A DNA stretch of 64,000 nt, taken from positions 62,001 to 126,000 of the forward strand of contig JAUJOV010000001.1 of NCBI GenBank assembly GCA_030447545.1. The letters run 5' to 3'. The translations under genes were made by a program, and so were the position numbers. The notes under the pieces were generated by a model. It ran no database searches, was not told the origin of the DNA, and saw nothing but the letters and a program-made list of their open reading frames with translations. This DNA is from Sphingomicrobium sp. (GTDB lineage: Bacteria > Pseudomonadota > Alphaproteobacteria > Sphingomonadales > Sphingomonadaceae). Shown here piece after piece: positions 1 through 64,000 of the stretch (the stretch's first letter is position 1; each line of letters starts with the position of its first letter).

Positions 1-1581
1 GCAGCGTCGCGATGTGGGCGCCGTCGACGTCGGCGTCGGTCATGATGATCACTCGCTCGTAGCGCAGCGCGGCCTCGTCGAACCTGTCGCGCAGGCCGCA
101 GCCGAGCGCCTGGCCGAGGTCGGCGATCTCGCTGTTGGCGCGGATCTTGTCGGCGGTCGCCGAAGCGACGTTGAGGATCTTGCCGCGGATGGGCAGGATC
201 GCCTGGGTCTTGCGGTCGCGGGCCTGCTTGGCCGAGCCGCCGGCGCTGTCGCCCTCGACGATGAACAGCTCGGTGCCTTCGGGGTCGTCGGACGAGCAGT
301 CGGTGAGCTTGCCGGGGAGGCGAAGCTTGCGCGCGGACGTGGCGGTCTTGCGCTTGACCTCGCGCTCGGCGCGGCGGCGCAGGCGCTCCTCCATGCGCTC
401 GACGACATGGGCGAGGAGAGCGCGGCCGCGGTCCATGTTGTCGGCGAGGAAATGGTCGAAATGGTCGCGCACCGCGGCCTCGACCAGCCGCGCCGCCTCG
501 AGGCTGGTCAGGCGGTCCTTGGTCTGGCTCTGGAAGTGCGGGTTGCGGATGAACACCGAGAGCATCAGCTCGATGCCGCTCATCACGTCGTCGGCGGTGA
601 TGTCCTTGGCGCGCTTGTTGCCGACGAGCTCGCCGAACGCTCGGATGCCCTTGGTGAGGGCTGCGCGAAGGCCGGCCTCGTGGGTGCCGCCGTCGGGCGT
701 GGGAATGGTGTTGCAGTAACAGCTTTCGCTGCTGTCACTGTAGAGCGGCCAGGCGACTGCCCATTCGGCGCTGCCCTGGTCGTTTGGAAACTCCTGGCGG
801 CCGGTGAAGGCCTGGTTGGTGACGCACGGGCGCTCGCCCAATTGCTCGGCGAGATGGTCGGCGAGGCCGCCGGGGAACTGGAAGACGGCGCTTTCGGGAA
901 CTTCGGCGGAGGCGATCGACGGGTCGCAGCGCCAGCGGATCTCGACGCCGGCGAACAGATAGGCCTTTGAGCGGGCGATGCGCAGCAGGCGCGCGGGGTC
1001 GAACTTGGCTTGGGCGCCGAAGATCTCGAGGTCGGGGTGAAGCTGACGGTGGTGCCGCGGCGGTTGGGGGCTGCGCCGATCGTCTGGAGCTTCGAGGTGG
1101 GCAGGCCGCGCGCGAAGCTCTGGCGGTAGAGCGTGCGGTCGCGGGCGACCTCGACGATCGTGTCGGTCGAGAGCGCGTTGACGACGCTGACTCCGACGCC
1201 GTGGAGGCCGCCGGAGGTGGAATAGGCCTTGCCCTCGAACTTCCCGCCCGAGTGGAGGGTGGTCATGATGACCTCGAGCGCCGACTTGCCCGGATATTTG
1301 GGATGCTCCTCGACCGGGATTCCGCGGCCGTTGTCGCTGACGGTCAGGCGGTTGCCGGCTTCGAGCGTCACCTCGATGCGGCTTGCGTGGCCGGCGACGG
1401 CCTCGTCCATCGCATTGTCGATCACTTCGGCCGCGAGGTGGTGAAGCGCGCGCTCGTCGGTGCCGCCGATGTACATTCCGGGGCGGCGGCGGACGGGCTC
1501 GAGGCCTTCGAGCACCTCGATCGAGGAGGCGTCGTAGCTGTCGGGGGACTGGGGCGCGGATGAGGAGAAGAGGTCGGTCAT
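1..1581 (-). CDS. parE: DNA topoisomerase IV subunit B (3' end outside window, one frameshift)
   Basis: ATPase subunit of topoisomerase IV, which decatenates daughter chromosomes together with ParC. The N-terminus (MTDLF) is followed by GHKL ATPase motifs: EVIDNAMDEA, DNGRGIPV and GGLHGVGVSVVNALS. About 527 of roughly 660 residues are present; the gene runs off the left edge. One frameshift lies near 1030, after RGTTVSFTP, and the protein continues in another frame through PTPDGGTHE, the Toprim motif VEGDSAGGSA (about 250) and DADVDGAHI (about 30). A sequencing indel is the simplest explanation because the Toprim residues are kept. Start 1581 is the ATG directly before TDLF; a longer in-frame ORF upstream has no family similarity. 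It diverges from the cytochrome gene at 1715. Confidence 0.9.
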
Positions 1582-1714
1582 TCTTGCGACAGCTATAGGG
1601 GCCGGATTCAACCGCTGCCAAGCGGTCGATGAGCGTTGGGGACGAGGCGCTGGCGGCCAGCCTGCACAAGCGCAGGGGGGCGGAGCAAAGGCTCGCCCCG
1701 GCCGTGGCTTTGGC

Positions 1715-2287
1715 ATGCGGTTCGCTTTGGGCTTCCTGGCGGCCATCGGGCTGCTCGTGGTCGCCGGGCTCGTGATCGTCTGGACCGGAGCTTACAACGT
1801 CGCCGCGAGTGCCGGGCATGCCGGCGCCGTGCGATGGCTCTTCGAGAAGGCGTTGCACAGCTCTGTCGAGTCGCGGGCTGACGAGGTGCCGGGAGAGCTG
1901 TTCCGCAAGGCCGACGTGCGGGCGGGCTTCCGCGAATTCCAGGAATATTGCGTCCATTGCCATGGCGCGCCTGGCGTGAAGCCCCACGAATGGACGACCG
2001 GAATGGTGCCCAACCCGCCGGAGCTTTCGAAGGCCGCAACGGAATGGAACGAGCGCCAGATCTTCTGGATCGCCAAGCATGGGATCAAGATGACCGGCAT
2101 GCCGGCGTTCGGAGACACTGAATCCGATCAGACGATCGCGAACATCGCCGCATTCGTGGAGCGGCTCGAGGGCATGAGCCCGCAAGAATATGCCCAGCTG
2201 CGCACGCAGTCCGGCTCGCCGGATTCGGGCGAGGACTCGGGCGGGCATTCGGGCGGGGGGCACAGTCACGGGCCCTCGGGGCACTAG
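1715..2287 (+). CDS. membrane-anchored mono-heme c-type cytochrome
   Basis: Periplasmic electron carrier, 190 residues. Residues 5-27 form a signal-anchor helix. The heme c site CVHCH is at 79-83 and the likely axial methionine is in TGMPAF (M129). These features match small class I cytochromes with the cytochrome_CBB3 fold. The C-terminal 25 residues are Ser/Gly/His-rich (HSGGGHSHGPSGH), a possible metal-binding tail. It is divergent from parE and stands alone, so its redox partner cannot be inferred from context. The specific role is unknown. Confidence 0.8.
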   Translation: MRFALGFLAAIGLLVVAGLVIVWTGAYNVAASAGHAGAVRWLFEKALHSSVESRADEVPGELFRKADVRAGFREFQEYCVHCHGAPGVKPHEWTTGMVPNPPELSKAATEWNERQIFWIAKHGIKMTGMPAFGDTESDQTIANIAAFVERLEGMSPQEYAQLRTQSGSPDSGEDSGGHSGGGHSHGPSGH

Positions 2288-2348
2288 CCGGAACCGCAGC
2301 CCCGGCTTTTCATTGGATATGAGCAATTCCAAGAAAGGGCTGGGCAGG

Positions 2349-2723
2349 ATGCGATCGAACCAATTGGCCGCAAGCGCAGTGGCTGCGTTGCTCCTCGGCT
2401 GCAATTCCGCAGATACGTCCACGCGCGAAGTCAGGGAAGCTGCGATCGAGCATGCGCGGCAACAGCTCAACCTGCCTGCAGATACCCCGCTCGAGGCGCG
2501 GGTCTGGGTTGGCAAGCCGCGCGAGGGCGAACTCACCGTATGCGGGACGGTGAGCGGCCAGGGCGCCTCTTCGGCTGTGACTCCGCAGCGTTTCGCGGCA
2601 GCCACGGACCCGATCGAATGGCTGCTGTTCGAGCCTGCGCACGCCCCGACGGTCCGCTCGCAGCCCGACAAGTTCCGGGAGTGGCCGGAGCTTTGTGGCC
2701 CGGGCGCGGGCGCGGAGCCCTGA
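2349..2723 (+). CDS. small lipoprotein of unknown function
   Basis: A 124-residue protein with a lipoprotein signal: basic start, hydrophobic AVAALLLG and Cys18 (lipobox LLGC), then a Ser/Thr/Asp linker. The mature part includes RVWVGKPREGELTVCGTVSG and carries two more cysteines (TVCG, ELCG) that could pair. ATG 2349 is preferred because it opens directly on the signal peptide after a purine-rich GGCAGG; an in-frame ATG at 2319 would add ten residues. No family recognised. It follows the cytochrome gene by 61 bp on the same strand and could share its transcript. Confidence 0.65.
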   Translation: MRSNQLAASAVAALLLGCNSADTSTREVREAAIEHARQQLNLPADTPLEARVWVGKPREGELTVCGTVSGQGASSAVTPQRFAAATDPIEWLLFEPAHAPTVRSQPDKFREWPELCGPGAGAEP

Positions 2724-2846
2724 CCCAGTCGGCCCTGCTCCTGCAGCGCTGCTGAGCCGCCCGGCGGGCGAGCGACGGCGGCCCGAGCAGCCCGCCGAAT
2801 GAGCGCCGCCGAGGCGATGTGCCGTTCACGAAAGGCGGCGAAATCC

Positions 2847-2874
2847 CTTGAAATCCCCCGTTTCTTTACCATCT
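2847..2874 (+). promoter_or_regulatory. candidate heat-shock (sigma-32, RpoH) promoter of hsp20
   Basis: CTTGAAA at 2847-2853 is identical to the sigma-32 -35 consensus. A 13-bp spacer leads to TACCATCT at 2867-2874, close to the CCCCATNT -10 box. It lies about 95 bp upstream of the Hsp20 start, with transcription predicted to begin near 2881. Known heat-shock promoters share this spacing; the assignment is by motif only. Confidence 0.6.
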
Positions 2875-2882
2875 GAGCGCTG

Positions 2883-2964
2883 CCGGATGCCCGAGTGGGT
2901 CCGGTGACGGGGCATCGAGGCCTCCTGCGGCCAGCTGCCCCGCCCCAGTCGCTCAAAGGAGGAC
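2883..2964 (+). promoter_or_regulatory. candidate RNA thermometer in the hsp20 leader
   Basis: Two stem-loops are visible in the leader. Stem I pairs 2883-2887 with 2900-2904 (CCGGA/TCCGG), enclosing CCC-GAGT-GGG. Stem II pairs CCTCCT (2921-2926) with AGGAGG (2957-2962), the Shine-Dalgarno sequence of hsp20, with an inner stem GCGG/CCGC (2927-2930 with 2940-2943). Hiding the ribosome site in a leader helix is how ROSE-type thermometers control hsp20 genes in alphaproteobacteria. I do not see the canonical ROSE sequence, so this may be a variant or a coincidental pairing. Confidence 0.5.
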
Positions 2965-2970
2965 ATGATT

Positions 2971-3498
2971 ATGCGCAGCGCATTCGATTTTTCACCATAC
3001 CGGCGCTCCACCGTCGGCTTCGACCGCCTGTTCGACATGCTCGAGACCAGCGGAATGGGGCAGGCACAGGAGAATTACCCGCCGTTCGACCTGATCAAGC
3101 TCGACGACAACCAGTTCCGGATCGAGCTTGCAGTCGCCGGGTTCAAGCCCGACGAGATCGACATCACCGCCCAGCAGAACGTGCTGATTGTCTCCGGCAA
3201 GAAGCGGGAGGACGACGGCGCCAACTACATCCATCGCGGAATTGCGACCCGCTCGTTCGAGCGGCGGTTCGCGCTTGCCGACCACATCCAGGTGCGCGGC
3301 GCGGACCTGCATGAGGGGCTGCTGTCGATCGACCTCCTGCGCGAGATCCCCGAGGCGATGAAGCCGCGCAAGATCAACATCGGCGGCGGTTCCGAGCGCA
3401 GCGAGCCGCAGGGCGAGCGCTCCGCGATCGGCGGCGGCGACCAGCAGGGCCGACGCGCGTCCGAGCAGACGGTCGACGCCGAGGCTCAGCACGCCTGA
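2971..3498 (+). CDS. Hsp20 / alpha-crystallin small heat-shock chaperone (IbpA-like)
   Basis: Cytosolic holdase that binds unfolding proteins. Residues 33-135 form the alpha-crystallin domain, starting at YPPFDLIKLDDNQFRIE and including GIATRSFERRFAL. The N-terminus MRSAFDFSPYRRS resembles IbpA (MRNFDLSPLYRS). The tail (from about 140) is Gly/Ser/Glu/Gln-rich and low-complexity. ATG 2971 is chosen over ATG 2965 because AGGAGG at 2957-2962 leaves 8 nt to 2971 but only 2 nt to 2965. Regulation looks double: a sigma-32-like promoter and a leader helix over the ribosome site. A strong terminator follows. Confidence 0.9.
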   Translation: MRSAFDFSPYRRSTVGFDRLFDMLETSGMGQAQENYPPFDLIKLDDNQFRIELAVAGFKPDEIDITAQQNVLIVSGKKREDDGANYIHRGIATRSFERRFALADHIQVRGADLHEGLLSIDLLREIPEAMKPRKINIGGGSERSEPQGERSAIGGGDQQGRRASEQTVDAEAQHA

Positions 3499-3520
3499 GG
3501 CTTTGGCCAGCGGATGAGGA

Positions 3521-3549
3521 AGCCCCGGGGCAGCGCTCCGGGGCTTTTT
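3521..3549 (+). terminator. rho-independent terminator of hsp20
   Basis: Perfect 8-bp stem AGCCCCGG (3521-3528) / CCGGGGCT (3538-3545), running into a TTTTT tract, 22 bp after the hsp20 stop. Confidence 0.85.
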
Positions 3550-3564
3550 CCTTTGGCGCGGCGA

Positions 3565-3592
3565 ATGTGCGCTTTCGACCCATTGCGGACAT
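3565..3592. repeat. dispersed hairpin repeat, copy 1
   Basis: Copy of a 28-bp imperfect palindrome of the form ATGTCCGCTTT-loop-AAAGCGGACAT. The left arm here carries a change (TGTGCGC). It sits between the hsp20 terminator and a convergent secreted-protein gene. Shadow reading frames through it give peptides such as MGRKRTF, often mis-annotated as genes. Confidence 0.8.
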
Positions 3593-3735
3593 AAGGCTCG
3601 CGTGGAACGGTCGAGGATGCAATCACCTGCTGCAACCCTCGCCGCTGCCCTTCACGGACGGTTTCCGCCAGCATTTCGAGGAAGAGCCGGCGGCGAAGCG
3701 AGTCCGTCCGGGCGGGCGGTTGCTCTGGACCTACG

Positions 3736-4005
3736 TTATCCGTCGATGGTGCCGACACCTTCCTCGGCCCAGTCCTTGTCGACATCGACGTCTTGCTCGG
3801 CCCACTCTTCTCGTGTCCAGCACTTGACCCTCTCGATGCGGGTGCCGGTGACGGCCTCGATGCGCATGCAATATCTCGTCTCGCGGGTCCCTGCCGGGGC
3901 TCCTGCGGTGAGGGTTGGTTCGGGTACCGGTTCCTGGGTCGCGGCCGACGCCGGCGAAGCGGCGGCGATCATGCACAAGCCGAAGACCATATCCTTGAGA
4001 GCCAT
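3736..4005 (-). CDS. small secreted protein, unknown function
   Basis: An 89-residue protein. The Sec signal peptide MALKDMVFGLCMIAAASPASA ends in an AXA site near residue 21. The mature part starts Pro/Thr/Ala-rich, then has a conserved-looking core TRYCMRIEAVTGTRIERVKCW with two cysteines, and ends in an acidic stretch (EEWAEQDVDVDKDWAEEGVG). I have seen such short CMRIE...TGTRI proteins in sphingomonads but know no function. Start 4005 begins the signal peptide; an upstream in-frame Met would add seven charged residues. It lies in the repeat-bearing accessory patch. Confidence 0.6.
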   Translation of the reverse strand: MALKDMVFGLCMIAAASPASAATQEPVPEPTLTAGAPAGTRETRYCMRIEAVTGTRIERVKCWTREEWAEQDVDVDKDWAEEGVGTIDG

Positions 4006-4169
4006 GTCGTTTCTCCGTGATGGCATGCTGGCGTTTCGCTTTTAGCATGAGTTGCTAAGCGCAGTTGAGCGATTGCGTAAGCAATCGGGAGGCAGCGCGT
4101 AGAGCCAATGAGTGCCGGCTGGCGCGCGAGCGAGCGGCCTATGCGCGAGGCGTTCCATCGTTTTAGCTA

Positions 4170-4197
4170 ATGTCCACTTTCGACTCATTCCGGACAT
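4170..4197. repeat. dispersed hairpin repeat, copy 2
   Basis: Degenerate copy (ATGTCCACTTTCGACTC with CATTCCGGACAT) immediately after the 3' end of the NTF2-like gene remnant, whose stop is at 4202. Outer stem ATGTCC/GGACAT intact. Confidence 0.75.
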
Positions 4198-4201
4198 CAA
4201 G

Positions 4202-4492
4202 CTAAACGCCCTCGTCAACGAGAGTGCCCTGATGATAGATCGCACGCCAGCCGCGACCATATCGCCACACCGTTGATCGGCGGCTTAGTCGAGCGCCCTG
4301 TCTCAGCAGGTAAGTAGCGAGGAACGCTCCTCCTCCGAGCGCACGACAGGAGAAATCGCTTACCTCCCACGGATCCTCATGAGGCGACGAGTGACGCTTC
4401 TCAAGTTCATCGAGCACAAAGTCTCGATCATAGACCCGTCCGGAAGCACCGACCTACCAAAACGCTTCGTCGATCATGTGTTCAAAGTGAGC
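4202..4492 (-). pseudogene. NTF2-like / DUF4440 protein, interrupted by a TAG codon
   Basis: The C-terminal 71 residues read DELEKRHSSPHEDPWEVSDFSC, then STVWRYGRGWRAIYHQGT, a typical SnoaL/DUF4440 small alpha+beta barrel. The same frame continues upstream as SRAHFEHMIDEAFW, then a TAG (4454-4456), then VGASGRVYDRDFV. In relatives the position after FW is usually Glu, so a single base change (GAG to TAG) or a read error splits the gene. The true start is not clear. These proteins are usually orphan enzymes or sensors; no function is assigned. It lies between two copies of the hairpin repeat. Confidence 0.55.
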
Positions 4493-4604
4493 CCTCGAAG
4501 TCCCGAGTTCCGGCCTGTGGAAGATCGGCTCGCGTGCTCGAGAGTGCCTCGCGCTTCGGTTTCGGTCATCAGAAGCTGATCGACCAACTCGCTACTTACC
4601 GTCA

Positions 4605-4632
4605 ACGTCCGCTTTCCACCCAAAGCAGACAT
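4605..4632. repeat. dispersed hairpin repeat, copy 3
   Basis: Loop CCACCC between arms ACGTCCGCTTT and AAAGCAGACAT; two mismatches in the stem. It lies in the 250-bp gap between the NTF2-like remnant and gcrA. I see no gene in that gap. Confidence 0.75.
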
Positions 4633-4739
4633 TAGAGATGCCGTCATGCGAGCAATCGCGTGACGTCGGACGTGCTCGGCTGAAGCCGACCGGCCGGCTG
4701 CTGTCTCTCGCGTGAGGACGCTCGCTTTCTCCGCTTACG

Positions 4740-5405
4740 TTACGCGGCTTCAGCGAACTCGCGGGCCGCCGAACGGCAGGGGCGGGGGTGGGCGGCGGTC
4801 GGCGCGGGAGCCTGGGCCTGGTAGGCGACTCCGCAATGCTGGACGCAATAGGGGAAGCCTGGTTCGCCTGCTGGCCGCAGAGTGGAAGTCGGGCTCGCCC
4901 GGGTGGCCCATCGGCCACTTGCAGATGCGGTCGTTGAGGTCGAGCAGGCTGGTCTTGTCGGCGACTTCGGGGCTCGGCTTGGCGGGCACCAGACGGCGCG
5001 GCGGAGCGGGCGGGATCGGCGCCTGCTGCTCGCCCGGACCCTGGCGACGACCGCCGGGGCCGATCGAGCGGTACTGAACCGAGTCGGCCTGCGGGCGCCT
5101 GGGCCGCCGGAGCCGGCGTCTGCTGCGGCGCCGCGGGAGGCTCGGCCGCGGGTGTGCCGGGCTCTGGGGCCCGACGCTCGGCCGGCGCGGGTCTGGGCGC
5201 CGGGGCGGCAGCGGCCGGAGCAGGCTTCTCCTTCTCCTCGCCGGGCTTGACCGGTGAGGGCCGCGCTTCGAGGCCGAGGCGGTGCGCCTTGCCGATCACC
5301 GCGTTGCGGCTCACTCCGCTGAGCCTCGTCGGCGATCTGGCTGGCGGTCGCGCCGTCGTGCCACATCTTCTTCAGGCGCTCGATCCGCTCTTCGGTCCAG
5401 GACAT
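4740..5405 (-). CDS. gcrA: GcrA cell-cycle regulator (several frameshifts)
   Basis: GcrA binds sigma-70 RNA polymerase at methylated GANTC sites and drives S-phase genes in alphaproteobacteria. The N-terminus MSWTEERIERLKKMWHDG is the GcrA helix-turn-helix start. A frameshift near 5320 moves the helix to GVSRNAVIGKAHRLGLEARP-type sequence in the next frame. A long Pro/Ala-rich linker follows. The conserved C-terminal domain appears in pieces: LLDLNDRICKWPMGHPGEPDF, then PYCVQHCGVAYQ in a third frame, ending at 4740 with AREFAEAA. At least three indels are needed. All conserved blocks remain, so the gene is probably intact in the organism. Confidence 0.85.
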   Translation of the reverse strand: MSWTEERIERLKKMWHDGATASQIADEAQRSEPQRGDRQGAPPRPRSAALTGQARRGEGEACSGRCRPGAQTRAGRASGPRARHTRGRASRGAAADAGSGGPGARRPTRFSTARSAPAVVARVRASSRRRSRPLRRAVWCPPSRAPKSPTRPACSTSTTASASGRWATRASPTSTLRPAGEPGFPYCVQHCGVAYQAQAPAPTAAHPRPCRSAAREFAEAA

Positions 5406-5472
5406 TCAACTGCTCTCCGATTCATCTGCCGGCGCTTGCCGAGCATGAACCCACCCGATAGGCGCAGCCACC

Positions 5473-6300
5473 GTGAAAGGCGCCCAACCTCCGATCTGGG
5501 TTCGAACCCCGCCTGGCGAGCCGGTTCTGTCCGGCGTCAACTGGGGCGGGCTCAAGACGCTGTATATCAAGGAGGTGCGCCGGTTCTTCAAGGTGCAGAT
5601 GCAGACCGTCTGGGCGCCGGCGGTCACCACCCTGCTCTACCTGGCGATCTTCACCGTCGCTCTGGGCAGCGACCGCAGGGTGATGGGCGTGCGCTTCGCC
5701 GACTTCATCGCGCCCGGCCTGGTCGCCATGGCGATGATCCAGAACGCCTTTGCCAATTCGAGCTTCTCGCTGCTGATCGGCAAGATGCAGGGCAATATCG
5801 TCGACTATCTGATGCCGCCTTTGTCCACCGGCGAGCTGATCGCGGGGCTGGTCGGTGCAGCGGTCACGCGCGCCTTCCTGGTCGGAGTGGCGGTGTGGCT
5901 CGCGATGCTGTTCTGGCCCGGCGTGTCGGTCGAGGTCGACCATCCGCTCTGGGCCTTCTGGTTCGGCCTGATGGGCGCCTTGATGCTGGCGTTCCTCGGG
6001 CTGATCACCTCGCTGTGGGCCGACAAGTTCGACCATGCGGCGGCGGTGAGCAATTTCCTGGTCACGCCGCTGTCGCTGCTGTCGGGCACCTTCTATTCGA
6101 TCGAGCAGCTCGCGCCCGCGTTCCAGGCGCTGAGCCATGCAAACCCGTTCTTCTACGTGATCTCGGGCTTCCGCTACGGCTTCCTCGGGACTGCCGATTC
6201 GCCGGTTCTGGTCGGGGCCGTCGGGCTTTTCTTGCTAAACATCGTGCTGTGGGCCGTGTGCTACGCGCTCGTCCGGAGCGGGTGGAAAATCAAGGCATAG
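5473..6300 (+). CDS. ABC-2 type transporter permease (YadH/NodJ-like)
   Basis: Integral membrane permease of an ABC exporter, 275 residues with about six transmembrane segments from residue 50 onward. LYIKEVRRFFKVQMQTVWAP is the usual start of the ABC2_membrane domain, and the PLSLLSGTFYSIEQL and NPFFYVISGFRYGF blocks are typical of YadH/DrrB-like permeases. The matching ATPase (YadG type) is not adjacent in the window. Start is a GTG 67 bp after the divergent gcrA start; an internal start nearer LKTLYIKEV is possible. Substrate unknown. Confidence 0.85.
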   Translation: MKGAQPPIWVRTPPGEPVLSGVNWGGLKTLYIKEVRRFFKVQMQTVWAPAVTTLLYLAIFTVALGSDRRVMGVRFADFIAPGLVAMAMIQNAFANSSFSLLIGKMQGNIVDYLMPPLSTGELIAGLVGAAVTRAFLVGVAVWLAMLFWPGVSVEVDHPLWAFWFGLMGALMLAFLGLITSLWADKFDHAAAVSNFLVTPLSLLSGTFYSIEQLAPAFQALSHANPFFYVISGFRYGFLGTADSPVLVGAVGLFLLNIVLWAVCYALVRSGWKIKA

Positions 6301-6417
6301 CTTTCTCAAATTCTTAGTCGTTTCTGATGCTGAACGAACGATAACGGAGGCGTTCAGCGTGCTGCGAGCCGCGAAGGCGCACAACATCCGCATCAACCGC
6401 TCGATTCGAAGGAGAGC

Positions 6418-6996
6418 ATGATGCGTAAAGTTCTGATCACTCTTGCCGCCGCCGCGTCGGCTCTCGCCGTTGCCGCGCCGGCTTCCGCGCAGTGGTACCC
6501 GCAGCCCCAGCCGCAGGTCGGCGTCGGCGTTCAGTACAGCGTCGGCGTGCAGTACGGCTCGCCGTACGGCTCGCCGTATGGCTACCAGACGCCGCAGTAC
6601 GGCTACGGCTACGGCTCGCCCTATGGCTATCGCGCACCCCAGTACGGCTACAGCTACGGCTCGCCCTACGGCTATCGCGCACCGCAGTACGGCTACGGCT
6701 ACGGCTCGCCCTACGGCTACAGCAATTACGGCCAGGCGCAGGCGATGAAGGTGCGGATCGACCGGATCCAGGCGGAAATTCGCCGCCTCGCCCAGTACCG
6801 GATGATCAGCCACAACGAGTATCACAACCTGCTTGCCGATTCGCGCGAGATCGAGCGGCGCTTCTACCGCAATGCGCGCGACGGCCGGGGTCTCAGCCAT
6901 TCGGAGATGCACGACGTGCAGCACCGGGTTGCCCGCCTCGAGCAGAGGATCGCTCAGGACGTCCGCGACGGCCGCCAGTGGGGCTATCGCTGGTAA
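6418..6996 (+). CDS. secreted Tyr/Gly-repeat protein with helical C-terminus
   Basis: A 192-residue secreted protein. The Sec signal peptide (residues 1-24) ends APASAQW. Residues 40-105 are tandem [15 protein letters not shown]-type units of about 15 residues (45 bp), three nearly perfect at the DNA level. The C-terminal half (110-190) is charged and helical, with two similar segments around [15 protein letters not shown] and [18 protein letters not shown]. Start 6418 follows GGAGAG. It is similar in style to the lipoprotein at 17844. No enzymatic motif; a cell-envelope or surface role is a guess. Confidence 0.75.
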
Positions 6997-7030
6997 CGGC
7001 ACGGCTGCCTTCATAGGGTATGCTTAAGAG

Positions 7031-7062
7031 AGGCGCGCCGGGGGCACCGGGCGCGCCTTTTC
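7031..7062 (+). terminator. rho-independent terminator
   Basis: Perfect 9-bp stem AGGCGCGCC (7031-7039) / GGCGCGCCT (7050-7058) followed by TTTTCCTTT. It ends the repeat-protein gene (stop at 6996) ahead of argD. Confidence 0.85.
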
Positions 7063-7140
7063 CTTTGTCGGGCCGCTGGCTATAGCGGCCGCGTCGGCCC
7101 CCGGCCGCTCTCTCAAGACCCGCAGGAGGACGTCACCGAC

Positions 7141-8331
7141 ATGGCCATCACCCCGCTCATGCCCGTCTATGCGCGCTGCGAGGTCCGGCCGGTGAGGGGC
7201 GAGGGGGTGTATCTCTACGGCGAAGGTGGCGAGCGATATCTCGACTTCGCCAGCGGCATTGCGGTCAACCTGCTTGGCCACCGTCACCCGCACCTGGTCG
7301 AGGCGATCCAGAAGCAGGCCGCGACGCTGATGCACGTGTCGAACCTCTACGGGAGCCCGCAGGGCGAGGGGTTCGCAAGGCGATTGTGCGACCTGACCTT
7401 TGCCGACACCGTGTTCTTCACCAATTCGGGCGCGGAAGCCGTCGAGTGCGCGATCAAGACCGCGCGGCGCTATCACCATGCCAAAGGCAATGCGCACAAG
7501 CACGATCTCATCACCTTTTCCAACGCCTTTCACGGGCGGACGATGGCGACGATCAGCGCGACCAACCAGGAGAAGCTGCGCGACGGTTTCGCGCCTCTGC
7601 TCCCGGGCTTCAAGGTGGTCGAGTTCGACGACCTCGAGGCAGCGCTCGCGGCGGTGGACGACAATACGGCGGGCTTCCTGATCGAGCCGGTGCAGGGCGA
7701 GGGCGGGATTCGCCCGGCCAGCAACGCGTTCATCGCCGGCCTTCGCGCGGCCTGCGACGAGAAGGACCTGATGCTTCTGTTCGACGAGGTGCAGTGCGGA
7801 ATGGGCCGAACGGGCACTTTGTTCGCCTATGAGCAATATGGAGTCGCGCCGGACATCATGGCGGTGGCCAAGGGCATCGGCGGCGGCTTCCCGCTCGGCG
7901 CGTGCCTTGCGACCGAAAAGGCAGCGAGCGGGATGGTGATCGGCACCCACGGGTCGACTTACGGCGGAAACCCGCTGGCCATGGCCGCGGGCGAGGCGGT
8001 GCTCGACGTGGTCGCCAACGACGAATTCCTCGCCAACGTTCGGCGGATCGGCGAGCGGCTGCGCTCGGCGCTCCAGCAGATGATCCCCAACCACGACCAT
8101 CTGTTCGAAAGCGTCCGCGGCACCGGGCTGATGCTGGGCGTCAAGATGAAGACCGACAGCCGCGCGTTCGTGAACTATCTGCGCGGGCACGGGCTGCTGA
8201 CCGTCGCGGCGGGCGACAATGTGATGCGCGTGCTTCCGCCGCTGGTGATCGACGAGGCCCATGTTCGCGAATTCGCCGACGCTCTGTCGAAGGCCGCCGC
8301 CGAGTACGAGGTGCCCGCGGCTGCGGCCTGA
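7141..8331 (+). CDS. argD: acetylornithine aminotransferase
   Basis: PLP enzyme of arginine biosynthesis (N-acetylornithine to N-acetylglutamate semialdehyde); many also act in lysine biosynthesis. Full length at 396 residues. Class III aminotransferase landmarks: NSGAEA (95-100), LLFDEVQCGMGR (212-223, Asp215 binding PLP nitrogen) and the Schiff-base lysine in AVAKGIGGGFPLG (K244). A purine-rich GCAGGAGG precedes ATG 7141. hslO starts 39 bp after its stop, so they are probably co-transcribed. In many relatives argF lies between these two genes; it is absent here. Confidence 0.95.
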   Translation: MAITPLMPVYARCEVRPVRGEGVYLYGEGGERYLDFASGIAVNLLGHRHPHLVEAIQKQAATLMHVSNLYGSPQGEGFARRLCDLTFADTVFFTNSGAEAVECAIKTARRYHHAKGNAHKHDLITFSNAFHGRTMATISATNQEKLRDGFAPLLPGFKVVEFDDLEAALAAVDDNTAGFLIEPVQGEGGIRPASNAFIAGLRAACDEKDLMLLFDEVQCGMGRTGTLFAYEQYGVAPDIMAVAKGIGGGFPLGACLATEKAASGMVIGTHGSTYGGNPLAMAAGEAVLDVVANDEFLANVRRIGERLRSALQQMIPNHDHLFESVRGTGLMLGVKMKTDSRAFVNYLRGHGLLTVAAGDNVMRVLPPLVIDEAHVREFADALSKAAAEYEVPAAAA

Positions 8332-8370
8332 GCGGTTGAGCGGCGGCTGGGTGGACCCTATCTAGCCGCC

Positions 8371-9273
8371 ATGCCTGCAACGGAGCTGAGCCTCGACGTC
8401 GCAATCGGCGTCACCATTCCCGCGCGCGATGCGCGCGGCCGGGCAGCGCGCATCGGGCCGGTGCTCGATTCGATCCTGTCGGCGCACACCTATCCGCCGG
8501 TGCTCGAGCGGCTGCTTGCCGAGGCGCTGACGCTAACCGCGCTGCTCGGCTCGCTGCTCAAGGAACCGCAAGGGCAGATGACGCTCCAGGCGCAGACGGA
8601 GGACGGGATCGTCGATCTGCTCGTGTGCGACTATCTCGGCGGCGAGCTTCGCGGCTATGTCCGCCACGACCCGGCGCGCCTGGCCGACGCCGGGCCGAAG
8701 CCGACGCTCTCCGCCTTGTTCGGCAAGGGCTATCTGGCGATCACTTTCGACCAGCCGCTGAGCAAGGAGCGCTATCAGGGGATCGTGCCGCTCGAGGGCG
8801 AGAGCCTCGCTCAGGCCGCGCAGAGCTATTTCGCTCAGTCGGAGCAGATCCCGAGCCTGGTCCGCCTCGCCGCCGAGAAGCGCGACGGGCGCTGGACCGC
8901 GGGCGGGATGCTGTTCCAGCACCTGCCCGAGGGCGAGGAGGGCCGCGAGCGAATCCACACGCAGCTCGACCATCCCGACTGGCCGCACATCGCCATCCTC
9001 GGCGGATCGGTGAAGCCCGGGGAGCTGACCGACCCCGGCCTGCCGCTCGACGATTTGATCTGGCGGCTGTTCCACGAGGAGGCGGAAGTGCGCACGTTCG
9101 CGCCGGTGCAGCTCTCGCGCGGCTGCCGCTGCGACCCCGAATATGTGCGCTCGGTGATCGCCCGCTTCCCCGAGGAGGAGCGCCAGGCGATGGTCGGGCC
9201 GGACGGGCTGATCACCGTCGACTGTGCCTTCTGCTCGCAGACCTTCCCGATCACGCTTGCCGACGTCTCCTAG
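8371..9273 (+). CDS. hslO: Hsp33 redox-regulated chaperone
   Basis: Cytosolic holdase switched on by oxidation. It has 300 residues, the usual size. The C-terminal zinc redox switch is visible: Cys252 and Cys254 (CRC) and Cys285 and Cys288 (CAFC), the expected CxC...CxxC pattern. The N-terminal dimeric domain starts around residue 8. It lies directly downstream of argD in the same orientation. Confidence 0.93.
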   Translation: MPATELSLDVAIGVTIPARDARGRAARIGPVLDSILSAHTYPPVLERLLAEALTLTALLGSLLKEPQGQMTLQAQTEDGIVDLLVCDYLGGELRGYVRHDPARLADAGPKPTLSALFGKGYLAITFDQPLSKERYQGIVPLEGESLAQAAQSYFAQSEQIPSLVRLAAEKRDGRWTAGGMLFQHLPEGEEGRERIHTQLDHPDWPHIAILGGSVKPGELTDPGLPLDDLIWRLFHEEAEVRTFAPVQLSRGCRCDPEYVRSVIARFPEEERQAMVGPDGLITVDCAFCSQTFPITLADVS

Positions 9274-9314
9274 GCCCCCTCCCGGAAATTCGCCGTTCGT
9301 GCTATGCTGGAGGG

Positions 9315-9686
9315 ATGAGCGGCTTGGGGCGAGCTGTGGCATTGGCCGGCGGGGCAGGGGCGCTTGCGCTCGTTCTGGGCGCTGCGAAGGGCCCGGCGAT
9401 CCTTGCGCAGCCCATTGGCGGACTGTGGGAGATCAGGGGCGATCCCGCCTCGCCCGGGCCGCAGCGGCTGTGCCTTGCGGATCCCGCGCTGCTTGCCCAG
9501 TTCGAGCACCGCAGGGCGACCTGCACCCGCGTCGTGGTCGGCGAACAGGCCTTGTCCGCCGACATGCATTACACCTGTGCGGGCGGCGGGTTCGGCCAGT
9601 CGACCATGACTGTGCTGACGCCGCGCTCGCTGAGGATCCACACGCAGGGCATCTCGCGCGGCGCGCCCTTCAACTATGTGCTGTAG
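9315..9686 (+). CDS. small secreted protein, DUF3617-like
   Basis: A 123-residue protein with a hydrophobic N-terminal signal (AVALAGGAGALALVLGAA). Mature part begins GGLWEIRGDP, with two cysteines (LCLAD, TCTRV) and a third in HYTCAGGGFG. The layout (a W-E opening, Cys-containing middle, and a GFGxS..T..TP.S end) resembles DUF3617 periplasmic proteins common in sphingomonads. Start 9315 is set by GGAGGG just upstream. Function unknown. Confidence 0.6.
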   Translation: MSGLGRAVALAGGAGALALVLGAAKGPAILAQPIGGLWEIRGDPASPGPQRLCLADPALLAQFEHRRATCTRVVVGEQALSADMHYTCAGGGFGQSTMTVLTPRSLRIHTQGISRGAPFNYVL

Positions 9687-9815
9687 GCGCGAAGACTCAG
9701 CGACTGCTGAAGACGGGCCGCCTCATTAAGCCGGGGTTTAAGCTGGAGCAGCTATGAGGGAGTCGTGCCGGATTTTGGCACGCTTTCCTCCCAATCCGGG
9801 CTTTCGCCCGAACCT

Positions 9816-9850
9816 GGGCCGCCCTTCTTCGGATGGGCGGCCCTTCTTTC
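9816..9850 (+). terminator. terminator-like hairpin upstream of queC
   Basis: Perfect 9-bp stem GGGCCGCCC (9816-9824) / GGGCGGCCC (9835-9843) followed by TTCTTTC. It lies between the DUF3617-like gene (stop 9684-9686) and queC. It could end the upstream transcript or act as an attenuator for queC. Confidence 0.55.
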
Positions 9851-9878
9851 ATCCTCCCCACTAAATCGTGGGGAGGAT
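9851..9878 (+). promoter_or_regulatory. 11-bp perfect hairpin overlapping the queC ribosome site
   Basis: ATCCTCCCCAC (9851-9861) pairs perfectly with GTGGGGAGGAT (9868-9878) around a 6-nt loop. The right arm holds the only purine-rich ribosome-binding sequence before the queC ATG at 9891. Either this is a structured leader limiting queC translation, or a dispersed palindromic repeat that happens to end here. Confidence 0.45.
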
Positions 9879-9890
9879 AATAGGCAGCCG

Positions 9891-10589
9891 ATGAATAGCT
9901 CAGCAAAAGCCGTCGTGCTCCTCTCCGGAGGGCTCGACTCGATGGTCTGCGCGGGCCTTGCGCGCGAGCAGGGGTTCCGCGTGCTCGCGCTCACGATAGA
10001 CTACAACCAGCGCCACCGGATCGAGCTTCAGGCAGCGACGACCATTGTGGCTGCGCTTGGCGCCGAGCGGCATATCATTCTGCCGCTCGACCTGAGCCGC
10101 TTCGGCGGGTCGGCCCTCACCGACGACATTGCGGTGCCCAAGGGCGGGCTCGGAAATGAAATTCCCGTCACTTACGTGCCTGCGCGCAACACGGTCTTCC
10201 TGTCGCTGTGCCTCGGCTGGGCGGAGGCGGCGGGAGCCCGCGACCTGTTCATCGGGGTCAATGCGCTCGATTATTCGGGCTATCCGGACTGCCGGCCCGA
10301 GTGGGTGCAAGGCTTCGAGCGGCTCGCGAACCTCGCGACGAAGGCGGGCGTGGAGGGTGAGGCGTTCGCGGTGCATCCGCCGCTGATTTCCATGACCACG
10401 GCCGAGATTGTGCGCGAGGCGGCGCGGCTGGGGCTCGACGCTGGGATGAGCTGGTCGTGCTACGACCCGACGAGCGACCTCAGGCACTGCGGGCTGTGCG
10501 ATTCGTGCCGGCTTCGCGCCAGGGGGTTCGCGCAAGCGGGGCTGCCTGACCCCACCGTCTATGCGGCGCACGAAGGCGCGGGCGCATGA
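9891..10589 (+). CDS. queC: 7-cyano-7-deazaguanine (preQ0) synthase
   Basis: ATP-dependent enzyme converting 7-carboxy-7-deazaguanine to preQ0 in queuosine biosynthesis. 232 residues. PP-loop SGGLDS near residue 14, and the C-terminal zinc-binding cysteine cluster CYDP...HCGLCDSCRLR. The start MNSSAKAVVLLSGG is chosen over longer in-frame starts because family members begin just before the PP-loop. Its stop overlaps the queE start (ATGA), so the two are translationally coupled. Confidence 0.94.
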   Translation: MNSSAKAVVLLSGGLDSMVCAGLAREQGFRVLALTIDYNQRHRIELQAATTIVAALGAERHIILPLDLSRFGGSALTDDIAVPKGGLGNEIPVTYVPARNTVFLSLCLGWAEAAGARDLFIGVNALDYSGYPDCRPEWVQGFERLANLATKAGVEGEAFAVHPPLISMTTAEIVREAARLGLDAGMSWSCYDPTSDLRHCGLCDSCRLRARGFAQAGLPDPTVYAAHEGAGA

Positions 10590-11218
10590 CCTACGCGGTC
10601 AAGGAGTGCTTCCTGACGCTGCAGGGCGAGGGCGTGCAGAGCGGCAGCCGTGCGGTGTTCCTGCGCTTTGCCGGCTGCAACCTGTGGTCGGGGCGCGAGG
10701 CTGATCGGGCGGGCGCGCAGTGCAGCTTCTGCGACACGGATTTCGTCGGGACCGACGGGCCGGGCGGGGGCAGGTTCGCCGATGCGGATGGCCTTGCCGA
10801 TAGAGTGGTCGAGCTGTGGGGCCCCGCAGAGGGCCAGCGGCTGGTGGTCGTCACGGGGGGCGAGCCGATGCTTCAGCTCGATTCCGCGCTGATCGACGCG
10901 CTTCACGCGCGGGGTTTCCGGGTCGCGGTCGAAAGCAACGGCACGCTTGAAGCGGTCGAGGGAATCGACTGGCTGTGCGTGAGCCCGAAGGCGGGGACCA
11001 GGGTCATCCAGCGCTCGGGCGACGAGATCAAGCTCGTCTGGCCGCAGCAGGGAATCGACCCCGCGGAGCTCGAAAGCTGGGACTTCCGGAATTTCCTGGT
11101 GCAGCCGATGGACTGCGACGAGCGCGAGCAGGCGCTGGAGGCGGCGATCCGCCTTGTCATGGAGCGGCCCAGGTGGCGGCTGTCGCTTCAGTCGCACAAG
11201 CTGATCGGGCTTCCGTAG
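10586..11218 (+). CDS. queE: 7-carboxy-7-deazaguanine synthase (radical SAM)
   Basis: Radical-SAM enzyme acting just before QueC; it contracts carboxytetrahydropterin to 7-carboxy-7-deazaguanine. 210 residues. The Fe-S cluster cysteines are C31, C46 and C49 in the unusual CX14CX2C spacing known for one QueE class, followed by DTDFVGTDG. TGGEPMLQ is the SAM-binding GGE motif. It overlaps queC by 4 bp. Confidence 0.94.
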   Translation: MTYAVKECFLTLQGEGVQSGSRAVFLRFAGCNLWSGREADRAGAQCSFCDTDFVGTDGPGGGRFADADGLADRVVELWGPAEGQRLVVVTGGEPMLQLDSALIDALHARGFRVAVESNGTLEAVEGIDWLCVSPKAGTRVIQRSGDEIKLVWPQQGIDPAELESWDFRNFLVQPMDCDEREQALEAAIRLVMERPRWRLSLQSHKLIGLP

Positions 11219-11231
11219 GACGCGTTCGCGC

Positions 11232-11272
11232 ATGAAAAAGAGGCTGCCGGACCGGCCGGCAGCCTCTTGATC
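11232..11272. terminator. convergent terminator between queE and the minus-strand lipoprotein
   Basis: Perfect 13-bp stem AAGAGGCTGCCGG (11238-11250) / CCGGCAGCCTCTT (11256-11268). On the minus strand it runs into CTTTTTC, a good U-tract for the lipoprotein gene at 11305. On the plus strand the tract is weak. Confidence 0.8.
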
Positions 11273-11304
11273 TTCGACGCTCCAGCGAAGGAGCGCCGAG
11301 GCGA

Positions 11305-11577
11305 TTACATCGCGTTGTTGCCGGTCGCCATGTTGGCGTCGGTCGTCGCGTTGGCGCCCGTCGTGGCGTTCATGTCGGTCGTGACATTACCGGCCAGATT
11401 GGCGTCGGTGGTCATGTTCGCGTCCATGTTGGTCGCGGCCTCGAGGCCGGCCGTGTCGTTCACGATCAGGGTATCGGTCGCCAAATTGTCAACGTTCATC
11501 GTGTTGTCGGCGGCTTCGTTGCTGCTGCAAGCCGCAACCGCCAGGGCCGCACCAGCGACCAGGATAAGAGCACGCAT
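11305..11577 (-). CDS. small Asn/Thr/Ala-rich repeat lipoprotein
   Basis: A 90-residue protein with signal MRALILVAGAALAVAACSS (lipobox AVAAC, Cys17). The mature part is low-complexity: repeated units such as TTDANLAGNV, TTDMNATTGAN and TTDANMATGNN, with no aromatic residue after the signal. It ends about 35 bp from a strong terminator in its direction. I recognise no family; short Asn/Thr/Asp-rich lipoproteins of this kind are seen in sphingomonads without assigned function. Confidence 0.6.
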   Translation of the reverse strand: MRALILVAGAALAVAACSSNEAADNTMNVDNLATDTLIVNDTAGLEAATNMDANMTTDANLAGNVTTDMNATTGANATTDANMATGNNAM

Positions 11578-11663
11578 TCAAAACTCCCTTGATTGTCCAA
11601 TCTGGAGCGGGCGCTGCCCGTGTTCCAGATCGCGCGCACAATAGGCTGAAGCGGTTCCGGCCA

Positions 11664-12338
11664 TCAAGAGACTTTGCATGGCTGCTCCAACGCGCTGAGA
11701 AAGGCCGGAAAACTGCGCTTCAACGAAGCATCGACAAGCGAAAGGGACGGTTGCTTGCCAAGCGCTGCAAGGCTCGTCACCCCCAGCTCGGCGATCCCGC
11801 AGGGCACGATGCCGCTGAAATGCGCAAGGTGGGGCGACACGTTGATCGAGAAGCCGTGGAGCGTCACCCAGCGCTTCACGCGAATGCCCAGCGCGGCGAT
11901 TTTGGCTTCCTCAGCGCCTTCGCCGACCCAGATCCCGATGCGCCCCTGTGAGCGATGCGCCTCGACCCCCAAGTCCTTAAGAGCGGCGATGATCCAGCCT
12001 TCGAGCGAGTGGACCAACCGCCGAACGTCGCGGCCGCGGCACTCGAGGTCGAGCATCAGATAGCCGACGCGCTGGCCCGGCCCGTGATAGGTGTAGCGCC
12101 CGCCGCGCCCTGCTTCGTGGACCGGCAGGCCGAGCGGGTTGGTGAGCTCGGCCGGGTCCGAACTGGTCCCTGCGGTGAACAAAGGCGGGTGCTCGAGCAG
12201 CCACACGCATTCGGCCGCATCGCGCGAGCGGATCGCGGCTGCGCGCTCCTGCATGAAGGCGAGCGCCTCCTCATAGGGTACGAGCCCATCGCTGACTCGC
12301 CATTCGATGGTGTCGGGGGCGGACACGAGCGGATGCAT
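11664..12338 (-). CDS. lipB: octanoyl-ACP:protein N-octanoyltransferase
   Basis: Transfers octanoate from acyl carrier protein to lipoyl domains, the first step of protein lipoylation; likely to serve GcvH, also in this window. 224 residues. Landmarks: ERAAAIR near the start, GRGGRYTYHGPGQRVGY, the catalytic Lys in KIAALGIRVKRW, and the catalytic Cys in SGIVPCGI. ATG 12338 is chosen because the family starts just before the substrate region. It diverges from the membrane protein gene at 12430. Confidence 0.93.
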   Translation of the reverse strand: MHPLVSAPDTIEWRVSDGLVPYEEALAFMQERAAAIRSRDAAECVWLLEHPPLFTAGTSSDPAELTNPLGLPVHEAGRGGRYTYHGPGQRVGYLMLDLECRGRDVRRLVHSLEGWIIAALKDLGVEAHRSQGRIGIWVGEGAEEAKIAALGIRVKRWVTLHGFSINVSPHLAHFSGIVPCGIAELGVTSLAALGKQPSLSLVDASLKRSFPAFLSALEQPCKVS

Positions 12339-12429
12339 GGCCTTGCCCGCGCGCTGCCGCAAGCGTTGCAAGCGGCGGCCCGCGCCCTCATAAGCCAGCG
12401 GCGGCAAGAAGCGCGCAGCAGGGGGCAGG

Positions 12430-13230
12430 ATGGCGCGAAAGCTCTCGATTTCAACGGCGTGGGACGAAACGCGCGGGGTGCTCCGCCGCGACGGGCGCCT
12501 GATCGCCGCCGTCGCGCTTGCGCTGCTGGTGCTGCCGAGCACGATCCAGACACTTGTCTCGCCCGAGGCGCCGCGCGGCGAGCTCCCCGAGCCTGGTGCA
12601 TGGATGATCCTGGCGCTGGTCGCGACCCTCGTGGGCTTCGTCGGCCAGCTCGCGGTGATCCGGCTTGCGATCGGATCCCACGTCAGCGTGGGCGAGGCGA
12701 TCGGTCACGGGGCGCGGCGAATGCCCGCACTTGTCGGGGCGATGCTCCTGTGGCTCGTGCCGCTGGCCGCTCTGCTGCTCGCCGTGGGCAACCTCGTGCG
12801 CCAGGGCGATCGCTCGGCGCCGCTCGCGCTCGCCTTCCTGCTGCTGGTCGTGCTGCTGGTCTATCTCGGAGTGCGCCTGATCACCGTGACGGCGGTTGCA
12901 GGCGCGGAAAATGGCGGGCCGGTCGGCATCCTCAAGAGGAGCTGGGCGCTTACTCGCGGACGATGGTGGCGACTGTTCGGCTTTCTCGTTCTGTTCGTGA
13001 TCGCGGCGGTCGCCGTGATGCTCGCCGCCGAAGCGCTGGTCGGAGTGATCGTCCAGGTCCTTTTCGGCACGCCCGAGCCGATGAGCGTAGGAGCGCTGGT
13101 CGTGGCCCTCGTCAGGCGGCTTGCAACTGCCGCGGTGACCGTGGTTTTCCTGGTGATGCTCGCCCGGATCTACGTTCAGCTGTCCGGACCCGAGCCGGTC
13201 GAGGCTTCGGTCCCGAGCAGCGGGACCTGA
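12430..13230 (+). CDS. multi-span membrane protein (YciC/GlpM-like domain)
   Basis: A 266-residue integral membrane protein with about six hydrophobic segments (roughly 25-45, 58-80, 98-120, 130-150, 185-210, 225-250). The signature GILKRSWALTRGRWWRLFGFLVL-like segment (about 176-198) is typical of the membrane domain of glycerophosphoryl diester phosphodiesterase and YciC-like proteins. No catalytic domain is present. Role unknown. It converges on the GNAT gene and overlaps its 3' end by about 55 bp. Confidence 0.7.
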   Translation: MARKLSISTAWDETRGVLRRDGRLIAAVALALLVLPSTIQTLVSPEAPRGELPEPGAWMILALVATLVGFVGQLAVIRLAIGSHVSVGEAIGHGARRMPALVGAMLLWLVPLAALLLAVGNLVRQGDRSAPLALAFLLLVVLLVYLGVRLITVTAVAGAENGGPVGILKRSWALTRGRWWRLFGFLVLFVIAAVAVMLAAEALVGVIVQVLFGTPEPMSVGALVVALVRRLATAAVTVVFLVMLARIYVQLSGPEPVEASVPSSGT

Positions 13231-13790
13231 GGCGCGCAGTCGAGCGGCAGAATGCCGAGCAGGCGCGGGTCGGGGAAGCGCTCGACCGCCCGCCTGACGG
13301 GCACGAAGCCGGCGCGGCAGTAGGCGGCGAGCGCGGCCGGATGGTCGAGCGTGCAGGTGTGCACATGGACTTTGCTCAGCCCATCGCGCCAGGCAAGGCG
13401 CAGGGCCTGAGCGAGCAGCCAGCGGCCGTGGCCGTGTCCCGCGAGCTCGGGCACCAGGCCCACGAAGCTGAGCTCGCATTCGCCCGGTTCGCGAAGGTCG
13501 AGCTCGAGCATGCCTACATCGCGCTTTTGCGCATCCACCACGGCGTAGAACTCGACCTTCGGGTGCTGGACGAGCGCGGCGAGCTTCGCATCGTCCATGA
13601 TCAGCCGCGAGAACCACAGCCAGCGCGCTCCGACCAGCGTGAACAGGCGGCGGTAGTCGTCGGGTGCGGGCCGTTCGATGCGCCGCAGCGACAAGTCCGA
13701 GGGCGGCGGCACTTGCGCCGGCGGCGAGCGCATCTCGAGGAAGGTGACGACCGCGACCAGCTCGTCTTGCGCGACCGGCTGGTAGCTCAT
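13176..13790 (-). CDS. GNAT family N-acetyltransferase
   Basis: A 204-residue acetyl-CoA-dependent acetyltransferase. Acetyl-CoA motif A is VGLVPELAGHGHGRWLLAQAL, preceded by GMLELDLREPGECELSFV (beta4). Then LSKVHVHTCTLDHPAALAAYCRAGFVPVR closes the fold. The ATG at 13788-13790 overlaps the hemF stop (ATGA), so it is the second gene of a hemF operon. Substrate unknown. Confidence 0.85.
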   Translation of the reverse strand: MSYQPVAQDELVAVVTFLEMRSPPAQVPPPSDLSLRRIERPAPDDYRRLFTLVGARWLWFSRLIMDDAKLAALVQHPKVEFYAVVDAQKRDVGMLELDLREPGECELSFVGLVPELAGHGHGRWLLAQALRLAWRDGLSKVHVHTCTLDHPAALAAYCRAGFVPVRRAVERFPDPRLLGILPLDCAPQVPLLGTEASTGSGPDS

Positions 13791-14662
13791 TTCCAGGCCG
13801 CGAGCGGGGGCAGGCTCATCAGGATCGCGTCGACATTGCCGCCGGTCTTGAGGCCGAACAGGGTGCCGCGGTCGTAGAGCAGGTTGAACTCGACGTAACG
13901 GCCGCGAAAGTCGAGCAGTCGGCGCATGTCCTCGTCCGAAAAGGGCGTGTCCATCCGCAGCCTCACGAGCTTCGGGAAGATGTCGAGGAAGGCCTCTCCG
14001 ACCTCTCGCCCAAAGGCGAAATTCGCTTCGAACGACACGCCCTTGCCGGGTTCGAAGCATTCGAGATGGTCGTAGAAGATGCCGCCCACCCCGCGCGCGA
14101 CGCTGCGATGGGGCAGGAAGAAATAGTCCTCGGCCCATTTGGAAAAGCGCGGGTAGAAGGTCGGGTCCGTGCGCAGCGCAGGCGGCGCGGAGCCGCGCGT
14201 GGAATGCGTCGGTATCCTGGCGGTAAGGGATGGCCGGATTGAGGTCGGCGCCGCCCCAAACCACCGCCTGGTGGTCGTCAGGAAGCGCGTGTTCATGTGC
14301 ACCGCGGGGACGTGCGGATTGGCCATGTGCGCGACGAGGCTGATGCCGGTGGCGAAGAAGCGCGGGTCCTCGGCTGCGCCGTGGACGCTCGCCGCGAACT
14401 CATCGCTGAAGCGGCCGCCCACGGTCGACACGTTGACCTCGACCTTCTCGAAGACCTTGCCAGTCATCAGGCCGCGCACGCCCCCGCCTCCCTTGGCGCC
14501 GCCGGGGCCGCCTTCGGCATCCTCGCGGTCCCACGGGATGAAGTCGAAGGCGGCCTCGCTCCCGGCTTCGCGCTCGATCGCCTCGAACTCGGCGCAGATG
14601 CGATTGCGCAGGCTTTCGAACCAGTCGCGGGCGGCCTGCTGCTGTTCGTCCAAGGCAAGCAT
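13787..14662 (-). CDS. hemF: oxygen-dependent coproporphyrinogen III oxidase (paired frameshifts)
   Basis: Converts coproporphyrinogen III to protoporphyrinogen IX in heme synthesis. 291 residues, near the family length. Typical blocks: VEVNVSTVGG-like start region, MANPHVPAVHMNTRF, then YPRFSKWAEDYFFLPHR and GGIFYDHL. Between about 14165 and 14265 the conserved sequence (GADLNPAIPYRQDTDAFH) runs in another frame, and the original frame returns afterwards. Two compensating single-base indels explain this, most likely read errors. Heme supply fits the neighbouring bc1 genes. Confidence 0.92.
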   Translation of the reverse strand: MLALDEQQQAARDWFESLRNRICAEFEAIEREAGSEAAFDFIPWDREDAEGGPGGAKGGGGVRGLMTGKVFEKVEVNVSTVGGRFSDEFAASVHGAAEDPRFFATGISLVAHMANPHVPAVHMNTRFLTTTRRWFGAAPTSIRPSLTARIPTHSTRGSAPPALRTDPTFYPRFSKWAEDYFFLPHRSVARGVGGIFYDHLECFEPGKGVSFEANFAFGREVGEAFLDIFPKLVRLRMDTPFSDEDMRRLLDFRGRYVEFNLLYDRGTLFGLKTGGNVDAILMSLPPLAAWK

Positions 14663-14824
14663 GAGCGCCCTTTAGCGCGCCCGCCGCGAATGCCAATTGT
14701 GCCCCTTGGCAGCCCCCACTGGCGCCGCTATCAGGCCCGCCAATCGCGCCGGGCACCCGCCCGGAGCGGCGTCGCTTGGGCCTGTCCGGCCCGTCTAGAG
14801 CTGAACAAGCGTCCAAGGGTGAGC

Positions 14825-15406
14825 ATGGCCACACAGGCATCTGCCGAGGGTACGGATCGCGCCGCAGGGACCGAGGTCCGGCGGCGCGATTTCCTCAACG
14901 TCGCCGCGGTCAGCTTTGCCGGCATCGGCGTCGTCGCAGTCACCATCCCGCTGATCAGCCAGATGAACCCGCCGGCCGACGTCCTCGCGCTCGCCGAGGT
15001 CGAGGTCGACATCTCGAAGATCCAGACGGGCCAGGCGATCAAGACCGTGTGGCGCAAGCAGCCGGTGTTCATCCGCAACCTGACTCCGCAGGAGATCCAG
15101 GCGGCGAACGCGGTTCCGCTCGGCGAGCTTCGCGATCCCGAAACGCTGGCCGGGCGGACTAAGCCCGGCAAGGCCAACTGGCTGATCACCCTGGGCGTGT
15201 GCACGCATTTGGGATGCGTTCCGCTCGGGGTCGGCGAGGGCGAGAACCGGGGCCCGTTCGGCGGCTATTTCTGCCCGTGCCACGGCTCGGCCTACGACAC
15301 TGCGGCGCGCATCCGCACGGGCCCGGCGCCGACCAACCTGGTCGTGCCCGAATATGAATTCGTGTCGGACACCCTGGTCCGGATCGGCGCGGGGGGAACA
15401 GCCTAA
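14825..15406 (+). CDS. petA: ubiquinol-cytochrome c reductase iron-sulfur (Rieske) subunit
   Basis: Rieske 2Fe-2S subunit of the bc1 complex, anchored in the cytoplasmic membrane. 193 residues. A Tat-type motif (RRRDFLNVAA, about 20-29) precedes the single transmembrane helix. Cluster ligands are in CTHLGC and CPCHGS. petB starts at 15407, immediately after the TAA, so petABC is a tight operon. Start 14825 is the ATG of MATQAS. Confidence 0.95.
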   Translation: MATQASAEGTDRAAGTEVRRRDFLNVAAVSFAGIGVVAVTIPLISQMNPPADVLALAEVEVDISKIQTGQAIKTVWRKQPVFIRNLTPQEIQAANAVPLGELRDPETLAGRTKPGKANWLITLGVCTHLGCVPLGVGEGENRGPFGGYFCPCHGSAYDTAARIRTGPAPTNLVVPEYEFVSDTLVRIGAGGTA

Positions 15407-16720
15407 ATGAGCTTCGCCTGGGCAAAGCCCTACGAACCCAAGTCCGCGTTCGGGCGGTGGATCGACGCCCGGCTGCCGCTCCCGCGGCTGGTCTATGGCG
15501 CGGTCGGCGGCGGCTATCCGGTGCCGCGCAACCTCAACTATTGGTGGAACTTCGGAGTGCTCGCCGGAGTGTTCCTGACGATCCAGATCGTCACCGGCAT
15601 CGTTCTTGCGATGTGGTATTATTCGAGCGTCGACGGCGCGTTCAACTCGGTCGAGCACATCATGCGCGACGTGAACGCCGGCTGGGCGCTGCGCTACATC
15701 CACATGAACGGCGCGAGCTTCTTCTTCATCGTCACGTACATCCACATCTTCCGCGGCATCTATTACGGCTCCTACAAGGCGCCGCGCGAGCTGGTGTGGA
15801 TGCTGGGCCTCGTCATCTATCTGCTGATGATGGCGACCGCCTTCATGGGATACGTGCTCCCCTGGGGGCAGATGAGCTATTGGGGCGCGCAGGTCATCAC
15901 CGGCTTCTTCTCGGCTTTCCCGCTGGTCGGCGAGCCGCTCCGCATCTGGCTGCTCGGCGGCTATGCGCCCGACCAGGCGACGCTGACCCGCTTCTTCTCG
16001 CTCCACTACCTGCTGCCGTTCGTGATCGCGGGCGTGGTGATCCTCCACATCTGGGCGCTTCACATCCCCGGGTCGAGCAACCCGACCGGCGTGGACATCA
16101 AGGAGGAGCGCGACACGCTTCCCTTCCATCCGTTCTACACCGCCAAGGACGGCTGGTTCGGGGCGGCGGTGCTGCTAGTGTTCGCCTTGTTCACCTATTT
16201 CGCGCCCAACTTCCTTGGGCACCCCGACAATTACATCCCGGCCAACCCGCTCGCGACCCCCGCCGAGATCGTGCCCGAATGGTATTTCTGGCCATTCTAC
16301 GCGATCCTTCGCGCGTTCACTGTCGACTTCATCCTGCCGGCCAAGCTGTGGGGCGTGCTGGCGATGTTCGCCTCGATCCTGCTGCTGTTCTTCCTGCCGT
16401 GGCTCGACAATTCGGCCGTTCGCTCAGGCTCGTACCGGCCGCTGTTCAAGCGCTTCTTCTGGATCCTGGTGGTGAATCTCATCCTGCTCGGCTGGGCCGG
16501 AGGGCGCGCGGCGACACCGGTGGTGATCGCTGTGAGCCAGCTCGCCACCGCTTATTACTTCGCGCACTTCCTGATCATCCTGCCTCTGATTTCCAAGTTC
16601 GAGCGGCCGCTGCCGCTGCCCGACTCGATTTCGACCTCGGCGCTTCACGGGGAGCGGAGCGAGACCGCGCCGGCAGGGATCACGCGTCCGTCGGCGACGA
16701 CCGCGACGCCGGCCGAATAG
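15407..16720 (+). CDS. petB: cytochrome b of the bc1 complex
   Basis: Core quinol-oxidising subunit with two b hemes, 437 residues and eight transmembrane helices. Key motifs: heme-binding histidines in the second helix ([19 protein letters not shown]) and fourth ([20 protein letters not shown]), and the Qo-site PEWYFWPFY. It abuts petA without a gap. The C-terminal 35 residues are a polar extension after the last helix. Confidence 0.96.
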
Positions 16721-16733
16721 GGGTTAGTCACTG

Positions 16734-17663
16734 ATGCTCCGCTTCATCCTGGGACTGGTCGGCCTCGGCTTCGTCGGCGTCCTGCTGATCTCCTTCTTCG
16801 TCACAACGGCGGACTATTTCAGCAATCCGCCCGAGCCGACGGCCGAGGAGGAGTTCCACCACCACGCCAAGGAGCTGCATCTGGCGAGCGACGGGCCCTT
16901 CGGCCAGTTCGACGAGAAGCAGCTGCAGCGCGGCTTCCAGGTGTACAAGGAGGTGTGCGCGGCGTGCCATGGCCTGAGCCTGGTTGCGTTCCGCGACCTC
17001 GAGGCGCTCGGCTACAACGAGGCCGAAGTAAAGGCGATCGCCGACCAGTGGGCGATCCAGGTGCCGACGACCAACGAGGAGACCGGCGAGACGGCGACGC
17101 GCAAGGCGCTTCCCGCGGACCGCTTCCCGAGCCCCTATCCCAACGAGATTGCGGCGCGCGCGGCCAACAACAACGCATTCCCGCCGGACCTGTCGCTGAT
17201 CACCAAGGCCCGGCATGGCGGCGCGGCCTACATCTATTCGCTGCTGACCGGATACGAGAAGCAGCAATCCGCCGAGCTGGTCCGCAAGTTCCCGGCCGCG
17301 AAGACTCCGCAGGGGCTCTACTACAATCCCTATTTCCCGAACCTCAACCTTGCGATGCCGCCGCCGATCACGACCAACGGCCAGGTCACCTATGCGCCGG
17401 GCAACCCGCCGCCCACCGTGGACCAGATCGCCAAGGACGTGACCGCCTTCCTCGTGTGGACGGCCGAGCCCAAGCTCGAAAATCGCCACAGAGCGGGGCT
17501 TGCGGTCGCGATCTTCCTGCTGATCGCAACGATCATCGCCTATCTCGCCTATCGCAACATCTGGGCGACCCATAAGGCGAAAGTGCGCGTGACCGGTCCG
17601 CTCGAGCCGCAGAACATCGCCAAGAGCCAGATCGCGAAGGACCAGGAAGGCGTCGCCGGCTAG
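16734..17663 (+). CDS. petC: cytochrome c1 of the bc1 complex
   Basis: Heme c subunit passing electrons from the Rieske protein to cytochrome c. 309 residues. N-terminal signal/anchor helix (residues 3-24), heme site CAACH (75-79), axial Met in NLNLAMPPPI, and a C-terminal anchor helix (AVAIFLLIATIIAYLAYRNIW). 13 bp after petB, the last gene of petABC. Confidence 0.95.
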   Translation: MLRFILGLVGLGFVGVLLISFFVTTADYFSNPPEPTAEEEFHHHAKELHLASDGPFGQFDEKQLQRGFQVYKEVCAACHGLSLVAFRDLEALGYNEAEVKAIADQWAIQVPTTNEETGETATRKALPADRFPSPYPNEIAARAANNNAFPPDLSLITKARHGGAAYIYSLLTGYEKQQSAELVRKFPAAKTPQGLYYNPYFPNLNLAMPPPITTNGQVTYAPGNPPPTVDQIAKDVTAFLVWTAEPKLENRHRAGLAVAIFLLIATIIAYLAYRNIWATHKAKVRVTGPLEPQNIAKSQIAKDQEGVAG

Positions 17664-17843
17664 GCTCGCCGGCGGCGAGGGGACCGCGCCGGCAGCGGCT
17701 CGATTGCAGCGGGCCCGATGTTCGTCGCACGAGTTGCTCCGCTCGCCGAGGCGGCAGATATGTCTCCGTTTCAGAGGGACTTAAGTTCAGCGGTCATTCA
17801 CGGCTGTGGCGGCAAGGTGTGAGCAACCCTATTTCGGAGACCC

Positions 17844-18491
17844 ATGATGAGCGTTTCCCGTCTTCGTTCCGCGGCAGTCCTACTCGCCGCTTCGGTCAGC
17901 CTCGGCGGCTGCGCTGCCTACGGCCAAATGGGCGGTGTCGGCGTCTCGGTCGGCTACGGCAGTCCCTATGCGTCTTCGCGCTACGGCTATTCGCCCTACG
18001 GCTACTCGCGCTACGGTTATTCGCCCTACCGCTACGGCTATTCGCGCTACGGCTACTCGCCTTACGGCTATTCGCCCTATGGCTCGCGGTACGGCTATTC
18101 GCCTTACTGGGGCTGGTACGACGGCTTCTATTACCCGGGCACCGGCTTCTACGTGTACGATCGGTACCGTCGCCCGTTCCGCATGACCAACAAGCATCGG
18201 CGCTACTGGAGCGATCGTCAGCGGACCGTCGGTCGACCGACCGCAACACGACCGAGCTGCGCCAGAACTGGCAGGATTTCAGCGGTGACCGCACGAGCGG
18301 GACCCGTGAGGTTCGCGTCGAAGCCCGCGACGACCGGACGGCAGTGCGCACGCGCGTGTCGACCCGCCAGCAGGTTCGCGCCGAGCGCCGCGAGGACCGG
18401 CAGGAGGTTCGCCGCGAGGGCGCGCACCGAGGAGCGGCGGACGCGCCAGGAAACCCGCCGCGACAGGCGCGACCGCAACGACGACGAATGA
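17844..18491 (+). CDS. Tyr/Ser-repeat lipoprotein (paired frameshifts)
   Basis: Starts with lipoprotein signal AAVLLAASVSLGGCAAYG (lipobox LGGC). Residues 40-85 are short repeats of YGYSPYGYSRYGYSPY type, then YWGWYDGFYYPGTGFYVYDRYRRPFRM. From about 18230 the continuing protein (TELRQNWQDFSG, VSTRQQVRAERREDRQEV) lies in the +1 frame, and the original frame returns near 18415 (ERRTRQETRRDRRDRNDDE). Two compensating indels are the likely cause. The tail is extremely Arg/Asp/Glu-rich. Resembles the secreted repeat protein at 6418. Function unknown. Confidence 0.7.
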   Translation: MMSVSRLRSAAVLLAASVSLGGCAAYGQMGGVGVSVGYGSPYASSRYGYSPYGYSRYGYSPYRYGYSRYGYSPYGYSPYGSRYGYSPYWGWYDGFYYPGTGFYVYDRYRRPFRMTNKHRRYWSDRQRTVGRPTATRPSCARTGRISAVTARAGPVRFASKPATTGRQCARACRPASRFAPSAARTGRRFAARARTEERRTRQETRRDRRDRNDDE

Positions 18492-18509
18492 GCCCGGCCC
18501 GCCGGCGCT

Positions 18510-18971
18510 CTAGCCGGCGGGACGCTCTTGAGCGCGGCGGCGCATCAGGATGATCGAGGTGAAGCGCATCACCGGGACCTGGTCCTGGTTGGTGACGATC
18601 GTCTCGGTGCGGAACGAGCCCATTTCCGGCCGCGAGCGCGACGGCGTCTTGTCGACGATCGTGCCGCGCACGTGCAGCGTGTCGCCCGGATAGACGGGCT
18701 TGAGCCAGCGCAGCTCGTCGACCCCGGGTGAGCCGAGGCCTGCCTGCTTTTGAGCCACCAGATGGCGCGCAATCACAGCCATGGTCATCGCGCAGGTGTG
18801 CCAGCCGCTTGCCGACAGGCGGCCGAAGTGGGTTTTGGCCGCTTCTTCGTCGGACAGATGGAAGGGCTGCGGGTCGTACTTTCGCGCGAACTCGAGCACT
18901 TCCTCGCGCGTGACCTCGTACGAGCCGAAATAGGTTTCGGAGCCGAGCTTAAGGTCCTCGAAGTAGATCAT
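18510..18971 (-). CDS. MaoC-like dehydratase
   Basis: A 153-residue single hot-dog fold protein. MIYFEDLKLGSETYFGSYEV opens the domain. The (R)-hydratase signature FARKYDPQPFHLSDEEA is present, with the catalytic Asp and His in YDPQPFH, and GLSA-type LSASGWHT follows. These enzymes hydrate enoyl-CoA thioesters. It starts only 38 bp after the stop of the TonB receptor read from the right, so they may share a transcript. Confidence 0.88.
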   Translation of the reverse strand: MIYFEDLKLGSETYFGSYEVTREEVLEFARKYDPQPFHLSDEEAAKTHFGRLSASGWHTCAMTMAVIARHLVAQKQAGLGSPGVDELRWLKPVYPGDTLHVRGTIVDKTPSRSRPEMGSFRTETIVTNQDQVPVMRFTSIILMRRRAQERPAG

Positions 18972-19009
18972 CTCGTCGAGCAAACGCAGCGCGGTGCTCG
19001 GCGGTCCCG

Positions 19010-20721
19010 CTAGAAGCTGTAGCCCATGCGCAGGCCGATCGTCCGCGGCCGGGTGACGACCGTGTAGATCTTGCCGCCGATCGCGGTCAGGTTGTCCGGA
19101 TCGCCGCAGGTCGTCTCGACGCACTGGATGTTGCGCGTGATCTGCCCGCGTGTGTCGAACAGGTTCTTGACGTAGAGCTGCGCGTTCCACCGGCCGAAGT
19201 CGATGCCCGTGGCTGCGTCGATCAGCGTGTACGCCTTCATGTTCCCGTAGAGCGAGTTCTCGAAGTCGCGCAGGTCGCGGCGCCGGTTGCCCTCGTAGGT
19301 GAGCGAGCCCTGCACATGCGCGCGCATGTCGAGCGCAGGCTCCCATTCGTAGCGAAGGCGGCTGTTCGCCTTCCACCGCGCCGTCAGCGGCAGGCGGGTG
19401 CCCTTGTCGGCAAGGCGGGCATTTTCTTCGGGCACTCCGTCATTGTCGAGGTCGACGGCCTGCGTGCAGTCGAAATCCTCGACCGCGATGCGGCAGAAGT
19501 CGTTGCGAATCCTCGCATTGTTGTAGGCGAGGCCGTTGCTCCAGGTCATCCCGTCGAGGGGCCTCAGCAGAAGGTCGGCCTCGAAGCCCCAGATGCGCGC
19601 ATTGCCCGCGTTGCGGATTTCGGTGAGGCCGTTGGCGCCAAGGAACGACAGCTGGATGTTGTCCCAGTCCTCGCGATAGCCGGTGACGTTGAAATGGGCT
19701 CCAGGGCCGAAGCTGATCTTGGTGCCAAGCTCGTAATTGGTCAGGAAGTCCGCTCCATACGGCGGCAGCTCGCCGCGGCGGTTGATCCCGCCCGGGCGGA
19801 AGCCGCGCGACCAGGTTGCGTAGAACAGCAAGTCGCCGTTGGGCTTGTAGGTCGTGTTGAGCCGGTGGACGAAGCCATTGTCCTTGGTGCGCTTGTCGAG
19901 GTTGGTGCAGGGCGAACCCGACACTCGGCGAACTCGTCGTTGTCGAAGACGATGCCGCTGGTCGGGAAGGTCAGCGCGCCGCGAATGTTGTCGATGTAGC
20001 CCGCGTCGCGCCGGTACCAGCCGACCACGCGCGTAGCCATGTTGTCGCTGAGAGGCAGGTTGACGAAGCCCTCGCCGGTGTAGCCGAAATCGCCATGGGC
20101 GACGCTGTTCGCCTCGGCATTGACCTGGCCGTAGGTACCCGCGAGGTCGGGTTTGTTGGTGATGATTCGGACGGTGCCCGCCTGGCTCGAAGCGCCGTAT
20201 AGCGTGCCCTGGGGCCCCGCGAGCGCCTCGACCCGCTCGATGTCGAAGATGTGGAGGTCGAGAGCGCCGGTGATCGTCGTGATCGGCTGCTCGTCGAGAT
20301 AGGTGCCGACGCTCGGCAGCGAGGCCGAGTGGTTGGCGTTCTCGCCGCTCGCGACGCCGCGGAAGTAGACGTTGGCAAAGCCGGGCCCGGCCGACTTGTA
20401 GGACAAGGAGGGGACCATCTTGGCGTAATCGTCGAACGATTCGACCTGATTGTCCTCGAGCGTCTTGGTGCCGAGCGCGGTGATCGCGATGGGGACGTCC
20501 TGGAGGTTCTCGGCGCGCTTGGTCGCGGTGACGATGATCTCGTCGCCTTCGCCCGGCCGAGTCCTGGGAGCGTCGGCCGAGGGCGAGGGCACTGCGGCGT
20601 CGGGCGTCTGGGTCTGAGTGTCCTCTGGGTCGGGCGCCTGCTGCGCCAGGGCTGCTGCCGGCAGGCCGGTCGAGGCAAGCAAAGCGGCGGCGAGCCGCTG
20701 CACGGAAGCCGAGCGCATCAT
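19010..20721 (-). CDS. TonB-dependent outer-membrane receptor, middle of barrel missing
   Basis: Outer-membrane active-transport receptor. The signal peptide (MMRSASVQRLAAALLASTG) ends near AALAQQ, followed by a TonB box (DEIIVTATKR) and plug domain (LQDVPIAITALG, VEALAGPQGTLYGASSQAGTVRIITNKP). At about 19925 the frame changes and the sequence jumps to the C-terminal barrel (ATWSRGFRPGGINRRGELP, then LFDTRGQITRNIQ, ending MGYSF with a terminal Phe). The combined length of about 570 residues is well below the usual 750-900, so several barrel strands are absent: a real deletion or a collapsed assembly. Start 20721 follows GGGGGGT. Ligand unknown. Confidence 0.85.
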
Positions 20722-20835
20722 GAGACCCCCCTTGGTCATGTCTGAATGAGACTGTCGTGCGGCCGACGGAGCGTCAATGAAGCTGCGGCGCGCAGTGTGA
20801 CGATTTCGCCCCGCTATTGCGCGGCTGCATCATCC

Positions 20836-20879
20836 CCTTCGACAAGCTCAGGACAGGCCTTCGACAAGCTCAGGACAGG
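20836..20879. repeat. two tandem copies of a 22-bp dispersed repeat
   Basis: CCTTCGACAAGCTCAGGACAGG occurs at 20836-20857 and again, identically, at 20858-20879. The second copy contains the stop codon of the sulfotransferase gene. The same short sequence is familiar from other sphingomonad genomes (recalled, not checked). Confidence 0.85.
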
Positions 20880-22685
20880 TCCCACTGATCGAGGGCCGGC
20901 CCCAGCGCCTCCTTCAGCGGGCCGAGCCAGGCTTCGAACCTCTTCCACTGGTCGAGGCCCTCGCTGCTGATCGGGCGGCGGACCTGCTCCGAGCTTGCGG
21001 TGCGGACCGGCCGCTTGCTCTCGTGGAAGCGCAGGCACGCGTCATCGAACGGGAGATCGAGATGTTCGAGCAGCCGGCGGATTTCGCTTTCCGGGTCGGC
21101 GACCAGCCGCTCGTGGATCACGCGGTGGACGGCGCCGGGCGCGACCGCGTCGAAATGGGCCATCAGCCGCACATAGTCGCGGTAATAGCGGCCGAGGCTC
21201 TCCTGGTCGTAGGAAAAGGCCTGGCCGCGCGCATAATGCTGCTTGAAGTTCGAAAAGCAGCAGGCGAGCGGGTGGCGGCGCGCATCGATGATCCGCGCGC
21301 TTGGGAGGATCAGGCGGATCAGCCCGACATGAGCCCAGTTTGTTGGGCATCTTGTCGATGAAGAAGGCCCGACCCGAGCTGCGGTGGATGCGGGTGCGCT
21401 CGAGATAGTCCTGGCCCAGTTCGGCAAGTTCCTGCGGAGCAAGCTCGGCAAGCAGCTCCGGGTAGCTGCCGCGCGCGCTCAGCTCTTTCACCAGAGCGAT
21501 CATGTCGGGCAGCTCCTGCGTCCCCTCGACCTGCGAGTGGCTGGCGAGGATCTGCTCGACCAGCGTGGATCCGGCGCGCGGCATTCCCAGGATGAAGATC
21601 GGGTCGGGAGCCGCGCAGCCCTGGTCCGAACGTTGCTCGAGGAACTCGCGGGTGAACAGGCGGGTCGAGGTGTCGACATGCTCGGTCATCCGCTGCGGGT
21701 CGTAGCGCAGCTGCGCGGCGCGGATGCAATTGGCTTTGGCATAATGGGAGAAGGCCTGCTCGTCCTCGCGCCGGTCCTCGAGCGCCTTGCCGAGCGCGAA
21801 GTGGAGATGAAGCCGGTCCTCGTCGCCGAGGTCCTCGGCCTCGAGCACCTTGCGCATCGCGGCCACGTCCTCGTCCTTGCGCATCGCGGCCACGTCCTCG
21901 TCCGAGAAGCGCACCGTCTTCAAATTGGCCAGGCTCCACCAGATTTCGCCAAGCGTTGGAGCGATGCCAAGGGCCTGCCGGTAGGCGGCGACGGCTTCGT
22001 CGGTGCGGCCGACGGTCTTGAGCATGTGGCCGAGGCTCATCCACACCTTTGGCTGGCCCGGCTGGCGCTCGAGCACCGCGCGGTACAGCGCAATCGCTTC
22101 CTCGTACGCCCCCACCCGACCGAGGACTGCCGCTTTGAGGCTGCGGCGGGAATCGTCCTCGGCCGTCGCGATGGCCTCGAGCTCGGCCAGCGCCTCGGCC
22201 CAGCGGTTCTGGCGATAGAGCAGGGTCGCAAGGTTCGCTCGCGCCGCCTCCCACCCCGGCGCAAGCTCGAGCGCCCGGCGGAGCAGATTTTCGGCATCGC
22301 CGGGACGGCCGACGCGCGCGGCGAGCTCGGCCATCATTCGGATTGCGGCGACGTCGGCCGGGCGCCGATGCAGCAGCGGGCGAAGCATGCGTTCCGCCGT
22401 CGGCAGATCGTTCTCGACCAGCGCCCGGCCGGCTCGAAGAAGCTCCGGGTCGCGTACCGACGCGGCGATCGCGGCAAGCTCGGCGTCGTTGGCGCCCCCA
22501 GGGTCGCCGGTGCGCCGAAGCGCGGTGCCTAGCAGGCGGTAGGCCTCCGGATGGCCTGGGGCGGAGGCGAGGATTTCGCGCGCCTGGCTTGCGGCGAGCG
22601 CCGGCGCTTCAGCCAGCAGCCGGCGGCCGTGCGCGAGCGCCTGTGCAACACTCGGGCCGGTTCGTGAATTGAGCCCCGTGCTCAT
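20870..22685 (-). CDS. TPR-repeat sulfotransferase (one frameshift)
   Basis: About 600 residues: N-terminal tetratricopeptide repeats (roughly residues 15-290, for example VWMSLGHMLKTVGRTDEAVAAYRQAL) and a C-terminal sulfotransferase domain with the PAPS 5'-phosphosulfate loop ILGMPRAGSTLVEQIL. A frameshift near 21330 (after FFIDKMPNK) is followed by LILPSARIIDARRHPLACCFSNF in the next frame. A 27-bp tandem duplication gives DEDVAAMRK twice. Start 22685 shares bases with the PAP2 start on the other strand. Probably sulfates a surface glycan or protein; the acceptor is unknown. Confidence 0.88.
21849..21902. repeat. 27-bp tandem duplication inside the sulfotransferase gene
   Basis: The 27-bp unit at 21849-21875 is repeated exactly at 21876-21902. 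In frame, it encodes nine residues (DEDVAAMRK) twice, in the linker between the TPR and sulfotransferase domains. Confidence 0.9.
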
Positions 22686-23337
22686 GGCTGACCCTGCTAG
22701 CCGGAATGTCCCCTGCACAACAGGGCCGCTGCTGGCGGGAAGCGCAGCGCTGGCGGCCGTGTGGCTGGCGATGCTGCTGCTCGGCGCGGGGGCGGCCGAC
22801 CGCGAGCTGCTGCTTGCGCTCTACGCGGCCGACGAGCCGTGGATCTCGCTTGGCGCGATCGGCCTGACCCAACTGGGCGGCGCGAAAGTGCTGATTCCGC
22901 TGGCCCTGCTCGGGGCGCTGTGGCTGCTCTCCCGGCGAAGGCCGCTGGATGGGCTGATTTTGCTTGCCGCGGTGCTTGTGGGCAAGCTGCTGGTCCTGCT
23001 GCAGAAGGCCTGGTTGGGGCGACTGAGGCCCGACGAGAACATGCGGCTGGTCGAGGTCTCCAACCTGTCCTTCCCGAGCGGCCATGCCGCCAATTCGATG
23101 ATCTTCTATCTCACGTTCGCGCTGCTGTTGTTCGTGGATCCGCGCGAGCGGCGGATTGCCGCAGCCTGCGCCGTGGCGCTCAGCCTGCTGATCGGCCTCA
23201 GCAGGCCGCTTCTCGGGGTCCACTGGCCGAGCGACGTGGTCGGCGGCTGGGCGTTCGGGCTGCTGTGGGTGATGCTGTGCTTGGCGGCAGCTCGGACGTT
23301 GAAGCGCAGTGTTAGTCGGGCTGCCGCTCGAGGATGA
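22684..23337 (+). CDS. PAP2-superfamily membrane phosphatase
   Basis: A 217-residue membrane phosphatase of the PAP2/undecaprenyl-pyrophosphatase type, with about six helices. The tripartite active site is complete: KAWLGRLRP (motif 1), FPSGHAAN (motif 2, catalytic His) and SRPLLGVHWPSDVVGG (motif 3, nucleophilic His). The likely substrate is a lipid or isoprenoid phosphate. ATG 22684 overlaps the sulfotransferase ATG on the opposite strand (CATG). The 3' end overlaps the convergent dioxygenase-like gene by 26 bp. Confidence 0.88.
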   Translation: MADPASRNVPCTTGPLLAGSAALAAVWLAMLLLGAGAADRELLLALYAADEPWISLGAIGLTQLGGAKVLIPLALLGALWLLSRRRPLDGLILLAAVLVGKLLVLLQKAWLGRLRPDENMRLVEVSNLSFPSGHAANSMIFYLTFALLLFVDPRERRIAAACAVALSLLIGLSRPLLGVHWPSDVVGGWAFGLLWVMLCLAAARTLKRSVSRAAARG

Positions 23338-23971
23338 TGTCGCGTTTGGCGATCCAGGTCCCGTCGGCCGCGCGGGCAAGGGTGACGATCCCCGGCCCGC
23401 CGCGATTCTGCCGCTCTGCGCGGTAAGCTGCATCGACGCCGGCCTTGCCGGCGAACACGACATCGTCGATCCAGTATGGGTCTCGCCCCTGGTCGAGCAC
23501 GGTGATGTGGATGTGGGCCGGCTCGCGGCGGTCCGGATATTGGCCGGGCTTGATCGTCCGAACTTCGTACCGCCCGTCGCTTCCGGTCTTCAGCCAGCCA
23601 CGAAGGCGCCCGTGCATCCGGCTCCATTCGCTCTCGCTCGAGCCGCCCGCATACGCGCCGGCCGCGTTCGTCTGGTGAACGTAAAGGACTATGCCAGGCG
23701 CTGGCGTCCGCCCGTCGGCCCGGTAGACCGTCCCTCGCAGGATCAGCGGCTCGCCCGGCTCGCCTTCGCGTGCGAGGCTGATCCGCGGGCCGAGCGTGGC
23801 GGGTTCGCGCTCCCACGCCGCCTCGCATCCTTCGCACCCGGGGACGGCACGGAGCACTCTCTCCGGCGCGTTGCGCCCGACACCGCGCTCGGCTGTTCCC
23901 GTGCCGCATGAGTCGATCAGGACTGCCGCCGCTCCGATCAAGACCACTGGCATGGTGACGCCTGACGGCAT
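23312..23971 (-). CDS. secreted intradiol ring-cleavage dioxygenase-like protein
   Basis: A 219-residue protein with a hydrophobic signal ending in a lipobox-like VLIDSC. The domain reads LILRGTVYRADGRTPAPGIVLYVHQTNAAG, then YEVRTIKPGQYPDRREPAHIHITV, matching the beta-sandwich of protocatechuate 3,4-dioxygenase-type enzymes; Tyr and the AHIH histidines correspond to the iron ligands. Exported relatives exist, but substrates are mostly unknown. Start 23971 is supported by AGGAG eight bases upstream. Confidence 0.75.
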   Translation of the reverse strand: MPSGVTMPVVLIGAAAVLIDSCGTGTAERGVGRNAPERVLRAVPGCEGCEAAWEREPATLGPRISLAREGEPGEPLILRGTVYRADGRTPAPGIVLYVHQTNAAGAYAGGSSESEWSRMHGRLRGWLKTGSDGRYEVRTIKPGQYPDRREPAHIHITVLDQGRDPYWIDDVVFAGKAGVDAAYRAERQNRGGPGIVTLARAADGTWIAKRDIILERQPD

Positions 23972-24087
23972 TCCCGTTACTCCTGCATGTAACCGCTGGG
24001 CAGACTATTCCTGCCGTCTGGCAAGGCAAGCCGGACATGCTGCGTAGGTCGGGTAGAGTTAGCAAGCCGAAGCGTACCGTCGGCAGC

Positions 24088-25188
24088 TCAGACGTTGAAG
24101 CGGAACAGAAGGACGTCGCCGTCCTGGACGACATAGTCCTTGCCTTCGGAGCGCATCTTGCCGGCGTCGCGTGCGCCTGCTTCTCCGCCGCATGACAGAT
24201 AGTCGTCGTACGCGATCGTCTCGGCGCGGATGAAGCCGCGCTCGAAGTCGGAGTGGATGGCGCCCGCCGCTTCGGGAGCCTTGGCGCCCCTGCGGACGGT
24301 CCAGGCGCGCGACTCCTTGGGGCCGGCCGTGAAGAAGGTGATCAGGCCGAGCAGCTGGTAGCCCGCGTGGATCATGCGGTTGAGGCCGGTCTCCTCCAGC
24401 CCGAGGTCGGCAAGGAAGGCGTCGCGCTCGCCGGCCGGGAGAGTGGCGATTTCCGCTTCGATGGCGGCCGAAATGACGACCGCGACAGCGCCTTCTGCCC
24501 GGGCCTTGTCGACGACGCGGGCGCTGTGCGCGTTGCCGCTCGCCGCCTCGTGCTCGTCGACATTGCAGACGTAGAGAACGGGCTTGGCGGTGAGCAGCTG
24601 CGCGCGCTGCAGCGCCCTGGCTTCCTCCGCGTCCCTGGGCTGCACGAGCCGCGCCGGCCTGGAGGCGCGCAGCAGGTCCAGGGCCTGGCCGAGCACCGAC
24701 GCCTCGATCTTCGCCTCCTTGTCGCCCTGCTGCGCCTTCTTGACCAGGTTCGGCACGCGCCGCTCGAGGCTGTCGAGGTCGGCGAGCATCAGCTCGATCT
24801 CGACCGTCTCGGCGTCGGCGATCGGGTCGACTCGGCCCTCGACGTGGGTGACGTCGCCGCCCTCGAAGCAGCGCAGGACGTGGATGATCGCGTCGACCTC
24901 GCGGATGTTGGCGAGGAACTGGTTGCCGAGGCCCTCGCCCTTCGAGGCGCCGCGGACCAGGCCCGCGATGTCGACGAACTCGATCTGCGTGTCGATCACC
25001 TGTGCCGATTTGGCGATTTCGGCGATGCGCTGGAGTCGCGGGTCGGGAACGGCGACGCGGCCGACATTGGGCTCGATCGTGCAGAATGGATAATTGGCAG
25101 CCTGCGCCGCGGCCGTTTCGGTCAGCGCGTTGAAAAGGGTCGATTTGCCGACGTTCGGCAGGCCGACGATGCCGCAGCGAAAGCCCAT
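24088..25188 (-). CDS. ychF: redox-regulated ATPase YchF (OLA1 family)
   Basis: P-loop ATPase of the Obg family that associates with ribosomes and responds to oxidative stress. 366 residues, full length. P-loop GLPNVGKSTLFN near residue 8, switch region FVDIAGLVRGASKGEGLGNQFL, NxxE-type VCNVDE in place of NKxD (explaining ATP preference), and the C-terminal TGS domain ending DYVVQDGDVLLFRFNV. Start 25188 (MGFRCGIVGLP) follows GGAG; upstream in-frame sequence is repeat-derived. Confidence 0.95.
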   Translation of the reverse strand: MGFRCGIVGLPNVGKSTLFNALTETAAAQAANYPFCTIEPNVGRVAVPDPRLQRIAEIAKSAQVIDTQIEFVDIAGLVRGASKGEGLGNQFLANIREVDAIIHVLRCFEGGDVTHVEGRVDPIADAETVEIELMLADLDSLERRVPNLVKKAQQGDKEAKIEASVLGQALDLLRASRPARLVQPRDAEEARALQRAQLLTAKPVLYVCNVDEHEAASGNAHSARVVDKARAEGAVAVVISAAIEAEIATLPAGERDAFLADLGLEETGLNRMIHAGYQLLGLITFFTAGPKESRAWTVRRGAKAPEAAGAIHSDFERGFIRAETIAYDDYLSCGGEAGARDAGKMRSEGKDYVVQDGDVLLFRFNV

Positions 25189-25205
25189 GGATTCTCCGGT
25201 TCGAG

Positions 25206-25283
25206 CGTCATTGCGAGCGGAGCGAAGCAATCCAGCTGGATCGCCGCGTCCCCCGGATCAGGTCCGGGGTCCTCGCGATGACG
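25206..25283. repeat. dispersed palindromic repeat (CGTCATTGCGAG family)
   Basis: Bounded by inverted ends CGTCATTGCGAG (25206-25217) and CTCGCGATGACG (25272-25283). Inside are GAGCGAAGCAATCC and a second palindrome CCCCGGATCAGGTCCGGGG. It fills the gap between the ychF start and the 2OG-oxygenase stop. A partial second copy lies at 42376-42412. Confidence 0.8.
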
Positions 25284-25298
25284 GGAAGTCGCGGCCCT

Positions 25299-25871
25299 TT
25301 AGGCGAAGTTGAACGAAATGCTCAAGCGTTCGCCGCGCCCCCGGCCGGGGAGCACTTCGTGCCTGAGCCAGCTTTCCCACAGCAGCAGCAGCCCTGGGCG
25401 GGGCTCGACTGTGATGAACGGGCGAAGCTCCTCGGACGCGTCGGGCCGCCTCGGCGGCGCGGCCATCATGAGCGGCAGGCGCGGGTCCTCGAAGCGGATG
25501 GCTCCCGACTGCTTCGGCACCTCGATGTAAAAAGTGCCGGAAATGTGGTGTCCACCGCCATTCAACAGATTGACCCACAGGCTGTCGAGCCTGGGCTTGC
25601 GATCAAGCTCAAACGCGCATTCCGCGGCGAACGCCGCTGCGCGTTTCTGTAGCAGTTTCGCAAGGTCGGCGAAGGCGGGGTCGCGCTTCGGCAGGTCCGC
25701 TAGCGAGGCATAGCTGGTGTAGCCGGCATAGCCGTGCTCACGGCTCCAGCGGCGGCCGGCGTTATCGTCCGCCGCCAGGCTGCGGATCGAATGCGCGAGC
25801 CGGTCAAGCAGCTGCGCGTCGGGCAGGTCGGCCTCGTACAGCCGCGTGGCGAACAGGGAGCGGACTCTCAC
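25299..25871 (-). CDS. putative 2OG-Fe(II) oxygenase (TIGR02466/PF13759-like)
   Basis: A 190-residue protein. The second half reads ISGTFYIEVPKQSGAIRFEDPRLP and then PGLLLLWESWLRHEVLPGRGRGERLSISFNFA, a strong match to this oxygenase family. The expected HxH iron-binding segment before ISGTFY (commonly HSGHIHPHS) is reduced to GGGHH here, so about eight residues seem lost and activity is doubtful. Start is a GTG at 25869-25871 overlapping the pth stop (GTGA), so it is coupled to pth. Confidence 0.75.
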   Translation of the reverse strand: MRVRSLFATRLYEADLPDAQLLDRLAHSIRSLAADDNAGRRWSREHGYAGYTSYASLADLPKRDPAFADLAKLLQKRAAAFAAECAFELDRKPRLDSLWVNLLNGGGHHISGTFYIEVPKQSGAIRFEDPRLPLMMAAPPRRPDASEELRPFITVEPRPGLLLLWESWLRHEVLPGRGRGERLSISFNFA

Positions 25872-26446
25872 TCGTCGTGCATCCGCCGAGCGACCTCGCT
25901 CATGAAGCGCGCGTCGTCGCCGGCGGCGAGCCATTCGGCTTCGGCGGCGAGCGCGGCGAGCATGTCGCTCAAGGGCTCCAATTCGGCCCTCGCGTAATTG
26001 CCGAGCACGTGGGGAGTGACCAGGTCCTTGCGGCCGGGGCCCGGATGGCCGATGCCGATCCGCACACGCCTGAAGTCGGGGCCGAGGTGAGCGTCGATCG
26101 AGCGCAGGCCGTTGTGGCCCGCGGTGCCGCCGCCGACCTTCACCTTCACCTTGAAAGGGGCGAGGTCGAGCTCGTCGTGGAAGACGGTCAGCGCGTCGAG
26201 GTCGAGCTTGAAGAAGCGCAGAGCCTGTTGAACCGCGTCGCCGCTGTCGTTCATGTAGGTCTGGGGCTTCACCAGCAGCACTCGGTAGCGGCCGAGGCGG
26301 CCTTCTGCGGTCAGGCTTCGAAACTTCTTCTGCCAGGGCGAGAAGCCGTGCGCCTCGGCGATCACGTCGGCCGCCATGAAGCCGACATTGTGCCGGTGAA
26401 GCGCATATTGAGCGCCGGGGTTGCCGAGGCCCGTCCAGATCTGCAT
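25868..26446 (-). CDS. pth: peptidyl-tRNA hydrolase
   Basis: Recycles peptidyl-tRNA released from stalled ribosomes. 192 residues. Motifs: GLGNPGAQYALHRHNVGF (catalytic His in HNVG), KPQTYMNDSG, HDELDLAPFKVKVKVGGG (catalytic Asp) and GHNGLRS. It follows rplY on the minus strand, a common pairing in bacteria, but a terminator separates them here. Confidence 0.95.
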   Translation of the reverse strand: MQIWTGLGNPGAQYALHRHNVGFMAADVIAEAHGFSPWQKKFRSLTAEGRLGRYRVLLVKPQTYMNDSGDAVQQALRFFKLDLDALTVFHDELDLAPFKVKVKVGGGTAGHNGLRSIDAHLGPDFRRVRIGIGHPGPGRKDLVTPHVLGNYARAELEPLSDMLAALAAEAEWLAAGDDARFMSEVARRMHDE

Positions 26447-26471
26447 CGCGTCTCCCTAGCGTGGCGCGAGC

Positions 26472-26512
26472 GCAAAAAGAAACCGCCCGCCCTTTCGGGC
26501 GAGCGGCTCTGT
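26472..26512 (-). terminator. terminator of rplY
   Basis: On the minus strand an imperfect GC stem (AGCCGCTCGCCC-GAAA-GGGCGGGCGGT) is followed by TTCTTTTT. It lies 25 bp after the rplY stop and before pth. Confidence 0.8.
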
Positions 26513-26535
26513 TGCTGCAATCGGCAAAGGAGGAG

Positions 26536-27219
26536 CTAGCGCTCCTGGCTTTCCTCGCGGCCCTCTTCGTCGGTCTCGCCTTCCTCGGCACCGCCTTCGA
26601 TGGTCGGGACTTCGTCTGGGGGCGCGGCCGGCTCCTCGTCCTCGGCCTTCATGACCGACGGAGCGACGATGGTCGCCACCGTGAAGTCGCGGTCGGTGAT
26701 CGTCGGAGTTACGCCCTCGGGCAGCTGGACCTGGCTGATGTGGAGCGAATCGCCGATGTCGAGCCCGTCGAGCGGCACGTGGATCTCGTCGGGGATGTGC
26801 GCCGCGTCGCAGACGATCTCGAGCTCGTGCTGGACAACGTTGAGCACTCCGCCGCGCTTGAGGCCGGGCGAAGCCTCCTCATTGTCGAAGCGCACGGGAA
26901 CCGCGACCGTGACCTTGGTGTGCTCGCCGATGCGCAGGAAGTCGACGTGGATCGGCCGGCTCGTGACCGGGTGGAAATCCACTGCCTTGGGCAGCGTCCG
27001 GTGAGCCCGGCCGTCAAGGTCGACCATCACGACCGAGTTCATGAAGTGGCCGCTCGACAGGATCTTGCTCAGGAGCTTTTCCTCGACGTGGATCGAGAGC
27101 GGCTCGGTTTTTTCGCCGTAGATCACGGCGGGTACCCGTCCGTCGCGGCGCAGTGCTCGGGAGGCTCCCTTGCCAGCCCGGTCGCGCGGCTCGGCGGGGA
27201 GCGTCAGCTGTTCGCTCAT
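26536..27219 (-). CDS. rplY: 50S ribosomal protein L25/general stress protein Ctc
   Basis: Binds 5S rRNA in the large subunit. 227 residues, the long Ctc form with N-terminal L25 domain ([22 protein letters not shown]) and C-terminal TL5-like beta domain ([23 protein letters not shown]). The tail is strongly acidic ([14 protein letters not shown]). Ends at its own terminator. Confidence 0.95.
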
Positions 27220-27348
27220 TTCGCTTGTTCTCCAGTGGGTTCAACGCCCCGCCACGCCTCCATGGATGACCATGGCCGGGAGCCGCGCGCCTATAGGGGA
27301 GGGGTGCCTGCAAGGCAAGTTAGCTGGGGTGACGGCCTGCTGGGGCCG

Positions 27349-28143
27349 TCAGTTCAGCCGTTCCGTGCGAAAGCCCGCTTCGGCGAGCTTGTGCTGGACG
27401 CTGTCCTTGCCCGCGAGGTGTCCCGCGCCGACCGCGACGAACACCGTGCCGGGCTGCTGGAGCCGCTGCGCGATCCAGCCTGCCCAGCGCTGGTTGCGGT
27501 CGGTGAACATCAGCCTGTAGGTCTCGGGCGAGCTTGCACGCATCTGCTCGAGCATCGGGGTGAAGCTTTCCGAATCGCCGCGGTTCCAGGCGGCCTGGAG
27601 ACGAGAAAGAAGGGCGGCGAGCTCGGCCCTCGCCTGGGCTGCCTGGCGACGATCGCGCGGCAGCCCCGTGCCCGGCATTCGGCTGAACATGCGCAGCTGG
27701 TAGTCGAACGTCTCGAGCGCCCCGACCCTCTTGCCGCTTCCTTCGGCGGCATGGCGAAGCACGGCATCGGCTCCGCGATCGGTCGACATGCCTTGAGACC
27801 GGCCGACCGCCATCACCGTCTTGCTGGCCGAGAGGTAGGAATTGGACCCCGCCAAAAGCGTGACCGGCTGGAACATGGCGCCGGGCGGCGGGTAGGGGGG
27901 CTGCTGGGGCACCAGCGTCTCGAGCACCAGCTCGTGCGAAGCGGAAAAGGCAGTGCGCACTTCATCGTTGAACCAGTCCGCGCGTCCGTCGAGCGTATGG
28001 AAGGTGCCGAACAGATAGATGACCGTGTCTTCGTCGTTGACCACCCACAGCGCAGGCTCGGCGTTGGGAAAGGCGGGCACGAGGACCGGGGGCGTGAAGC
28101 TTCCCGCAAGAGCAGCGGCCATCAGTGCAGTGATCATGCTCAT
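27349..28143 (-). CDS. TraB/GumN family protein, copy 1
   Basis: A 264-residue exported protein with a short signal (MSMITALMAAALAGSF). The TraB/GumN (PF01963) pattern is visible: ALWVVNDEDTVIYLFGTFHTLDG near the start (GTFH) and AVGAGHLAGKDSV near the end (GxGH), the conserved residues thought to form the active or metal site in the EreA/TIKI-like fold. Start 28143 is chosen because it begins the signal. Adjacent to a paralogue of similar build at 28366. Probably a periplasmic hydrolase; substrate unknown. Confidence 0.8.
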   Translation of the reverse strand: MSMITALMAAALAGSFTPPVLVPAFPNAEPALWVVNDEDTVIYLFGTFHTLDGRADWFNDEVRTAFSASHELVLETLVPQQPPYPPPGAMFQPVTLLAGSNSYLSASKTVMAVGRSQGMSTDRGADAVLRHAAEGSGKRVGALETFDYQLRMFSRMPGTGLPRDRRQAAQARAELAALLSRLQAAWNRGDSESFTPMLEQMRASSPETYRLMFTDRNQRWAGWIAQRLQQPGTVFVAVGAGHLAGKDSVQHKLAEAGFRTERLN

Positions 28144-28365
28144 CCCCACCCAAACGGACTGGAAGGGGAATGGACGGATGCGAAGGGTCGGCTCAGCGGC
28201 CGCGGGACAAGTCGCCGCGACAGAAACACGCGCCCAACGCACTCGGCTCAATCAGCCCCCCCAGGCCGATTACCCGTGGAGAAGATGGTCACTGAGATAT
28301 TAAGGAATGTCTAGCGATTTCCGCGACATTCGCGGCTTTCGCGACGAGCCGAGGGCCGCCGGCGC

Positions 28366-29271
28366 CTACTGGATGCGCTTGACCCTGTAGCCGCGGCCTT
28401 CGAGGTAGCGCTGGACCGAAATGTCCCCGGCGAGGTGGCCCGCGCCCACCGCGATCATCAGCGTGCCGGGCTGCGCCATGCGCCGCTCGATCCACTGGCT
28501 CCACGCATAGTTGCGGCGTGTGAGGAGCGCGGCCCTGAGCTCGGGCGAATTCTGAAGGTCGTGGTTGAAGGTCTGGGCAATCGAGTCGACGTCGCCGGTC
28601 AGCCAGGCGCGAAGCATTCCGTCGAACTTGCCGCGCACGTTCTGCGGGTTCTCGATCGCGCCTTCCAGCAGCCCGCGCTGCGCTTGCTCGGGCAGAGTGT
28701 CGAAGAATGCGAGCTGCTCCCGGTTGGTCTCGAGCTCGCCGACCGGCTTGGCCGCGGCGGTGAAGCTCTGCCTGAGCACCGTCTCGACGCCCTGATCGCC
28801 CTGGAGCCCGAGCTCGGCGAACTGAACGCCCATCAAGGTGAAGGCCGCGGTCCAGGTTTCCATCCGGTCGAACATGGCGCGCGGGATCTGCGTCCGGGTG
28901 ATGGCCGCTTCAAGCTGCGGCCGCTTCTCCGGGCTTACCCGAGAAGCAATCGGCGGAAGGCCGGGGCGATATCCCATCTGCCTCAACAGAGCGGCAAGTT
29001 GCAGGGGATTGGCGTTGTCGATGAGCGTCTCGACGACCAGGCTTTGCGAGCGCTGGACCGCCTCGTCGAACTTCTTCGTGCGCCAGGTCGAGTTGCGCGG
29101 GAGCAGATGGATCGTTCCGAACAGATAGACCGTCGTGTCGCGGTCCGAGACCTGCCACAGCGCGGGCTTTGGCGCGGTGCTGGTCGTGCGGGCGGGCGCC
29201 GGGCTCGCGCCGAGCGCGACCGCTGCAAGTCCGAGGCCAGCAATGGTGCGCCTGATCAACCTTTTGAGCAT
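28366..29271 (-). CDS. TraB/GumN family protein, copy 2
   Basis: A 301-residue exported protein. The signal (MLKRLIRRTIAGLGLAAVALG) is followed by ALWQVSDRDTTVYLFGTIHLLPR with the GTIH motif, and near the end by AVGAGHLAGDISVQRYLEGRGYRV. It shares the family frame with copy 1, but the middle is divergent, so the duplication is old. Start 29271 is the Met directly before the signal. Confidence 0.83.
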   Translation of the reverse strand: MLKRLIRRTIAGLGLAAVALGASPAPARTTSTAPKPALWQVSDRDTTVYLFGTIHLLPRNSTWRTKKFDEAVQRSQSLVVETLIDNANPLQLAALLRQMGYRPGLPPIASRVSPEKRPQLEAAITRTQIPRAMFDRMETWTAAFTLMGVQFAELGLQGDQGVETVLRQSFTAAAKPVGELETNREQLAFFDTLPEQAQRGLLEGAIENPQNVRGKFDGMLRAWLTGDVDSIAQTFNHDLQNSPELRAALLTRRNYAWSQWIERRMAQPGTLMIAVGAGHLAGDISVQRYLEGRGYRVKRIQ

Positions 29272-29347
29272 GCGATCCCTCTGCCTGCCGCTTCCTTGAC
29301 TGCGCATGTATGAACTCGAGGCCCAAGCGTCCACTTGCCCGCTTGCC

Positions 29348-30254
29348 ATGCATCGGCCAAAGTCCGCGGCGCACCACAGCCGATCGACGGGACTTGCCTT
29401 GGCTCTGAGCTTCCAGGACCTGATCCTGACCCTGCACCGCTACTGGGGCGCGAGAGGGTGCGTGCTCCTGCAGCCGTACGACATGGAGATGGGGCCGGCA
29501 CCTTCCATCCGGCGACGGTGCGCGCGCGGGCCGGAGGCGTGGAAAGCCGCTTATGTGCAGCCGTGCCGGCGGCCCACCGACGGCCGCTACGGCGAAAACC
29601 CCAACCGCCTCGGCCATTATTACCAGTACCAGGTCGTGCTGAAGCCCAGCCCGGCGGATCTCCAGCAGCTTTACCTCGGCAGCCTGGTCGAGATCGGGAT
29701 CGATCCGCTCAAGCTACGACATCCGCTTCGTCGAGGATGATTGGGAAAGCCCGACGCTCGGCGCCTGGGGGCTCGGGTGGGAGGTCTGGTGCGACGGCAT
29801 GGAGGTCACCCAGTTCACTTATTTCCAGCAGGTGGGCGGGTTCGACTGCAGGCCGGTCACGGGCGAGCTTACGTACGGGCTCGAGCGGCTCGCGATGTAC
29901 ATCCAGGGGGTCGACAATGTGTTCGACCTGAAGTTCAACGACGCCGGCGTCAGCTACGGCGACGTGTTCCTGGCCAACGAGAAGCAGCTGTCGGCCTATA
30001 ATTTCGAAGTCGCCGACACCGACGCCTTGTTCGACTTGTTCCGCAAGGCGGCCGCGGAAAGCGAGCGCTGCGTCGAGGCGAAACTTGCCATCCCGGCTTA
30101 TGAGCAGGCGATCAAGGCGAGCCACGTGTTCAACACGCTGCAGGCGCGCGGAGTGATCTCAGTCGCAGAGCGGCAGGCCTATATCGGCCGCGTTCGGGAC
30201 CTTGCGAAAGCCGCCTGCGCGTCGTGGATCGAGTGCAACGGGTGGGCCGAGTGA
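29348..30254 (+). CDS. glyQ: glycyl-tRNA synthetase alpha subunit (frameshifts)
   Basis: Catalytic subunit of the bacterial alpha2beta2 Gly[21 protein letters not shown] and [10 protein letters not shown] open the class II fold, and [23 protein letters not shown] is intact. Between about 29490 and 29535 the frame slips (AGTFHPATV is in the other frame) and returns. A further slip near 29715 leads into [19 protein letters not shown], after which the protein is intact to GWAE. The start is uncertain: ATG 29348, or a TTG near 29399 just before LSFQD. Its stop overlaps glyS (GTGA). Confidence 0.93.
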
Positions 30255-32469
30255 GCGCCGACTTCCTGCTCGAATTGCTGTGCGAGGAAATCCCGGCGCG
30301 GATGCAGGCGACCGCGCGCAACGACGTCGCGAGAATGCTTGCGCAGGAGCTGGACGCCGTGGGCATTGCGGCGCAAGCGATCGACGTCTGGTCGACGCCG
30401 CGCGCCTGGCGCTGATCGCGCGCGGGCTTCCGCTCGAGACGCAGGCGGCGCGCGAGGAGATCAAGGGTCCGCGCTCGAGCGCGCGGCCGCAGGCGCTCGA
30501 CGGGTTCCTGCGCAAGACCGGCCTGAGTCGCGAGCAGCTCGAGGAGCGCGACGGCGTGCTGTTCGCGGTGGTCGAGCGCGCCGGGCAGCCGACGCGCGAG
30601 CTGCTCGGCCTGATCGTCGAGCGCATCGTGCGCGCCTTTCCCTGGCCGAAATCGATGCGCTGGGGTGACGGATCGCTGCGCTGGGTGCGGCCGCGCATGG
30701 GCTCGTCGCGCTGCTGGGCGAAGATATCGTGTCGGTCGAGATCGACGGCATTGCATCGGGCGCGACGACGGTCGGCCACCGCTTCCACCATGCCGGTGCG
30801 ATCACCATCGGCAGCTCGCACGATTATGCCGAGAAGCTGCGCGCGTGCCATGTGATCGTCGACCATGACGAGCGCGAAAAGCTGATCCGGCAGGGGGCGG
30901 AAAAGGCGGCTGCCGACGCCGGGCTTGCCTTGGTGTGCGACGAGGGGCTGGTGGTCGAGAATGCGGGGCTGACCGAGTGGCCGGTGCCTCTGCTCGGCCG
31001 CTTCGACCCGGATTACCTCGACGTCCCGCGCGAAGTGATCGTGCTCACCATGCGCACCAACCAGAAATATTTCGCGTGCACCGACGACACGGGCGCGCTC
31101 GCGCCGGCGTTCGTGTGCGTCGCCAACATCGACGCGAACGACGGCGGAGGGCCGTCGTCGAAGGCAACCGCCGGGTGCTCGCAGCGCGCCTCGCCGACGC
31201 GCGCTTCTTCTGGGAGCAGGACCTCAAGGTGCCGCTGGAGAAGCAGGCGGAGAAGCTTTCCGGCATCCTGTTCCACGAGAAGCTCGGAACGGTCGCCGAG
31301 AAGGTGGAGCGCGTGGCCAAGCTCGCGCAGTGGCTAGCCAAGGAGCAGTTGGTCCCGGAGCCGATCCCGACAGGGTTCGCGCAGCGGCGCGGCTCTCGAG
31401 AGCGGACCTCGTCACTCAAATGGTCGGCGAATTCCCCGAGCTGCAGGGCATCATCGGCGGCTATCTGGCGCGCTCCCAAGGCCAGCCCAACCCTGTCGCT
31501 GACGCGATCCGCGATCATTACAAACCGGCGGGGCAGTGGGATGAGGTGCCGACCGAGCCCGTGACCGTCGCCGTCAACGTCGCAGAGCGGCTCGACAGCC
31601 TCGTCTCCTTTTTCTCCATCGGAGAGAAGCCGACCGGCTCGCGCGATCCGTTCGCCCTTCGCCGGGCGGCCCTGGGCTTCCTTCAGATCCTCACCCGCAA
31701 CGGGCTCCGGCTGCCGCTGTCCGACGTGCTCGTGCAGGCCGCCGTCCTGCTCATCGTCTGGCGGCTGGGGGCAATCGATTCCGTGTCCTTCCCGGACCTT
31801 CTGAACGCCGATGAGGACGAGCATGAGATCACCGCGCAGGTGGGGTCGTTCACCTATCGCCACGGTGATCGCGTGGTCGTGCGGTGGGATGCATCGGAAA
31901 CGCCGAACATCGAACGAGGCCAGATCATCGAGGAAGCGGGCGATCTTGCACAGGCCATTCTCGAATTTCTCGAAGACCGCCTGAAGGTGCAGCAGAAGGA
32001 AGCCGGAGTCCGCCACGATTTGATCGACGCCGTGTTCGCGCTCGGTGACGAGGACGATTTGGTGCGGCTGCTCGCGCGCGTGAAGGCGTTGCAGGCGTTC
32101 GTCGGCACCGACGAGGGTCTGGACCTTCTCACGGGCTACAAGCGCGCCGCGAATATTCTCAAGAAGGAGAATTGGAGCGAACCGCCGGCTGCGACCCGGG
32201 CGAGCACTTATGAGACGCTTGCCGAGGAGGCGGCGCTCGACGAGGCGCTCGACATCGCCGATCCGCAGGCCGCCCGCGCAGTCGACGAGGAGGACTTCGA
32301 GCGCGCGATGAAAGTGCTCGCTTCGCTGCGAGCGCCGGTCGTCGCCTTCTTCGACCATGTGACGGTGAACGATCCTGATCCGGTCAAGCGCGAGCGGCGG
32401 CTCAACCTGCTCGCCCGGTTCCGCGACGCCGTCCACCGCGTCGCGGATTTCTCAAAGATCGAGGGTTAG
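30251..32469 (+). CDS. glyS: glycyl-tRNA synthetase beta subunit (frameshifts)
   Basis: tRNA-binding subunit of GlyRS, about 740 residues. [18 protein letters not shown] (GTG start) opens the family. Blocks continue across at least four frame changes (near 30405, 30700, 31150 and 31370): [48 protein letters not shown]. The C-terminal half from 31390 is uninterrupted, including [26 protein letters not shown] and the DALR-like end. An insert of about 85 residues near 31770-31980 is acidic and not obviously part of the family core. It overlaps glyQ by 4 bp. Confidence 0.93.
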
Positions 32470-32762
32470 CGCCGCCGGTCGTCCGGGTCGCGTCGGTCGT
32501 CGTGATCGCGACGGTCGTCCCGGTCCCTGACCGTGTCGCCGCGCGTGGAATCCCGGTCGCGCCATTCCTTTTCCTGGCTCGTCCAGTGGCGCTCGCGCTC
32601 ATCGTACTCGCGCTCGCGCTCCTCGAGCCGCTTGCGCTCGTCGTAATAGCGGGTCTTCCATTTCTTGCGCCCGCCGGCGGTCAGGAAAGCTCCGATCAGC
32701 AGGCCGAGCACGAACACCAAGGCAAGGATGATCCACTGCTCCTGCGTGAACGCCATCGTCAT
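32466..32762 (-). CDS. single-span membrane protein with Arg/Asp-repeat tail
   Basis: A 98-residue protein: one transmembrane helix (IILALVFVLGLLIGAFLTAG, about 12-31), then a highly charged helical cytoplasmic stretch (WKTRYYDERKRLEEREREYDERE) and a tail of [18 protein letters not shown] repeats. The stop overlaps the convergent glyS stop by 4 bp. ATG 32762 or 32756 are both possible. Function unknown; YtxH-like or envelope-scaffold proteins look similar. Confidence 0.6.
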   Translation of the reverse strand: MTMAFTQEQWIILALVFVLGLLIGAFLTAGGRKKWKTRYYDERKRLEEREREYDERERHWTSQEKEWRDRDSTRGDTVRDRDDRRDHDDRRDPDDRRR

Positions 32763-32829
32763 TGCGGGTCCCCTTCGTTCGCTTGCGCAGGAACAAGCGC
32801 CGGAACGGGGAATGCGTTCCACCAAAGCG

Positions 32830-32862
32830 AAACCGCCCGCGTCCTGGAGGACGCGGGCGGCA
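32830..32862 (-). terminator. terminator after tadC
   Basis: Perfect 12-bp stem CCGCCCGCGTCC (32833-32844) / GGACGCGGGCGG (32849-32860) with a 4-nt loop. On the minus strand it is followed by TTTCGCTTT. It ends the tad/cpa operon. Confidence 0.75.
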
Positions 32863-32886
32863 CCCCTCCACGTGAGGCTTGCGGCC

Positions 32887-33876
32887 TCAGCCGGTGAGGA
32901 AGTTGTCGCTGATCGCGCAGGCCGCCGGACCCAGGATGACGACGAACAGGGTCGGGAGGATGAACAGGATCAGCGGAACGGTCATGATCGCCGGCAGGCG
33001 CGCGGCCTTTTCCTCGGCGCGCATCATGCGCTCGTTGCGGAACTCGGCCGACAGGACGCGCAGCGCCGATGCCAGCGGAGTGCCGTACTTTTCGGTCTGG
33101 ATCATGGTCGTGACCACGCCGCGGACGGCTTCCAGGTCGACGCGCATAGCGAGATTCTCGAACGCCTGGCGGCGCTCGTTGAGGAAGCCCAGTTCGATCG
33201 CGGTCAGGCCGAACTCGTCACCGAGCTCGGGATAGGCCTTGCCGAGCTCCTTGGCGACTCGGCCGAACGCTGCGTCGACGGTCAGGCCGGCCTCGGCGCA
33301 GATCACGAGCAGGTCGAGCGCGTCGGGCAGGCCCTTGCGGATCGCGTGGCTGCGCTTGGTCACCCGGTTCTTGAGCCAGATGTCTGGCGCCTTGTAGCTT
33401 CCGATCAGGATCCCGGCGACGGTCCCGTACTGGCGAATCCACGACCAGTCGGGGAAATAGTCGACCACGTAGATCAGCACGAACGCGCTCGTGCCGAGCA
33501 CCACCGGCTGGACGAAACGCGCGATGATGATGAAGAAGGCGAGCTCCTTCGTGCGGATGCCCGCCTGCATCAGGCGGTCCTGCGTCTTCTTGATCTGGTC
33601 ATCCTGGAGCATCTTGAAGTTGCTCAGGATGGAGCGGACCTGGTCTGCCGCCTCGTTGCGGTTGGTGATCTTCTTGCGGCGGTTGGTCGACGCGACGATG
33701 CCGGCCTTCAGCTGCTCGCGGCGTTCGTTGAGCGCCTTTACCCGGCGCGCCATCGGGTCGCGCGCGGTCGTCGCCGCATAGATTGCGGTGAGCACGGCCA
33801 TGGTCGCGACGCCGCTGAGGATCGTCGCGATCCAGATCACGTCGAAACCGAGAAGGGTGGGGCCTGCAGGCTGCAT
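32887..33876 (-). CDS. tadC: Tad pilus inner-membrane platform protein TadC
   Basis: Type II secretion F-domain protein of the Tad/Flp (type IVb) pilus, 329 residues. N-terminal helix (WIATILSGVATMAVLTAIYA), cytoplasmic F domain with RKGLPDALDLLVICAEAGLTVDAAF and LEAVRGVVTTMIQTEKYGTPLASALRV, and C-terminal helices ending FVVILGPAACAI. The last gene of the cluster, 16 bp after tadB. Confidence 0.9.
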   Translation of the reverse strand: MQPAGPTLLGFDVIWIATILSGVATMAVLTAIYAATTARDPMARRVKALNERREQLKAGIVASTNRRKKITNRNEAADQVRSILSNFKMLQDDQIKKTQDRLMQAGIRTKELAFFIIIARFVQPVVLGTSAFVLIYVVDYFPDWSWIRQYGTVAGILIGSYKAPDIWLKNRVTKRSHAIRKGLPDALDLLVICAEAGLTVDAAFGRVAKELGKAYPELGDEFGLTAIELGFLNERRQAFENLAMRVDLEAVRGVVTTMIQTEKYGTPLASALRVLSAEFRNERMMRAEEKAARLPAIMTVPLILFILPTLFVVILGPAACAISDNFLTG

Positions 33877-33892
33877 GTCTACCAGTCCCCCG

Positions 33893-34757
33893 TCAGATCT
33901 CGAAGTTGACCATCTTGGCCATCACCAGCGCACCGATGCTCATCCAGATGAGCCCGCCGATGCCGGCAACGATCAGCCGCTGGTCGGTGAAGAAGCCGCC
34001 CATGTATTGCGGGTTGATCAGCGTCACGAGCGTGAACACCACGAACGGCAGCGAGCCGACGATGTAGGCCGAAGCTTTGGATTCCGAGCTCATCGCGCGG
34101 ATCTTGAGCCTCATCTGCGCGCGCTTGCGCAGCACGTCGGCGAGGTTCGACAGGGTCTCGGCGAGGTTGCCGCCGGTCTCGCGCTGGATCGCCAGAGTGA
34201 TCACGAAGAACTGGAATTCGGGCGTGCCCAGGCGGTCCGCGGTATCCTGGAGAGCGGCCTCCATGGTGCGGCCGATCTTCATCTTGTCGGCGACCATTCT
34301 AAATTCGATGCCTACCGGGCCCGGGATCTCGCCGGCGACGATGCCGAGGGTCTCGGTGATCGGAAGGCCGGACCGCAGGCCGCGGACCATGAGCTCGATC
34401 GCGTCCGGGAAGTTGGCGTTGAACTTGGCGATGCGCTTCTTGATCATCCTGCCGACGACGAAGTGCGGCATGCCGATGCCGATGAACATGCCTCCGAAGA
34501 GGGCGAGCAGGAACGGCGCTCCGCGCGTCATCAGGAGCAGGGCGACCGCGAACACGAGGCCGAGCGAAATCATCATGTAGCGCGCAAGGCTGATTTCGCG
34601 GCCGGTCATCTCGAGCCGGCGGCGAAGCAGCGCGGGCTTGGGAATGATCGTCGTCGCGAACCCTTCGAGCTTCGCGTTGCGGCTCGCAAACAGCTTGCGG
34701 ATCTGCGCCTGCGCGTTCGCGGCGATCACGTCGCCGTGCCGCTCCTTGATCATTTCA
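33893..34757 (-). pseudogene. tadB: Tad pilus platform protein TadB, 5' end replaced
   Basis: F-domain protein partnering TadC. From about 34757 down to 33893 the sequence is normal: EMIKERHGDVIAANAQAQIRK, then FPDAIELMVRGLRSGLPITETL, AIQRETGGNLAETLSNLADVLRKR and the C-terminal helices. The first 40-50 residues, with the N-terminal helix, are missing; upstream of about 34757 the DNA switches to an unrelated glycosyltransferase in the opposite orientation. The gene therefore has no start. It is either misassembled or truly broken by a rearrangement. Confidence 0.82.
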
Positions 34758-35372
34758 GCCACAAGCTCGCCCGGTTCGAGCAGGCCGCCTGCCGCCTCGC
34801 CAACCGCGTCGTTGTCGTCTCGGACGAGGATCGGGCCTGGCTCGCCGGGCTCGAGCCGAGCGGGCGCTACGCGGTCGTCCCGAACGCGATCGACACGACG
34901 GCCTATGCCGGCCCGGACGCCCGAACATCGCCAGCTCGACCCGCCCTGCTCTTCAGCGGGACGCTTGACTTCCGCGCGAACCGTGACGCGGTCGATTGGC
35001 TCCTGGATGAGATCGTCCCGCCGGTCCACGATCTTCATCCCGAGGCGCGGGTCTTTGTCGTCGGACGGGCGCCCCGCCCCGACCTCGTCGCGCGGGGGCA
35101 GCGGGACCCGAGGATCGCGGTGACCGGGCCGGTCGACGCCCTGGAATCCTACTGGAGGCGGGCGAGCGTCTACGTCCTGCCGATGCGGGTCGGCGGTGGG
35201 GTCCGGTTCAAGGCGCTCGAGGCGATGGCGGCCGGCGTGCCGATTGTCTCGACCAGGCTGGGGATGGAGGGGATCGCGGCCGAACCCGATCGGCACTACC
35301 TCAGGGCGGAGAGCCCGCCCGCCTTCGCTCAGGCGATCGATCGCTTGCTCCGCGACGCGGCCCTCGGGCGGG
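34757..35372 (+). pseudogene. glycosyltransferase family 4 fragment inside the tad locus
   Basis: An uninterrupted frame of about 205 codons with no start or stop of its own. It reads ARFEQAACRLANRVVVVSDED, YAVVPNAIDTTAY, ALLFSGTLDFRANRDAVDWL, FVVGRAPRPDLVARGQRDPR, SVYVLPMRVGGGVRFKALEAMAAGVPIVSTRLG: the C-terminal GT-B domain with the EX7E-type motif. Sugar transferases of exopolysaccharide loci look like this. It abuts the truncated tadB on the left and truncated cpaE on the right, and replaces the end of cpaE, all of cpaF/tadA and the start of tadB. Confidence 0.8.
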
Positions 35373-36195
35373 AGCTGGATCAGCATGTGCCGCGGCAGGT
35401 CGAGCACGGTCGATTCGAACGCGTTGCGCATCTCTTCCTGAAGCTGGAAGAAGGCCGTGCCGTCGGTGATCAGCGGCTGGTTGATCGGCGCTTCGGCCGA
35501 CAGCACCGACAGCCGCTCGTTGGCTCGGACCATCGCGCGCTCGATGAACAGGCCGTCGATTCGGCTCGGGTTCTCGATCGCGTCGGTAAGGCCGCGGCCG
35601 GGCTCCAGGTCGAGCGCGAGCGCGCCGGTGCCGAAGTGGATGTCGAGGTCGAGAAGCGCCGTCGAGCGCTGCGACTTTTCGCCGAGCAGCCAGGCAAGAG
35701 AGGTCGCGATGGTCGACGCGCCGACGCCGCCGCGAACGCCGATGACCGCGGCCATGACGTGCGGCTTGTCGCCTGCGCTCGCCGCGCGGACCTGACCGTC
35801 TGCGCGTGGGCGAACGCGTCGCGCAGCTGGTCGGCAGTGAACGGCTTGAGCAGATAATCGTGGATGCCGCTCGCGACCAGGTCGCGGTACAGGCGCACGT
35901 CGTTGACGTGGCCGGACGCGATGACGATCGTGCCGGGCTCGCACACTTCGGCAAGCGCGTTGATGTCGTTGAGCGGGTCGGCCGATTCCGACATGTCCAC
36001 GAACAGGATGTTCGGGCTTGCCGACACCGGCCAGCGACTGCACCGCGTTGCGCAGGCCACCCTTGTTGACCTTCTCCAGGCGACCAGCCGTGCTCGACCG
36101 CCACCGGCCGAAGCATCTCGGCAGTCGCATCGTCGCAGACGAACGCATGGAAGGGTCGCGCAGCCCCGCGCGCGTGCCTGAAACGGAGCATTCAT
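35373..36195 (-). pseudogene. cpaE: Tad pilus assembly ATPase CpaE, 3' end missing (plus frameshifts)
   Basis: CpaE positions the Tad pilus. The N-terminal receiver-like domain is readable in pieces (MNAPFQARARG, FHAFVCDDATAEMLRPV, PNILFVDMSESADPLNDI, IASGHVNDVRLYRDLV). The ParA/MinD-like domain begins VIGVRGGVGASTIATSLAW (deviant Walker A) and runs through LLDLDIHFGTGALALDLEPG to DLPRHMLIQ, where it stops and the glycosyltransferase fragment begins (about 35372). About 150 C-terminal residues are lost. ATG 36195 shares a base with the cpaD stop. Confidence 0.82.
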
Positions 36196-36824
36196 CACTG
36201 GTCATCCTTCTTGGTGATGTCCTGAAGGCCCTCCGTGCCGGTCAGGAGTCGCGCGGTAGGCGTTGATCGCCCGCGTGGCCGTCGCTGCATCGCCCACGCC
36301 GCTGCCGGCGCGCCCGGCCAAACCAGGTCCTCGGGGTTGGCGACCATCGCTGCGAGGTTGGAGTTCACCGCGCAGCCGAAGTTCGGCAGCATCCGGTTGT
36401 TGTAGTGGGTTGCGCGGGGACGTTCCAGTTGGGGTAGCCAGGACTCCGGCGACCACGCGGCTGACGACCACGCGCACCATTCCGGGCGCGACAGCGCCCG
36501 CGGTGACCGGAGCGCCCGGAGTGACCATGAGCCCGTATTGCCCGGCCATGTCGGCGACCTGCCCGGTCGCCGCCGCCAGATAGCCGCCATCGACGTAGAC
36601 ATTGTCCCCATAGCGCAGGCCCAGGCTGCGGAACCAGACGTCGAGCCGCGCGGCTTCCGCCATCGACAGGCTGCCGTCGGGCGCAGCCGCGTCGAACACA
36701 TAATCGGCGCGACTGACGACCAGCGCGTTCACCGCGGCAACGCCGGCCTCGGGCATCGGTCCCGGGCGGTGGCCGCAGCCGGCGATCGCCGCTGCCGAAG
36801 CAGAAGTGCGGACTTGCGTGCCAT
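36195..36824 (-). CDS. cpaD: Tad pilus lipoprotein CpaD (frameshifts)
   Basis: Outer-membrane-associated lipoprotein of the Tad secretin complex. MARKSALLL is followed, in the next frame, by a lipobox AAIAGCGH, then LSMAEAARLDVWFRSLGLRYGDNVYVDGG, APGMVRVVVSR, and in a third frame NFGCAVNSNLAAMVANPEDLV, a CpaD family hallmark. It ends LQDITKKDDQ. Two or three indels are required. It sits between cpaC and cpaE as in other alphaproteobacteria. Confidence 0.85.
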
Positions 36825-36853
36825 GGCGGCATCCTTCCTGTCTGTACGGCGGG

Positions 36854-38301
36854 TCACAGCGAACCCCAGGGCTGCGGCGGCGCCGCCCAGCGCCGAAGCC
36901 AGGCGCAGCAGCAGGAGCCGGCGCTGGAGCGACGCGGCCGGCGCCCTGGCCCTGAAGGTCTGGCCTTCCCACACGCAATCCCCATCCCCGGCATGCGCAG
37001 CCGTCCGGTCGGTGCCGCGGTTGGCCCGACACCGGCCGCACAGATAGGGCGTGACGATGATCACCAGCTCAGTCTCCGACCGGCGGAAGCTGGTCGAGCG
37101 GAACAGCGCACCGAGGATCAGCAGGTCGCCGGGAACAGCGCCTTCTCGATGTCGTTGGCCGCGGCATTGCGCAGCAGGCCGGCGATCATGAAGCTTTGGC
37201 CCGAGCCCAATTCGACCGTCGTTTCAGCCGCGGCGCGTGGTCACCGCCGGCACGACGAAGTCGTTCGCCGCACGCTGCCCTCGTTGGACAGCTCGCTGAC
37301 CTCCGGGCGGACGCATCGAGATGCGGCCGTCGGCAAGAACGATCCGGGAGTAGGCGAGGCCGACGCCGTACTGCTTGTATTCGATCGAGATCGAGCCGAG
37401 CGACTGCGAGATCGGGATCGGGAACTCGCCGCCGCAGGACTCGCGGTTTCGCCAGACAAAGCGGTCAGGTTCGGCTCGGCCAGCGTCGTGACGAAACCAT
37501 CCGTCTCGGCCAGGTTGAGCGTCCCGATGAGATCGAGGCCGAACAGCTTGCCGCGGGCGCCCAGAGCGGTGCCGACCAGGCTGGAGACGTTGAAATTGCC
37601 GCTCGGCGGAACAACGCCAGCCCCGGTTGGATACCGAACTGAAAGCCGTTCGTCGCGTATCCTGCGAAAACGGAGTTGACGCCGATCTGCTTCAGCAGCG
37701 AGCGGTTGACCTCGGCGATCTTGACCTTGAGGTTGACCTGCAGCGGGGTTGCGGTGCGAAGCCGGTTGATCGGCAGGATGTCGAGCGGATCGCCTTCCTT
37801 CTTGCCCGGGTTGAGCAGCGAAGTGACGATCGACTGCGCCTGCGCCGCGTCCTGAGGCGAGGCGACGGTGCCGTTGAGCACTGCGACCTGGCCTACGGTT
37901 GTCACCGAAATGTTGGAGTCCGGCATCGCCGCAGAAGCACCTCGTCGACCGGCGAGATGTTCTGGCTGACGCGGACGTTGGTCGCGTAGACCACCGAACC
38001 GTCGGCAGCGGTGGCGATCACGGTCGCTTCGCCCATCGCCTTGCCGAACAGGTTCAGCTGGCGCGAACTGCTCACGTGCACGTCGGCGACCGCGGGGTTC
38101 GACACCCAGACGTCGGCGATGTTGCGCGACATGTTGATCATCTGGCCTTCGCCCAGCGAAAGCACCACCTGGCTCGTCGGGCGAAAGGTCCGCGGCTGAG
38201 CGCCCGCCGGCGTGGCGACAGCGATCGAACCGAGGCTGATCCCCAGCGCCATCAGCGCCGTGCCGAGGCGAGCTCGGCGAGATTGAGTTACGACTGGTCA
38301 T
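36854..38301 (-). CDS. cpaC: Tad pilus outer-membrane secretin CpaC/RcpA (frameshifts)
   Basis: Forms the outer-membrane channel for the Flp pilus. Signal peptide around LGISLGSIAVATPAGAQP. BON-like and N domains: VVLSLGEGQMINMSRNIADVWVS, QLNLFGKAMGEATVIA, then NISVTTVGQVAVLNGTVASP. The secretin domain appears in segments across five or more frames: LQVNLKVKIAEVNRSLLKQIG, LNLAETDGFVTTLAEPNL, RISMRVRPEVSELSNEGSVR, SGQSFMIAGLLRN and ELVIIVTPYL. ATG 38301 is directly downstream of the cpaB stop. The 3' end is set at the TGA near 36854 after a proline-rich tail and is approximate. Confidence 0.88.
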
Positions 38302-39366
38302 TTAATGAGCTCCCACCGGAACGACGGTGACACTGTTGCCGCGAGAAATGCGCACGACCGGACCGGACGGAACCGGAGCAGGGTTGGGCGCAGCGGCAGG
38401 CGCGGCGGCTTCGCCACGAGACATGATCGCGGTTGCACCGTTGCTGAGCGGGTCGGACGACTGGGCCGGCTGGCTCGGCGTACGACCGGGCACCGTGCGG
38501 CGCTGGAAGCGCGATACGTCGCCGCCGGTCGTGTAGGTCGTGTTGGTGTCGATCGGACGATTGGCGATCTGCAGCAGCATGCGGCGCTCGTCCGCGGGGT
38601 TGGCCCCCGCCGCACGCGCACCTCACCCGATGCGATTGCGCGCTCGAGCTCGGCCGTGCTGTCGGCGATCGAGCGCAGCGACAGCGACAGCTGTCCCATG
38701 CTCTGAGCGACCGTGATCTTCTCGGCGATGCGCGGAGTGACCTCGACGGTGACGTTGGAGAAAGTCTTGACCTCGGTCTTGCCGTCTTCGCCCTTGCTGT
38801 CGATGCGCTGATCGGTAGCGAGAACGCGCACGTTGCGCACGATGGTCTCGGAAGCGCGCAGGGGCGGGCCGTCGCCGCCGCCGTCGACACTCTGGGTCAG
38901 GACGACGTCGACGCGGTCACCCGGGAAGACGAAGCCGGCGACGCCGGTCGAGGCGATTCACCGGAACGGTCATCGCGCGCATGCCGGGCCCCAGGGCCGC
39001 AGCAAGGAAGCCGCGGTCCTCGGGACCGACGAGCTGGCCGCGGGTCAGCGGCTGGCCGGCGGTGACCGCATGGCGGACAACCGTGCCGAGCAGCTTGCGC
39101 ATGTCGGCGTCGGGCTGGCCTTCGGTGTAATAGGCGGCCTGCGTCATGTCCTTCGGCCAGGGCTGGAAGGTGAGGCTTTCCGCGTCGATGATCGTGCCCA
39201 CCGGCAGATCTTTGCGCGCAACGAGCACCTTGGGCCCCACTGGAACCGCCTGTGCGGCCGCGGCCTGGTCTGCGCCGGCGCCTGCAAACATGTTCTTGGC
39301 CATGATCGCGGTGATCGAAGCGATCACCAGCGCACCGACGAGCAGCATGATCTTCTTAACGTTCAT
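38302..39366 (-). CDS. cpaB: Flp pilus assembly protein CpaB (frameshifts)
   Basis: Periplasmic/inner-membrane Tad component with a SAF domain. MNVKKIMLLVGALVIASITA gives the N-terminal helix; VARKDLPVGTIIDAESL is the SAF region. A frame change near 38950 leads to GFVFPGDRVDVVLTQSVDGG and VRVLATDQRIDSKGEDG, then EKITVAQSMGQLSLSLRS. A second near 38605 leads to the Pro/Ala-rich tail. It ends one base before the cpaC start. Confidence 0.88.
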
Positions 39367-39409
39367 GGCGAAATCGCCTCCCCACTGAGGGCCCCGTAAC
39401 CATTCGATA

Positions 39410-39882
39410 TCAGGCAAATTGGTTAAAGCGTTGGGTGGAGATCGCCAGGCCGCCGACCGCGATCGCCACGCCGTACGGGATCTGCACCCGCCCTGTTCTC
39501 GCGCGCAGGCGATGGATCGCGACGAGCAGGAGCGTCAGCACCCCGCCGGCGATCGACATGATCAGCAGGAACTTGATCGTTGCCCCGGGCGAGAACCACA
39601 GGGCGAGCGCCGCTGCGAGCTTGACGTCCCCGCCGCCCATCATCCCCGCGAAGAAGGCCGCTGCGAGCAGCGCGAACACGGCCGCTCCAGCGGCCAGCTG
39701 GACACCGTGACGTCAGGCCACAGCGGAAGCGCGGCCGACCACCAGTAGAGCGGCGCAAGGCCCGCGATCGCGAGGTTCAGCTTGTTCGAAATGGTGAAGG
39801 TGCGCACGTCGATTACCGCCGCGACAACCAGCAGCAGCGCGAGAGCCCCAAGCAGAAGTTCGGTAAATCCGGCGTTTGTCAT
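39410..39882 (-). CDS. cpaA: Flp prepilin peptidase CpaA (one frameshift)
   Basis: Type IV prepilin peptidase family (A24) enzyme that matures Flp pilin, about 157 residues and mostly membrane-embedded. The first Asp is in VVAAVIDVRTFTISNKLN; the second catalytic motif GGGDVKLAAALALW is in the other half. A single frame change near 39705 separates them. First gene of the pilus operon in this window. No flp pilin gene is visible next to it, which is where it usually lies. Confidence 0.88.
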
Positions 39883-39927
39883 TCCGCCACCTAGACGGCA
39901 GGGCTTTCCAAACCGTAACCGCCGCTG

Positions 39928-41038
39928 ATGATGGCCGGGCGAGCTCGAGCGCATGCCGACCTTGACGCGCTGATCGTCGGCGGTGGGATTGCCGGCGGCG
40001 AGCCTCGGCGCAGGCGTTGCGGCAAGGCTGCGGGTCGCGATTGTCGAAGCGGAGTCGCAGTGCGGCCATCATTCCACCGGTCGTTCCGCCGCCTTCTGGC
40101 TCGAAGGCGCATGGCGGGCCGCTCGTCGCCCCGCTGACGGCCGCCTCGCGCGCTTTCCTCGAACGGCCGCCCGAGGATTTCCGAGCGCGGCTTCCTGTCG
40201 GCGCGTGGCGCTCTGCACATTTCGGAGAGTGGCTGGGCCGAGCTTCCGCAGAGCGTTGCGAGCCGCCGGATCGAGCGGGGCGAGCTCGAGCACATGCTGC
40301 CCGGGGTTCGCCCGGAGTGGCGCTTTGCTACGCTCGAGCCGGGTTGTGCCGACATCGACGTCGCTGGCTTGCACGCAGCGTTCCTGCGCGCGTTCAGGCG
40401 CGCGGGAGGCGAGGTCAGGCCGGATGCGCGCCTGCGCTCCGCCCGGTGGGACGGCTCGCGCTGGACGGTGGAGCTGGAGGACGGCGCGACCCTGGCCGCG
40501 GCGGTGCTGGTCAATGCCGCGGGAGCCTGGGCCGATCAGGTCGCGCGAGGCTTCGGGCGTTCGGCCGCTCGGGATTGCGGCCAAGCGGCGGACCATGGTG
40601 CAGCTGCGCGTCGACCGCTCGGGGCTCAGGCGCTCCGCTGGTCGCGGACGCCCATGGCCGGTTCTACTTCAAGGGCGGAGAGCGATCGCTCGATCTGGCT
40701 GGCCCCCACGACGAGATCGACAGTGATCCGTGCGACGCAGCGCCCGAGGAAATCGACGTGGCGACGGCGATCGATCGGTTCGAGCGCGTGGTGGACTGGC
40801 CGATCGAGGCCGTGGAGCGCAAGTGGGCAGGTTTGAGGACCTTCGCTCGGACCGCCTGCCGGTCTACGGCTATGACCCGGATGTGCCCTCATTCTTCTGG
40901 TGCGGGGGCAGGGGGTTTCGGAATCCAGACCGCCCCGGCGGCGGCGCGCTCGCGGCGGCACTGCTAATGTGCGACGAGCTCCTGCGGAGCTCGTGCATTT
41001 CGACGTGGCAGTCTTTTCGCCGCGACGCTTCGCCTAGC
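39928..41038 (+). CDS. FAD-dependent oxidoreductase of the DAO (D-amino-acid oxidase-like) family (frameshifts)
   Basis: About 365 residues when frames are joined. The FAD-binding start DALIVGGGIAG breaks near 39995 and continues ASLGAGVAARLRVAIVEAES, then HSTGRSAAFWLE. The middle (EHMLPGVRPEWRFATLEPGCADIDVAGLHAAFLRAFRRAGGEV) and VLVNAAGAWADQVA are typical of DAO domains. Late segments are RFYFKGGERSLDLAGPHDE and GGRGFGIQTAP-like sequence split by indels. At least six indels. The end is taken as the TAG at 41036-41038, inside a palindrome shared with the convergent gene. Substrate unknown. Confidence 0.8.
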
Positions 41039-41045
41039 GAAGCGA
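41027..41045. repeat. palindrome carrying both convergent stop codons
   Basis: CGCTTCGC (41027-41034) and GCGAAGCG (41038-41045) flank CTA. The plus-strand TAG (41036-41038) and minus-strand TAG (41037-41035) overlap in CTAG. Beyond one mismatch the stem extends by four more pairs. It may serve as a bidirectional terminator-like hairpin, though no T-tract follows on the plus strand. Confidence 0.6.
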
Positions 41046-41814
41046 CGCGACCTCCATCCGGGTCATCGGATCGAGGTAGGTGATCACGATGTGCACCGGG
41101 GCGGGAAGCGCGACGTGCTGCTCGGGGCTGCCTGTTCGGCTGCCGGGTCGCGGCCGAGCATCCAGCGCGCCAGCCGGTCGGCGTCCTCGAGCCGCACGCA
41201 GCCGTTGCTGAGCTGGCGCGAGGCTTCCTCGAACAGCTCCTTCTTGGGCGTGTCGTGCAGGAAGATGCCGTTGTTGTTGACGAAGCCGAACTTCATCCGG
41301 CCCATCGAGTTGCCGGGCCCCGGCAGCTGGCGGACGTAAACCTTCGTGCGGCCAGCGGCGACCGCCTGCCAGTCGACGCTGTCCGGATCGATTTCCTGCG
41401 CGTCGGGGCCGAACTTGGTCAGGACTTCGTAGCCGCGCGCCTTCAAATAGGAAGGCCCGTCGCTCAGCACTCGCGGCGCGATGATCTTGCGCGCGAGGTC
41501 CACCGGAACGTTCCAGTAGGGATTGAGCGTCGCATGATAGATCGTGCTTCTGAGCGTCGGAGTGGCCGAATCCGCCTTGCCGACGATCACCCGCATCGAG
41601 TCCACGACCTGGCCGTTCTCGATCATGAACAGGCGCGCCGAGGCGGCGTCGACCAGTACGTGACGGCCATGAGCCGGGATCTCGGAGAGGCCGGTCGCCA
41701 GGCCCGGCGTAACCGCGCGCTGGGCGTAAGCGTTGGGGCTTTCCGCCGCGGCCGCCGCGGGAAAAGGGTGAGCGACAGCGCAGCGCAAAGCGCGCGCTTA
41801 ATGTTTGTTTTCAC
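41035..41814 (-). CDS. L,D-transpeptidase (YkuD) (frameshifts)
   Basis: Periplasmic cross-linking enzyme for peptidoglycan, about 255 residues. Signal MKTNIKRALCAALSLTL continues, after a frame slip near 41765, as FPAAAAAES. YkuD domain: HVLVDAASARLFMIENGQVV, YWNVPVDLARKIIAPRVL, FVNNNGIFLHDTP and the catalytic SNGCVRLEDADRLARWML. A second slip near 41120 leads to a short tail ending MTRMEVASLR at the TAG 41037-41035. No LysM or peptidoglycan-binding domain is visible. Confidence 0.87.
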
Positions 41815-41930
41815 GTTCTAACTCTTTGAAATAGGTTCTTTGAATACCCAACGCCCAAGGCCGCGAGGAGTTCAAACTTTTTTGTTGATTTTACCCCCGA
41901 TTAACGGGGAACCCACAGATCAGCCCGATT

Positions 41931-42377
41931 CTAAGGGCGCTGCGAGTCGGCGGCGGCGCAGGCGAGCGCGTCTACCAGGTCGTTTTCGGGGTGGCCGCTA
42001 TGGCCCTTGACCCAGTGCCATTCGACCCGGTGCGGCTGTGCGGCCTCGAGCAGATCCTGCCACAAGTCGGCGTTCTTGACGGGCTTTCGGTCGGATGTGC
42101 GCCAGCCGTTGCGCTGCCACGAGTGGATCCACCTGGTAATGCCGTCGCGCACGTAATTGCTGTCGGTGTGGAGGTTGACGCGGCACGGGCGCTTGAGCGC
42201 TTCGAGCGCGCGGATGGCGGCGATCAGCTCCATTCGGTTGTTGGTCGTCAGCGGCTCGCCGCCGGAGATCTCGCGTTGCTTGTCGCCGGTCCTCAGGAGC
42301 GCGGCCCAGCCGCCAGGGCCAGGATTGCCGCGGCAGGCGCCGTCGGTGAAGATCTCGACCTCCGGAAGATCAGGCAT
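41931..42377 (-). CDS. rnhA: ribonuclease HI
   Basis: Cleaves RNA in RNA-DNA hybrids. 148 residues. The DEDD active site is complete: [15 protein letters not shown] (Asp), [10 protein letters not shown] (Glu), [11 protein letters not shown] (Asp) and [12 protein letters not shown] (Asp). The basic handle region [20 protein letters not shown] is present. ATG 42377 overlaps the ispH stop by 8 bp. Confidence 0.95.
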
Positions 42378-43366
42378 GACGATTGTCTTTGCGAGCGCTC
42401 CTCGCAATGACGGCGAAGTTCAAGCCACCAGCTCGCGCGGCAGCGAAGATCATGCGCTCGGGGCTGTGGTCCGCCTGTTCCTCGGTCAGGTGGAAGCGCT
42501 CGCCGAGCGCATCGACCACTTCGCGCACGAGCAGCTCTGGAGCCGACGCGCCGGCGGTGATTCCGACCGTTGCGGGCTGTCCCAGCCACGCCCAGTCGAT
42601 GTCGGCCGCCCGCTCGATCAGGCGAGCAGGAACGCCCATGCGCTCGGCCACTTCGGCAAGCCTCAGCGAATTGCTGCTGTTGGGCGCACCGATCACCAGC
42701 ATCCGGTCGCATTCGGGCGCAATCGCCTTGACCGCCGCCTGGCGGTTAGGAGGTGGCGTAGCAGATGTCCTCGCTGCGCGGCGCGCGGATCGCGGGGAAG
42801 CGGGCCTTCAGCGCGTCGACCATCGCTGCCGTGTCGTCGACCGACAAAGTCGTCTGGGTGAGGAAGGCGAGATTGTCCGGGTCGGGCACCGCGACGCTCC
42901 TCGCGTCCTCGAGCGTTTCGACCAGAGTCATCGAGCCTTCGGGCACCTGGCCGAAGGTGCCGATCACTTCCGGGTGGCCGGCATGGCCGATGAACAATAT
43001 GTGCCGGCCCTCCGTGATCAGCCGCTCGGCCTGGCGGTGCACCTTCGACACGAGCGGGCAGGTCGCGTCGACGAAGGCGAGGCCGCGCTCGCGCGCGTTT
43101 GCAGGAACCGACTTGGGCACCCCGTGGGCGGAGAAGACCACCGGCCGGTCGTCGGGTACTTCGTCGAGCTCGTCGACGAACACCGCGCCGAGCTGCCGCA
43201 GCCGGTCGACCACGAAGCGGTTGTGGACGATCTCGTGCCGCACGAAGACCGGTGCTCCGAACCGCTCGAGCGCGAGCTCGACGATCTGGATCGCTCGGTC
43301 GACGCCCGCGCAGAACCCTCGCGGGGCTGCGATCAGGACTCGGAGGGGGGCGAGGGGCGCGGCCAT
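42370..43366 (-). CDS. ispH: 4-hydroxy-3-methylbut-2-enyl diphosphate reductase (one frameshift)
   Basis: Last enzyme of the MEP isoprenoid pathway, a 4Fe-4S protein. Cluster cysteines: [25 protein letters not shown] and, beyond the frame slip near 42750, the third Cys in EDICYATS. Other hallmarks are SAHGVPKSV and [12 protein letters not shown]. The C-terminal residues [14 protein letters not shown] are encoded by a copy of the CGTCATTGCGAG repeat and are probably not part of the ancestral protein. Start 43366 is before [16 protein letters not shown]. Confidence 0.93.
42376..42412. repeat. partial dispersed repeat (CGTCATTGCGAG family)
   Basis: On the minus strand CGTCATTGCGAGGAGCG is followed by CTCGCAAAGACAATCGTCAT. 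It matches the left end of the element at 25206-25283 and lies at the ispH/rnhA boundary, encoding the ispH tail. Confidence 0.65.
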
Positions 43367-43460
43367 GGCGAAGCGCCATGTAAGGCATCGCTTGCAGCCT
43401 TTGAAGGCGCTTCCTATGAACGCTGCCGTTGCCCCCGGGCGCCTCGAGGAACTCCAACCC

Positions 43461-44093
43461 GTGAAGCTTCGCCTGATCTCGCTGCTGCTCGTGACCCTTC
43501 TTCCCGCCTGTTCGCGGGCGCGCGTCCTGGAGGACGGCGGCGTCTTCACGCGCCGAAGCCCGTGCCCGACCGCGGCGATTCCGGCGGGCACCGGCGACAT
43601 CACGATGTTCAACCCGGCGAACAGCGTCGAAGCTTCCGCGATCGACGTGACTGCGACCATGACGAACCTTCGCTCCTCATGTTCGGAAGGGGCTGCCGAA
43701 ATCACCTCCACGGCGAGCTTCGACGTCGTCGCCGTGCGCCGCGACCGGGGCGCGGCGCGGCAGGTCGTGCTGCCCTATTTCAGTTCGGTGGTGCAGGCCG
43801 GCAGCCAGGTCGTCGCCAAGCGGGTCGGCTATGTCGCCCTCAACTTCCCGGCGGGATCGATGCGGGCGCAGAGCTCGGGCCAGGCCTATGCGCGGGTGCA
43901 GCGCTCGGCAACGGCGCTCCCGGCCGAGGTTCACCGCGCACTGACGCAGGAGCGCAAGCCCGGCGATCCCGCGGCGGCGGTCGATCCGCTGGCCGACCCG
44001 ACCGTCCGCGCAGCGGTTGCGCGCGCGACCTTCGAGCACCTCGTCGGGTTCAACCTGACCGAAGCGCAGCTTCGCTACAACGTCACTCGCTAG
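43461..44093 (+). CDS. lipoprotein of unknown function
   Basis: About 210 residues. From the GTG at 43461 the protein starts [20 protein letters not shown], a clean lipoprotein signal (lipobox LLPAC), with GAGGA eleven bases upstream. An in-frame ATG at 43416 would add 15 residues and spoil the signal. The mature part is mostly beta-like and contains [18 protein letters not shown] and [28 protein letters not shown]. It ends overlapping a convergent membrane-protein gene by 11 bp. I know similar sphingomonad proteins only as hypothetical. Confidence 0.65.
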
Positions 44094-44475
44094 AGCGCGG
44101 CGCGCGCCGGCAAAGCATCTGGGCAAGCCAGGCGGCGGCAAGCGGCGCAAGAACCCCTGCCGCCATCAGCCACGCCGGGTGCCGCCCGAGCAAATAGGAC
44201 AGAAGCTGCCCCGCAATCACCGAGGCCGCGATGAGCCAGGCGGTCCAGGCGCGGCCGGAGACTCGGATCGCCAGCCAGCTTCCGACGAAAGCCGCCACGA
44301 ACCAGCCGAACAGCGGGAAGAGCTGGTTTCGAAGGGGCAGAGCCATGGGCGCGTTGGGGTTGTTGAGGTCCACTCGAGGCGGCGGGAACAACTGGTTGCC
44401 GACCCCCTCGATGATCATCATCAGCGCGATCGCGATGGCGATTCCCGCGGCCACGCCGCCGAGCGTTCGTATCAT
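44083..44475 (-). CDS. four-helix membrane protein, unknown function
   Basis: A 130-residue protein with hydrophobic segments at about 7-25, 50-70, 76-94 and 102-120. MIRTLGGVAAGIAIAIALMMIIEGVGNQLFPPP opens it, and the LFGWFVAAFVGSWLAIRVSGR block follows. Small membrane proteins of this form are common and unassigned. Start 44475 begins the first helix. Confidence 0.65.
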   Translation of the reverse strand: MIRTLGGVAAGIAIAIALMMIIEGVGNQLFPPPRVDLNNPNAPMALPLRNQLFPLFGWFVAAFVGSWLAIRVSGRAWTAWLIAASVIAGQLLSYLLGRHPAWLMAAGVLAPLAAAWLAQMLCRRAPRSSE

Positions 44476-44611
44476 GGGGCTTGCAACGCACTCGGATGCG
44501 CAGATTTCCCGTTTGACTTGAACCCGGTCGAAGGCCAAGGCACGCGGCGTCGCCGGGAGCCCCGGGACCCCGTCGAAGCAGGACTTCGATTGGAGCCCTG
44601 GGCACTCGGGA

Positions 44612-44823
44612 TGGCCGCGCGGGAGAGTTCGCGCCGAGCGCCTTGCTCGGAGCGGCGCCGAAGGAGCAACCGCCCCCGGAATCTCTCAGGCCAAAGGACC
44701 GCGCGCGCCTGACAGTCTGGAAAGTGTCCGCCCAAGCGCCAAGCGAGGGTGGGCCGCCGAAGGTGTAACCCGCCTGCGCCAGGGCTGCGGCGGGGAAAGC
44801 TCTCAGGCGCAGCGACAGAAGGG
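44612..44823 (+). ncRNA. glycine riboswitch (tandem gcvT element)
   Basis: First aptamer: GCGCGGGAGAG (44617-44626 region), GCCGAAGGAGCAA, then AATCTCTCAGGCCAAAGGACC. Second aptamer: CTGGAAAG, GCCGAAGGTGTAACCC, then AGCTCTCAGGCGCAGCGACAGA. These conserved blocks are those of tandem glycine-binding aptamers, and the element sits directly upstream of gcvT, its usual target. A 9-bp stem (44825-44833 with 44855-44863) between aptamer 2 and the gcvT start could form the expression platform. No clear U-tract is seen, so translational control is the more likely mode. Confidence 0.93.
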
Positions 44824-44884
44824 GGTGACGGTCGGTGCCGCCTGGGGGCGTCAGGACCGTCGCCACATGTCGCGGAGAGCGTCC

Positions 44885-46088
44885 ATGAGCCGAGAAGTCC
44901 ATTCAGGTCCGACGGACCAGCACAGCCAGGCCCGCGGCGAGCCGTACAGCGGCGATCCCGAAGGCGGGGCGGGGACTCAGGCGCCGCCGCCGCTTCAGAA
45001 GCTCGCGCTCGACGGCTGGCACCGCCGCCATGGCGCTCGGATGGTGCCGTTCGCCGGCTATGAAATGCCCGTTCAGTACGAAGGCATCATGGCCGAACAT
45101 TTGTGGACGCGCTCGAGCGCGGGCCTGTTCGATGTCAGCCACATGGGCCAGATCCTGGTTCACGGCCGCAATGCCGATGCGGGGCTCGAAACCCTGCTCC
45201 CCGGCGAGCTCAAGGCGCTTGGCGACAAGAGGCTGCGCTACTCGCTTCTGCTCGCGGCCGACGGCGGGATCGTCGACGATCTGATGGCTACGCGGCGGGG
45301 CGACCATTTCTATGTCGTGGTCAACGGCGCAACCAAGCACCAGGACCTCGAGGTGTTGCAAAAGGGGCTCCCGCGCGAGCTGGTCGTCGACCATATGCGG
45401 GAGCAGGCGCTGCTCGCGCTTCAGGGCCGAAGGCGGTCGAAGTGCTCGAGGCCATCGCGCCGGGCGTTGCCGAACTCGGGTTCATGCAGGTGATGCGTTC
45501 AACGTTGCAGGTCAGCAGGCGTGGATCAGCCGCTCGGGCTATACCGGCGAGGACGGGTTCGAGATTTCGATTCCCGCGAGCGCGGTCGAAGCGGTGGCGG
45601 ACGCGTTCCTTGCCGACGAGCGCGTGCGGCCGATCGGGCTGGGCGCGCGCGATCTGCTTCGGCTCGAGGCGGGCCTGCCGCTCTACGGGCACGACATCGA
45701 CCTCAACACGACGCCGGTAATGGCCGGGCTGCAGTTCGCGATCGGCAAGCGCCGGCGCGGAGGGCGGCTTTCCGGGGCGCGATGCGGATTCTGGCGGAGC
45801 TGGAGAACGGCCCCTGCAGAAGCGCGTCGGGTTCGAGGTCGACGGGCGCCAGCCGGTGCGCGAGGGGGCGCGGGTCCTCGACGGCGAAGGCAATGAGGTC
45901 GGGCGGATCACCAGCGGCGGCTTCTCGCCCTCGCTCCAGCGCCCGATCGCCATGGGCTATGTCGCCGCGCATCTTGCCGAGCCCGGCACCGCGCTGAAGC
46001 TCGAGCAGCGCGCAAAGCTGTTCGACGGCGCGTCGCGAGCTTGCCGTTCGTCCCCCAACGCTATCACCGCAAGGGAGTCAGTTCATGA
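44885..46088 (+). CDS. gcvT: glycine cleavage system T protein, aminomethyltransferase (frameshifts)
   Basis: Transfers the methylene group from GcvH-bound intermediate to tetrahydrofolate. An N-terminal extension of about 45 polar residues precedes [26 protein letters not shown]. Further blocks: [36 protein letters not shown], then across slips [55 protein letters not shown]. It ends YHRKGVSS with TGA 46086-46088, overlapping gcvH. About five indels, mostly in G or C runs. The real start may be nearer LALDGW. Confidence 0.93.
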
Positions 46089-46475
46089 CGCTTTATTTCA
46101 CCCGCGAGCACGAATGGATGCGCCTCGAGGGCAATTCGGCCACGGTCGGAACTTCGACCACGCGCAGGAGGCGCTCGGCGACATCGTGTTTGCCGAAGTG
46201 CCCGAGGCCGGGCGCGAGCTTGCCAAGGCAGGAGGCCGCCGTGGTCGAATCGGTGAAGGCCGCGTCGGACGTCTATGCGCCGGTCGGCGGGACGGTGACC
46301 GAGGCCAACCAGGCGATCGTCGACGATCCGTCGCTGATCAACCATGATCCCGAGCGCGAGGGCTGGTTCTTCAGGCTCGAGCTCAAGGATCCGTTTCCTC
46401 GAGCTCGACGGACTGATGGACGAGCCGTCGTACCGCGAGGGTGAAGACACTCTGATCATGAGGATGCCCGAGTAA
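46085..46475 (+). CDS. gcvH: glycine cleavage system H protein (frameshifts)
   Basis: Lipoyl carrier shuttling the aminomethyl group. [22 protein letters not shown] is intact, then [20 protein letters not shown] runs in another frame. The lipoylation site [17 protein letters not shown] is in the first frame, followed by [20 protein letters not shown] and, after another slip, [22 protein letters not shown] and TAA at 46473-46475. ATG 46085 overlaps the gcvT stop (ATGA). Lipoylation would depend on lipB, also in this window. Confidence 0.93.
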
Positions 46476-46477
46476 CG

Positions 46478-47814
46478 CGTTATCTGCCCTCAGCGATCCC
46501 GACCGCGGCGCGATGCTCCACGCGATCGGCGCGGCATCGGTCGACGAGCTGTTCCGCGACGTGCCGCAGGAGGCGCGGCTCACCGGGGCCGGCACGGCTG
46601 CTGAACCATGCGTCCGAGCTCGCCGTCGACCGCCAGCTGACGGGGCCTGCGCGAAAAAACCTGGTTGCGGGCGAAGCGCCGTTCTTCCTCGGCTGGTGCG
46701 CCTATCGCCACTACATCCCGGCGAGCGTCGACGCCGTGATCCAGCGCGGCGAGTTCCTGACTGCCTACACGCCCTATCAGCCGGAGATCGCGCAGGGCAC
46801 GTTGCAGGTATTGTTCGAGTTCCAGACCCAGGTCGCTCGGCTGTACGGCTGCGAGGTCGCGAACGCATCGATGTACGACGGTTCGACCGCCTGCTGGGAA
46901 GCGATCGTGATGGCGCGGCGGATTGGCGCGCCGCGGCAAGGCGATCCTCCTGTCGGACTTCACCCGCATTATGTGAGCCGTCGCGGACACGATGGCGCGG
47001 TTCACCGGCGACGTGTTCTCGATACGGCGCTGCTCCGAGCTCAACGCTGAGAGCGATGCCGAGCGGCCGATCGCGGCGATCGACGGCGAGACCAGCGCCG
47101 TGGTGGTCCAGTACCCGGACATCCTCGGCCGGATTACCGATTTGATCGATCGCCGAGGCGGCGCACGCCAAGGGCGCGCTACTGATCGCCGTCGTCACCG
47201 AGCCGGTGGCCCTGGGCCTGATCCGCCTGGAGATGGGGCGCGGACATCGTCGTCGGGGAAGGCCAGGCGATCGGAGTGGGACTGCAGTTCGGCGGCCGTA
47301 CGTACACCTGCGACCTCCGCGAAGTTCGTCCGGCAGATGCCCGGGCGCCTGGCCGGCAGACGGTCGACGCGGAGGGCAAGCGCGGCTTCGTGCTGACCCC
47401 TTTCGACGCGCGGAGCAGCACATCCGCGCGAGAAGGCGACGTCCAACATCTGCACCAACCTGTGGCCCTGCGCGCTCGCCTCGTACGACATGACGCCGCT
47501 GGGCGAGAAGGCATGCGACAGCTCGCTCAATGGAATCACGCGTACATGCGTGAGGTCGCGGACCGGTTGCGCCATCCTCGGCATCGAGCTCGTCAACGAC
47601 AGTTTCTTCAACGAGTTCACCGTGAAGCTGTCGGTCGAGGCGCGCCGGCGGTGCGGGCGCTGGCCGACCGCGGGATCCTGGGCGGAGTGTCCCCGGGAGC
47701 AGTTCTATCCGGGCGCGGACGCGCTTCAGAACGGCTTGTGCTGGTGGTGACCGAAACGACCACGGACGAAGACATCGGCGCGCTCGAAGCGGGCCTGAAG
47801 GAGTGTGCCAGTGA
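46478..47814 (+). CDS. gcvPA: glycine dehydrogenase subunit 1 (frameshifts)
   Basis: N-terminal half of the split P protein, a PLP glycine decarboxylase. Readable blocks: [140 protein letters not shown] and [15 protein letters not shown]. About ten indels. The start is uncertain: sequence similar to [14 protein letters not shown] begins at 46478, but no clear start codon is read there. The end is placed at the TGA overlapping the gcvPB GTG. Confidence 0.87.
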
Positions 47815-49360
47815 ATCGTCAATCCGTCAGGCTGGCGGCCCGCCGCTCCGGCCAGCGAGCAGGGCCGGGCGAGACCGTGACCGGCAACCGCGCGCTGATG
47901 CTCGAGGAGCCGCTGCTGTTCGAAATCGGCAGCACGGAGCAGACCGGCGTGGACTTCCAGCAGCTGCAGCCGGCGACCTCTCGGCTCGGCAGCCCTCGAG
48001 CGCAACCGGCTGATCGGTCTTGCCGGCCTGTCCGAGCTCGAAGCCGTGCGCCACTACACGCGGCTGTCGCGCCAGAATTACGCGATCGATCTCGGCTGTC
48101 TCGCCGGCTCGTGCACGATGAAGCACAACCCGCGCTCAACGAGAAGGTCGCTAGGCTTGGGCTTTGCCGACATCCACCTGCTCCAGCCGGTCGACACCGT
48201 CCAGGGCGCGCTCGAGCTGATCGACCTCGTCGGCCACTGGCTGCTGACTCTGACCGGCATGCACACGTCGCGGATGAGCCCAAGGCCGGCGCCCACGGCG
48301 AGCTGTGCGGGCTGCTGTGCATCCGCGCGGCGCTCGAGGCGCGCGGCGATGCGCGCGAGGTGGCGCGGTGCCGGAAAGCGCACGGCACCAACCCCGCGAC
48401 CGCGGCCTTTGCTGGCTATCGGGTCGAGAACATCCCCGCCAACGCAGACGGTCGGGTCGATCTCGATCGCCTTGAAGTCGCGGCTCGGCCCGGATGCTGC
48501 TGGGGTGATGATCACCAACCCGAACATCTGCGGTCTGTTCGAGCCCGACATGAAGGCGATTTCCGACGCGTGCATGCGGCGGGCGGCCTTGCCTATTGCG
48601 ACGGCGCCAACTTCAACGCCATCGTCGGCAAGGTCCGCCCAAGTGACCTGGGCATCGACGCGATGCACATCAACCTGCACAAGACCTTCGACCCCGCACG
48701 GCGGCGGCCCGGGCGCCGGGCCATCGTGCTGGCCGGAGGCGCTGTCGCCGTCTTCGCCCCGCTTCCATCCGAAAAGCAGGGCGACGGGTTCGTCCTGGTC
48801 GAGGAAGAAATCGCCGGCGAGCATCACTCGCAGAGCTTCGGCCGGATGGTCGCCTTCCACGGCCAGATGGGCATGTTCGTCGCGCGTGGCCGCCTACATG
48901 CTGAGCCACGGCGCCGACGGCCTCGCGCAGGTGGCCGAGGATGCGGTGCCAACGCCAATTACATCCTGCGCTCGCTTCAGGGCGTGCTCGACGCGCCGTT
49001 CGCCGACAGCGGCCCGCATGCACGGCGATCTTCTCCGATCGCGGCTTTGCCGGGGGACTAGGCACGCTCGACCTTGCCAAGGCGCTGATCGACGAGGGCT
49101 TCCACCCGATGACCATGTACTTCCCGCTGGTGGTGACGGCGCGATGCTGGTCGAGCCGACCGAGACCTGATCCAGGCGAGCCTCGATCAGTTCATCATCG
49201 CCGCGCTGCGCTCGATCGCCGAGCGCGCCTGTGGCCGGCGACCAGAGCCTCAAGGCGGCGCCGGTGCACGCTCCGCGGCGGCGGCTCGACGAGACCTCCC
49301 GCGGCGAGGAAGCCGGTGCTGGTGTACAATGATCCGGAAAGCGCGCAGGCGGCGGAGTGA
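47811..49360 (+). CDS. gcvPB: glycine dehydrogenase subunit 2 (frameshifts)
   Basis: C-terminal half of split P protein carrying the PLP lysine. Blocks: GNRALMLEEPLLFEIGSTEQTGVDF, AVRHYTRLSRQNYAIDLG, GSCTMKHNPR, DIHLLQPVDTVQGALELIDL, AAFAGYRVENIPANADGRVDL, GVMITNPNICGLFEPDMKAI, LGIDAMHINLHKTFDPAHGGG (PLP-binding Lys), AYMLSHGADGLAQVAEDAV and GFHPMTMYFPLVV. It ends VLVYNDPESAQAAE. About ten indels. Start GTG 47811; its stop overlaps the next gene (GTGA), so five genes are coupled. Confidence 0.9.
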
Positions 49361-49968
49361 GCGACGGCCGCCGCTCTACGAGGCGCGCCGGCGGCCGAGC
49401 AAGGCCGCCGCTCCGCGCCGGCGGCGCTGCGCAATCGCGAACCGATCGCTGACGTGCTTCGCGAGTGGCCGAGCGGGGGCTGGTGCTCGAAGTCGCGAGC
49501 GGACGGGCGGAGCATGCGTCCATTTCGCTCGGCTTCGTCGCTCGAATGGCAGCCGAGCGACACGCACGCCAATGCGCTTTCCTCGATCCGCGGGTGGCGC
49601 GAGCAGGGCGGCCTGCCGAACCTGCGCGAGCGATCGAGATCGACGCGAGCTCGCCGGACTGGCCGATCGAAAGCGCCGAGGTGGTGCTCAACATCAACAT
49701 GGCGCACATCAGCCTGCGTGGGTGGCCTCGCTCGGGCTGGATCAAGCGGGAGCGGCCCGGGCTGAACGGCGGCTCGCTGGCCTCTACGCCCCTGTTCAAG
49801 GATGGCGTCGAAACCGCGGCTTCGAACCTGCATTCGACGCCGATCTCAAGGCGCGGGACTGGGCTTCTACGGCGGGTCGAGGACTTCGCCGACGCCGCCG
49901 CCGCCGAGGGTTTCGCCGCTGAGGCGGCCGATGCCGGCCAACAACCTGATGCTGCTGTTCCGGGCTGA
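49357..49968 (+). CDS. DUF938 SAM-dependent methyltransferase-like protein (frameshifts)
   Basis: About 200 residues, fused from several frames. GLVLEVASGRAEHA is the SAM-binding GxG loop, followed by WQPSDTHANALSSIR, ASSPDWPIESAEVVLNINMAHIS (the DUF938 signature region), LYGPWFKDG-like sequence and NNLMLLFR at the end. GTG 49357 overlaps the gcvPB stop. DUF938 proteins are predicted methyltransferases of unknown substrate. At least five indels; the exact end is approximate. Confidence 0.75.
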
Positions 49969-50022
49969 TCCGGCGACGCGGCACTTAAGCAAAAGCTTTA
50001 CCGGCCCGTTTATCCGGGTCGC

Positions 50023-50431
50023 ATGGACAGCAGCAGCAACTGCCACAACCGTCGCTCCCGCCGCTCGCAGGTGATGCTTGCCGCAAGCATCGAGCAGGTC
50101 GGTTCGCCGCGTCCGGTCACGCTTCGCAACCTTCCGCCGACGGCGCCCTGATCCAGAGCGACAATCTGCCGCAGGTCGGCTCAGAAGTGCTCTTCCGCCG
50201 AGTGGAGTTCATGGTCCGTGGCCGGGTGGTCTGGGTCGAGGGACGCTTGCCGGAATTGCGTTCGAGGACAAGCCCGAGCCGGAGCAGGTGCTGCGCCACG
50301 TCCCCGACGCCGCGGCCCAAGGTGCAGCTTCGGCACGCGCCCGGGTTTTCGCACGCCGACATGACCGCCGAGGAGCGCAGACTGGTCGACAGCTGGCAGT
50401 GGAGCTCGACGGCGATCGACCCCGCGGGTAG
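50023..50431 (+). CDS. single PilZ-domain protein (frameshifts)
   Basis: MDSSSNCHNRRSRRSQVMLAASIE carries the RRxxR-type c-di-GMP contact (RRSRRSQ) at the PilZ start; the second motif LSADGALIQSDN-like (D/NxSxxG) follows after a frame slip. Then VGSEVLFRRVEFMVRGRVVWVEG and, after another slip, GIAFEDKPE. A C-terminal HADMTAEERRLVDSWQWSS stretch ends at or near 50431. PilZ proteins act as cyclic-di-GMP receptors. It converges on a second PilZ gene, and the 3' ends nearly touch (50431 and 50434). Confidence 0.72.
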
Positions 50432-50433
50432 AC

Positions 50434-51075
50434 TCAGCCCGTCGCGCGAAGCAGCTCGCGCTGTTCGTGAAGCCACTCGACGAGCTCCGAAAGCGCAAGC
50501 AGTTTGGTTGAACGTGATCCCGTAGTAGCGCTGCCGTCCCGCCAGCGCACGACGCCCTGCTGGGGCGCGAGTCCTCGGGAAGGGTCACGACCACGCCGGA
50601 GCCGACCTCGAGGTCGCGGTCGAATTCGACCTTCACGCCACCCTGCGAGATGTCATGCGCACGCATGCCATAGACATGCGCCTCCCTGGCGCACGGACGC
50701 GATGCAGCGGATCTCGACGCGCGGCATCCTCGGCCGCGGCCCATCCATGGAGTTGGCGAGCAAGGCGACCACGTCGACCGACCCTGTTGAACTTGATCCG
50801 ACGCAAGCGTCGCGGACCCAGCTCATCGACGCCCTCGATCTTCTCCGCGCTTGAGCTCGACGGCAAGGCGGTGCGCCGGCTCGAGCGGCAGTAGGCGCGG
50901 ATCAGCATCCCGCCTTCGGAGATGTTCTTGATGAGGCACAGTTCCCGGCGGTCGCCGACGGTCAGCGTGCCGACCCGGAACAAGGTCCGCTGTCGCTCGC
51001 CGTCACGCGGTCGAGCGGGTGCGGAGCGCTTGTCGACAGCGAGTAGAGCGTCGTCTCGACCGGTTGTTCTTCCAC
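50434..51075 (-). CDS. double PilZ-domain protein (frameshifts)
   Basis: Two PilZ-like domains in one protein. The first: FRVGTLTVGDRRELCLIKNISEGGMLIRAYC, with DRREL and NISEGG matching the bipartite c-di-GMP motif. The second: RCIASVREG-like sequence, then YGMRAHDISQGGVKVEFDRDLEVGSGVVVTLPEDL, with DISQGG. Between them is a slip into IKFNRVDVV. It ends LVEWLHEQRELLRATG (TGA 50434-50436). GTG 51075 is a likely start; an in-frame ATG at 51156 would reach the upstream TonB receptor. At least three indels. Confidence 0.72.
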
Positions 51076-51158
51076 ACTCAGCTCCGCCGCAGGACTCTGC
51101 CCCAGCAGCCGAGGCTTACCAGTTGGTGACCATTGCTCGGGCTGGGCGGCCGGCACGG

Positions 51159-53630
51159 TCAGCGCGGCTCGCCGGCGCGCTGGCGCCGGAAGGCTTCGCG
51201 GCGGCAGGAACAGCTTGCGCAGCGAGATCGAGACGGTGCGGCCGAGCGGGTCGAGCAGGTCCGACTGGTAGCTCGTCGGGACCTGGCCCGCCGAATTGCG
51301 ACCCGCGGCTTGGCATCGAGCAGGTTGCGAACCTCGAAGCGCACGGACGCGCCGCGGGCGCCACGGGTGCTTCGAGACCAGGTCGAAGCGCTGGCCCGGG
51401 TCTGGCGAACAGCCCTCAGGTGGAAGGTGGCAAGCGGCGAGAAAGCAGATCGTCGCCGGTGGCGCTCTCGACCCGTGTCGCGCTTCGCCAGTCGGCCGAG
51501 AGGCGCGCTCAAGGCCGTTGTTGAACCAGCCGGCCTGCGCCTCGATCTCGTGGCGCGTGGGCGCCCGCCCGTCTGGCCGAGCGCGTCGCCGCCGAGATAG
51601 TCGAGCTGAGCAAGTCCGGGCCGGATCGTCACCTCGGCGACCCGGTTGAGCGTGGGGGTCAGCGAGAATTGCCGCCGTCCGCCTTGTCTGCCGCCGCCGA
51701 GGAACCGTCCGACGCCGCCGCCGCCGCGCCCGCCGCCGCCGCGCGGCGGCGGGCCTTGCGCCCCCGAGGGCGGACCCGATTGCGTGCCGCGCATCGCCCG
51801 GAACCGCTCGATCGCGGCCTGGGACGGACGCGCGGAGCGCAGCGACTTGGTAAAGTCGAAGCCCCAGCGCAAAGTGTCGCGCCGCGCCTCGTCATAATTG
51901 ATGGGCCTCAGGTCCACTCGCACGAGCCGGCCGGACGCGTCGCGCTCGACGCGCTCGGGGAAGGCCGCTTCGAGCGCGGCGCTCGGTCCCGGGAAGCTCG
52001 ACACCGGATTGTCGATGCGCGTGCGGACATATTCGCCGCGGAGCGTCACGTCGGTCTCCTCGAACGGCTTCCAGTTGCCGCCGAGCTTGATCACGTTGCG
52101 GCGGTCGGCGAGCAGATCGGGATTGCCGCCGGTGATCGCGCTCACCAGCACGGTCTCGCCGCTCGTGAAGTCGAACAAACGTGTACCGGGAGTCTCGAAG
52201 ATCGGATCTCCGAGTTGCGCGATGCTCGGCGCGCCCTCCTCGCGAGTCCAGCTCCCGAGCAGGTTCAGGCGCTCGAGCGGCGACCAGTTCGCACCGGCAC
52301 CGAGCGTCGTGAGCGTCCCGAAGTCCGAAAGCTGCTCGACCTCGGCATTGCCGTTGAGCGTCAGGTTTCCAAGCGCGCTGAAGTCGCGGTTGCGCCTCGA
52401 TACCGGCAGGTCGAGGTTCGCGCTGGCGCTGCCGCGCGTGCGCTCAAGGTCCACGGAGCTGGATAGATCCGCGCGGCGGCGGTTGCTGTCGCGGGCAAGC
52501 GTGCTTGCGCCCACGCGCACCGTGAAATTGGCCTCGCCCGCGGGCAGTGCGAACAGCGGCCCATTGGCCATCAGGTCGAGATCGCCCGAGGTCGTCAGGG
52601 TCCGCGCCCGGTCGCTGCGCACCTGGGTGTCGCGCTGCGTGCGCGTGACTGCTCGAGCGGCGTCACCATTGCCGGTGACGGACCAGCGCCAGCGGTCCTG
52701 GTTGCCATTGAGAGTGAGGCCGACGTGGGCGTTGGTGCTGTTGGTCTCGCGCGCAAGCGGTTCGAGCCCGATGTCTCCGAGCCCGAGCAGCGAGCGGCCC
52801 TCGCTGTGCTCGACTTCGGTGTTCAAAGTCGCTCCCACGTCGCCGAACACTGTGCGGTTGATCGTTGCCGATCCGCGCACGAGGCGCCGTGAGCCAATCA
52901 GGCTGCGCGCCGATCGCTCGTCGGCGCTGGCGTCCGTGGCGCGCGCAATGTCGCGCTCGCCTTCGCTCAGCGGCGAATTGCCCTCGGCGCGCAGGTTGAC
53001 CGTCGTGCGGCCGTCGCGGTTGATCTGGAGCCGGGTGATATCGGTGAGGCCGCCGACATAGCCGCCTTCCGTGGCGGTGCGCCCCTCGACCCGCGTCGCG
53101 GTCGAGCGGAAGCGCTGGCGAAGCACGATATTCACGACGCGCTGGTCGGCGCGGTAGCCGTATTTAAGCGCAACTTCCTCGGGCAGGATATCGACCCGGG
53201 CGATGGCTTCGGTCGGGATGTCGCGCAGCTCGCGGAAGCTCGAGATGCGCTGGCCGTTGAGGAGCAGGATCGGCCGCTCTCCGCCGCGGCCGCGGGCGCT
53301 TCCGATCTGCGGGCCGAGCGCTTCGAGCAGTTCGGTGATGTCGCTTGCTCCGGTCGCCCGAATGTCGCGCGGGTCGAGCTGATTTTCGGGCGGGACGTCG
53401 CCGATGACTGAGCCGCGCCTGACGCCGGTTACGACGATCTCCTCGCCGTCTTCCTCTTCGTACAAGGCGTCATCCTGTGTCGGCTGCGCGTCGGGAGGAG
53501 CGGGCGTCTGGCCGTACCCGGGGGCTGCGAGCGCGATGGCGCTCGCGAGAGAGGCCTTGAGCCCGAGTTTGAGTGTTTCCGTTCGCACTTGGAGCTCGCT
53601 GAGAGCCGGTGGCTGAACACTTCCTGACAT
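51159..53630 (-). CDS. TonB-dependent receptor with Gly/Arg-rich insert (C-terminal frameshifts)
   Basis: About 820 residues. A signal region near LKASLASAIALAAPGYGQ is followed by an acidic segment with the TonB box GEEIVVTGVRRG. Plug domain: SDITELLEALGPQIGSARG, ERPILLLNGQRISSFRELRDIPTEAIARVDILPEEVALKYGY. The barrel runs to RPGLAQLDYLGGDALGQTGG, after which two or three slips occur; FSPLATFHLR and SVRFEVRNLLDAKPR are still readable. A Gly/Arg-rich stretch (GGGGRGGGGVGRFLGGGRQG) lies at about 51680-51770. Ligand unknown. The exact end near 51159 is uncertain. Confidence 0.85.
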   Translation of the reverse strand: MSGSVQPPALSELQVRTETLKLGLKASLASAIALAAPGYGQTPAPPDAQPTQDDALYEEEDGEEIVVTGVRRGSVIGDVPPENQLDPRDIRATGASDITELLEALGPQIGSARGRGGERPILLLNGQRISSFRELRDIPTEAIARVDILPEEVALKYGYRADQRVVNIVLRQRFRSTATRVEGRTATEGGYVGGLTDITRLQINRDGRTTVNLRAEGNSPLSEGERDIARATDASADERSARSLIGSRRLVRGSATINRTVFGDVGATLNTEVEHSEGRSLLGLGDIGLEPLARETNSTNAHVGLTLNGNQDRWRWSVTGNGDAARAVTRTQRDTQVRSDRARTLTTSGDLDLMANGPLFALPAGEANFTVRVGASTLARDSNRRRADLSSSVDLERTRGSASANLDLPVSRRNRDFSALGNLTLNGNAEVEQLSDFGTLTTLGAGANWSPLERLNLLGSWTREEGAPSIAQLGDPIFETPGTRLFDFTSGETVLVSAITGGNPDLLADRRNVIKLGGNWKPFEETDVTLRGEYVRTRIDNPVSSFPGPSAALEAAFPERVERDASGRLVRVDLRPINYDEARRDTLRWGFDFTKSLRSARPSQAAIERFRAMRGTQSGPPSGAQGPPPRGGGGRGGGGVGRFLGGGRQGGRRQFSLTPTLNRVAEVTIRPGLAQLDYLGGDALGQTGGRPRATRSRRRPAGSTTALSAPLGRLAKRDTGRERHRRRSAFSPLATFHLRAVRQTRASASTWSRSTRGARGASVRFEVRNLLDAKPRVAIRRARSRRATSRTCSTRSAAPSRSRCASCSCRREAFRRQRAGEPR

Positions 53631-53706
53631 CGGCGAAGCCCTTCGGCCAAGGGGCTTGCTGCGCCGACCGATGGGCGCGGCAGCGCGACGTACGGAAGGA
53701 CGATGC

Positions 53707-54810
53707 CTAGTAGAGAAACATCGGCATGTTCTCGATCCGGACCAGCCTGGCTCGATAGCGCGAGGGATCGTAGAGCGCGGCTACGTCGACGAATTTTTCA
53801 CCCGCCTCGAGCGTTTCGACCGGTACGTGGGTGTAATTGCCGCTCTTGAGCGCAACCATGCGGCCGTGGTCCCCCCGCGCCATCAACTGGACGGCGAGGG
53901 CACCGAAGGCGAGACCGACCATCCGGTCCATTGCGTCGGGCTCGCCGGCGCGCATCAGATAAGCGAGTTCCTGGACGACCGTGCCGAAGCCAAGTCTCTG
54001 CTTGATTGCGCGGCCGAGCCGGCGGCTGACACTGATTTCGTCACGGTCGCTGCCGGCCAGCTGGCGCGTTGCAGAGTCGAAGCCGGTCTCGCCGGCGATG
54101 CTTGCTCCTTCGGAGATCACGCACATTGCATAGCACGCGCCGCTGTCCGCCTTGTCCTGCGCGAGGAGCGGCAGCAGCTGGTCGAGCTCGGCGGGTATTT
54201 CGGCGATGACGGTCCGGTCGACCTGGGCAAGGAAGCCGGCGAGCAGCGCGGTTTCCCCGCTCCGCCGCCCGAACAGCTCGACGATCCCGATCCGCTCGTG
54301 GCTTTCGACGGTCGTGCGCAGGGCGTTGATCGCCTCGACCGAGCGGCTGATGGCGGTCGAGAAGCCGATCGCATAATCGGTGCCGAAGACATCATTGTCC
54401 ATCGTCTTGGGGATCGACACGATCGGTACGCCGTGACTCGACAGATGCGCAGAAAAGCGAAGCGTGCCGTCGCCGCCGAGCGTGATCAGTGCGTCGACCC
54501 CGAGGCGCTCGAGGACGTTGATGACGTGGACGGTCCTGTCGCCGTCGGCGATCGTTCGCGGATCGATCCGTGACGTGTGGAGGATCGTCCCGCCCATGCG
54601 ATCGATGCCGCGCACCGACTCGCGCCGGAGCGGCACGCAATTGGCGGCGATCGACGCCGGATCGTCGGGGTCGATGTCGAGCACTCCGCCCCAGCCGCGC
54701 TTGAAGCCGATCACTTCCCAGCCGAGATCGTCGGCCGACAGAGTGATTGAACGAATGCACGGGTTCAGGCCCGGAACATCGCCGCCGCCGGTCAGAATGC
54801 CGAGTTTCAT
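53707..54810 (-). CDS. 6-phosphofructokinase, group III (ATP or PPi donor unclear)
   Basis: Phosphorylates fructose 6-phosphate. 367 residues. GILTGGGDVPGLNPCIRSI forms the phosphate loop, ITLGGDGTLRF is the donor site and IPKTMDNDVFGTDYAIGF the catalytic loop. Gly in GGDGT is ATP-like, while Lys in PKTMDND is typical of PPi-using or group III enzymes, so the donor cannot be fixed from sequence alone. The gene is intact and starts at the last core-like gene before the accessory region. Confidence 0.9.
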   Translation of the reverse strand: MKLGILTGGGDVPGLNPCIRSITLSADDLGWEVIGFKRGWGGVLDIDPDDPASIAANCVPLRRESVRGIDRMGGTILHTSRIDPRTIADGDRTVHVINVLERLGVDALITLGGDGTLRFSAHLSSHGVPIVSIPKTMDNDVFGTDYAIGFSTAISRSVEAINALRTTVESHERIGIVELFGRRSGETALLAGFLAQVDRTVIAEIPAELDQLLPLLAQDKADSGACYAMCVISEGASIAGETGFDSATRQLAGSDRDEISVSRRLGRAIKQRLGFGTVVQELAYLMRAGEPDAMDRMVGLAFGALAVQLMARGDHGRMVALKSGNYTHVPVETLEAGEKFVDVAALYDPSRYRARLVRIENMPMFLY

Positions 54811-55165
54811 CTCACCCGATCCGGTGCCCCATTCGAAAGATACCCCGCGCGCGTGAAGTGCCGGGGGGTGCAGCAGTCCTGCACGAAGCGGTCTCCAGCC
54901 GTCAAATTCGCTGTTCCAAGCCTGTTTACAGGGAAAATCGCCCGGGGAGCGATGCCTGAACTCTCCTCCCCGCTGGCCGTCCCCCTCGGAAATAGCTGTC
55001 CCGCTGTCAATCGACGGCCGACGCCGGTGACGATCGAAACTAGAGAGCGGCAGGGATGCTTCTGCTTAAATTCGCCCTGGCCTAATTTGACCGGCGCACC
55101 GCCTCTATCGGGCCGCGGCCGGAGCTCTTTGCAGCGGTTTCGAGCTTGTCCTGAAGCGGACGATG
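54811..55165. other. 355-bp stretch without a recognisable gene
   Basis: Holds the upstream region of the phosphofructokinase gene and the boundary of the accessory region. An ORF crosses it on the plus strand into the LysR remnant, but its translation before about 55170 has no family-like features. I see no terminator, repeat or RNA here. Confidence 0.5.
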
Positions 55166-55169
55166 CACG

Positions 55170-55485
55170 AACGGCAGCACTATGCCGTCGGCTTCATGCT
55201 CAAATTGTCGGCTTGTGTGCCGATGCCGGCTTCGAGCCGGACATCACAGAAGAGCTCGACGACTGGCCCACAATTTTGGCTCTTGTGCGGTCAGACTTCG
55301 GAGTCACGATTCTACCAGAGTCCGCTATCTTCGGTGCTGCTGAAGGAGCTTGCTTCAAGCCGCTTCGGCCACGCGCAGCCATGACCAATACTTTCATCTG
55401 CTGCCGGCGCGGTAGCAGCCAGACGGCAGCTGGCGCATTGTTAAACTGGCTGACCGAATCATCAGGGCGACTGATGAGCAAGTAG
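55170..55485 (+). pseudogene. LysR-type regulator remnant (substrate-binding domain only)
   Basis: The last 100 codons resemble the end of a LysR effector domain: HAQIVGLCADAGFEPDITEEL, DDWPTILALVRSDFGVTILPES, then a hydrophobic end TAAGALLNWLTESSG. The N-terminal helix-turn-helix and first half are missing, and nothing upstream matches them in any frame. A decayed 3' remnant is the best reading. Confidence 0.6.
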
Positions 55486-55496
55486 TCGAGTGGGCT

Positions 55497-55738
55497 CCTC
55501 GCAACCGGATCGATAAGGGCAGAACATCTACGCCGTCCCGACGCCCTCTCGCAGGGTGGAATCCTGATCGTTGACGACTGGCACCTGCCGGGATGTCGAA
55601 TGGCCGTCATGGACTACCGGTCGCAGCTCGGCATCAAAGACGAGGTCCATGAGTGGGATGGCAACGCTTACTGGGTTAAACAGCAGCCCTATGGTTATCC
55701 GATGTTCCCCGCGCCCCCTAGCGAAAGTGGACTGCCGA
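55497..55738 (+). pseudogene. methyltransferase remnant (TylF/MycF-like C-terminus)
   Basis: In one frame: ALSQGGILIVDDWHLPGCRMAVMDYRSQLG, then DGNAYWVKQQPYGYPMFP. The IVDDW...G.R.AV pattern matches the end of TylF-type O-methyltransferases. The SAM-binding half is absent. The open frame runs straight into two hairpin repeats, which add VCFPPIPDI- and VCFRPIPDT-type residues before a stop. Adjacent to the LysR remnant. Confidence 0.55.
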
Positions 55739-55802
55739 AGGTCTGCTTTCCACCCATTCCGGACATAGCGGCTTATGTCTGCTTTCGACCCATTCCGGAC
55801 AC
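55739..55802. repeat. dispersed hairpin repeat, copies 4 and 5 in tandem
   Basis: Copies at 55739-55766 and 55775-55802, eight bases apart, differing in the loop (CCACCC versus CGACCC) and in a few arm bases. Located at the end of the methyltransferase remnant. Confidence 0.85.
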
Positions 55803-56285
55803 TAGCGCGGGGTGAGAGGCTGCCGCGCGATTGTCCTCGGCGGCTCTCAGTGGGCCGGGCGAGAGGAGGCCGTAGCGCTCGTTGGCAATGAGCGGTTGTC
55901 CATTACTCACGGGTCGTTATGTGAAGCGGCCGATGCGATTGCTGTGGACGCGGCATTTCGGCGGGACGGCTGTCACTGCCAAGCAGTTCCCTTCTATCGG
56001 CGCAAGTGGTCCGCCATTAGCACGAAGGCCAGCCCCAACAGGAAAGCGCCCACGGGGACCGGCAGCGCCAGCCCCTCGACAAGCGAGCTTATGTGATGAG
56101 GTTCGCCTCTCTTCCGCTTGGCTCAACCGAAGGCTAAGGTGTGAGTGCCGGATCGACCCCCACGAACGGGAGCGAACGATGGCGAGCTATCATCACCTGT
56201 ATCGAGACTCGACAGCAGGGCTGCACTCGCCGCTGGCTGATGTCATTCTTCTCGCCGCCATCGGCATACGAGCAGGAGGTGGGAC
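55803..56285. other. 480-bp stretch without a confident gene
   Basis: Between the tandem repeat and the SH3-MBL gene. On the minus strand, roughly 56120-55990 can be read as a 40-residue hydrophobic peptide (SLVEGLALPVPVGAFLLGL) ending in TAG, possibly a small membrane-protein end, but no start or family is visible. Plus-strand ORFs here have no recognisable features. Confidence 0.4.
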
Positions 56286-57482
56286 ATGCGGTTTAGTAGA
56301 TCGACGCTTGCGAAACTGTGCGCGTGCCTGCTCACCTTTGGGGCAATCCAGCGCCGGCAGTGCCGATGACGTCGTCCTGTCGGCGCGTGTACGATCCAAT
56401 GTCGTCGTGCGGGCTGAGCCGCTCGGTGCACCCTCCGCGCCGATCGGCGTTCTCAGACCCGGTGAGGAGGCAGAACTCCTCGAAAGCATTCCCTACTTCT
56501 ATCGCGTCCGCCTGCCGAATGGCGTCACCGGATACGTCAGCAAGAGCTGGACGGACCTTGTCCAGTCAGTGTCGGGCCCAGGCCAACTAACCCTCCATTT
56601 CATTGACGTGGGTCAAGGCGATTCGACGCTCGCGATATGTCCGAACGGCTCCACAATCCTGATCGACGCCGGCAGCACCAGCGGCCGTTCGCCCGACGAG
56701 GTGCGGCAGTATCTAATCGGGCAGATAGATCCTTACGGGACCGAGATTGACACCTCATTGTCTCCCATCCCGACGCCGATCATTACAACCTCCTGCAGGA
56801 GGTGCTTGACGAGGTACCGGTCGGCCGAGCGTATTACGTCGGTGTCCGCGGCGACTACAGCGACGGGGAGGTTTTTGACTGGCTTCAGTCCACACCTGCC
56901 ACTGCGACCAAGCTCAGCGCAACCAACTATGACCGGATGGAAGCACCAAACAGCGCGATCGATTGCGGAGCAGCCAAAGTGTGGATTCTTTGCGGCTGGC
57001 GTTGAGCATCCGGAGAGCCGCAAGAACGCGATGAGCATCGTGGTGATGTTCCGCATGGGAGATTTTGAGGCGGTCATCACGGGCGATGCCACCTTTGCAA
57101 CCGAAAACGTGATATTGAGCCGCTACACACCGGCCTGGCTCGACATCGATGTCCTGAGGGTCGGGGCACCATGGCAGTTTCGCTACCTCAACGTCGAAGC
57201 GGTGGGCCGATGTTCTGACGCCAAGGACTGCCATCGTCAGTGCGGGTTATGACAACAGTTACGGCCATCCTCGCGGTGAAGTGATTGACCGGCTGACGCC
57301 GCACACGGTCGCAGTGGCGCCGCATGGCTTCCGGGATGCGCGGCCGAACAGCAGCGATACTGGTCGAAATACATCTTCACGAACCACACCAGCTTTACCG
57401 GGGAGCCTATGCCACAGCGACAAATCGCACCATTGTCGTGAGCACGACTGGAAGCGGATACACGATCAGCGCGGGGCAATAA
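56286..57482 (+). CDS. exported SH3-domain metallo-beta-lactamase-fold hydrolase (frameshifts)
   Basis: About 390 residues. MRFSRSTLAKLCACLLTFGA is signal-like. An SH3b domain follows (ARVRSNVVVRAEPLGAPSAP, GEEAELLESIPYFYRVRLPNG, GYVSKSW). The MBL domain resembles the C-terminal ComEC/Rec2 type: LTLHFIDVGQGDSTLAICPN, ILIDAGS, SHPDADHYNLLQEVL (HxHxDH-type metal site in another frame), VVMFRMGDFEAVITGDAT, then HHGSFATS-like sequence near 57170 and TAIVSAGYDNSYGHPRGEV. At least four indels. Likely a secreted phosphodiesterase or nuclease-like enzyme. It precedes the PhoD-like gene by 185 bp. Confidence 0.72.
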
Positions 57483-57667
57483 GCTTTTCGCGGAGATTGC
57501 CCTTCCGAGGGCGCGCGACAACGGCGCCTGATGTGAAATGCGGCTTGAGCCCCGCGCAGGATCCATGGCGGAGAAGCAGAGGTACCGCAGTTCGGCATCA
57601 GCCCAGATTCGAGTAGAGATGCTTTTTGACAGTCGAAGAGTAGCACAGACAGCGGAAGGGCGATTGA

Positions 57668-59670
57668 GTGCCTGAACATGTGACGCCACCCGCGGCCGAC
57701 GCGGAGCCAATGCTGCTCGGGCCGTTTCTTGGCCAGGTGACCACCAGCAGCATCAAGATTTGGCTGCACTTCCAACGAGAAGATGCGCCCGAGATCTATG
57801 TCACTTTGCATCCAAAGACGTTCGACTCGGAAGCCGTCGCATCCGAGACGCTGCACCTCACGCCAGAGAGCCTGTTCACCGACTGTGTGACACTTTCGGG
57901 TCTGCAGCCGGATACGCTCTACTTCTACAAGCTGTGGACGAACCCTGCTCGTTCCCTTCCGCTTCCTTTGCAGGGGCTATCGGACAGGAGCTGCATTTCG
58001 AACGCTCTCGGCCGACCCGGACGAGCAAATCGACTTCGTCGTGATGAGCTGCCACAACCCGCACGAGGCGAGGAAAGACGGGCATGAAGGCCACGCGGTC
58101 TGGGCTGATCTTCCCCAGATCATCGCGAGGGACAACAACAAGAAGGTGCGGTTCGCCCTGCTCGTCGGCGACCAAGTTTACGCGGACCGTTGGGAGAAGC
58201 AAATTCTCAGCGAACCGAGCGAAGAGAAGCGTCTACGCCACTACCTAAGCGCCTACCGGCAGTTCTGGAGCAACATCCACTATCGGCGGGTCCTCTGTTC
58301 GCTCCCGGCAGTGATGATGTGGGACGACCACGACATCACCGATGGCTGGGGATCGCGGGTGGATTCGTTTGCTGGAAGTACAAGCGACTTCAAACCCGAA
58401 TGGAAGAGCCTGTTCAGCGCCGCCTCGAGAGCGTTCTCGGTGATGCAGGCGAGCCGAAATCCCGGAACCCTTGTCAGCGAATTCCGAGGACGGTTTCGAC
58501 GTCTGCTTTACTGTCGGTCAGTGGGGCTTCGTGTTGATGGACCTGCGTTCCAATCGCAACTGGATGGAGCACAAGCTGTTCGCCGACGAGCAGCTTAATC
58601 GCATCAAGCAGTGGGTCGAAGCCAAGAAGCAGGAAATTCACACGTTGTTCGTGATCAGCCCGGTGGTCTTCTCCCATGGAAGCCCCGTAATCGATGATCT
58701 GATCGTCGCACGGTGGACCTGGGTGCTTTGGCTTTTCGATCGCATCGCCAAGCTCGGCAAGTGGGGCAAGGGCATCTACACCAAGTTTACCGATCAGCTC
58801 GGTGACATACGAGACGACATCCGGGACTCGTGGGGATGCAAGGAGAACGGGCCCCAGACCGACCTATTGCTCGACTTCCTGTTCGGATTGCAGAACGACG
58901 CCACTCACCCGGTGGGCGTCGTGATCCTGAGCGGCGACATTCACACGTCAGGATACGCGAACATCTATTCCAGCGAAGAGGAGCATGAAGAACGCTCCTC
59001 CATTCCTCACATCACCTCGAGCTCCGTAGGCTATCCTCCTTTCAATTGGATTCTCGAGGCCATCTACCGATACGCGACCAAGTCGGTGATGCTTGGTGCT
59101 CGTGGCGTCTACACCTCGCAGATCAGCCATCATTTTACGTCCCGAAGCGTGGCCGTGCTGTCGCTGCGACGGGCGCGCGGTGAAGGCGAGTTCCAGCTCA
59201 AGGTGAAGTACTATCTCGAAGGTTATCCAGAGCCTCACATCCTCCTGTTCGACCTGAGCCGTCGATCGCACCGCGAGAACATCACGTGGGTCGCACAAGA
59301 CAAGGTTTCTTCAAAGGAGTATGCCCCTTCCGCGCATGTGGATCTGGAGGCTGGCTTGGTCGGAGTGGACATAGAGGCCGCGCTTGCCGCGAGGGCGCAG
59401 GGCACGGGGATGAAGTTGAACTGGCGCGAATCCATCGTCGATCTGATGAAACTACTCGGTCTCGACAGCAGCTTGGGGGCACGTAAGCAGCGCGCGGAAA
59501 AATGGGGCTACGAAGGGACGCTCGGAACTCCGGAAATGAACATCTGGCTTCACCAGAAAGTGGTGGAGCGCCTTCGGCAGAACGGCGGCAACGTCCCAGC
59601 TGATCTTTATCCGCAGCCGCACGATGGAGCCCCAGAACCCGCTGCTGCAACTCGACAGCCGGAGGTGTGA
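57668..59670 (+). CDS. PhoD-like metallophosphatase with C-terminal DUF3597 domain (frameshifts)
   Basis: About 665 residues. The N-terminal Fn3-like domain (GPFLGQVTTSSIKIWLHFQ to LQPDTLYFYKLW) is typical of PhoD-like enzymes. The metallophosphatase core: FVVMSCHNPHEARKDGHE, LLVGDQVYADRW, AVMMWDDHDITDGWG, VVFSHGSPVIDD, and VGVVILSGDIHTSGYANI with metal-binding Asp/His. After residue 540 a DUF3597 module appears: MKLNWRESIVDLMKLLGLDS, RAEKWGYEGTLGTPEMNIWLHQKVVERL. Slips near 57960 and 58490. No signal peptide, so cytosolic or non-classical. The GTG start at 57668 is preceded by GGAAGGG. Confidence 0.82.
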
Positions 59671-60086
59671 CAACGGGATGTAGAGATGCAGCCCAATGCC
59701 CACAGGGGCGCTTACGATCGCGCTCGGCATATCTCCGTACCGAATGTTCGCTTTCCACCCATTCCGGACATAAGCCCAAGGTCCGCTTTCGACCCAAAGC
59801 GGACATTGGAGCTGCGGCCGCTGAGCGCCCACTTTGGCCTACTAAGGTTGATCGATAAAATCGCGGAGCGCACATGGTTTAGCTTGTGCGTATCTGCCTC
59901 CCGTTCCAATCCCGGTTCAAGCGTCATGATCTCGCATTCCCTCTCGGCCGTTCGCGAAGTCGGCCGCGCAACGATTGACCCGTCTTGTCGCAGGGCTAAG
60001 GCCCGCGAGTTCGCCGGTTGGATGCCGCGTCTCTTCGCGCTTCAGACGCCACGCTCAAAGTTGGCCGAACACAGGAGTGATGCCGC
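59671..60086. other. 416-bp intergenic stretch with two hairpin repeats
   Basis: Contains the repeat pair at 59744-59806. ORFs on both strands here are shadows of those repeats (for example MSGMGGKRTFG and VRFGSKADLG). I see no other gene; the part from 59810 to 60086 is the likely upstream region of the GH2 gene. Confidence 0.5.
59744..59806. repeat. dispersed hairpin repeat, copies 6 and 7 in tandem
   Basis: Copies at 59744-59771 and 59779-59806. The second has arms GTCCGCTTT / AAAGCGGAC in perfect 9-bp pairing around CGACCC. Seven bases separate the two copies. Confidence 0.87.
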
Positions 60087-61943
60087 GTGCCTAACGATCT
60101 GAATTCTATACTCGCCATAGGGCAGCCGACCGAGGCGGAACTGCATTACCCTCGGCCTGGGCTGCGCCGGGACCGCTGGACCGACCTTTGCGGCGCTTGG
60201 GAGTTCGGGTTCGACGATGAAAATCTCGGCGTCTGCGAACGGTGGTTCGCTTCCTCGCCCCCGGCCGGCGTATTTGATCGATTGATCATCGTACCTTTTC
60301 CACCGGAGAGCCGCGCGAGCGGGGTGCACGATACCGCTTTTCATCCAGTGGTCTGGTATCGCCGCACCTTCACCGTTGAAGACGCCGATCGGTCTGAGCG
60401 GCTGGTGCTTCATTTTGGCGCTGTCGATTATCGCGCGCAAGTGTGGGTCAACGGCAGCATGGTCGCGAGCCATGAGGGAGGACACACGCCCTTTTCGGCG
60501 GAGATTGCGTCGGTCCTCGTTGATGGTCCCGCGCAAGTCGTTGTCGTTCGGGCGGAGGACCAGCCGACCGATCTTCGCCAGCCACGTGGTAAGCAGTTCT
60601 GGCGCGAGGAACTGCGCCACATCTGGTACCATCGCACAACCGGAATCTGGCAGCCCGTGTGGCTCGAGCCAGTGCCGATCACGGCGTTTGAGGAAGTACG
60701 CTGGACGCCCAATCTCGATCATTTTGGAGTCGAAATGGTTGTCCGCCTGAACCACGACGCGCCGGAGGGCGCGCGCCTGCACGTGCGCATGATTGGGACT
60801 GGAACAGATTCTGGCCTGACGATACCTACGCCCTGGCGCGACGAACTTCGACGTCTCGTCCTGTTCAATCGCGATCGCCAGATGGGCGCCGGAAGGCTGC
60901 TTTATTGGTCTCCCACAACACCCCATCTGATCAACGTTGAGCTCACTTTATCAGCAGCCGACGGAACGGTATTGGATCGGGTCGACAGCTACTTCGGTTT
61001 GCGATCCGTCGAGGTCCGCGACCGTCGAGTCCCATTTGAACGGCGTGCCGATCTTCATGCGCCTTGTGCTAGCGCAGAATTACTGGCCGAGACGCTGCTT
61101 GCCGCTCCCTCAGTCGAGGCGCTGCGGGAAGAGGTGCTGCTTGCGAAGTCGATGGGTTTTAACGGCGTCCGCATCCACCAGAAGATCGAGGACCCGCGCT
61201 TTCTATACTGGTGCGACCGGCTTGGGATGATGGTGTGGGCGAAGCAGCCAACGCCTATGTTTGATGATCAAGCGGCCGAACGATTGACGCGTGAATGGCT
61301 CGAAGCGGTGCGCCGGGATTACAATCACCCAAGCCTGATCGCTGGGTGCCTTTGAATGAAAGCTGGGGGTTCCAAACCTTGATCGCGCGCCAGAGCAACG
61401 CAATTTCGTCAAAGCCTTGTATCACATGACGAAGGCTCTTGACCCGACCCGTCCGGTCATTGGCAAATGCGATGGCTGGCAGCATGCTATCGGCGACCTG
61501 TTTGGAGTTCACGATTATGCCTCGGACCACAATGTGTCGCGCGAACGCTACGGAAATCGCGCAGCGCTCGAATACACGTTTCGCGAGGTCAGCCCGATCA
61601 TTATCCGCTGCTTAGCGGTGGCCATTCCATCGGGGACGAAGCCGTGGTGCTCAGCGAATTCGGCAGGTTGTCCTTCAAGCCCCATACTGGCGCCCAGTGG
61701 TTCGCGTACGGCAAGTATGAGAATGCGGAAGAGAGTTGCTGCCCGCTACCGCGAATTGGTCGAAGCATTGCTCGATCCGGCGTACTTCGCGCCGGCTTTT
61801 GCTACACCCAGCTGACCGATACCGAGCAGGAAATCAACGGGCTGCTGACCGCCGAGCGCCAGCCCAAGTTGGACCCGGAGGTTCTTCGTGACATCAATAC
61901 CAGGCCGCCAGAGCGGTACCGGGCGAGATCATGGCAACGGTGA
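60087..61943 (+). CDS. glycoside hydrolase family 2 (beta-galactosidase/glucuronidase-like) (frameshifts)
   Basis: About 610 residues. The sugar-binding domain reads LCGAWEFGFDDE, VWYRRTFTVEDADR, VLHFGAVDYRAQVWVNGSMVASHEGGHTPFS, WHRTTGIWQPVW-like YHRTTGIWQPVWLE. An immunoglobulin-like domain and the TIM barrel follow: SMGFNGVRIHQKIEDPRFLYWCDRLGMMVW. The acid/base Glu is in LNESWG and the nucleophile in EAVVLSEFG. Slips near 61030, 61240, 61350 and 61600. No signal peptide is evident, so probably cytosolic. GTG 60087 follows AGGAG. Stands alone, without transporter genes. Confidence 0.83.
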
Positions 61944-62091
61944 TGAAAAACGAAATAGAGCGGCGCCGGCGCGAGTCTCAAGGCGAAACATCCGTTTGAA
62001 GCGGGGTATTTGATTTAACGTGTTCTTTGTGGAGCATTGGCGGGATAGCCGTTCCGCTGATAGCCGTTCTCCGCCTTTCGCCGGCGCCTAA

Positions 62092-62153
62092 ATGTCTGCT
62101 TTCCACCCAAAGCAGACAGAAGCCTAATGTCGCTTTCGACCCAATGCAGACAT
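62092..62153. repeat. dispersed hairpin repeat, copies 8 and 9 in tandem
   Basis: Copies at 62092-62119 and 62127-62153. The first has ten paired bases with CTGC/GCAG where copy 7 has CCGC/GCGG. The second is one base short in the left arm. Located between the GH2 gene and a small gene. Confidence 0.85.
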
Positions 62154-62177
62154 TAGGCATCCCCCTAGGATGGTAGC

Positions 62178-62463
62178 ATGACCATAGAGCAAGCTCCGCT
62201 GGCCGAGGCGCTAACTCGTCTAAACGTGCCGGAGAACGTGCAGGGGCGTTCATCCGACGAACCTGTTGAGTGGGAAACCGCCTACGCGCTGTGCCACATT
62301 CTGCGTTCGGCCCGCACGACTGAGGAGCAACTCATCCCGGCCATAATGACGGGCCACTTCTCAGCACGAAGCGACGGAGGCCTTGCATGAGGTGCGAGAG
62401 GAACTCCGGCACATCCTCTACCACATCAGGAACGCGAGCTACTTCTCCGTAGTCGCGGAGTGA
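62178..62463 (+). CDS. small protein of unknown function (one frameshift)
   Basis: About 95 residues. MTIEQAPLAEALTRLNVPENV, then WETAYALCHILRSARTTEEQLIPAIMT, and after a slip near 62365 ATEALHEVREELRHILYHIRNASYFSVVAE. Helical and mildly acidic throughout. The last 30 residues look like an immunity- or antitoxin-like helix pair, but I recognise no family. The TGA at 62461-62463 is the first base triplet of a hairpin repeat. Confidence 0.5.
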
Positions 62464-62487
62464 CTGCTTTCCACCCATTGCGGACAT
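62461..62487. repeat. dispersed hairpin repeat, copy 10
   Basis: TGACTGCTTTCCACCC with CATTGCGGACAT. Its first three bases are the stop codon of the small gene upstream. Confidence 0.8.
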
Positions 62488-62512
62488 TGCGAATACCCTA
62501 CAACCTTAGCAG

Positions 62513-63070
62513 ATGATCGTTGAGCTGAACGGCCTCCCCGGAGTGGGGAAGTTCACCATCGCCCGTGTGCTGGCGGAGTCCTTGGGCGCGCGCTTGGTGG
62601 ACAATCACACGATCTATAATCCTGCCTTCGCATCCACTTCGTTTCGATCCCCCGAGTTTTACGAGACAGTTTGTGCAGTGCGAACGATCACGTTCGGCAA
62701 CCTGGAGAAGTTACCAGCGGGCGTTCCCCTTGTCCTGACGATCGCACCAGGCATGGACCTAGCTTGGGGACGGGACTGGCAGGCTGCGATAAAACAGCTC
62801 GCCAAAAGGCGAGACGCTGCTCTGCTTGGTGTTCACCTACATTGCAGTAGACAAGAGAGGGTGCGTCGCATGAGCACGCCGTCACGGGCGCTATTGGGCA
62901 AGTTGATTGACCCCAGCATGACCGACGACGAATTGCAGCGTCCCGTTCTTCTCGACCACTGTGACCGAGTTTTAGAACTAGACGTTACTGCGCTCGATGC
63001 CTCGGGAGCGGCTGATGAGATTCTGGACTGGTTGAATTGCCAGCCGGGAATGACTGCTCCCCACCCTTAG
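62513..63070 (+). CDS. P-loop nucleoside/small-molecule kinase-like protein
   Basis: 185 residues. MIVELNGLPGVGKFTIARVLAE is a Walker A loop (GLPGVGKFT). VDNHTIYNPAF, LVLTIAPGMDLAWGRDW and CSRQERVRRMSTPSR (lid-type Arg cluster) follow, with DELQRPVLLDHCDRVLELDVT. The overall build is that of AAA_33/shikimate-kinase-like proteins of unknown substrate. The final residues and stop (TAG in CCCTTAGCGG) come from a degenerate hairpin repeat. Confidence 0.7.
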   Translation: MIVELNGLPGVGKFTIARVLAESLGARLVDNHTIYNPAFASTSFRSPEFYETVCAVRTITFGNLEKLPAGVPLVLTIAPGMDLAWGRDWQAAIKQLAKRRDAALLGVHLHCSRQERVRRMSTPSRALLGKLIDPSMTDDELQRPVLLDHCDRVLELDVTALDASGAADEILDWLNCQPGMTAPHP

Positions 63071-63077
63071 CGGGCAT
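63050..63077. repeat. dispersed hairpin repeat, copy 11 (degenerate)
   Basis: ATGACTGCTCCCCACCC with CTTAGCGGGCAT. The arm AAAGCGGAC is altered, and the TAG in the right half is the stop of the kinase-like gene. Confidence 0.6.
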
Positions 63078-63111
63078 ATGCTGATGGAACCCAACCAGAT
63101 AAACTAACCGC

Positions 63112-63663
63112 ATGGTCATCCATACAGACCGGCTTGTGCTTAGAAGGTGGCGCGAGGAAGACATCGAGCCCCTATCGGTCATCAACTCCGATCCTTTGGT
63201 CATGAAGTGGCTCGGGAGCGGTCCCCTCGGTCGTGAAGAAACGGCCCGATACATCGAGACCAATGACAGCTTTTTCGATACGCACGGTTTCGGCACTTGG
63301 GCCGTGGAACTGAGAGCCGAACGCCGCCTGATCGGATTTAGCGGAGTGCGCCCCTTTGCAAGGCTAGGGCATCCGATGAGCCCATGTGTAGAAGCGGCAT
63401 GGAGGCAAACCAGGGAAGTGTGGGGGTCCGGGTACGCCACTGAGGCCGCAAGTGCGGCTATCGCGGATGCCTTTGAAAGGTGCAATGTTTCCGAAGTCCT
63501 CGCCTGGACTCCTGTGCTCAATGTCAGGTCACAAGCAATGATGCGACGACTCCAGATGAATCGGCGCATCGAGCGCGACTTTGACGCCCCGAGTTTGCCA
63601 GCTGATCATCCGCTTAGTCCCCATGTAGTGTTTGATCTGCGGGGGCCGCCGCCGAGCAGGTGA
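63112..63663 (+). CDS. RimJ/RimL-type GNAT acetyltransferase
   Basis: 183 residues. IHTDRLVLRRWREEDIEPL is the canonical start of this GNAT branch. Acetyl-CoA motif: WGSGYATEAASAAIADAFE, preceded by GFSGVRPFARLGH. The C-terminus SQAMMRRLQMNRRIERDFD is typical, although the usual NxxSxxxxEKxGF is reduced. Probably acts on a small amine or protein N-terminus. TGA at 63661-63663 opens the next hairpin repeat. Confidence 0.85.
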   Translation: MVIHTDRLVLRRWREEDIEPLSVINSDPLVMKWLGSGPLGREETARYIETNDSFFDTHGFGTWAVELRAERRLIGFSGVRPFARLGHPMSPCVEAAWRQTREVWGSGYATEAASAAIADAFERCNVSEVLAWTPVLNVRSQAMMRRLQMNRRIERDFDAPSLPADHPLSPHVVFDLRGPPPSR

Positions 63664-63689
63664 CGCCGGTTTCCACCCAATGCCAACAT
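63661..63689. repeat. dispersed hairpin repeat, copy 12 (degenerate)
   Basis: TGACGCCGGTTTCCACCC with CAATGCCAACAT; the arms are partly decayed, but the loop and spacing are kept. It lies between two convergent GNAT genes and includes the stop codon of the first. Confidence 0.65.
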
Positions 63690-64000
63690 TTAGCCATGGC
63701 AATTGTTGTCTCGCAGAATCCTGACGTGTGTGGCGGTGGCGAGCTGAACAGGATTGAAGCCAAGGCGCTCGTAGAAAGCGACCGCCTCGGTAGTGTACGT
63801 GCGGAGGCGCATCTCGTCGAACACGTCGCGAGCTTCTTTGAGCAGATGGCTCACAAGCGTCCTTGCAACTCCCCGTCGCCGGAATGGGTGTAAAACGTAC
63901 AGATGCCGGAGCCGAGCACGCCCAGGCGCGGGCTCGTACGGCTCCTGGTTCAACGCTGCAATGCCAACCAACTGCACTCCGACGAACGCACCAATGAGCT
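63690..64000 (-). CDS. GNAT acetyltransferase (5' end outside window)
   Basis: The frame continues past the right edge. Visible part: GAFVGVQLVGIAALNQEPY, then LRHLYVLHPFRRRGVARTLVSHLL (acetyl-CoA loop RRRGVA), and RLRTYTTEAVAFYERLGFNPV, ending ILRDNNCHG. A complete C-terminal GNAT half. Converges with the RimL-type gene at 63112, with a hairpin repeat between them. Confidence 0.82.
   Translation of the reverse strand, partial: LIGAFVGVQLVGIAALNQEPYEPAPGRARLRHLYVLHPFRRRGVARTLVSHLLKEARDVFDEMRLRTYTTEAVAFYERLGFNPVQLATATHVRILRDNNCHG

Follow-up and report, generated by a model that had tools for sequence, protein, structure and literature searches.

Short directional repeats that appear to bound mobile, shuffled gene cassettes in Sphingomicrobium

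The repeats described here probably delimit mobile gene cassettes and serve as their site-specific recombination sites, in an integron-like platform with its own Xer-like recombinase of about 200 amino acids (aa). Each site is built like a tyrosine-recombinase core site, from two inverted 13-bp arms and an asymmetric 7-bp spacer. In the proposed mechanism, a cassette would extend from the right half-site (positions 21–33) to the left half-site (positions 1–13) of the next repeat and carry a single small accessory gene or a few of them in between. Exchange in the spacer would permit excision, duplication, and reordering of cassettes, as well as their transfer between species. As the enzyme, the best candidate is a Xer-like tyrosine recombinase having the catalytic domain only and encoded between two inward-pointing sites, towards which the cassette arrays would run from both sides. 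This mini-recombinase presumably performs the exchange, by way of circular intermediates. If true, an unrecognized system with an integron-like economy lies masked by generic 'integrase' annotations and intergenic repeats; it would explain part of the accessory gene turnover of Alphaproteobacteria and provide a very small recombinase whose site is defined.

The window was the whole analyzed stretch of 64,000 nucleotides. The 12 copies reported in the preliminary description were recovered at the places claimed, all on the plus strand, with the R1 profile (32.8–47.6 bits, E 8e-13 to 6e-8); the profile was made from the same 12 copies, so these scores measure coherence and are not an independent discovery. 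The sites and the genes between and beside them were as follows.

3563..3595, plus strand: cassette site 1, spacer CGACCC (R1 46.5 bits)
4168..4200, plus strand: cassette site 2, spacer CGACTC (R1 38.1 bits)
4603..4635, plus strand: cassette site 3, spacer CCACCC (R1 43.5 bits)
55737..55769, plus strand: doublet site A, CCACCC (R1 44.1 bits)
55773..55805, plus strand: doublet site B, CGACCC (R1 44.1 bits)
57668..59670, plus strand: cargo between doublets, overlapping frames (weak PhoD-like match below cut-off; DUF3597 above)
59742..59774, plus strand: doublet site A, CCACCC (R1 47.6 bits)
59777..59809, plus strand: doublet site B, CGACCC (R1 43.7 bits)
60087..61355, plus strand: glycoside hydrolase family 2-like, cargo between doublets (PF02837, E 6e-17)
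62090..62122, plus strand: doublet site A, CCACCC (R1 43.8 bits)
62125..62156, plus strand: doublet site B, CGACCC, 1 base shorter (R1 38.9 bits)
62458..62490, plus strand: cassette site, CCACCC (R1 42.6 bits)
62513..63070, plus strand: AAA_18-type nucleotide kinase-like cassette gene (PF13238, E 5e-7, 30.6 bits, cut-off 29.4)
63048..63080, plus strand: cassette site, CCACCC (R1 42.0 bits)
63112..63663, plus strand: GNAT acetyltransferase cassette gene (PF13302, E 8e-28)
63660..63692, plus strand: cassette site, CCACCC, divergent (R1 32.8 bits)
63690..63977, minus strand: GNAT gene (PF00583, E 1e-11)

The stop codon of the kinase-like gene lies within the next site (63048..63080), that of the plus-strand GNAT gene at the left end of the site following it (63660..63692), and that of the minus-strand GNAT gene adjoins the right end of the last site. 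A refined profile, built from 148 copies of the window's own genome, had no matches at its threshold in 10 mononucleotide shuffles of the window. The short core GTCCGCTTT alone, with one mismatch allowed, was barely above chance (24 matches vs. 16.0 expected in the window), and the exact pattern ATGTCCGCTTT-N4-8-AAAGCGGACAT had no occurrence there. The long gap without copies was borne out, with nothing convincing between 4.6 and 55.7 kb (best other plus-strand match at 9774, 14.2 bits, E 0.08), as were the three head-to-tail pairs (34–36 bp from start to start). GC content was 59–60% in the repeat zones vs. 67% for 5–55 kb. An Rfam search of the window (E up to 1) matched no family at the repeats.

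Each element is a directional site of about 33 bp, in which two inverted 13-bp arms flank a 7-bp asymmetric spacer. The stem had been thought to covary and to be selected as structure. Among the 12 copies, a single both-sided change was found, and 68.5% of the cells were paired vs. a shuffled mean of 69.8%; in 320 distinct copies, pairing equaled the independence expectation within 4 points at all 12 pairs, and pairs 11–22 and 12–21 were mostly broken. Covariation as a sign of RNA structure was rejected, and selection on the stem as an RNA structure is not supported, as pairing was no better than in shuffles or under independence in these two sets. Spacer and arms were conserved as sequence in the 320 distinct copies, and attC-like conservation of folding over sequence was not found among them.

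The window's own genome had 126 repeat matches, and repeats were found in 20 of the 25 genus genomes (4–126 each), the other five having no match at E ≤ 1e-3. Neighboring intervals were bounded by same-strand sites in 306 of 324 cases and by convergent (inward-pointing) sites in 13, with a median gap of 584 bp between copies in arrays. The copies lie beside gene ends far more often than beside gene starts: within 30 bp of 370 copies, there were 97 stops (59 same-strand at the left, 38 opposite-strand at the right) vs. 12 starts (3 and 9, respectively). Gene direction within cassettes is mixed, which counts against the preferred reading. A main role as terminator or RNA-stability hairpin, which had also been suggested, is not supported, since a site takes the strand of its array and genes in either orientation terminate at it.

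The suggestion of a REP-like element moved in trans was retained for its link to mobile or accessory DNA and, probably, for the action in trans, and was given up for the RAYT/Y1 transposase and for free-standing REP insertions; instead, gene cassettes seem to recombine at the copies. Short palindromic repeats, often near gene ends, are what RAYT (Y1) transposases would move, but here whole gene segments move rather than the repeats alone, and the transposase domain (PF01797, Y1_Tnp, E ≤ 1e-5) was detected in one of the 25 genus genomes vs. repeats in 20. This mover is extremely improbable and was rejected.

Alignments between different arrays or species were used to locate cassette boundaries. 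Inside arrays, 26 of the 37 alignment ends were no further than 10 bp from a site in each of the two sequences (vs. 2.0 expected; some pairs share loci); the other 11, which lay away from sites, count against the reading. At 11 left-boundary pairs, positions 1–13 were as different as random (41 mismatches vs. 42.5) and positions 21–33 were shared (8 vs. about 50). At nine right-boundary pairs, positions 1–13 were shared (8 vs. 34.8) and positions 21–22 were not (9 vs. 7.8); counter to this pattern, positions 26–33 remained more similar than in random pairs (16 vs. 24.3). Some of these 11 left and nine right pairs come from the same three G020 loci. They form a stricter set, with a flank cut-off, which replaced an earlier screen (38 left and 31 right pairs) contaminated by doublets, where the neighboring repeat mimics flank homology. 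These sequence comparisons place the exchange in the spacer, between positions 13 and 21. At their left ends, the recombinase-module pairs L078/L081 and L102/L118 differ at positions 21–22 and share position 23 onwards, or nearly so, which speaks for a slightly later exchange point or for later change; both pairs fall below the flank cut-off of the stricter screen, and the L102/L118 left ends are the same place as L243/L244.

Two cassettes were found in swapped order within the window's own genome (L053, L054), and one was duplicated together with its site (L076, 99.5%). Between species, a 2.0-kb segment of two cassettes was 97.1% identical in G022 and G010, vs. 85.1% for the rpoA regions. The repeats thus appear to bound mobile, shuffled gene cassettes, and we infer recombination as the process. 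A reading without a dedicated enzyme, in which the flanking genes are shuffled as abundant short repeats undergo homologous or illegitimate recombination, is quite unlikely: exchange falls between positions 13 and 21 and not over the whole 33 bp, and the convergent recombinase module would be left unexplained, even though the repeats are many and alike and arrays persist without an intact recombinase. A length of 33 bp is short for RecA.

The candidate enzyme of the preferred reading, the Xer-like tyrosine recombinase of about 200 aa, was found as six genes and a remnant in the window's own genome. In the stretches compared, all seven hits lay between inward-pointing sites, all among the 13 convergent intervals of 324. 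XerC was the best match in a profile search, and the predicted fold matches XerA, XerH, and Cre. The protein has the PF00589 catalytic domain and the conserved catalytic residues of tyrosine recombinases: R54, K82, H151, R154, and Y186, which we take to be the catalytic positions, were invariant across 16 aligned proteins, and H177 was present in all but one. The PF00589 match was preceded by 34 and 40 residues in the two proteins scanned, and the predicted fold begins at about residue 14 of the 194 in L130. According to PMC8138268, simple tyrosine recombinases usually carry a core-binding domain before the catalytic domain; the mini-recombinase differs in this respect.

In the window's own genome, only a recombinase fragment was found, in the contigs of a 70%-complete assembly, so its arrays look like relics. 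Several findings weigh against the preferred reading. Besides this genome (126 matches), G014 (90), G021 (48; distant-group recombinase only), and G164 (at least 48) were repeat-rich and had no intact close recombinase. A close recombinase was present in 6 of the 20 repeat-bearing genus genomes vs. none of the five repeat-less ones. Of nine close-group genus loci, two were flanked by a site on just one side, and one of these two ended at a contig end. None of 12 distant-group loci (52–61% identity) lay between convergent sites; L120 lay between two same-strand sites.

The repeat-rich genomes without an intact close mini-recombinase, together with the Xer-like fold and profile of that protein and the site size and 13-7-13 layout, which resemble Xer sites as generally described, would suit dif-like sites at which the host XerC/XerD moves the cassettes, as proposed for the pdif modules of Acinetobacter, with the mini-recombinase as cargo. 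This is unlikely: the gene lies in convergent intervals in seven of seven cases, unlike ordinary cargo, the arrays are co-directional and not alternating, and five genus genomes have no repeat match at E ≤ 1e-3, although Xer proteins are expected in repeat-less genomes too. A large serine recombinase with DUF2924/DUF3489 accompanies two arrays but is a highly improbable mover; it adjoins the first site in L079 and lies within the array in L087, but there between co-directional sites, like ordinary cargo, and it was noticed in two of the 10 loci whose genes were inspected.

That the recombinase platform is Proteobacteria-wide and separate from integrons, with its own short sites, two converging arrays, gene exchange within the spacer by matching of spacer types (A/B), and a cassette economy in Alphaproteobacteria like the one that other Proteobacteria owe to integrons, is an evenly balanced proposition. 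Related inverted hairpin pairs flanked the recombinase in 5 of the 33 named loci (of 80) taken into the inverted-flank search: two Sphingomonas MAGs, a Massilia, a Zoogloea MAG, and an unclassified proteobacterial MAG. Across the 80 named loci, an arm-like site occurred within 1.5 kb in 29 (on both sides in four) and was absent in 51; such sites were 2.1 times denser near the recombinase than further away, and the refined profile matched somewhere in 30 loci. Upstream hairpins were hardly enriched at the recombinase (8/76 vs. 4/109); downstream ones were commoner (31/75) and are plausibly terminators. As the family-wide association is weak, it is the cases from Massilia, Zoogloea, the unclassified MAG, and the Sphingomonas MAGs that carry the wide claim. 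Plasmid records with a member of the recombinase family numbered 323 (tblastn, E ≤ 1e-40), and the spread of related cassettes may thus be wider. When the doublet was compared with plasmids by BLAST, the matches were weak and partial (E 0.08–0.9); in the inspected stretches of five of them, no tyrosine recombinase was annotated. One of the five, L095, carries a 'recombinase family protein'.

The textbook case of cassette shuffling is the integron, where exchange occurs in an outer R box. As with integron cassettes, genes here have a recombination site near the 3' end and stand in arrays, but their direction is mixed. Divergent attC sites served by IntI would account for the small-gene cassettes, the sites near stop codons, and the co-directional arrays. 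A true integron is nevertheless very unlikely: the conservation is of sequence and not of structure, the crossover is central (between positions 13 and 21) and not in the outer box, and the mini-recombinase was not listed for TIGR02249 and has XerC as its best match. IntI as mover was rejected, with none of 41 genomes above the TIGR02249 cut-off, which none of the 14 control genomes passed either, leaving it without a positive control; matches below the cut-off occurred in all 41 genomes and all 14 controls. The literature listed on sphingomonad and alphaproteobacterial repeats, integrons, recombinase cassettes, Xer modules, and recombinase classification, mostly outside subscription journals, showed no description of this repeat. 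The repeat strings gave unrelated titles among the matches listed, and no literature matches were found for integron-like arrays and shadow-peptide strings.

Several known systems share features with the proposed platform. Short tyrosine recombinases of the FimB/FimE type are about 200 aa long and have the catalytic domain only, and by this description the mini-recombinase is alike; it differs in sitting between convergent sites within cassette arrays. The pdif modules of Acinetobacter have sites of about 28 bp, with two arms and a short spacer, used in Xer-type recombination, and are bounded by inversely oriented sites. Genes bounded by short two-armed sites with a spacer are common to both systems, as the pdif layout is generally described, whereas here 306 of 324 intervals have both sites on the same strand and the arrays are long, some with a dedicated mini-recombinase. 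REP/RAYT systems and Br-REP1/2 of Bradyrhizobium are likewise palindromic repeats that abound near the ends of alphaproteobacterial genes, but Br-REP1/2 has another consensus (PMC5082802), most repeat-bearing genus genomes here are without a Y1 transposase, and the mobile units are whole genes. Integrons are described as extremely rare in Alphaproteobacteria, with six complete ones given in PMC9024848. Integrons, the sedentary chromosomal ones included, resemble the present system in having arrays in which a directional site able to form a hairpin delimits small genes near their stop codons, in the tyrosine recombinase beside some arrays, and in the arrays without integrase (compare CALIN, PMC9024848). 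They differ in that the recombinase here is a Xer-like protein of about 200 aa and not IntI, the sites are short and conserved in sequence with the crossover in the central spacer, and arrays on either side of the recombinase run towards it, with genes in both directions.

All 12 repeat copies that the preliminary description had reported in the window were recovered at their positions, every one on the forward strand. When put in register, they form a directional element of 33 bp with inverted 13-bp arms (positions 1–13 and 21–33) around an asymmetric 7-bp spacer (14–20). The consensus of a profile built on 148 copies from the same genome is TAATGTCCGCTTTCCACCCATTGCGGACATTAG; GCTTTC[C/G]ACCCA was its most conserved portion, and the outer stem was less so. 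The stem covariation, claimed from two copies, broke down in larger sets: pairing in the 12 window copies was no higher than in shuffles, and across 320 distinct copies the observed pairing agreed with that expected at every pair. Coupling in the 320 copies was strongest between the adjoining positions 21 and 22 (TT or AA) rather than between stem partners. What is conserved in the repeat is its sequence. No Rfam families were found at the repeats when the window was searched. Other features of the window were:

44610–44819, forward strand: tandem glycine riboswitch aptamers, scoring 60.2 and 39.3 bits, each over the gathering threshold
6550–6719: 45-bp tandem repeats within a Tyr/Gly-rich open frame (6418–6996)

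The window's own genome (2.32 Mb, 70% complete) had 126 repeat matches at E ≤ 1e-3; a few entries in its match lists were one copy read again on the reverse strand (e.g., contig C91, 37892). At this threshold, matches were present in 20 of the 25 genus genomes, the own one counted (4–126 per genome; five had none), and in 2 of 16 genomes from other genera. At least 38 of 147 genomes of the order (E ≤ 1e-4) and at least 8 of 289 of the class (E ≤ 1e-5) had one or more, both being lower bounds due to stricter filters and at most 48 and 24 candidates scored per genome, respectively. A Y1/RAYT transposase was considered as the mover and rejected, as it was found in just 1 of the 25 genus genomes.

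In stretches from 11 genomes, 306 of the 324 intervals between copies 150–3000 bp apart were co-directional, 13 were convergent, and 5 divergent. The median same-strand gap was 584 bp (322 of 328 gaps <5 kb). Doublets, i.e., head-to-tail copies 33–39 bp apart, mostly ran from spacer type A (CCACCC) to type B (CGACCC), with C first and G second at spacer position 15 in 54 of 71. Gene ends within 30 bp of 370 copies from 10 relatives were called with a home-made gene caller, which missed genes of unusual composition. The left side had 59 stop codons on the strand of the copy against 3 gene starts, and the right side 38 stop codons on the opposite strand against 9 gene starts, so any close gene end was a 3' end. 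Most of the 370 copies had no gene end that close, and gene direction was mixed. The window genes ending at sites 63048 and 63660 were:

AAA_18 gene
GNAT gene
second GNAT gene, from the other strand

Long low-complexity D/E/G-rich open frames lay in or beside arrays of the own genome:

L057 (contig C81), 9721–11359
L053, 3–341

The genes between sites are very likely mobile cassettes bounded by site-specific recombination sites. All-against-all comparison of the fetched stretches gave 87 alignments (≥180 bp, ≥78% identity). Among 37 ends located inside arrays in both partners, 26 had a site no more than 10 bp away in each partner, against 2.0 expected; some tested pairs had loci in common. The 11 that missed sites included both ends of four 0.8–2 kb alignments with 83–85% identity (L088/L089, L211/L217, L081/L088, and L215/L227). 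Genome G022 had a duplicated 754-bp cassette (99.5% identity) and a 368-bp cassette in two arrays (98.1%), G017 had one in two arrays (97.2%), and G020 one in three (96.1–96.7%). Two cassettes of the own genome were swapped in order between loci L053 and L054 (84.8% identity for the first, 92.4% for the second); in L054, no site was called at the far end of the second cassette. Across species, G021 and G017 shared one cassette (85.5%) with both ends at sites. Two adjacent cassettes spanning 2036 bp were common to G022 and G010 at 97.1% identity, with one end lying a few bases past the 10-bp limit. The rpoA regions of these two genomes were less alike (85.1% over 1634 bp), which speaks for the pair having passed between species recently.

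In 11 left-boundary site pairs (right flanks homologous, left flanks not), positions 1–13 had 41 mismatches vs 42.5 in random pairs, 14–20 were intermediate (7 vs 11.3), and 21–22 (0 vs 9.6) and 23–33 (8 vs 40.5) were alike. Nine right-boundary pairs, with homologous left flanks, were alike at 1–13 (8 vs 34.8) and mostly at 14–20 (4 vs 9.2), unlike at 21–22 (9 vs 7.8) and 23–25 (7 vs 8.8), and partly alike at 26–33 (16 vs 24.3). These sequence comparisons place the crossover within the 7-bp spacer or at its border, as in tyrosine-recombinase core sites, where exchange takes place at a spacer between two inverted arms. Spacer position 15 was the same in 9/9 right-boundary and 9/11 left-boundary pairs, suggesting, though weakly because some pairs have common loci, that the two spacers need to match.

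The enzyme of the exchange is probably a mini-recombinase, a PF00589 protein of ~200 aa found between convergent sites in L078, L081, L087, L218, L243, and L244. In the own genome, it was a 40-aa remnant (L060; contig C21, 10781–10903) between sites 10660 (+) and 11283 (−). All seven recombinase matches in the interval data set were in convergent intervals (13 in total); some stretches had been picked for a known match, which should not bias interval direction. Sites were on both sides in 7/9 close-group genus loci (65–99% identity), some being weak (right sites of L102, 16.9, and L103, 26.0); L100 had a site on the left only, and L101 ran to the contig end. Modules were homologous from site to site in L078/L081 (2356 bp, 91.3%) and L243/L244 (1017 bp, 84.8%). 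In a distant second group (52–61% identity), 0/12 were between convergent sites. The strongest rival is that host XerCD acts on dif-like sites, and the repeat-rich genomes with no intact close recombinase (own, G014, G021, and G164) count against the account given here. We read these as putative relic arrays, like CALINs.

The positions of the mini-recombinase that we take to be catalytic were conserved, except for H-to-D in L103. Profile searches returned XerD, XerA, XerH, and archaeal Xer (named by the title of 4a8e). The predicted model of the L130 relative (mean pLDDT 86.4) best matched XerA, XerH, Tre/Cre, and Tn1549 Int, with IntI (2a3v) at rank 36. The core-binding domain, described in PMC8138268 as a usual part of such enzymes, was absent. 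Large serine recombinases were also observed:

L079, 6790–9034: with DUF2924 and DUF3489 genes, adjoining an array
L087, 16480–18231: between two co-directional sites, as if cassette cargo

At least 582 relatives of the mini-recombinase were found in public genomes, and the best 80 of them, from Alpha-, Beta-, and Gammaproteobacteria by record titles, were kept. Long inverted flank repeats of recognisable kin were present in 5 of 33 loci examined among these 80, with additional sites near L139 and L163:

L129 and L130: Sphingomonas MAGs, sites on both sides of the recombinase
L163: Massilia aurea
L167: Zoogloea MAG
L139: unclassified proteobacterial MAG

In 51 of the best 80 loci, no arm-like site was found within 1.5 kb of the recombinase. 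The recombinase was on 323 plasmid records; among the 15 matches listed, 12 were labelled integrase or tyrosine-type recombinase and 3 had no annotation there. Similar or weak sites were seen elsewhere:

L147, 1738; L169, 9817; L188, 9823 (Microvirga): hairpin GTCYGGCTT...AAGCTGAC, ~180 bp upstream of the recombinase match; this may be a lineage-specific site
L093–L095 (Pantoea, Klebsiella, and Pseudomonas plasmids): weak 22–31-bp type-B matches (E 0.08–0.9) between annotated genes of these gammaproteobacterial plasmids

Taken jointly, mobile cassettes with the mini-recombinase as their enzyme, acting by the mechanism described here, are a reasonably likely account. IntI was over the cut-off, one lacking a positive control, in 0 of 41 genomes. 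By both its enzyme and its site the system falls outside the integrons, and as a cassette system it would work likewise.
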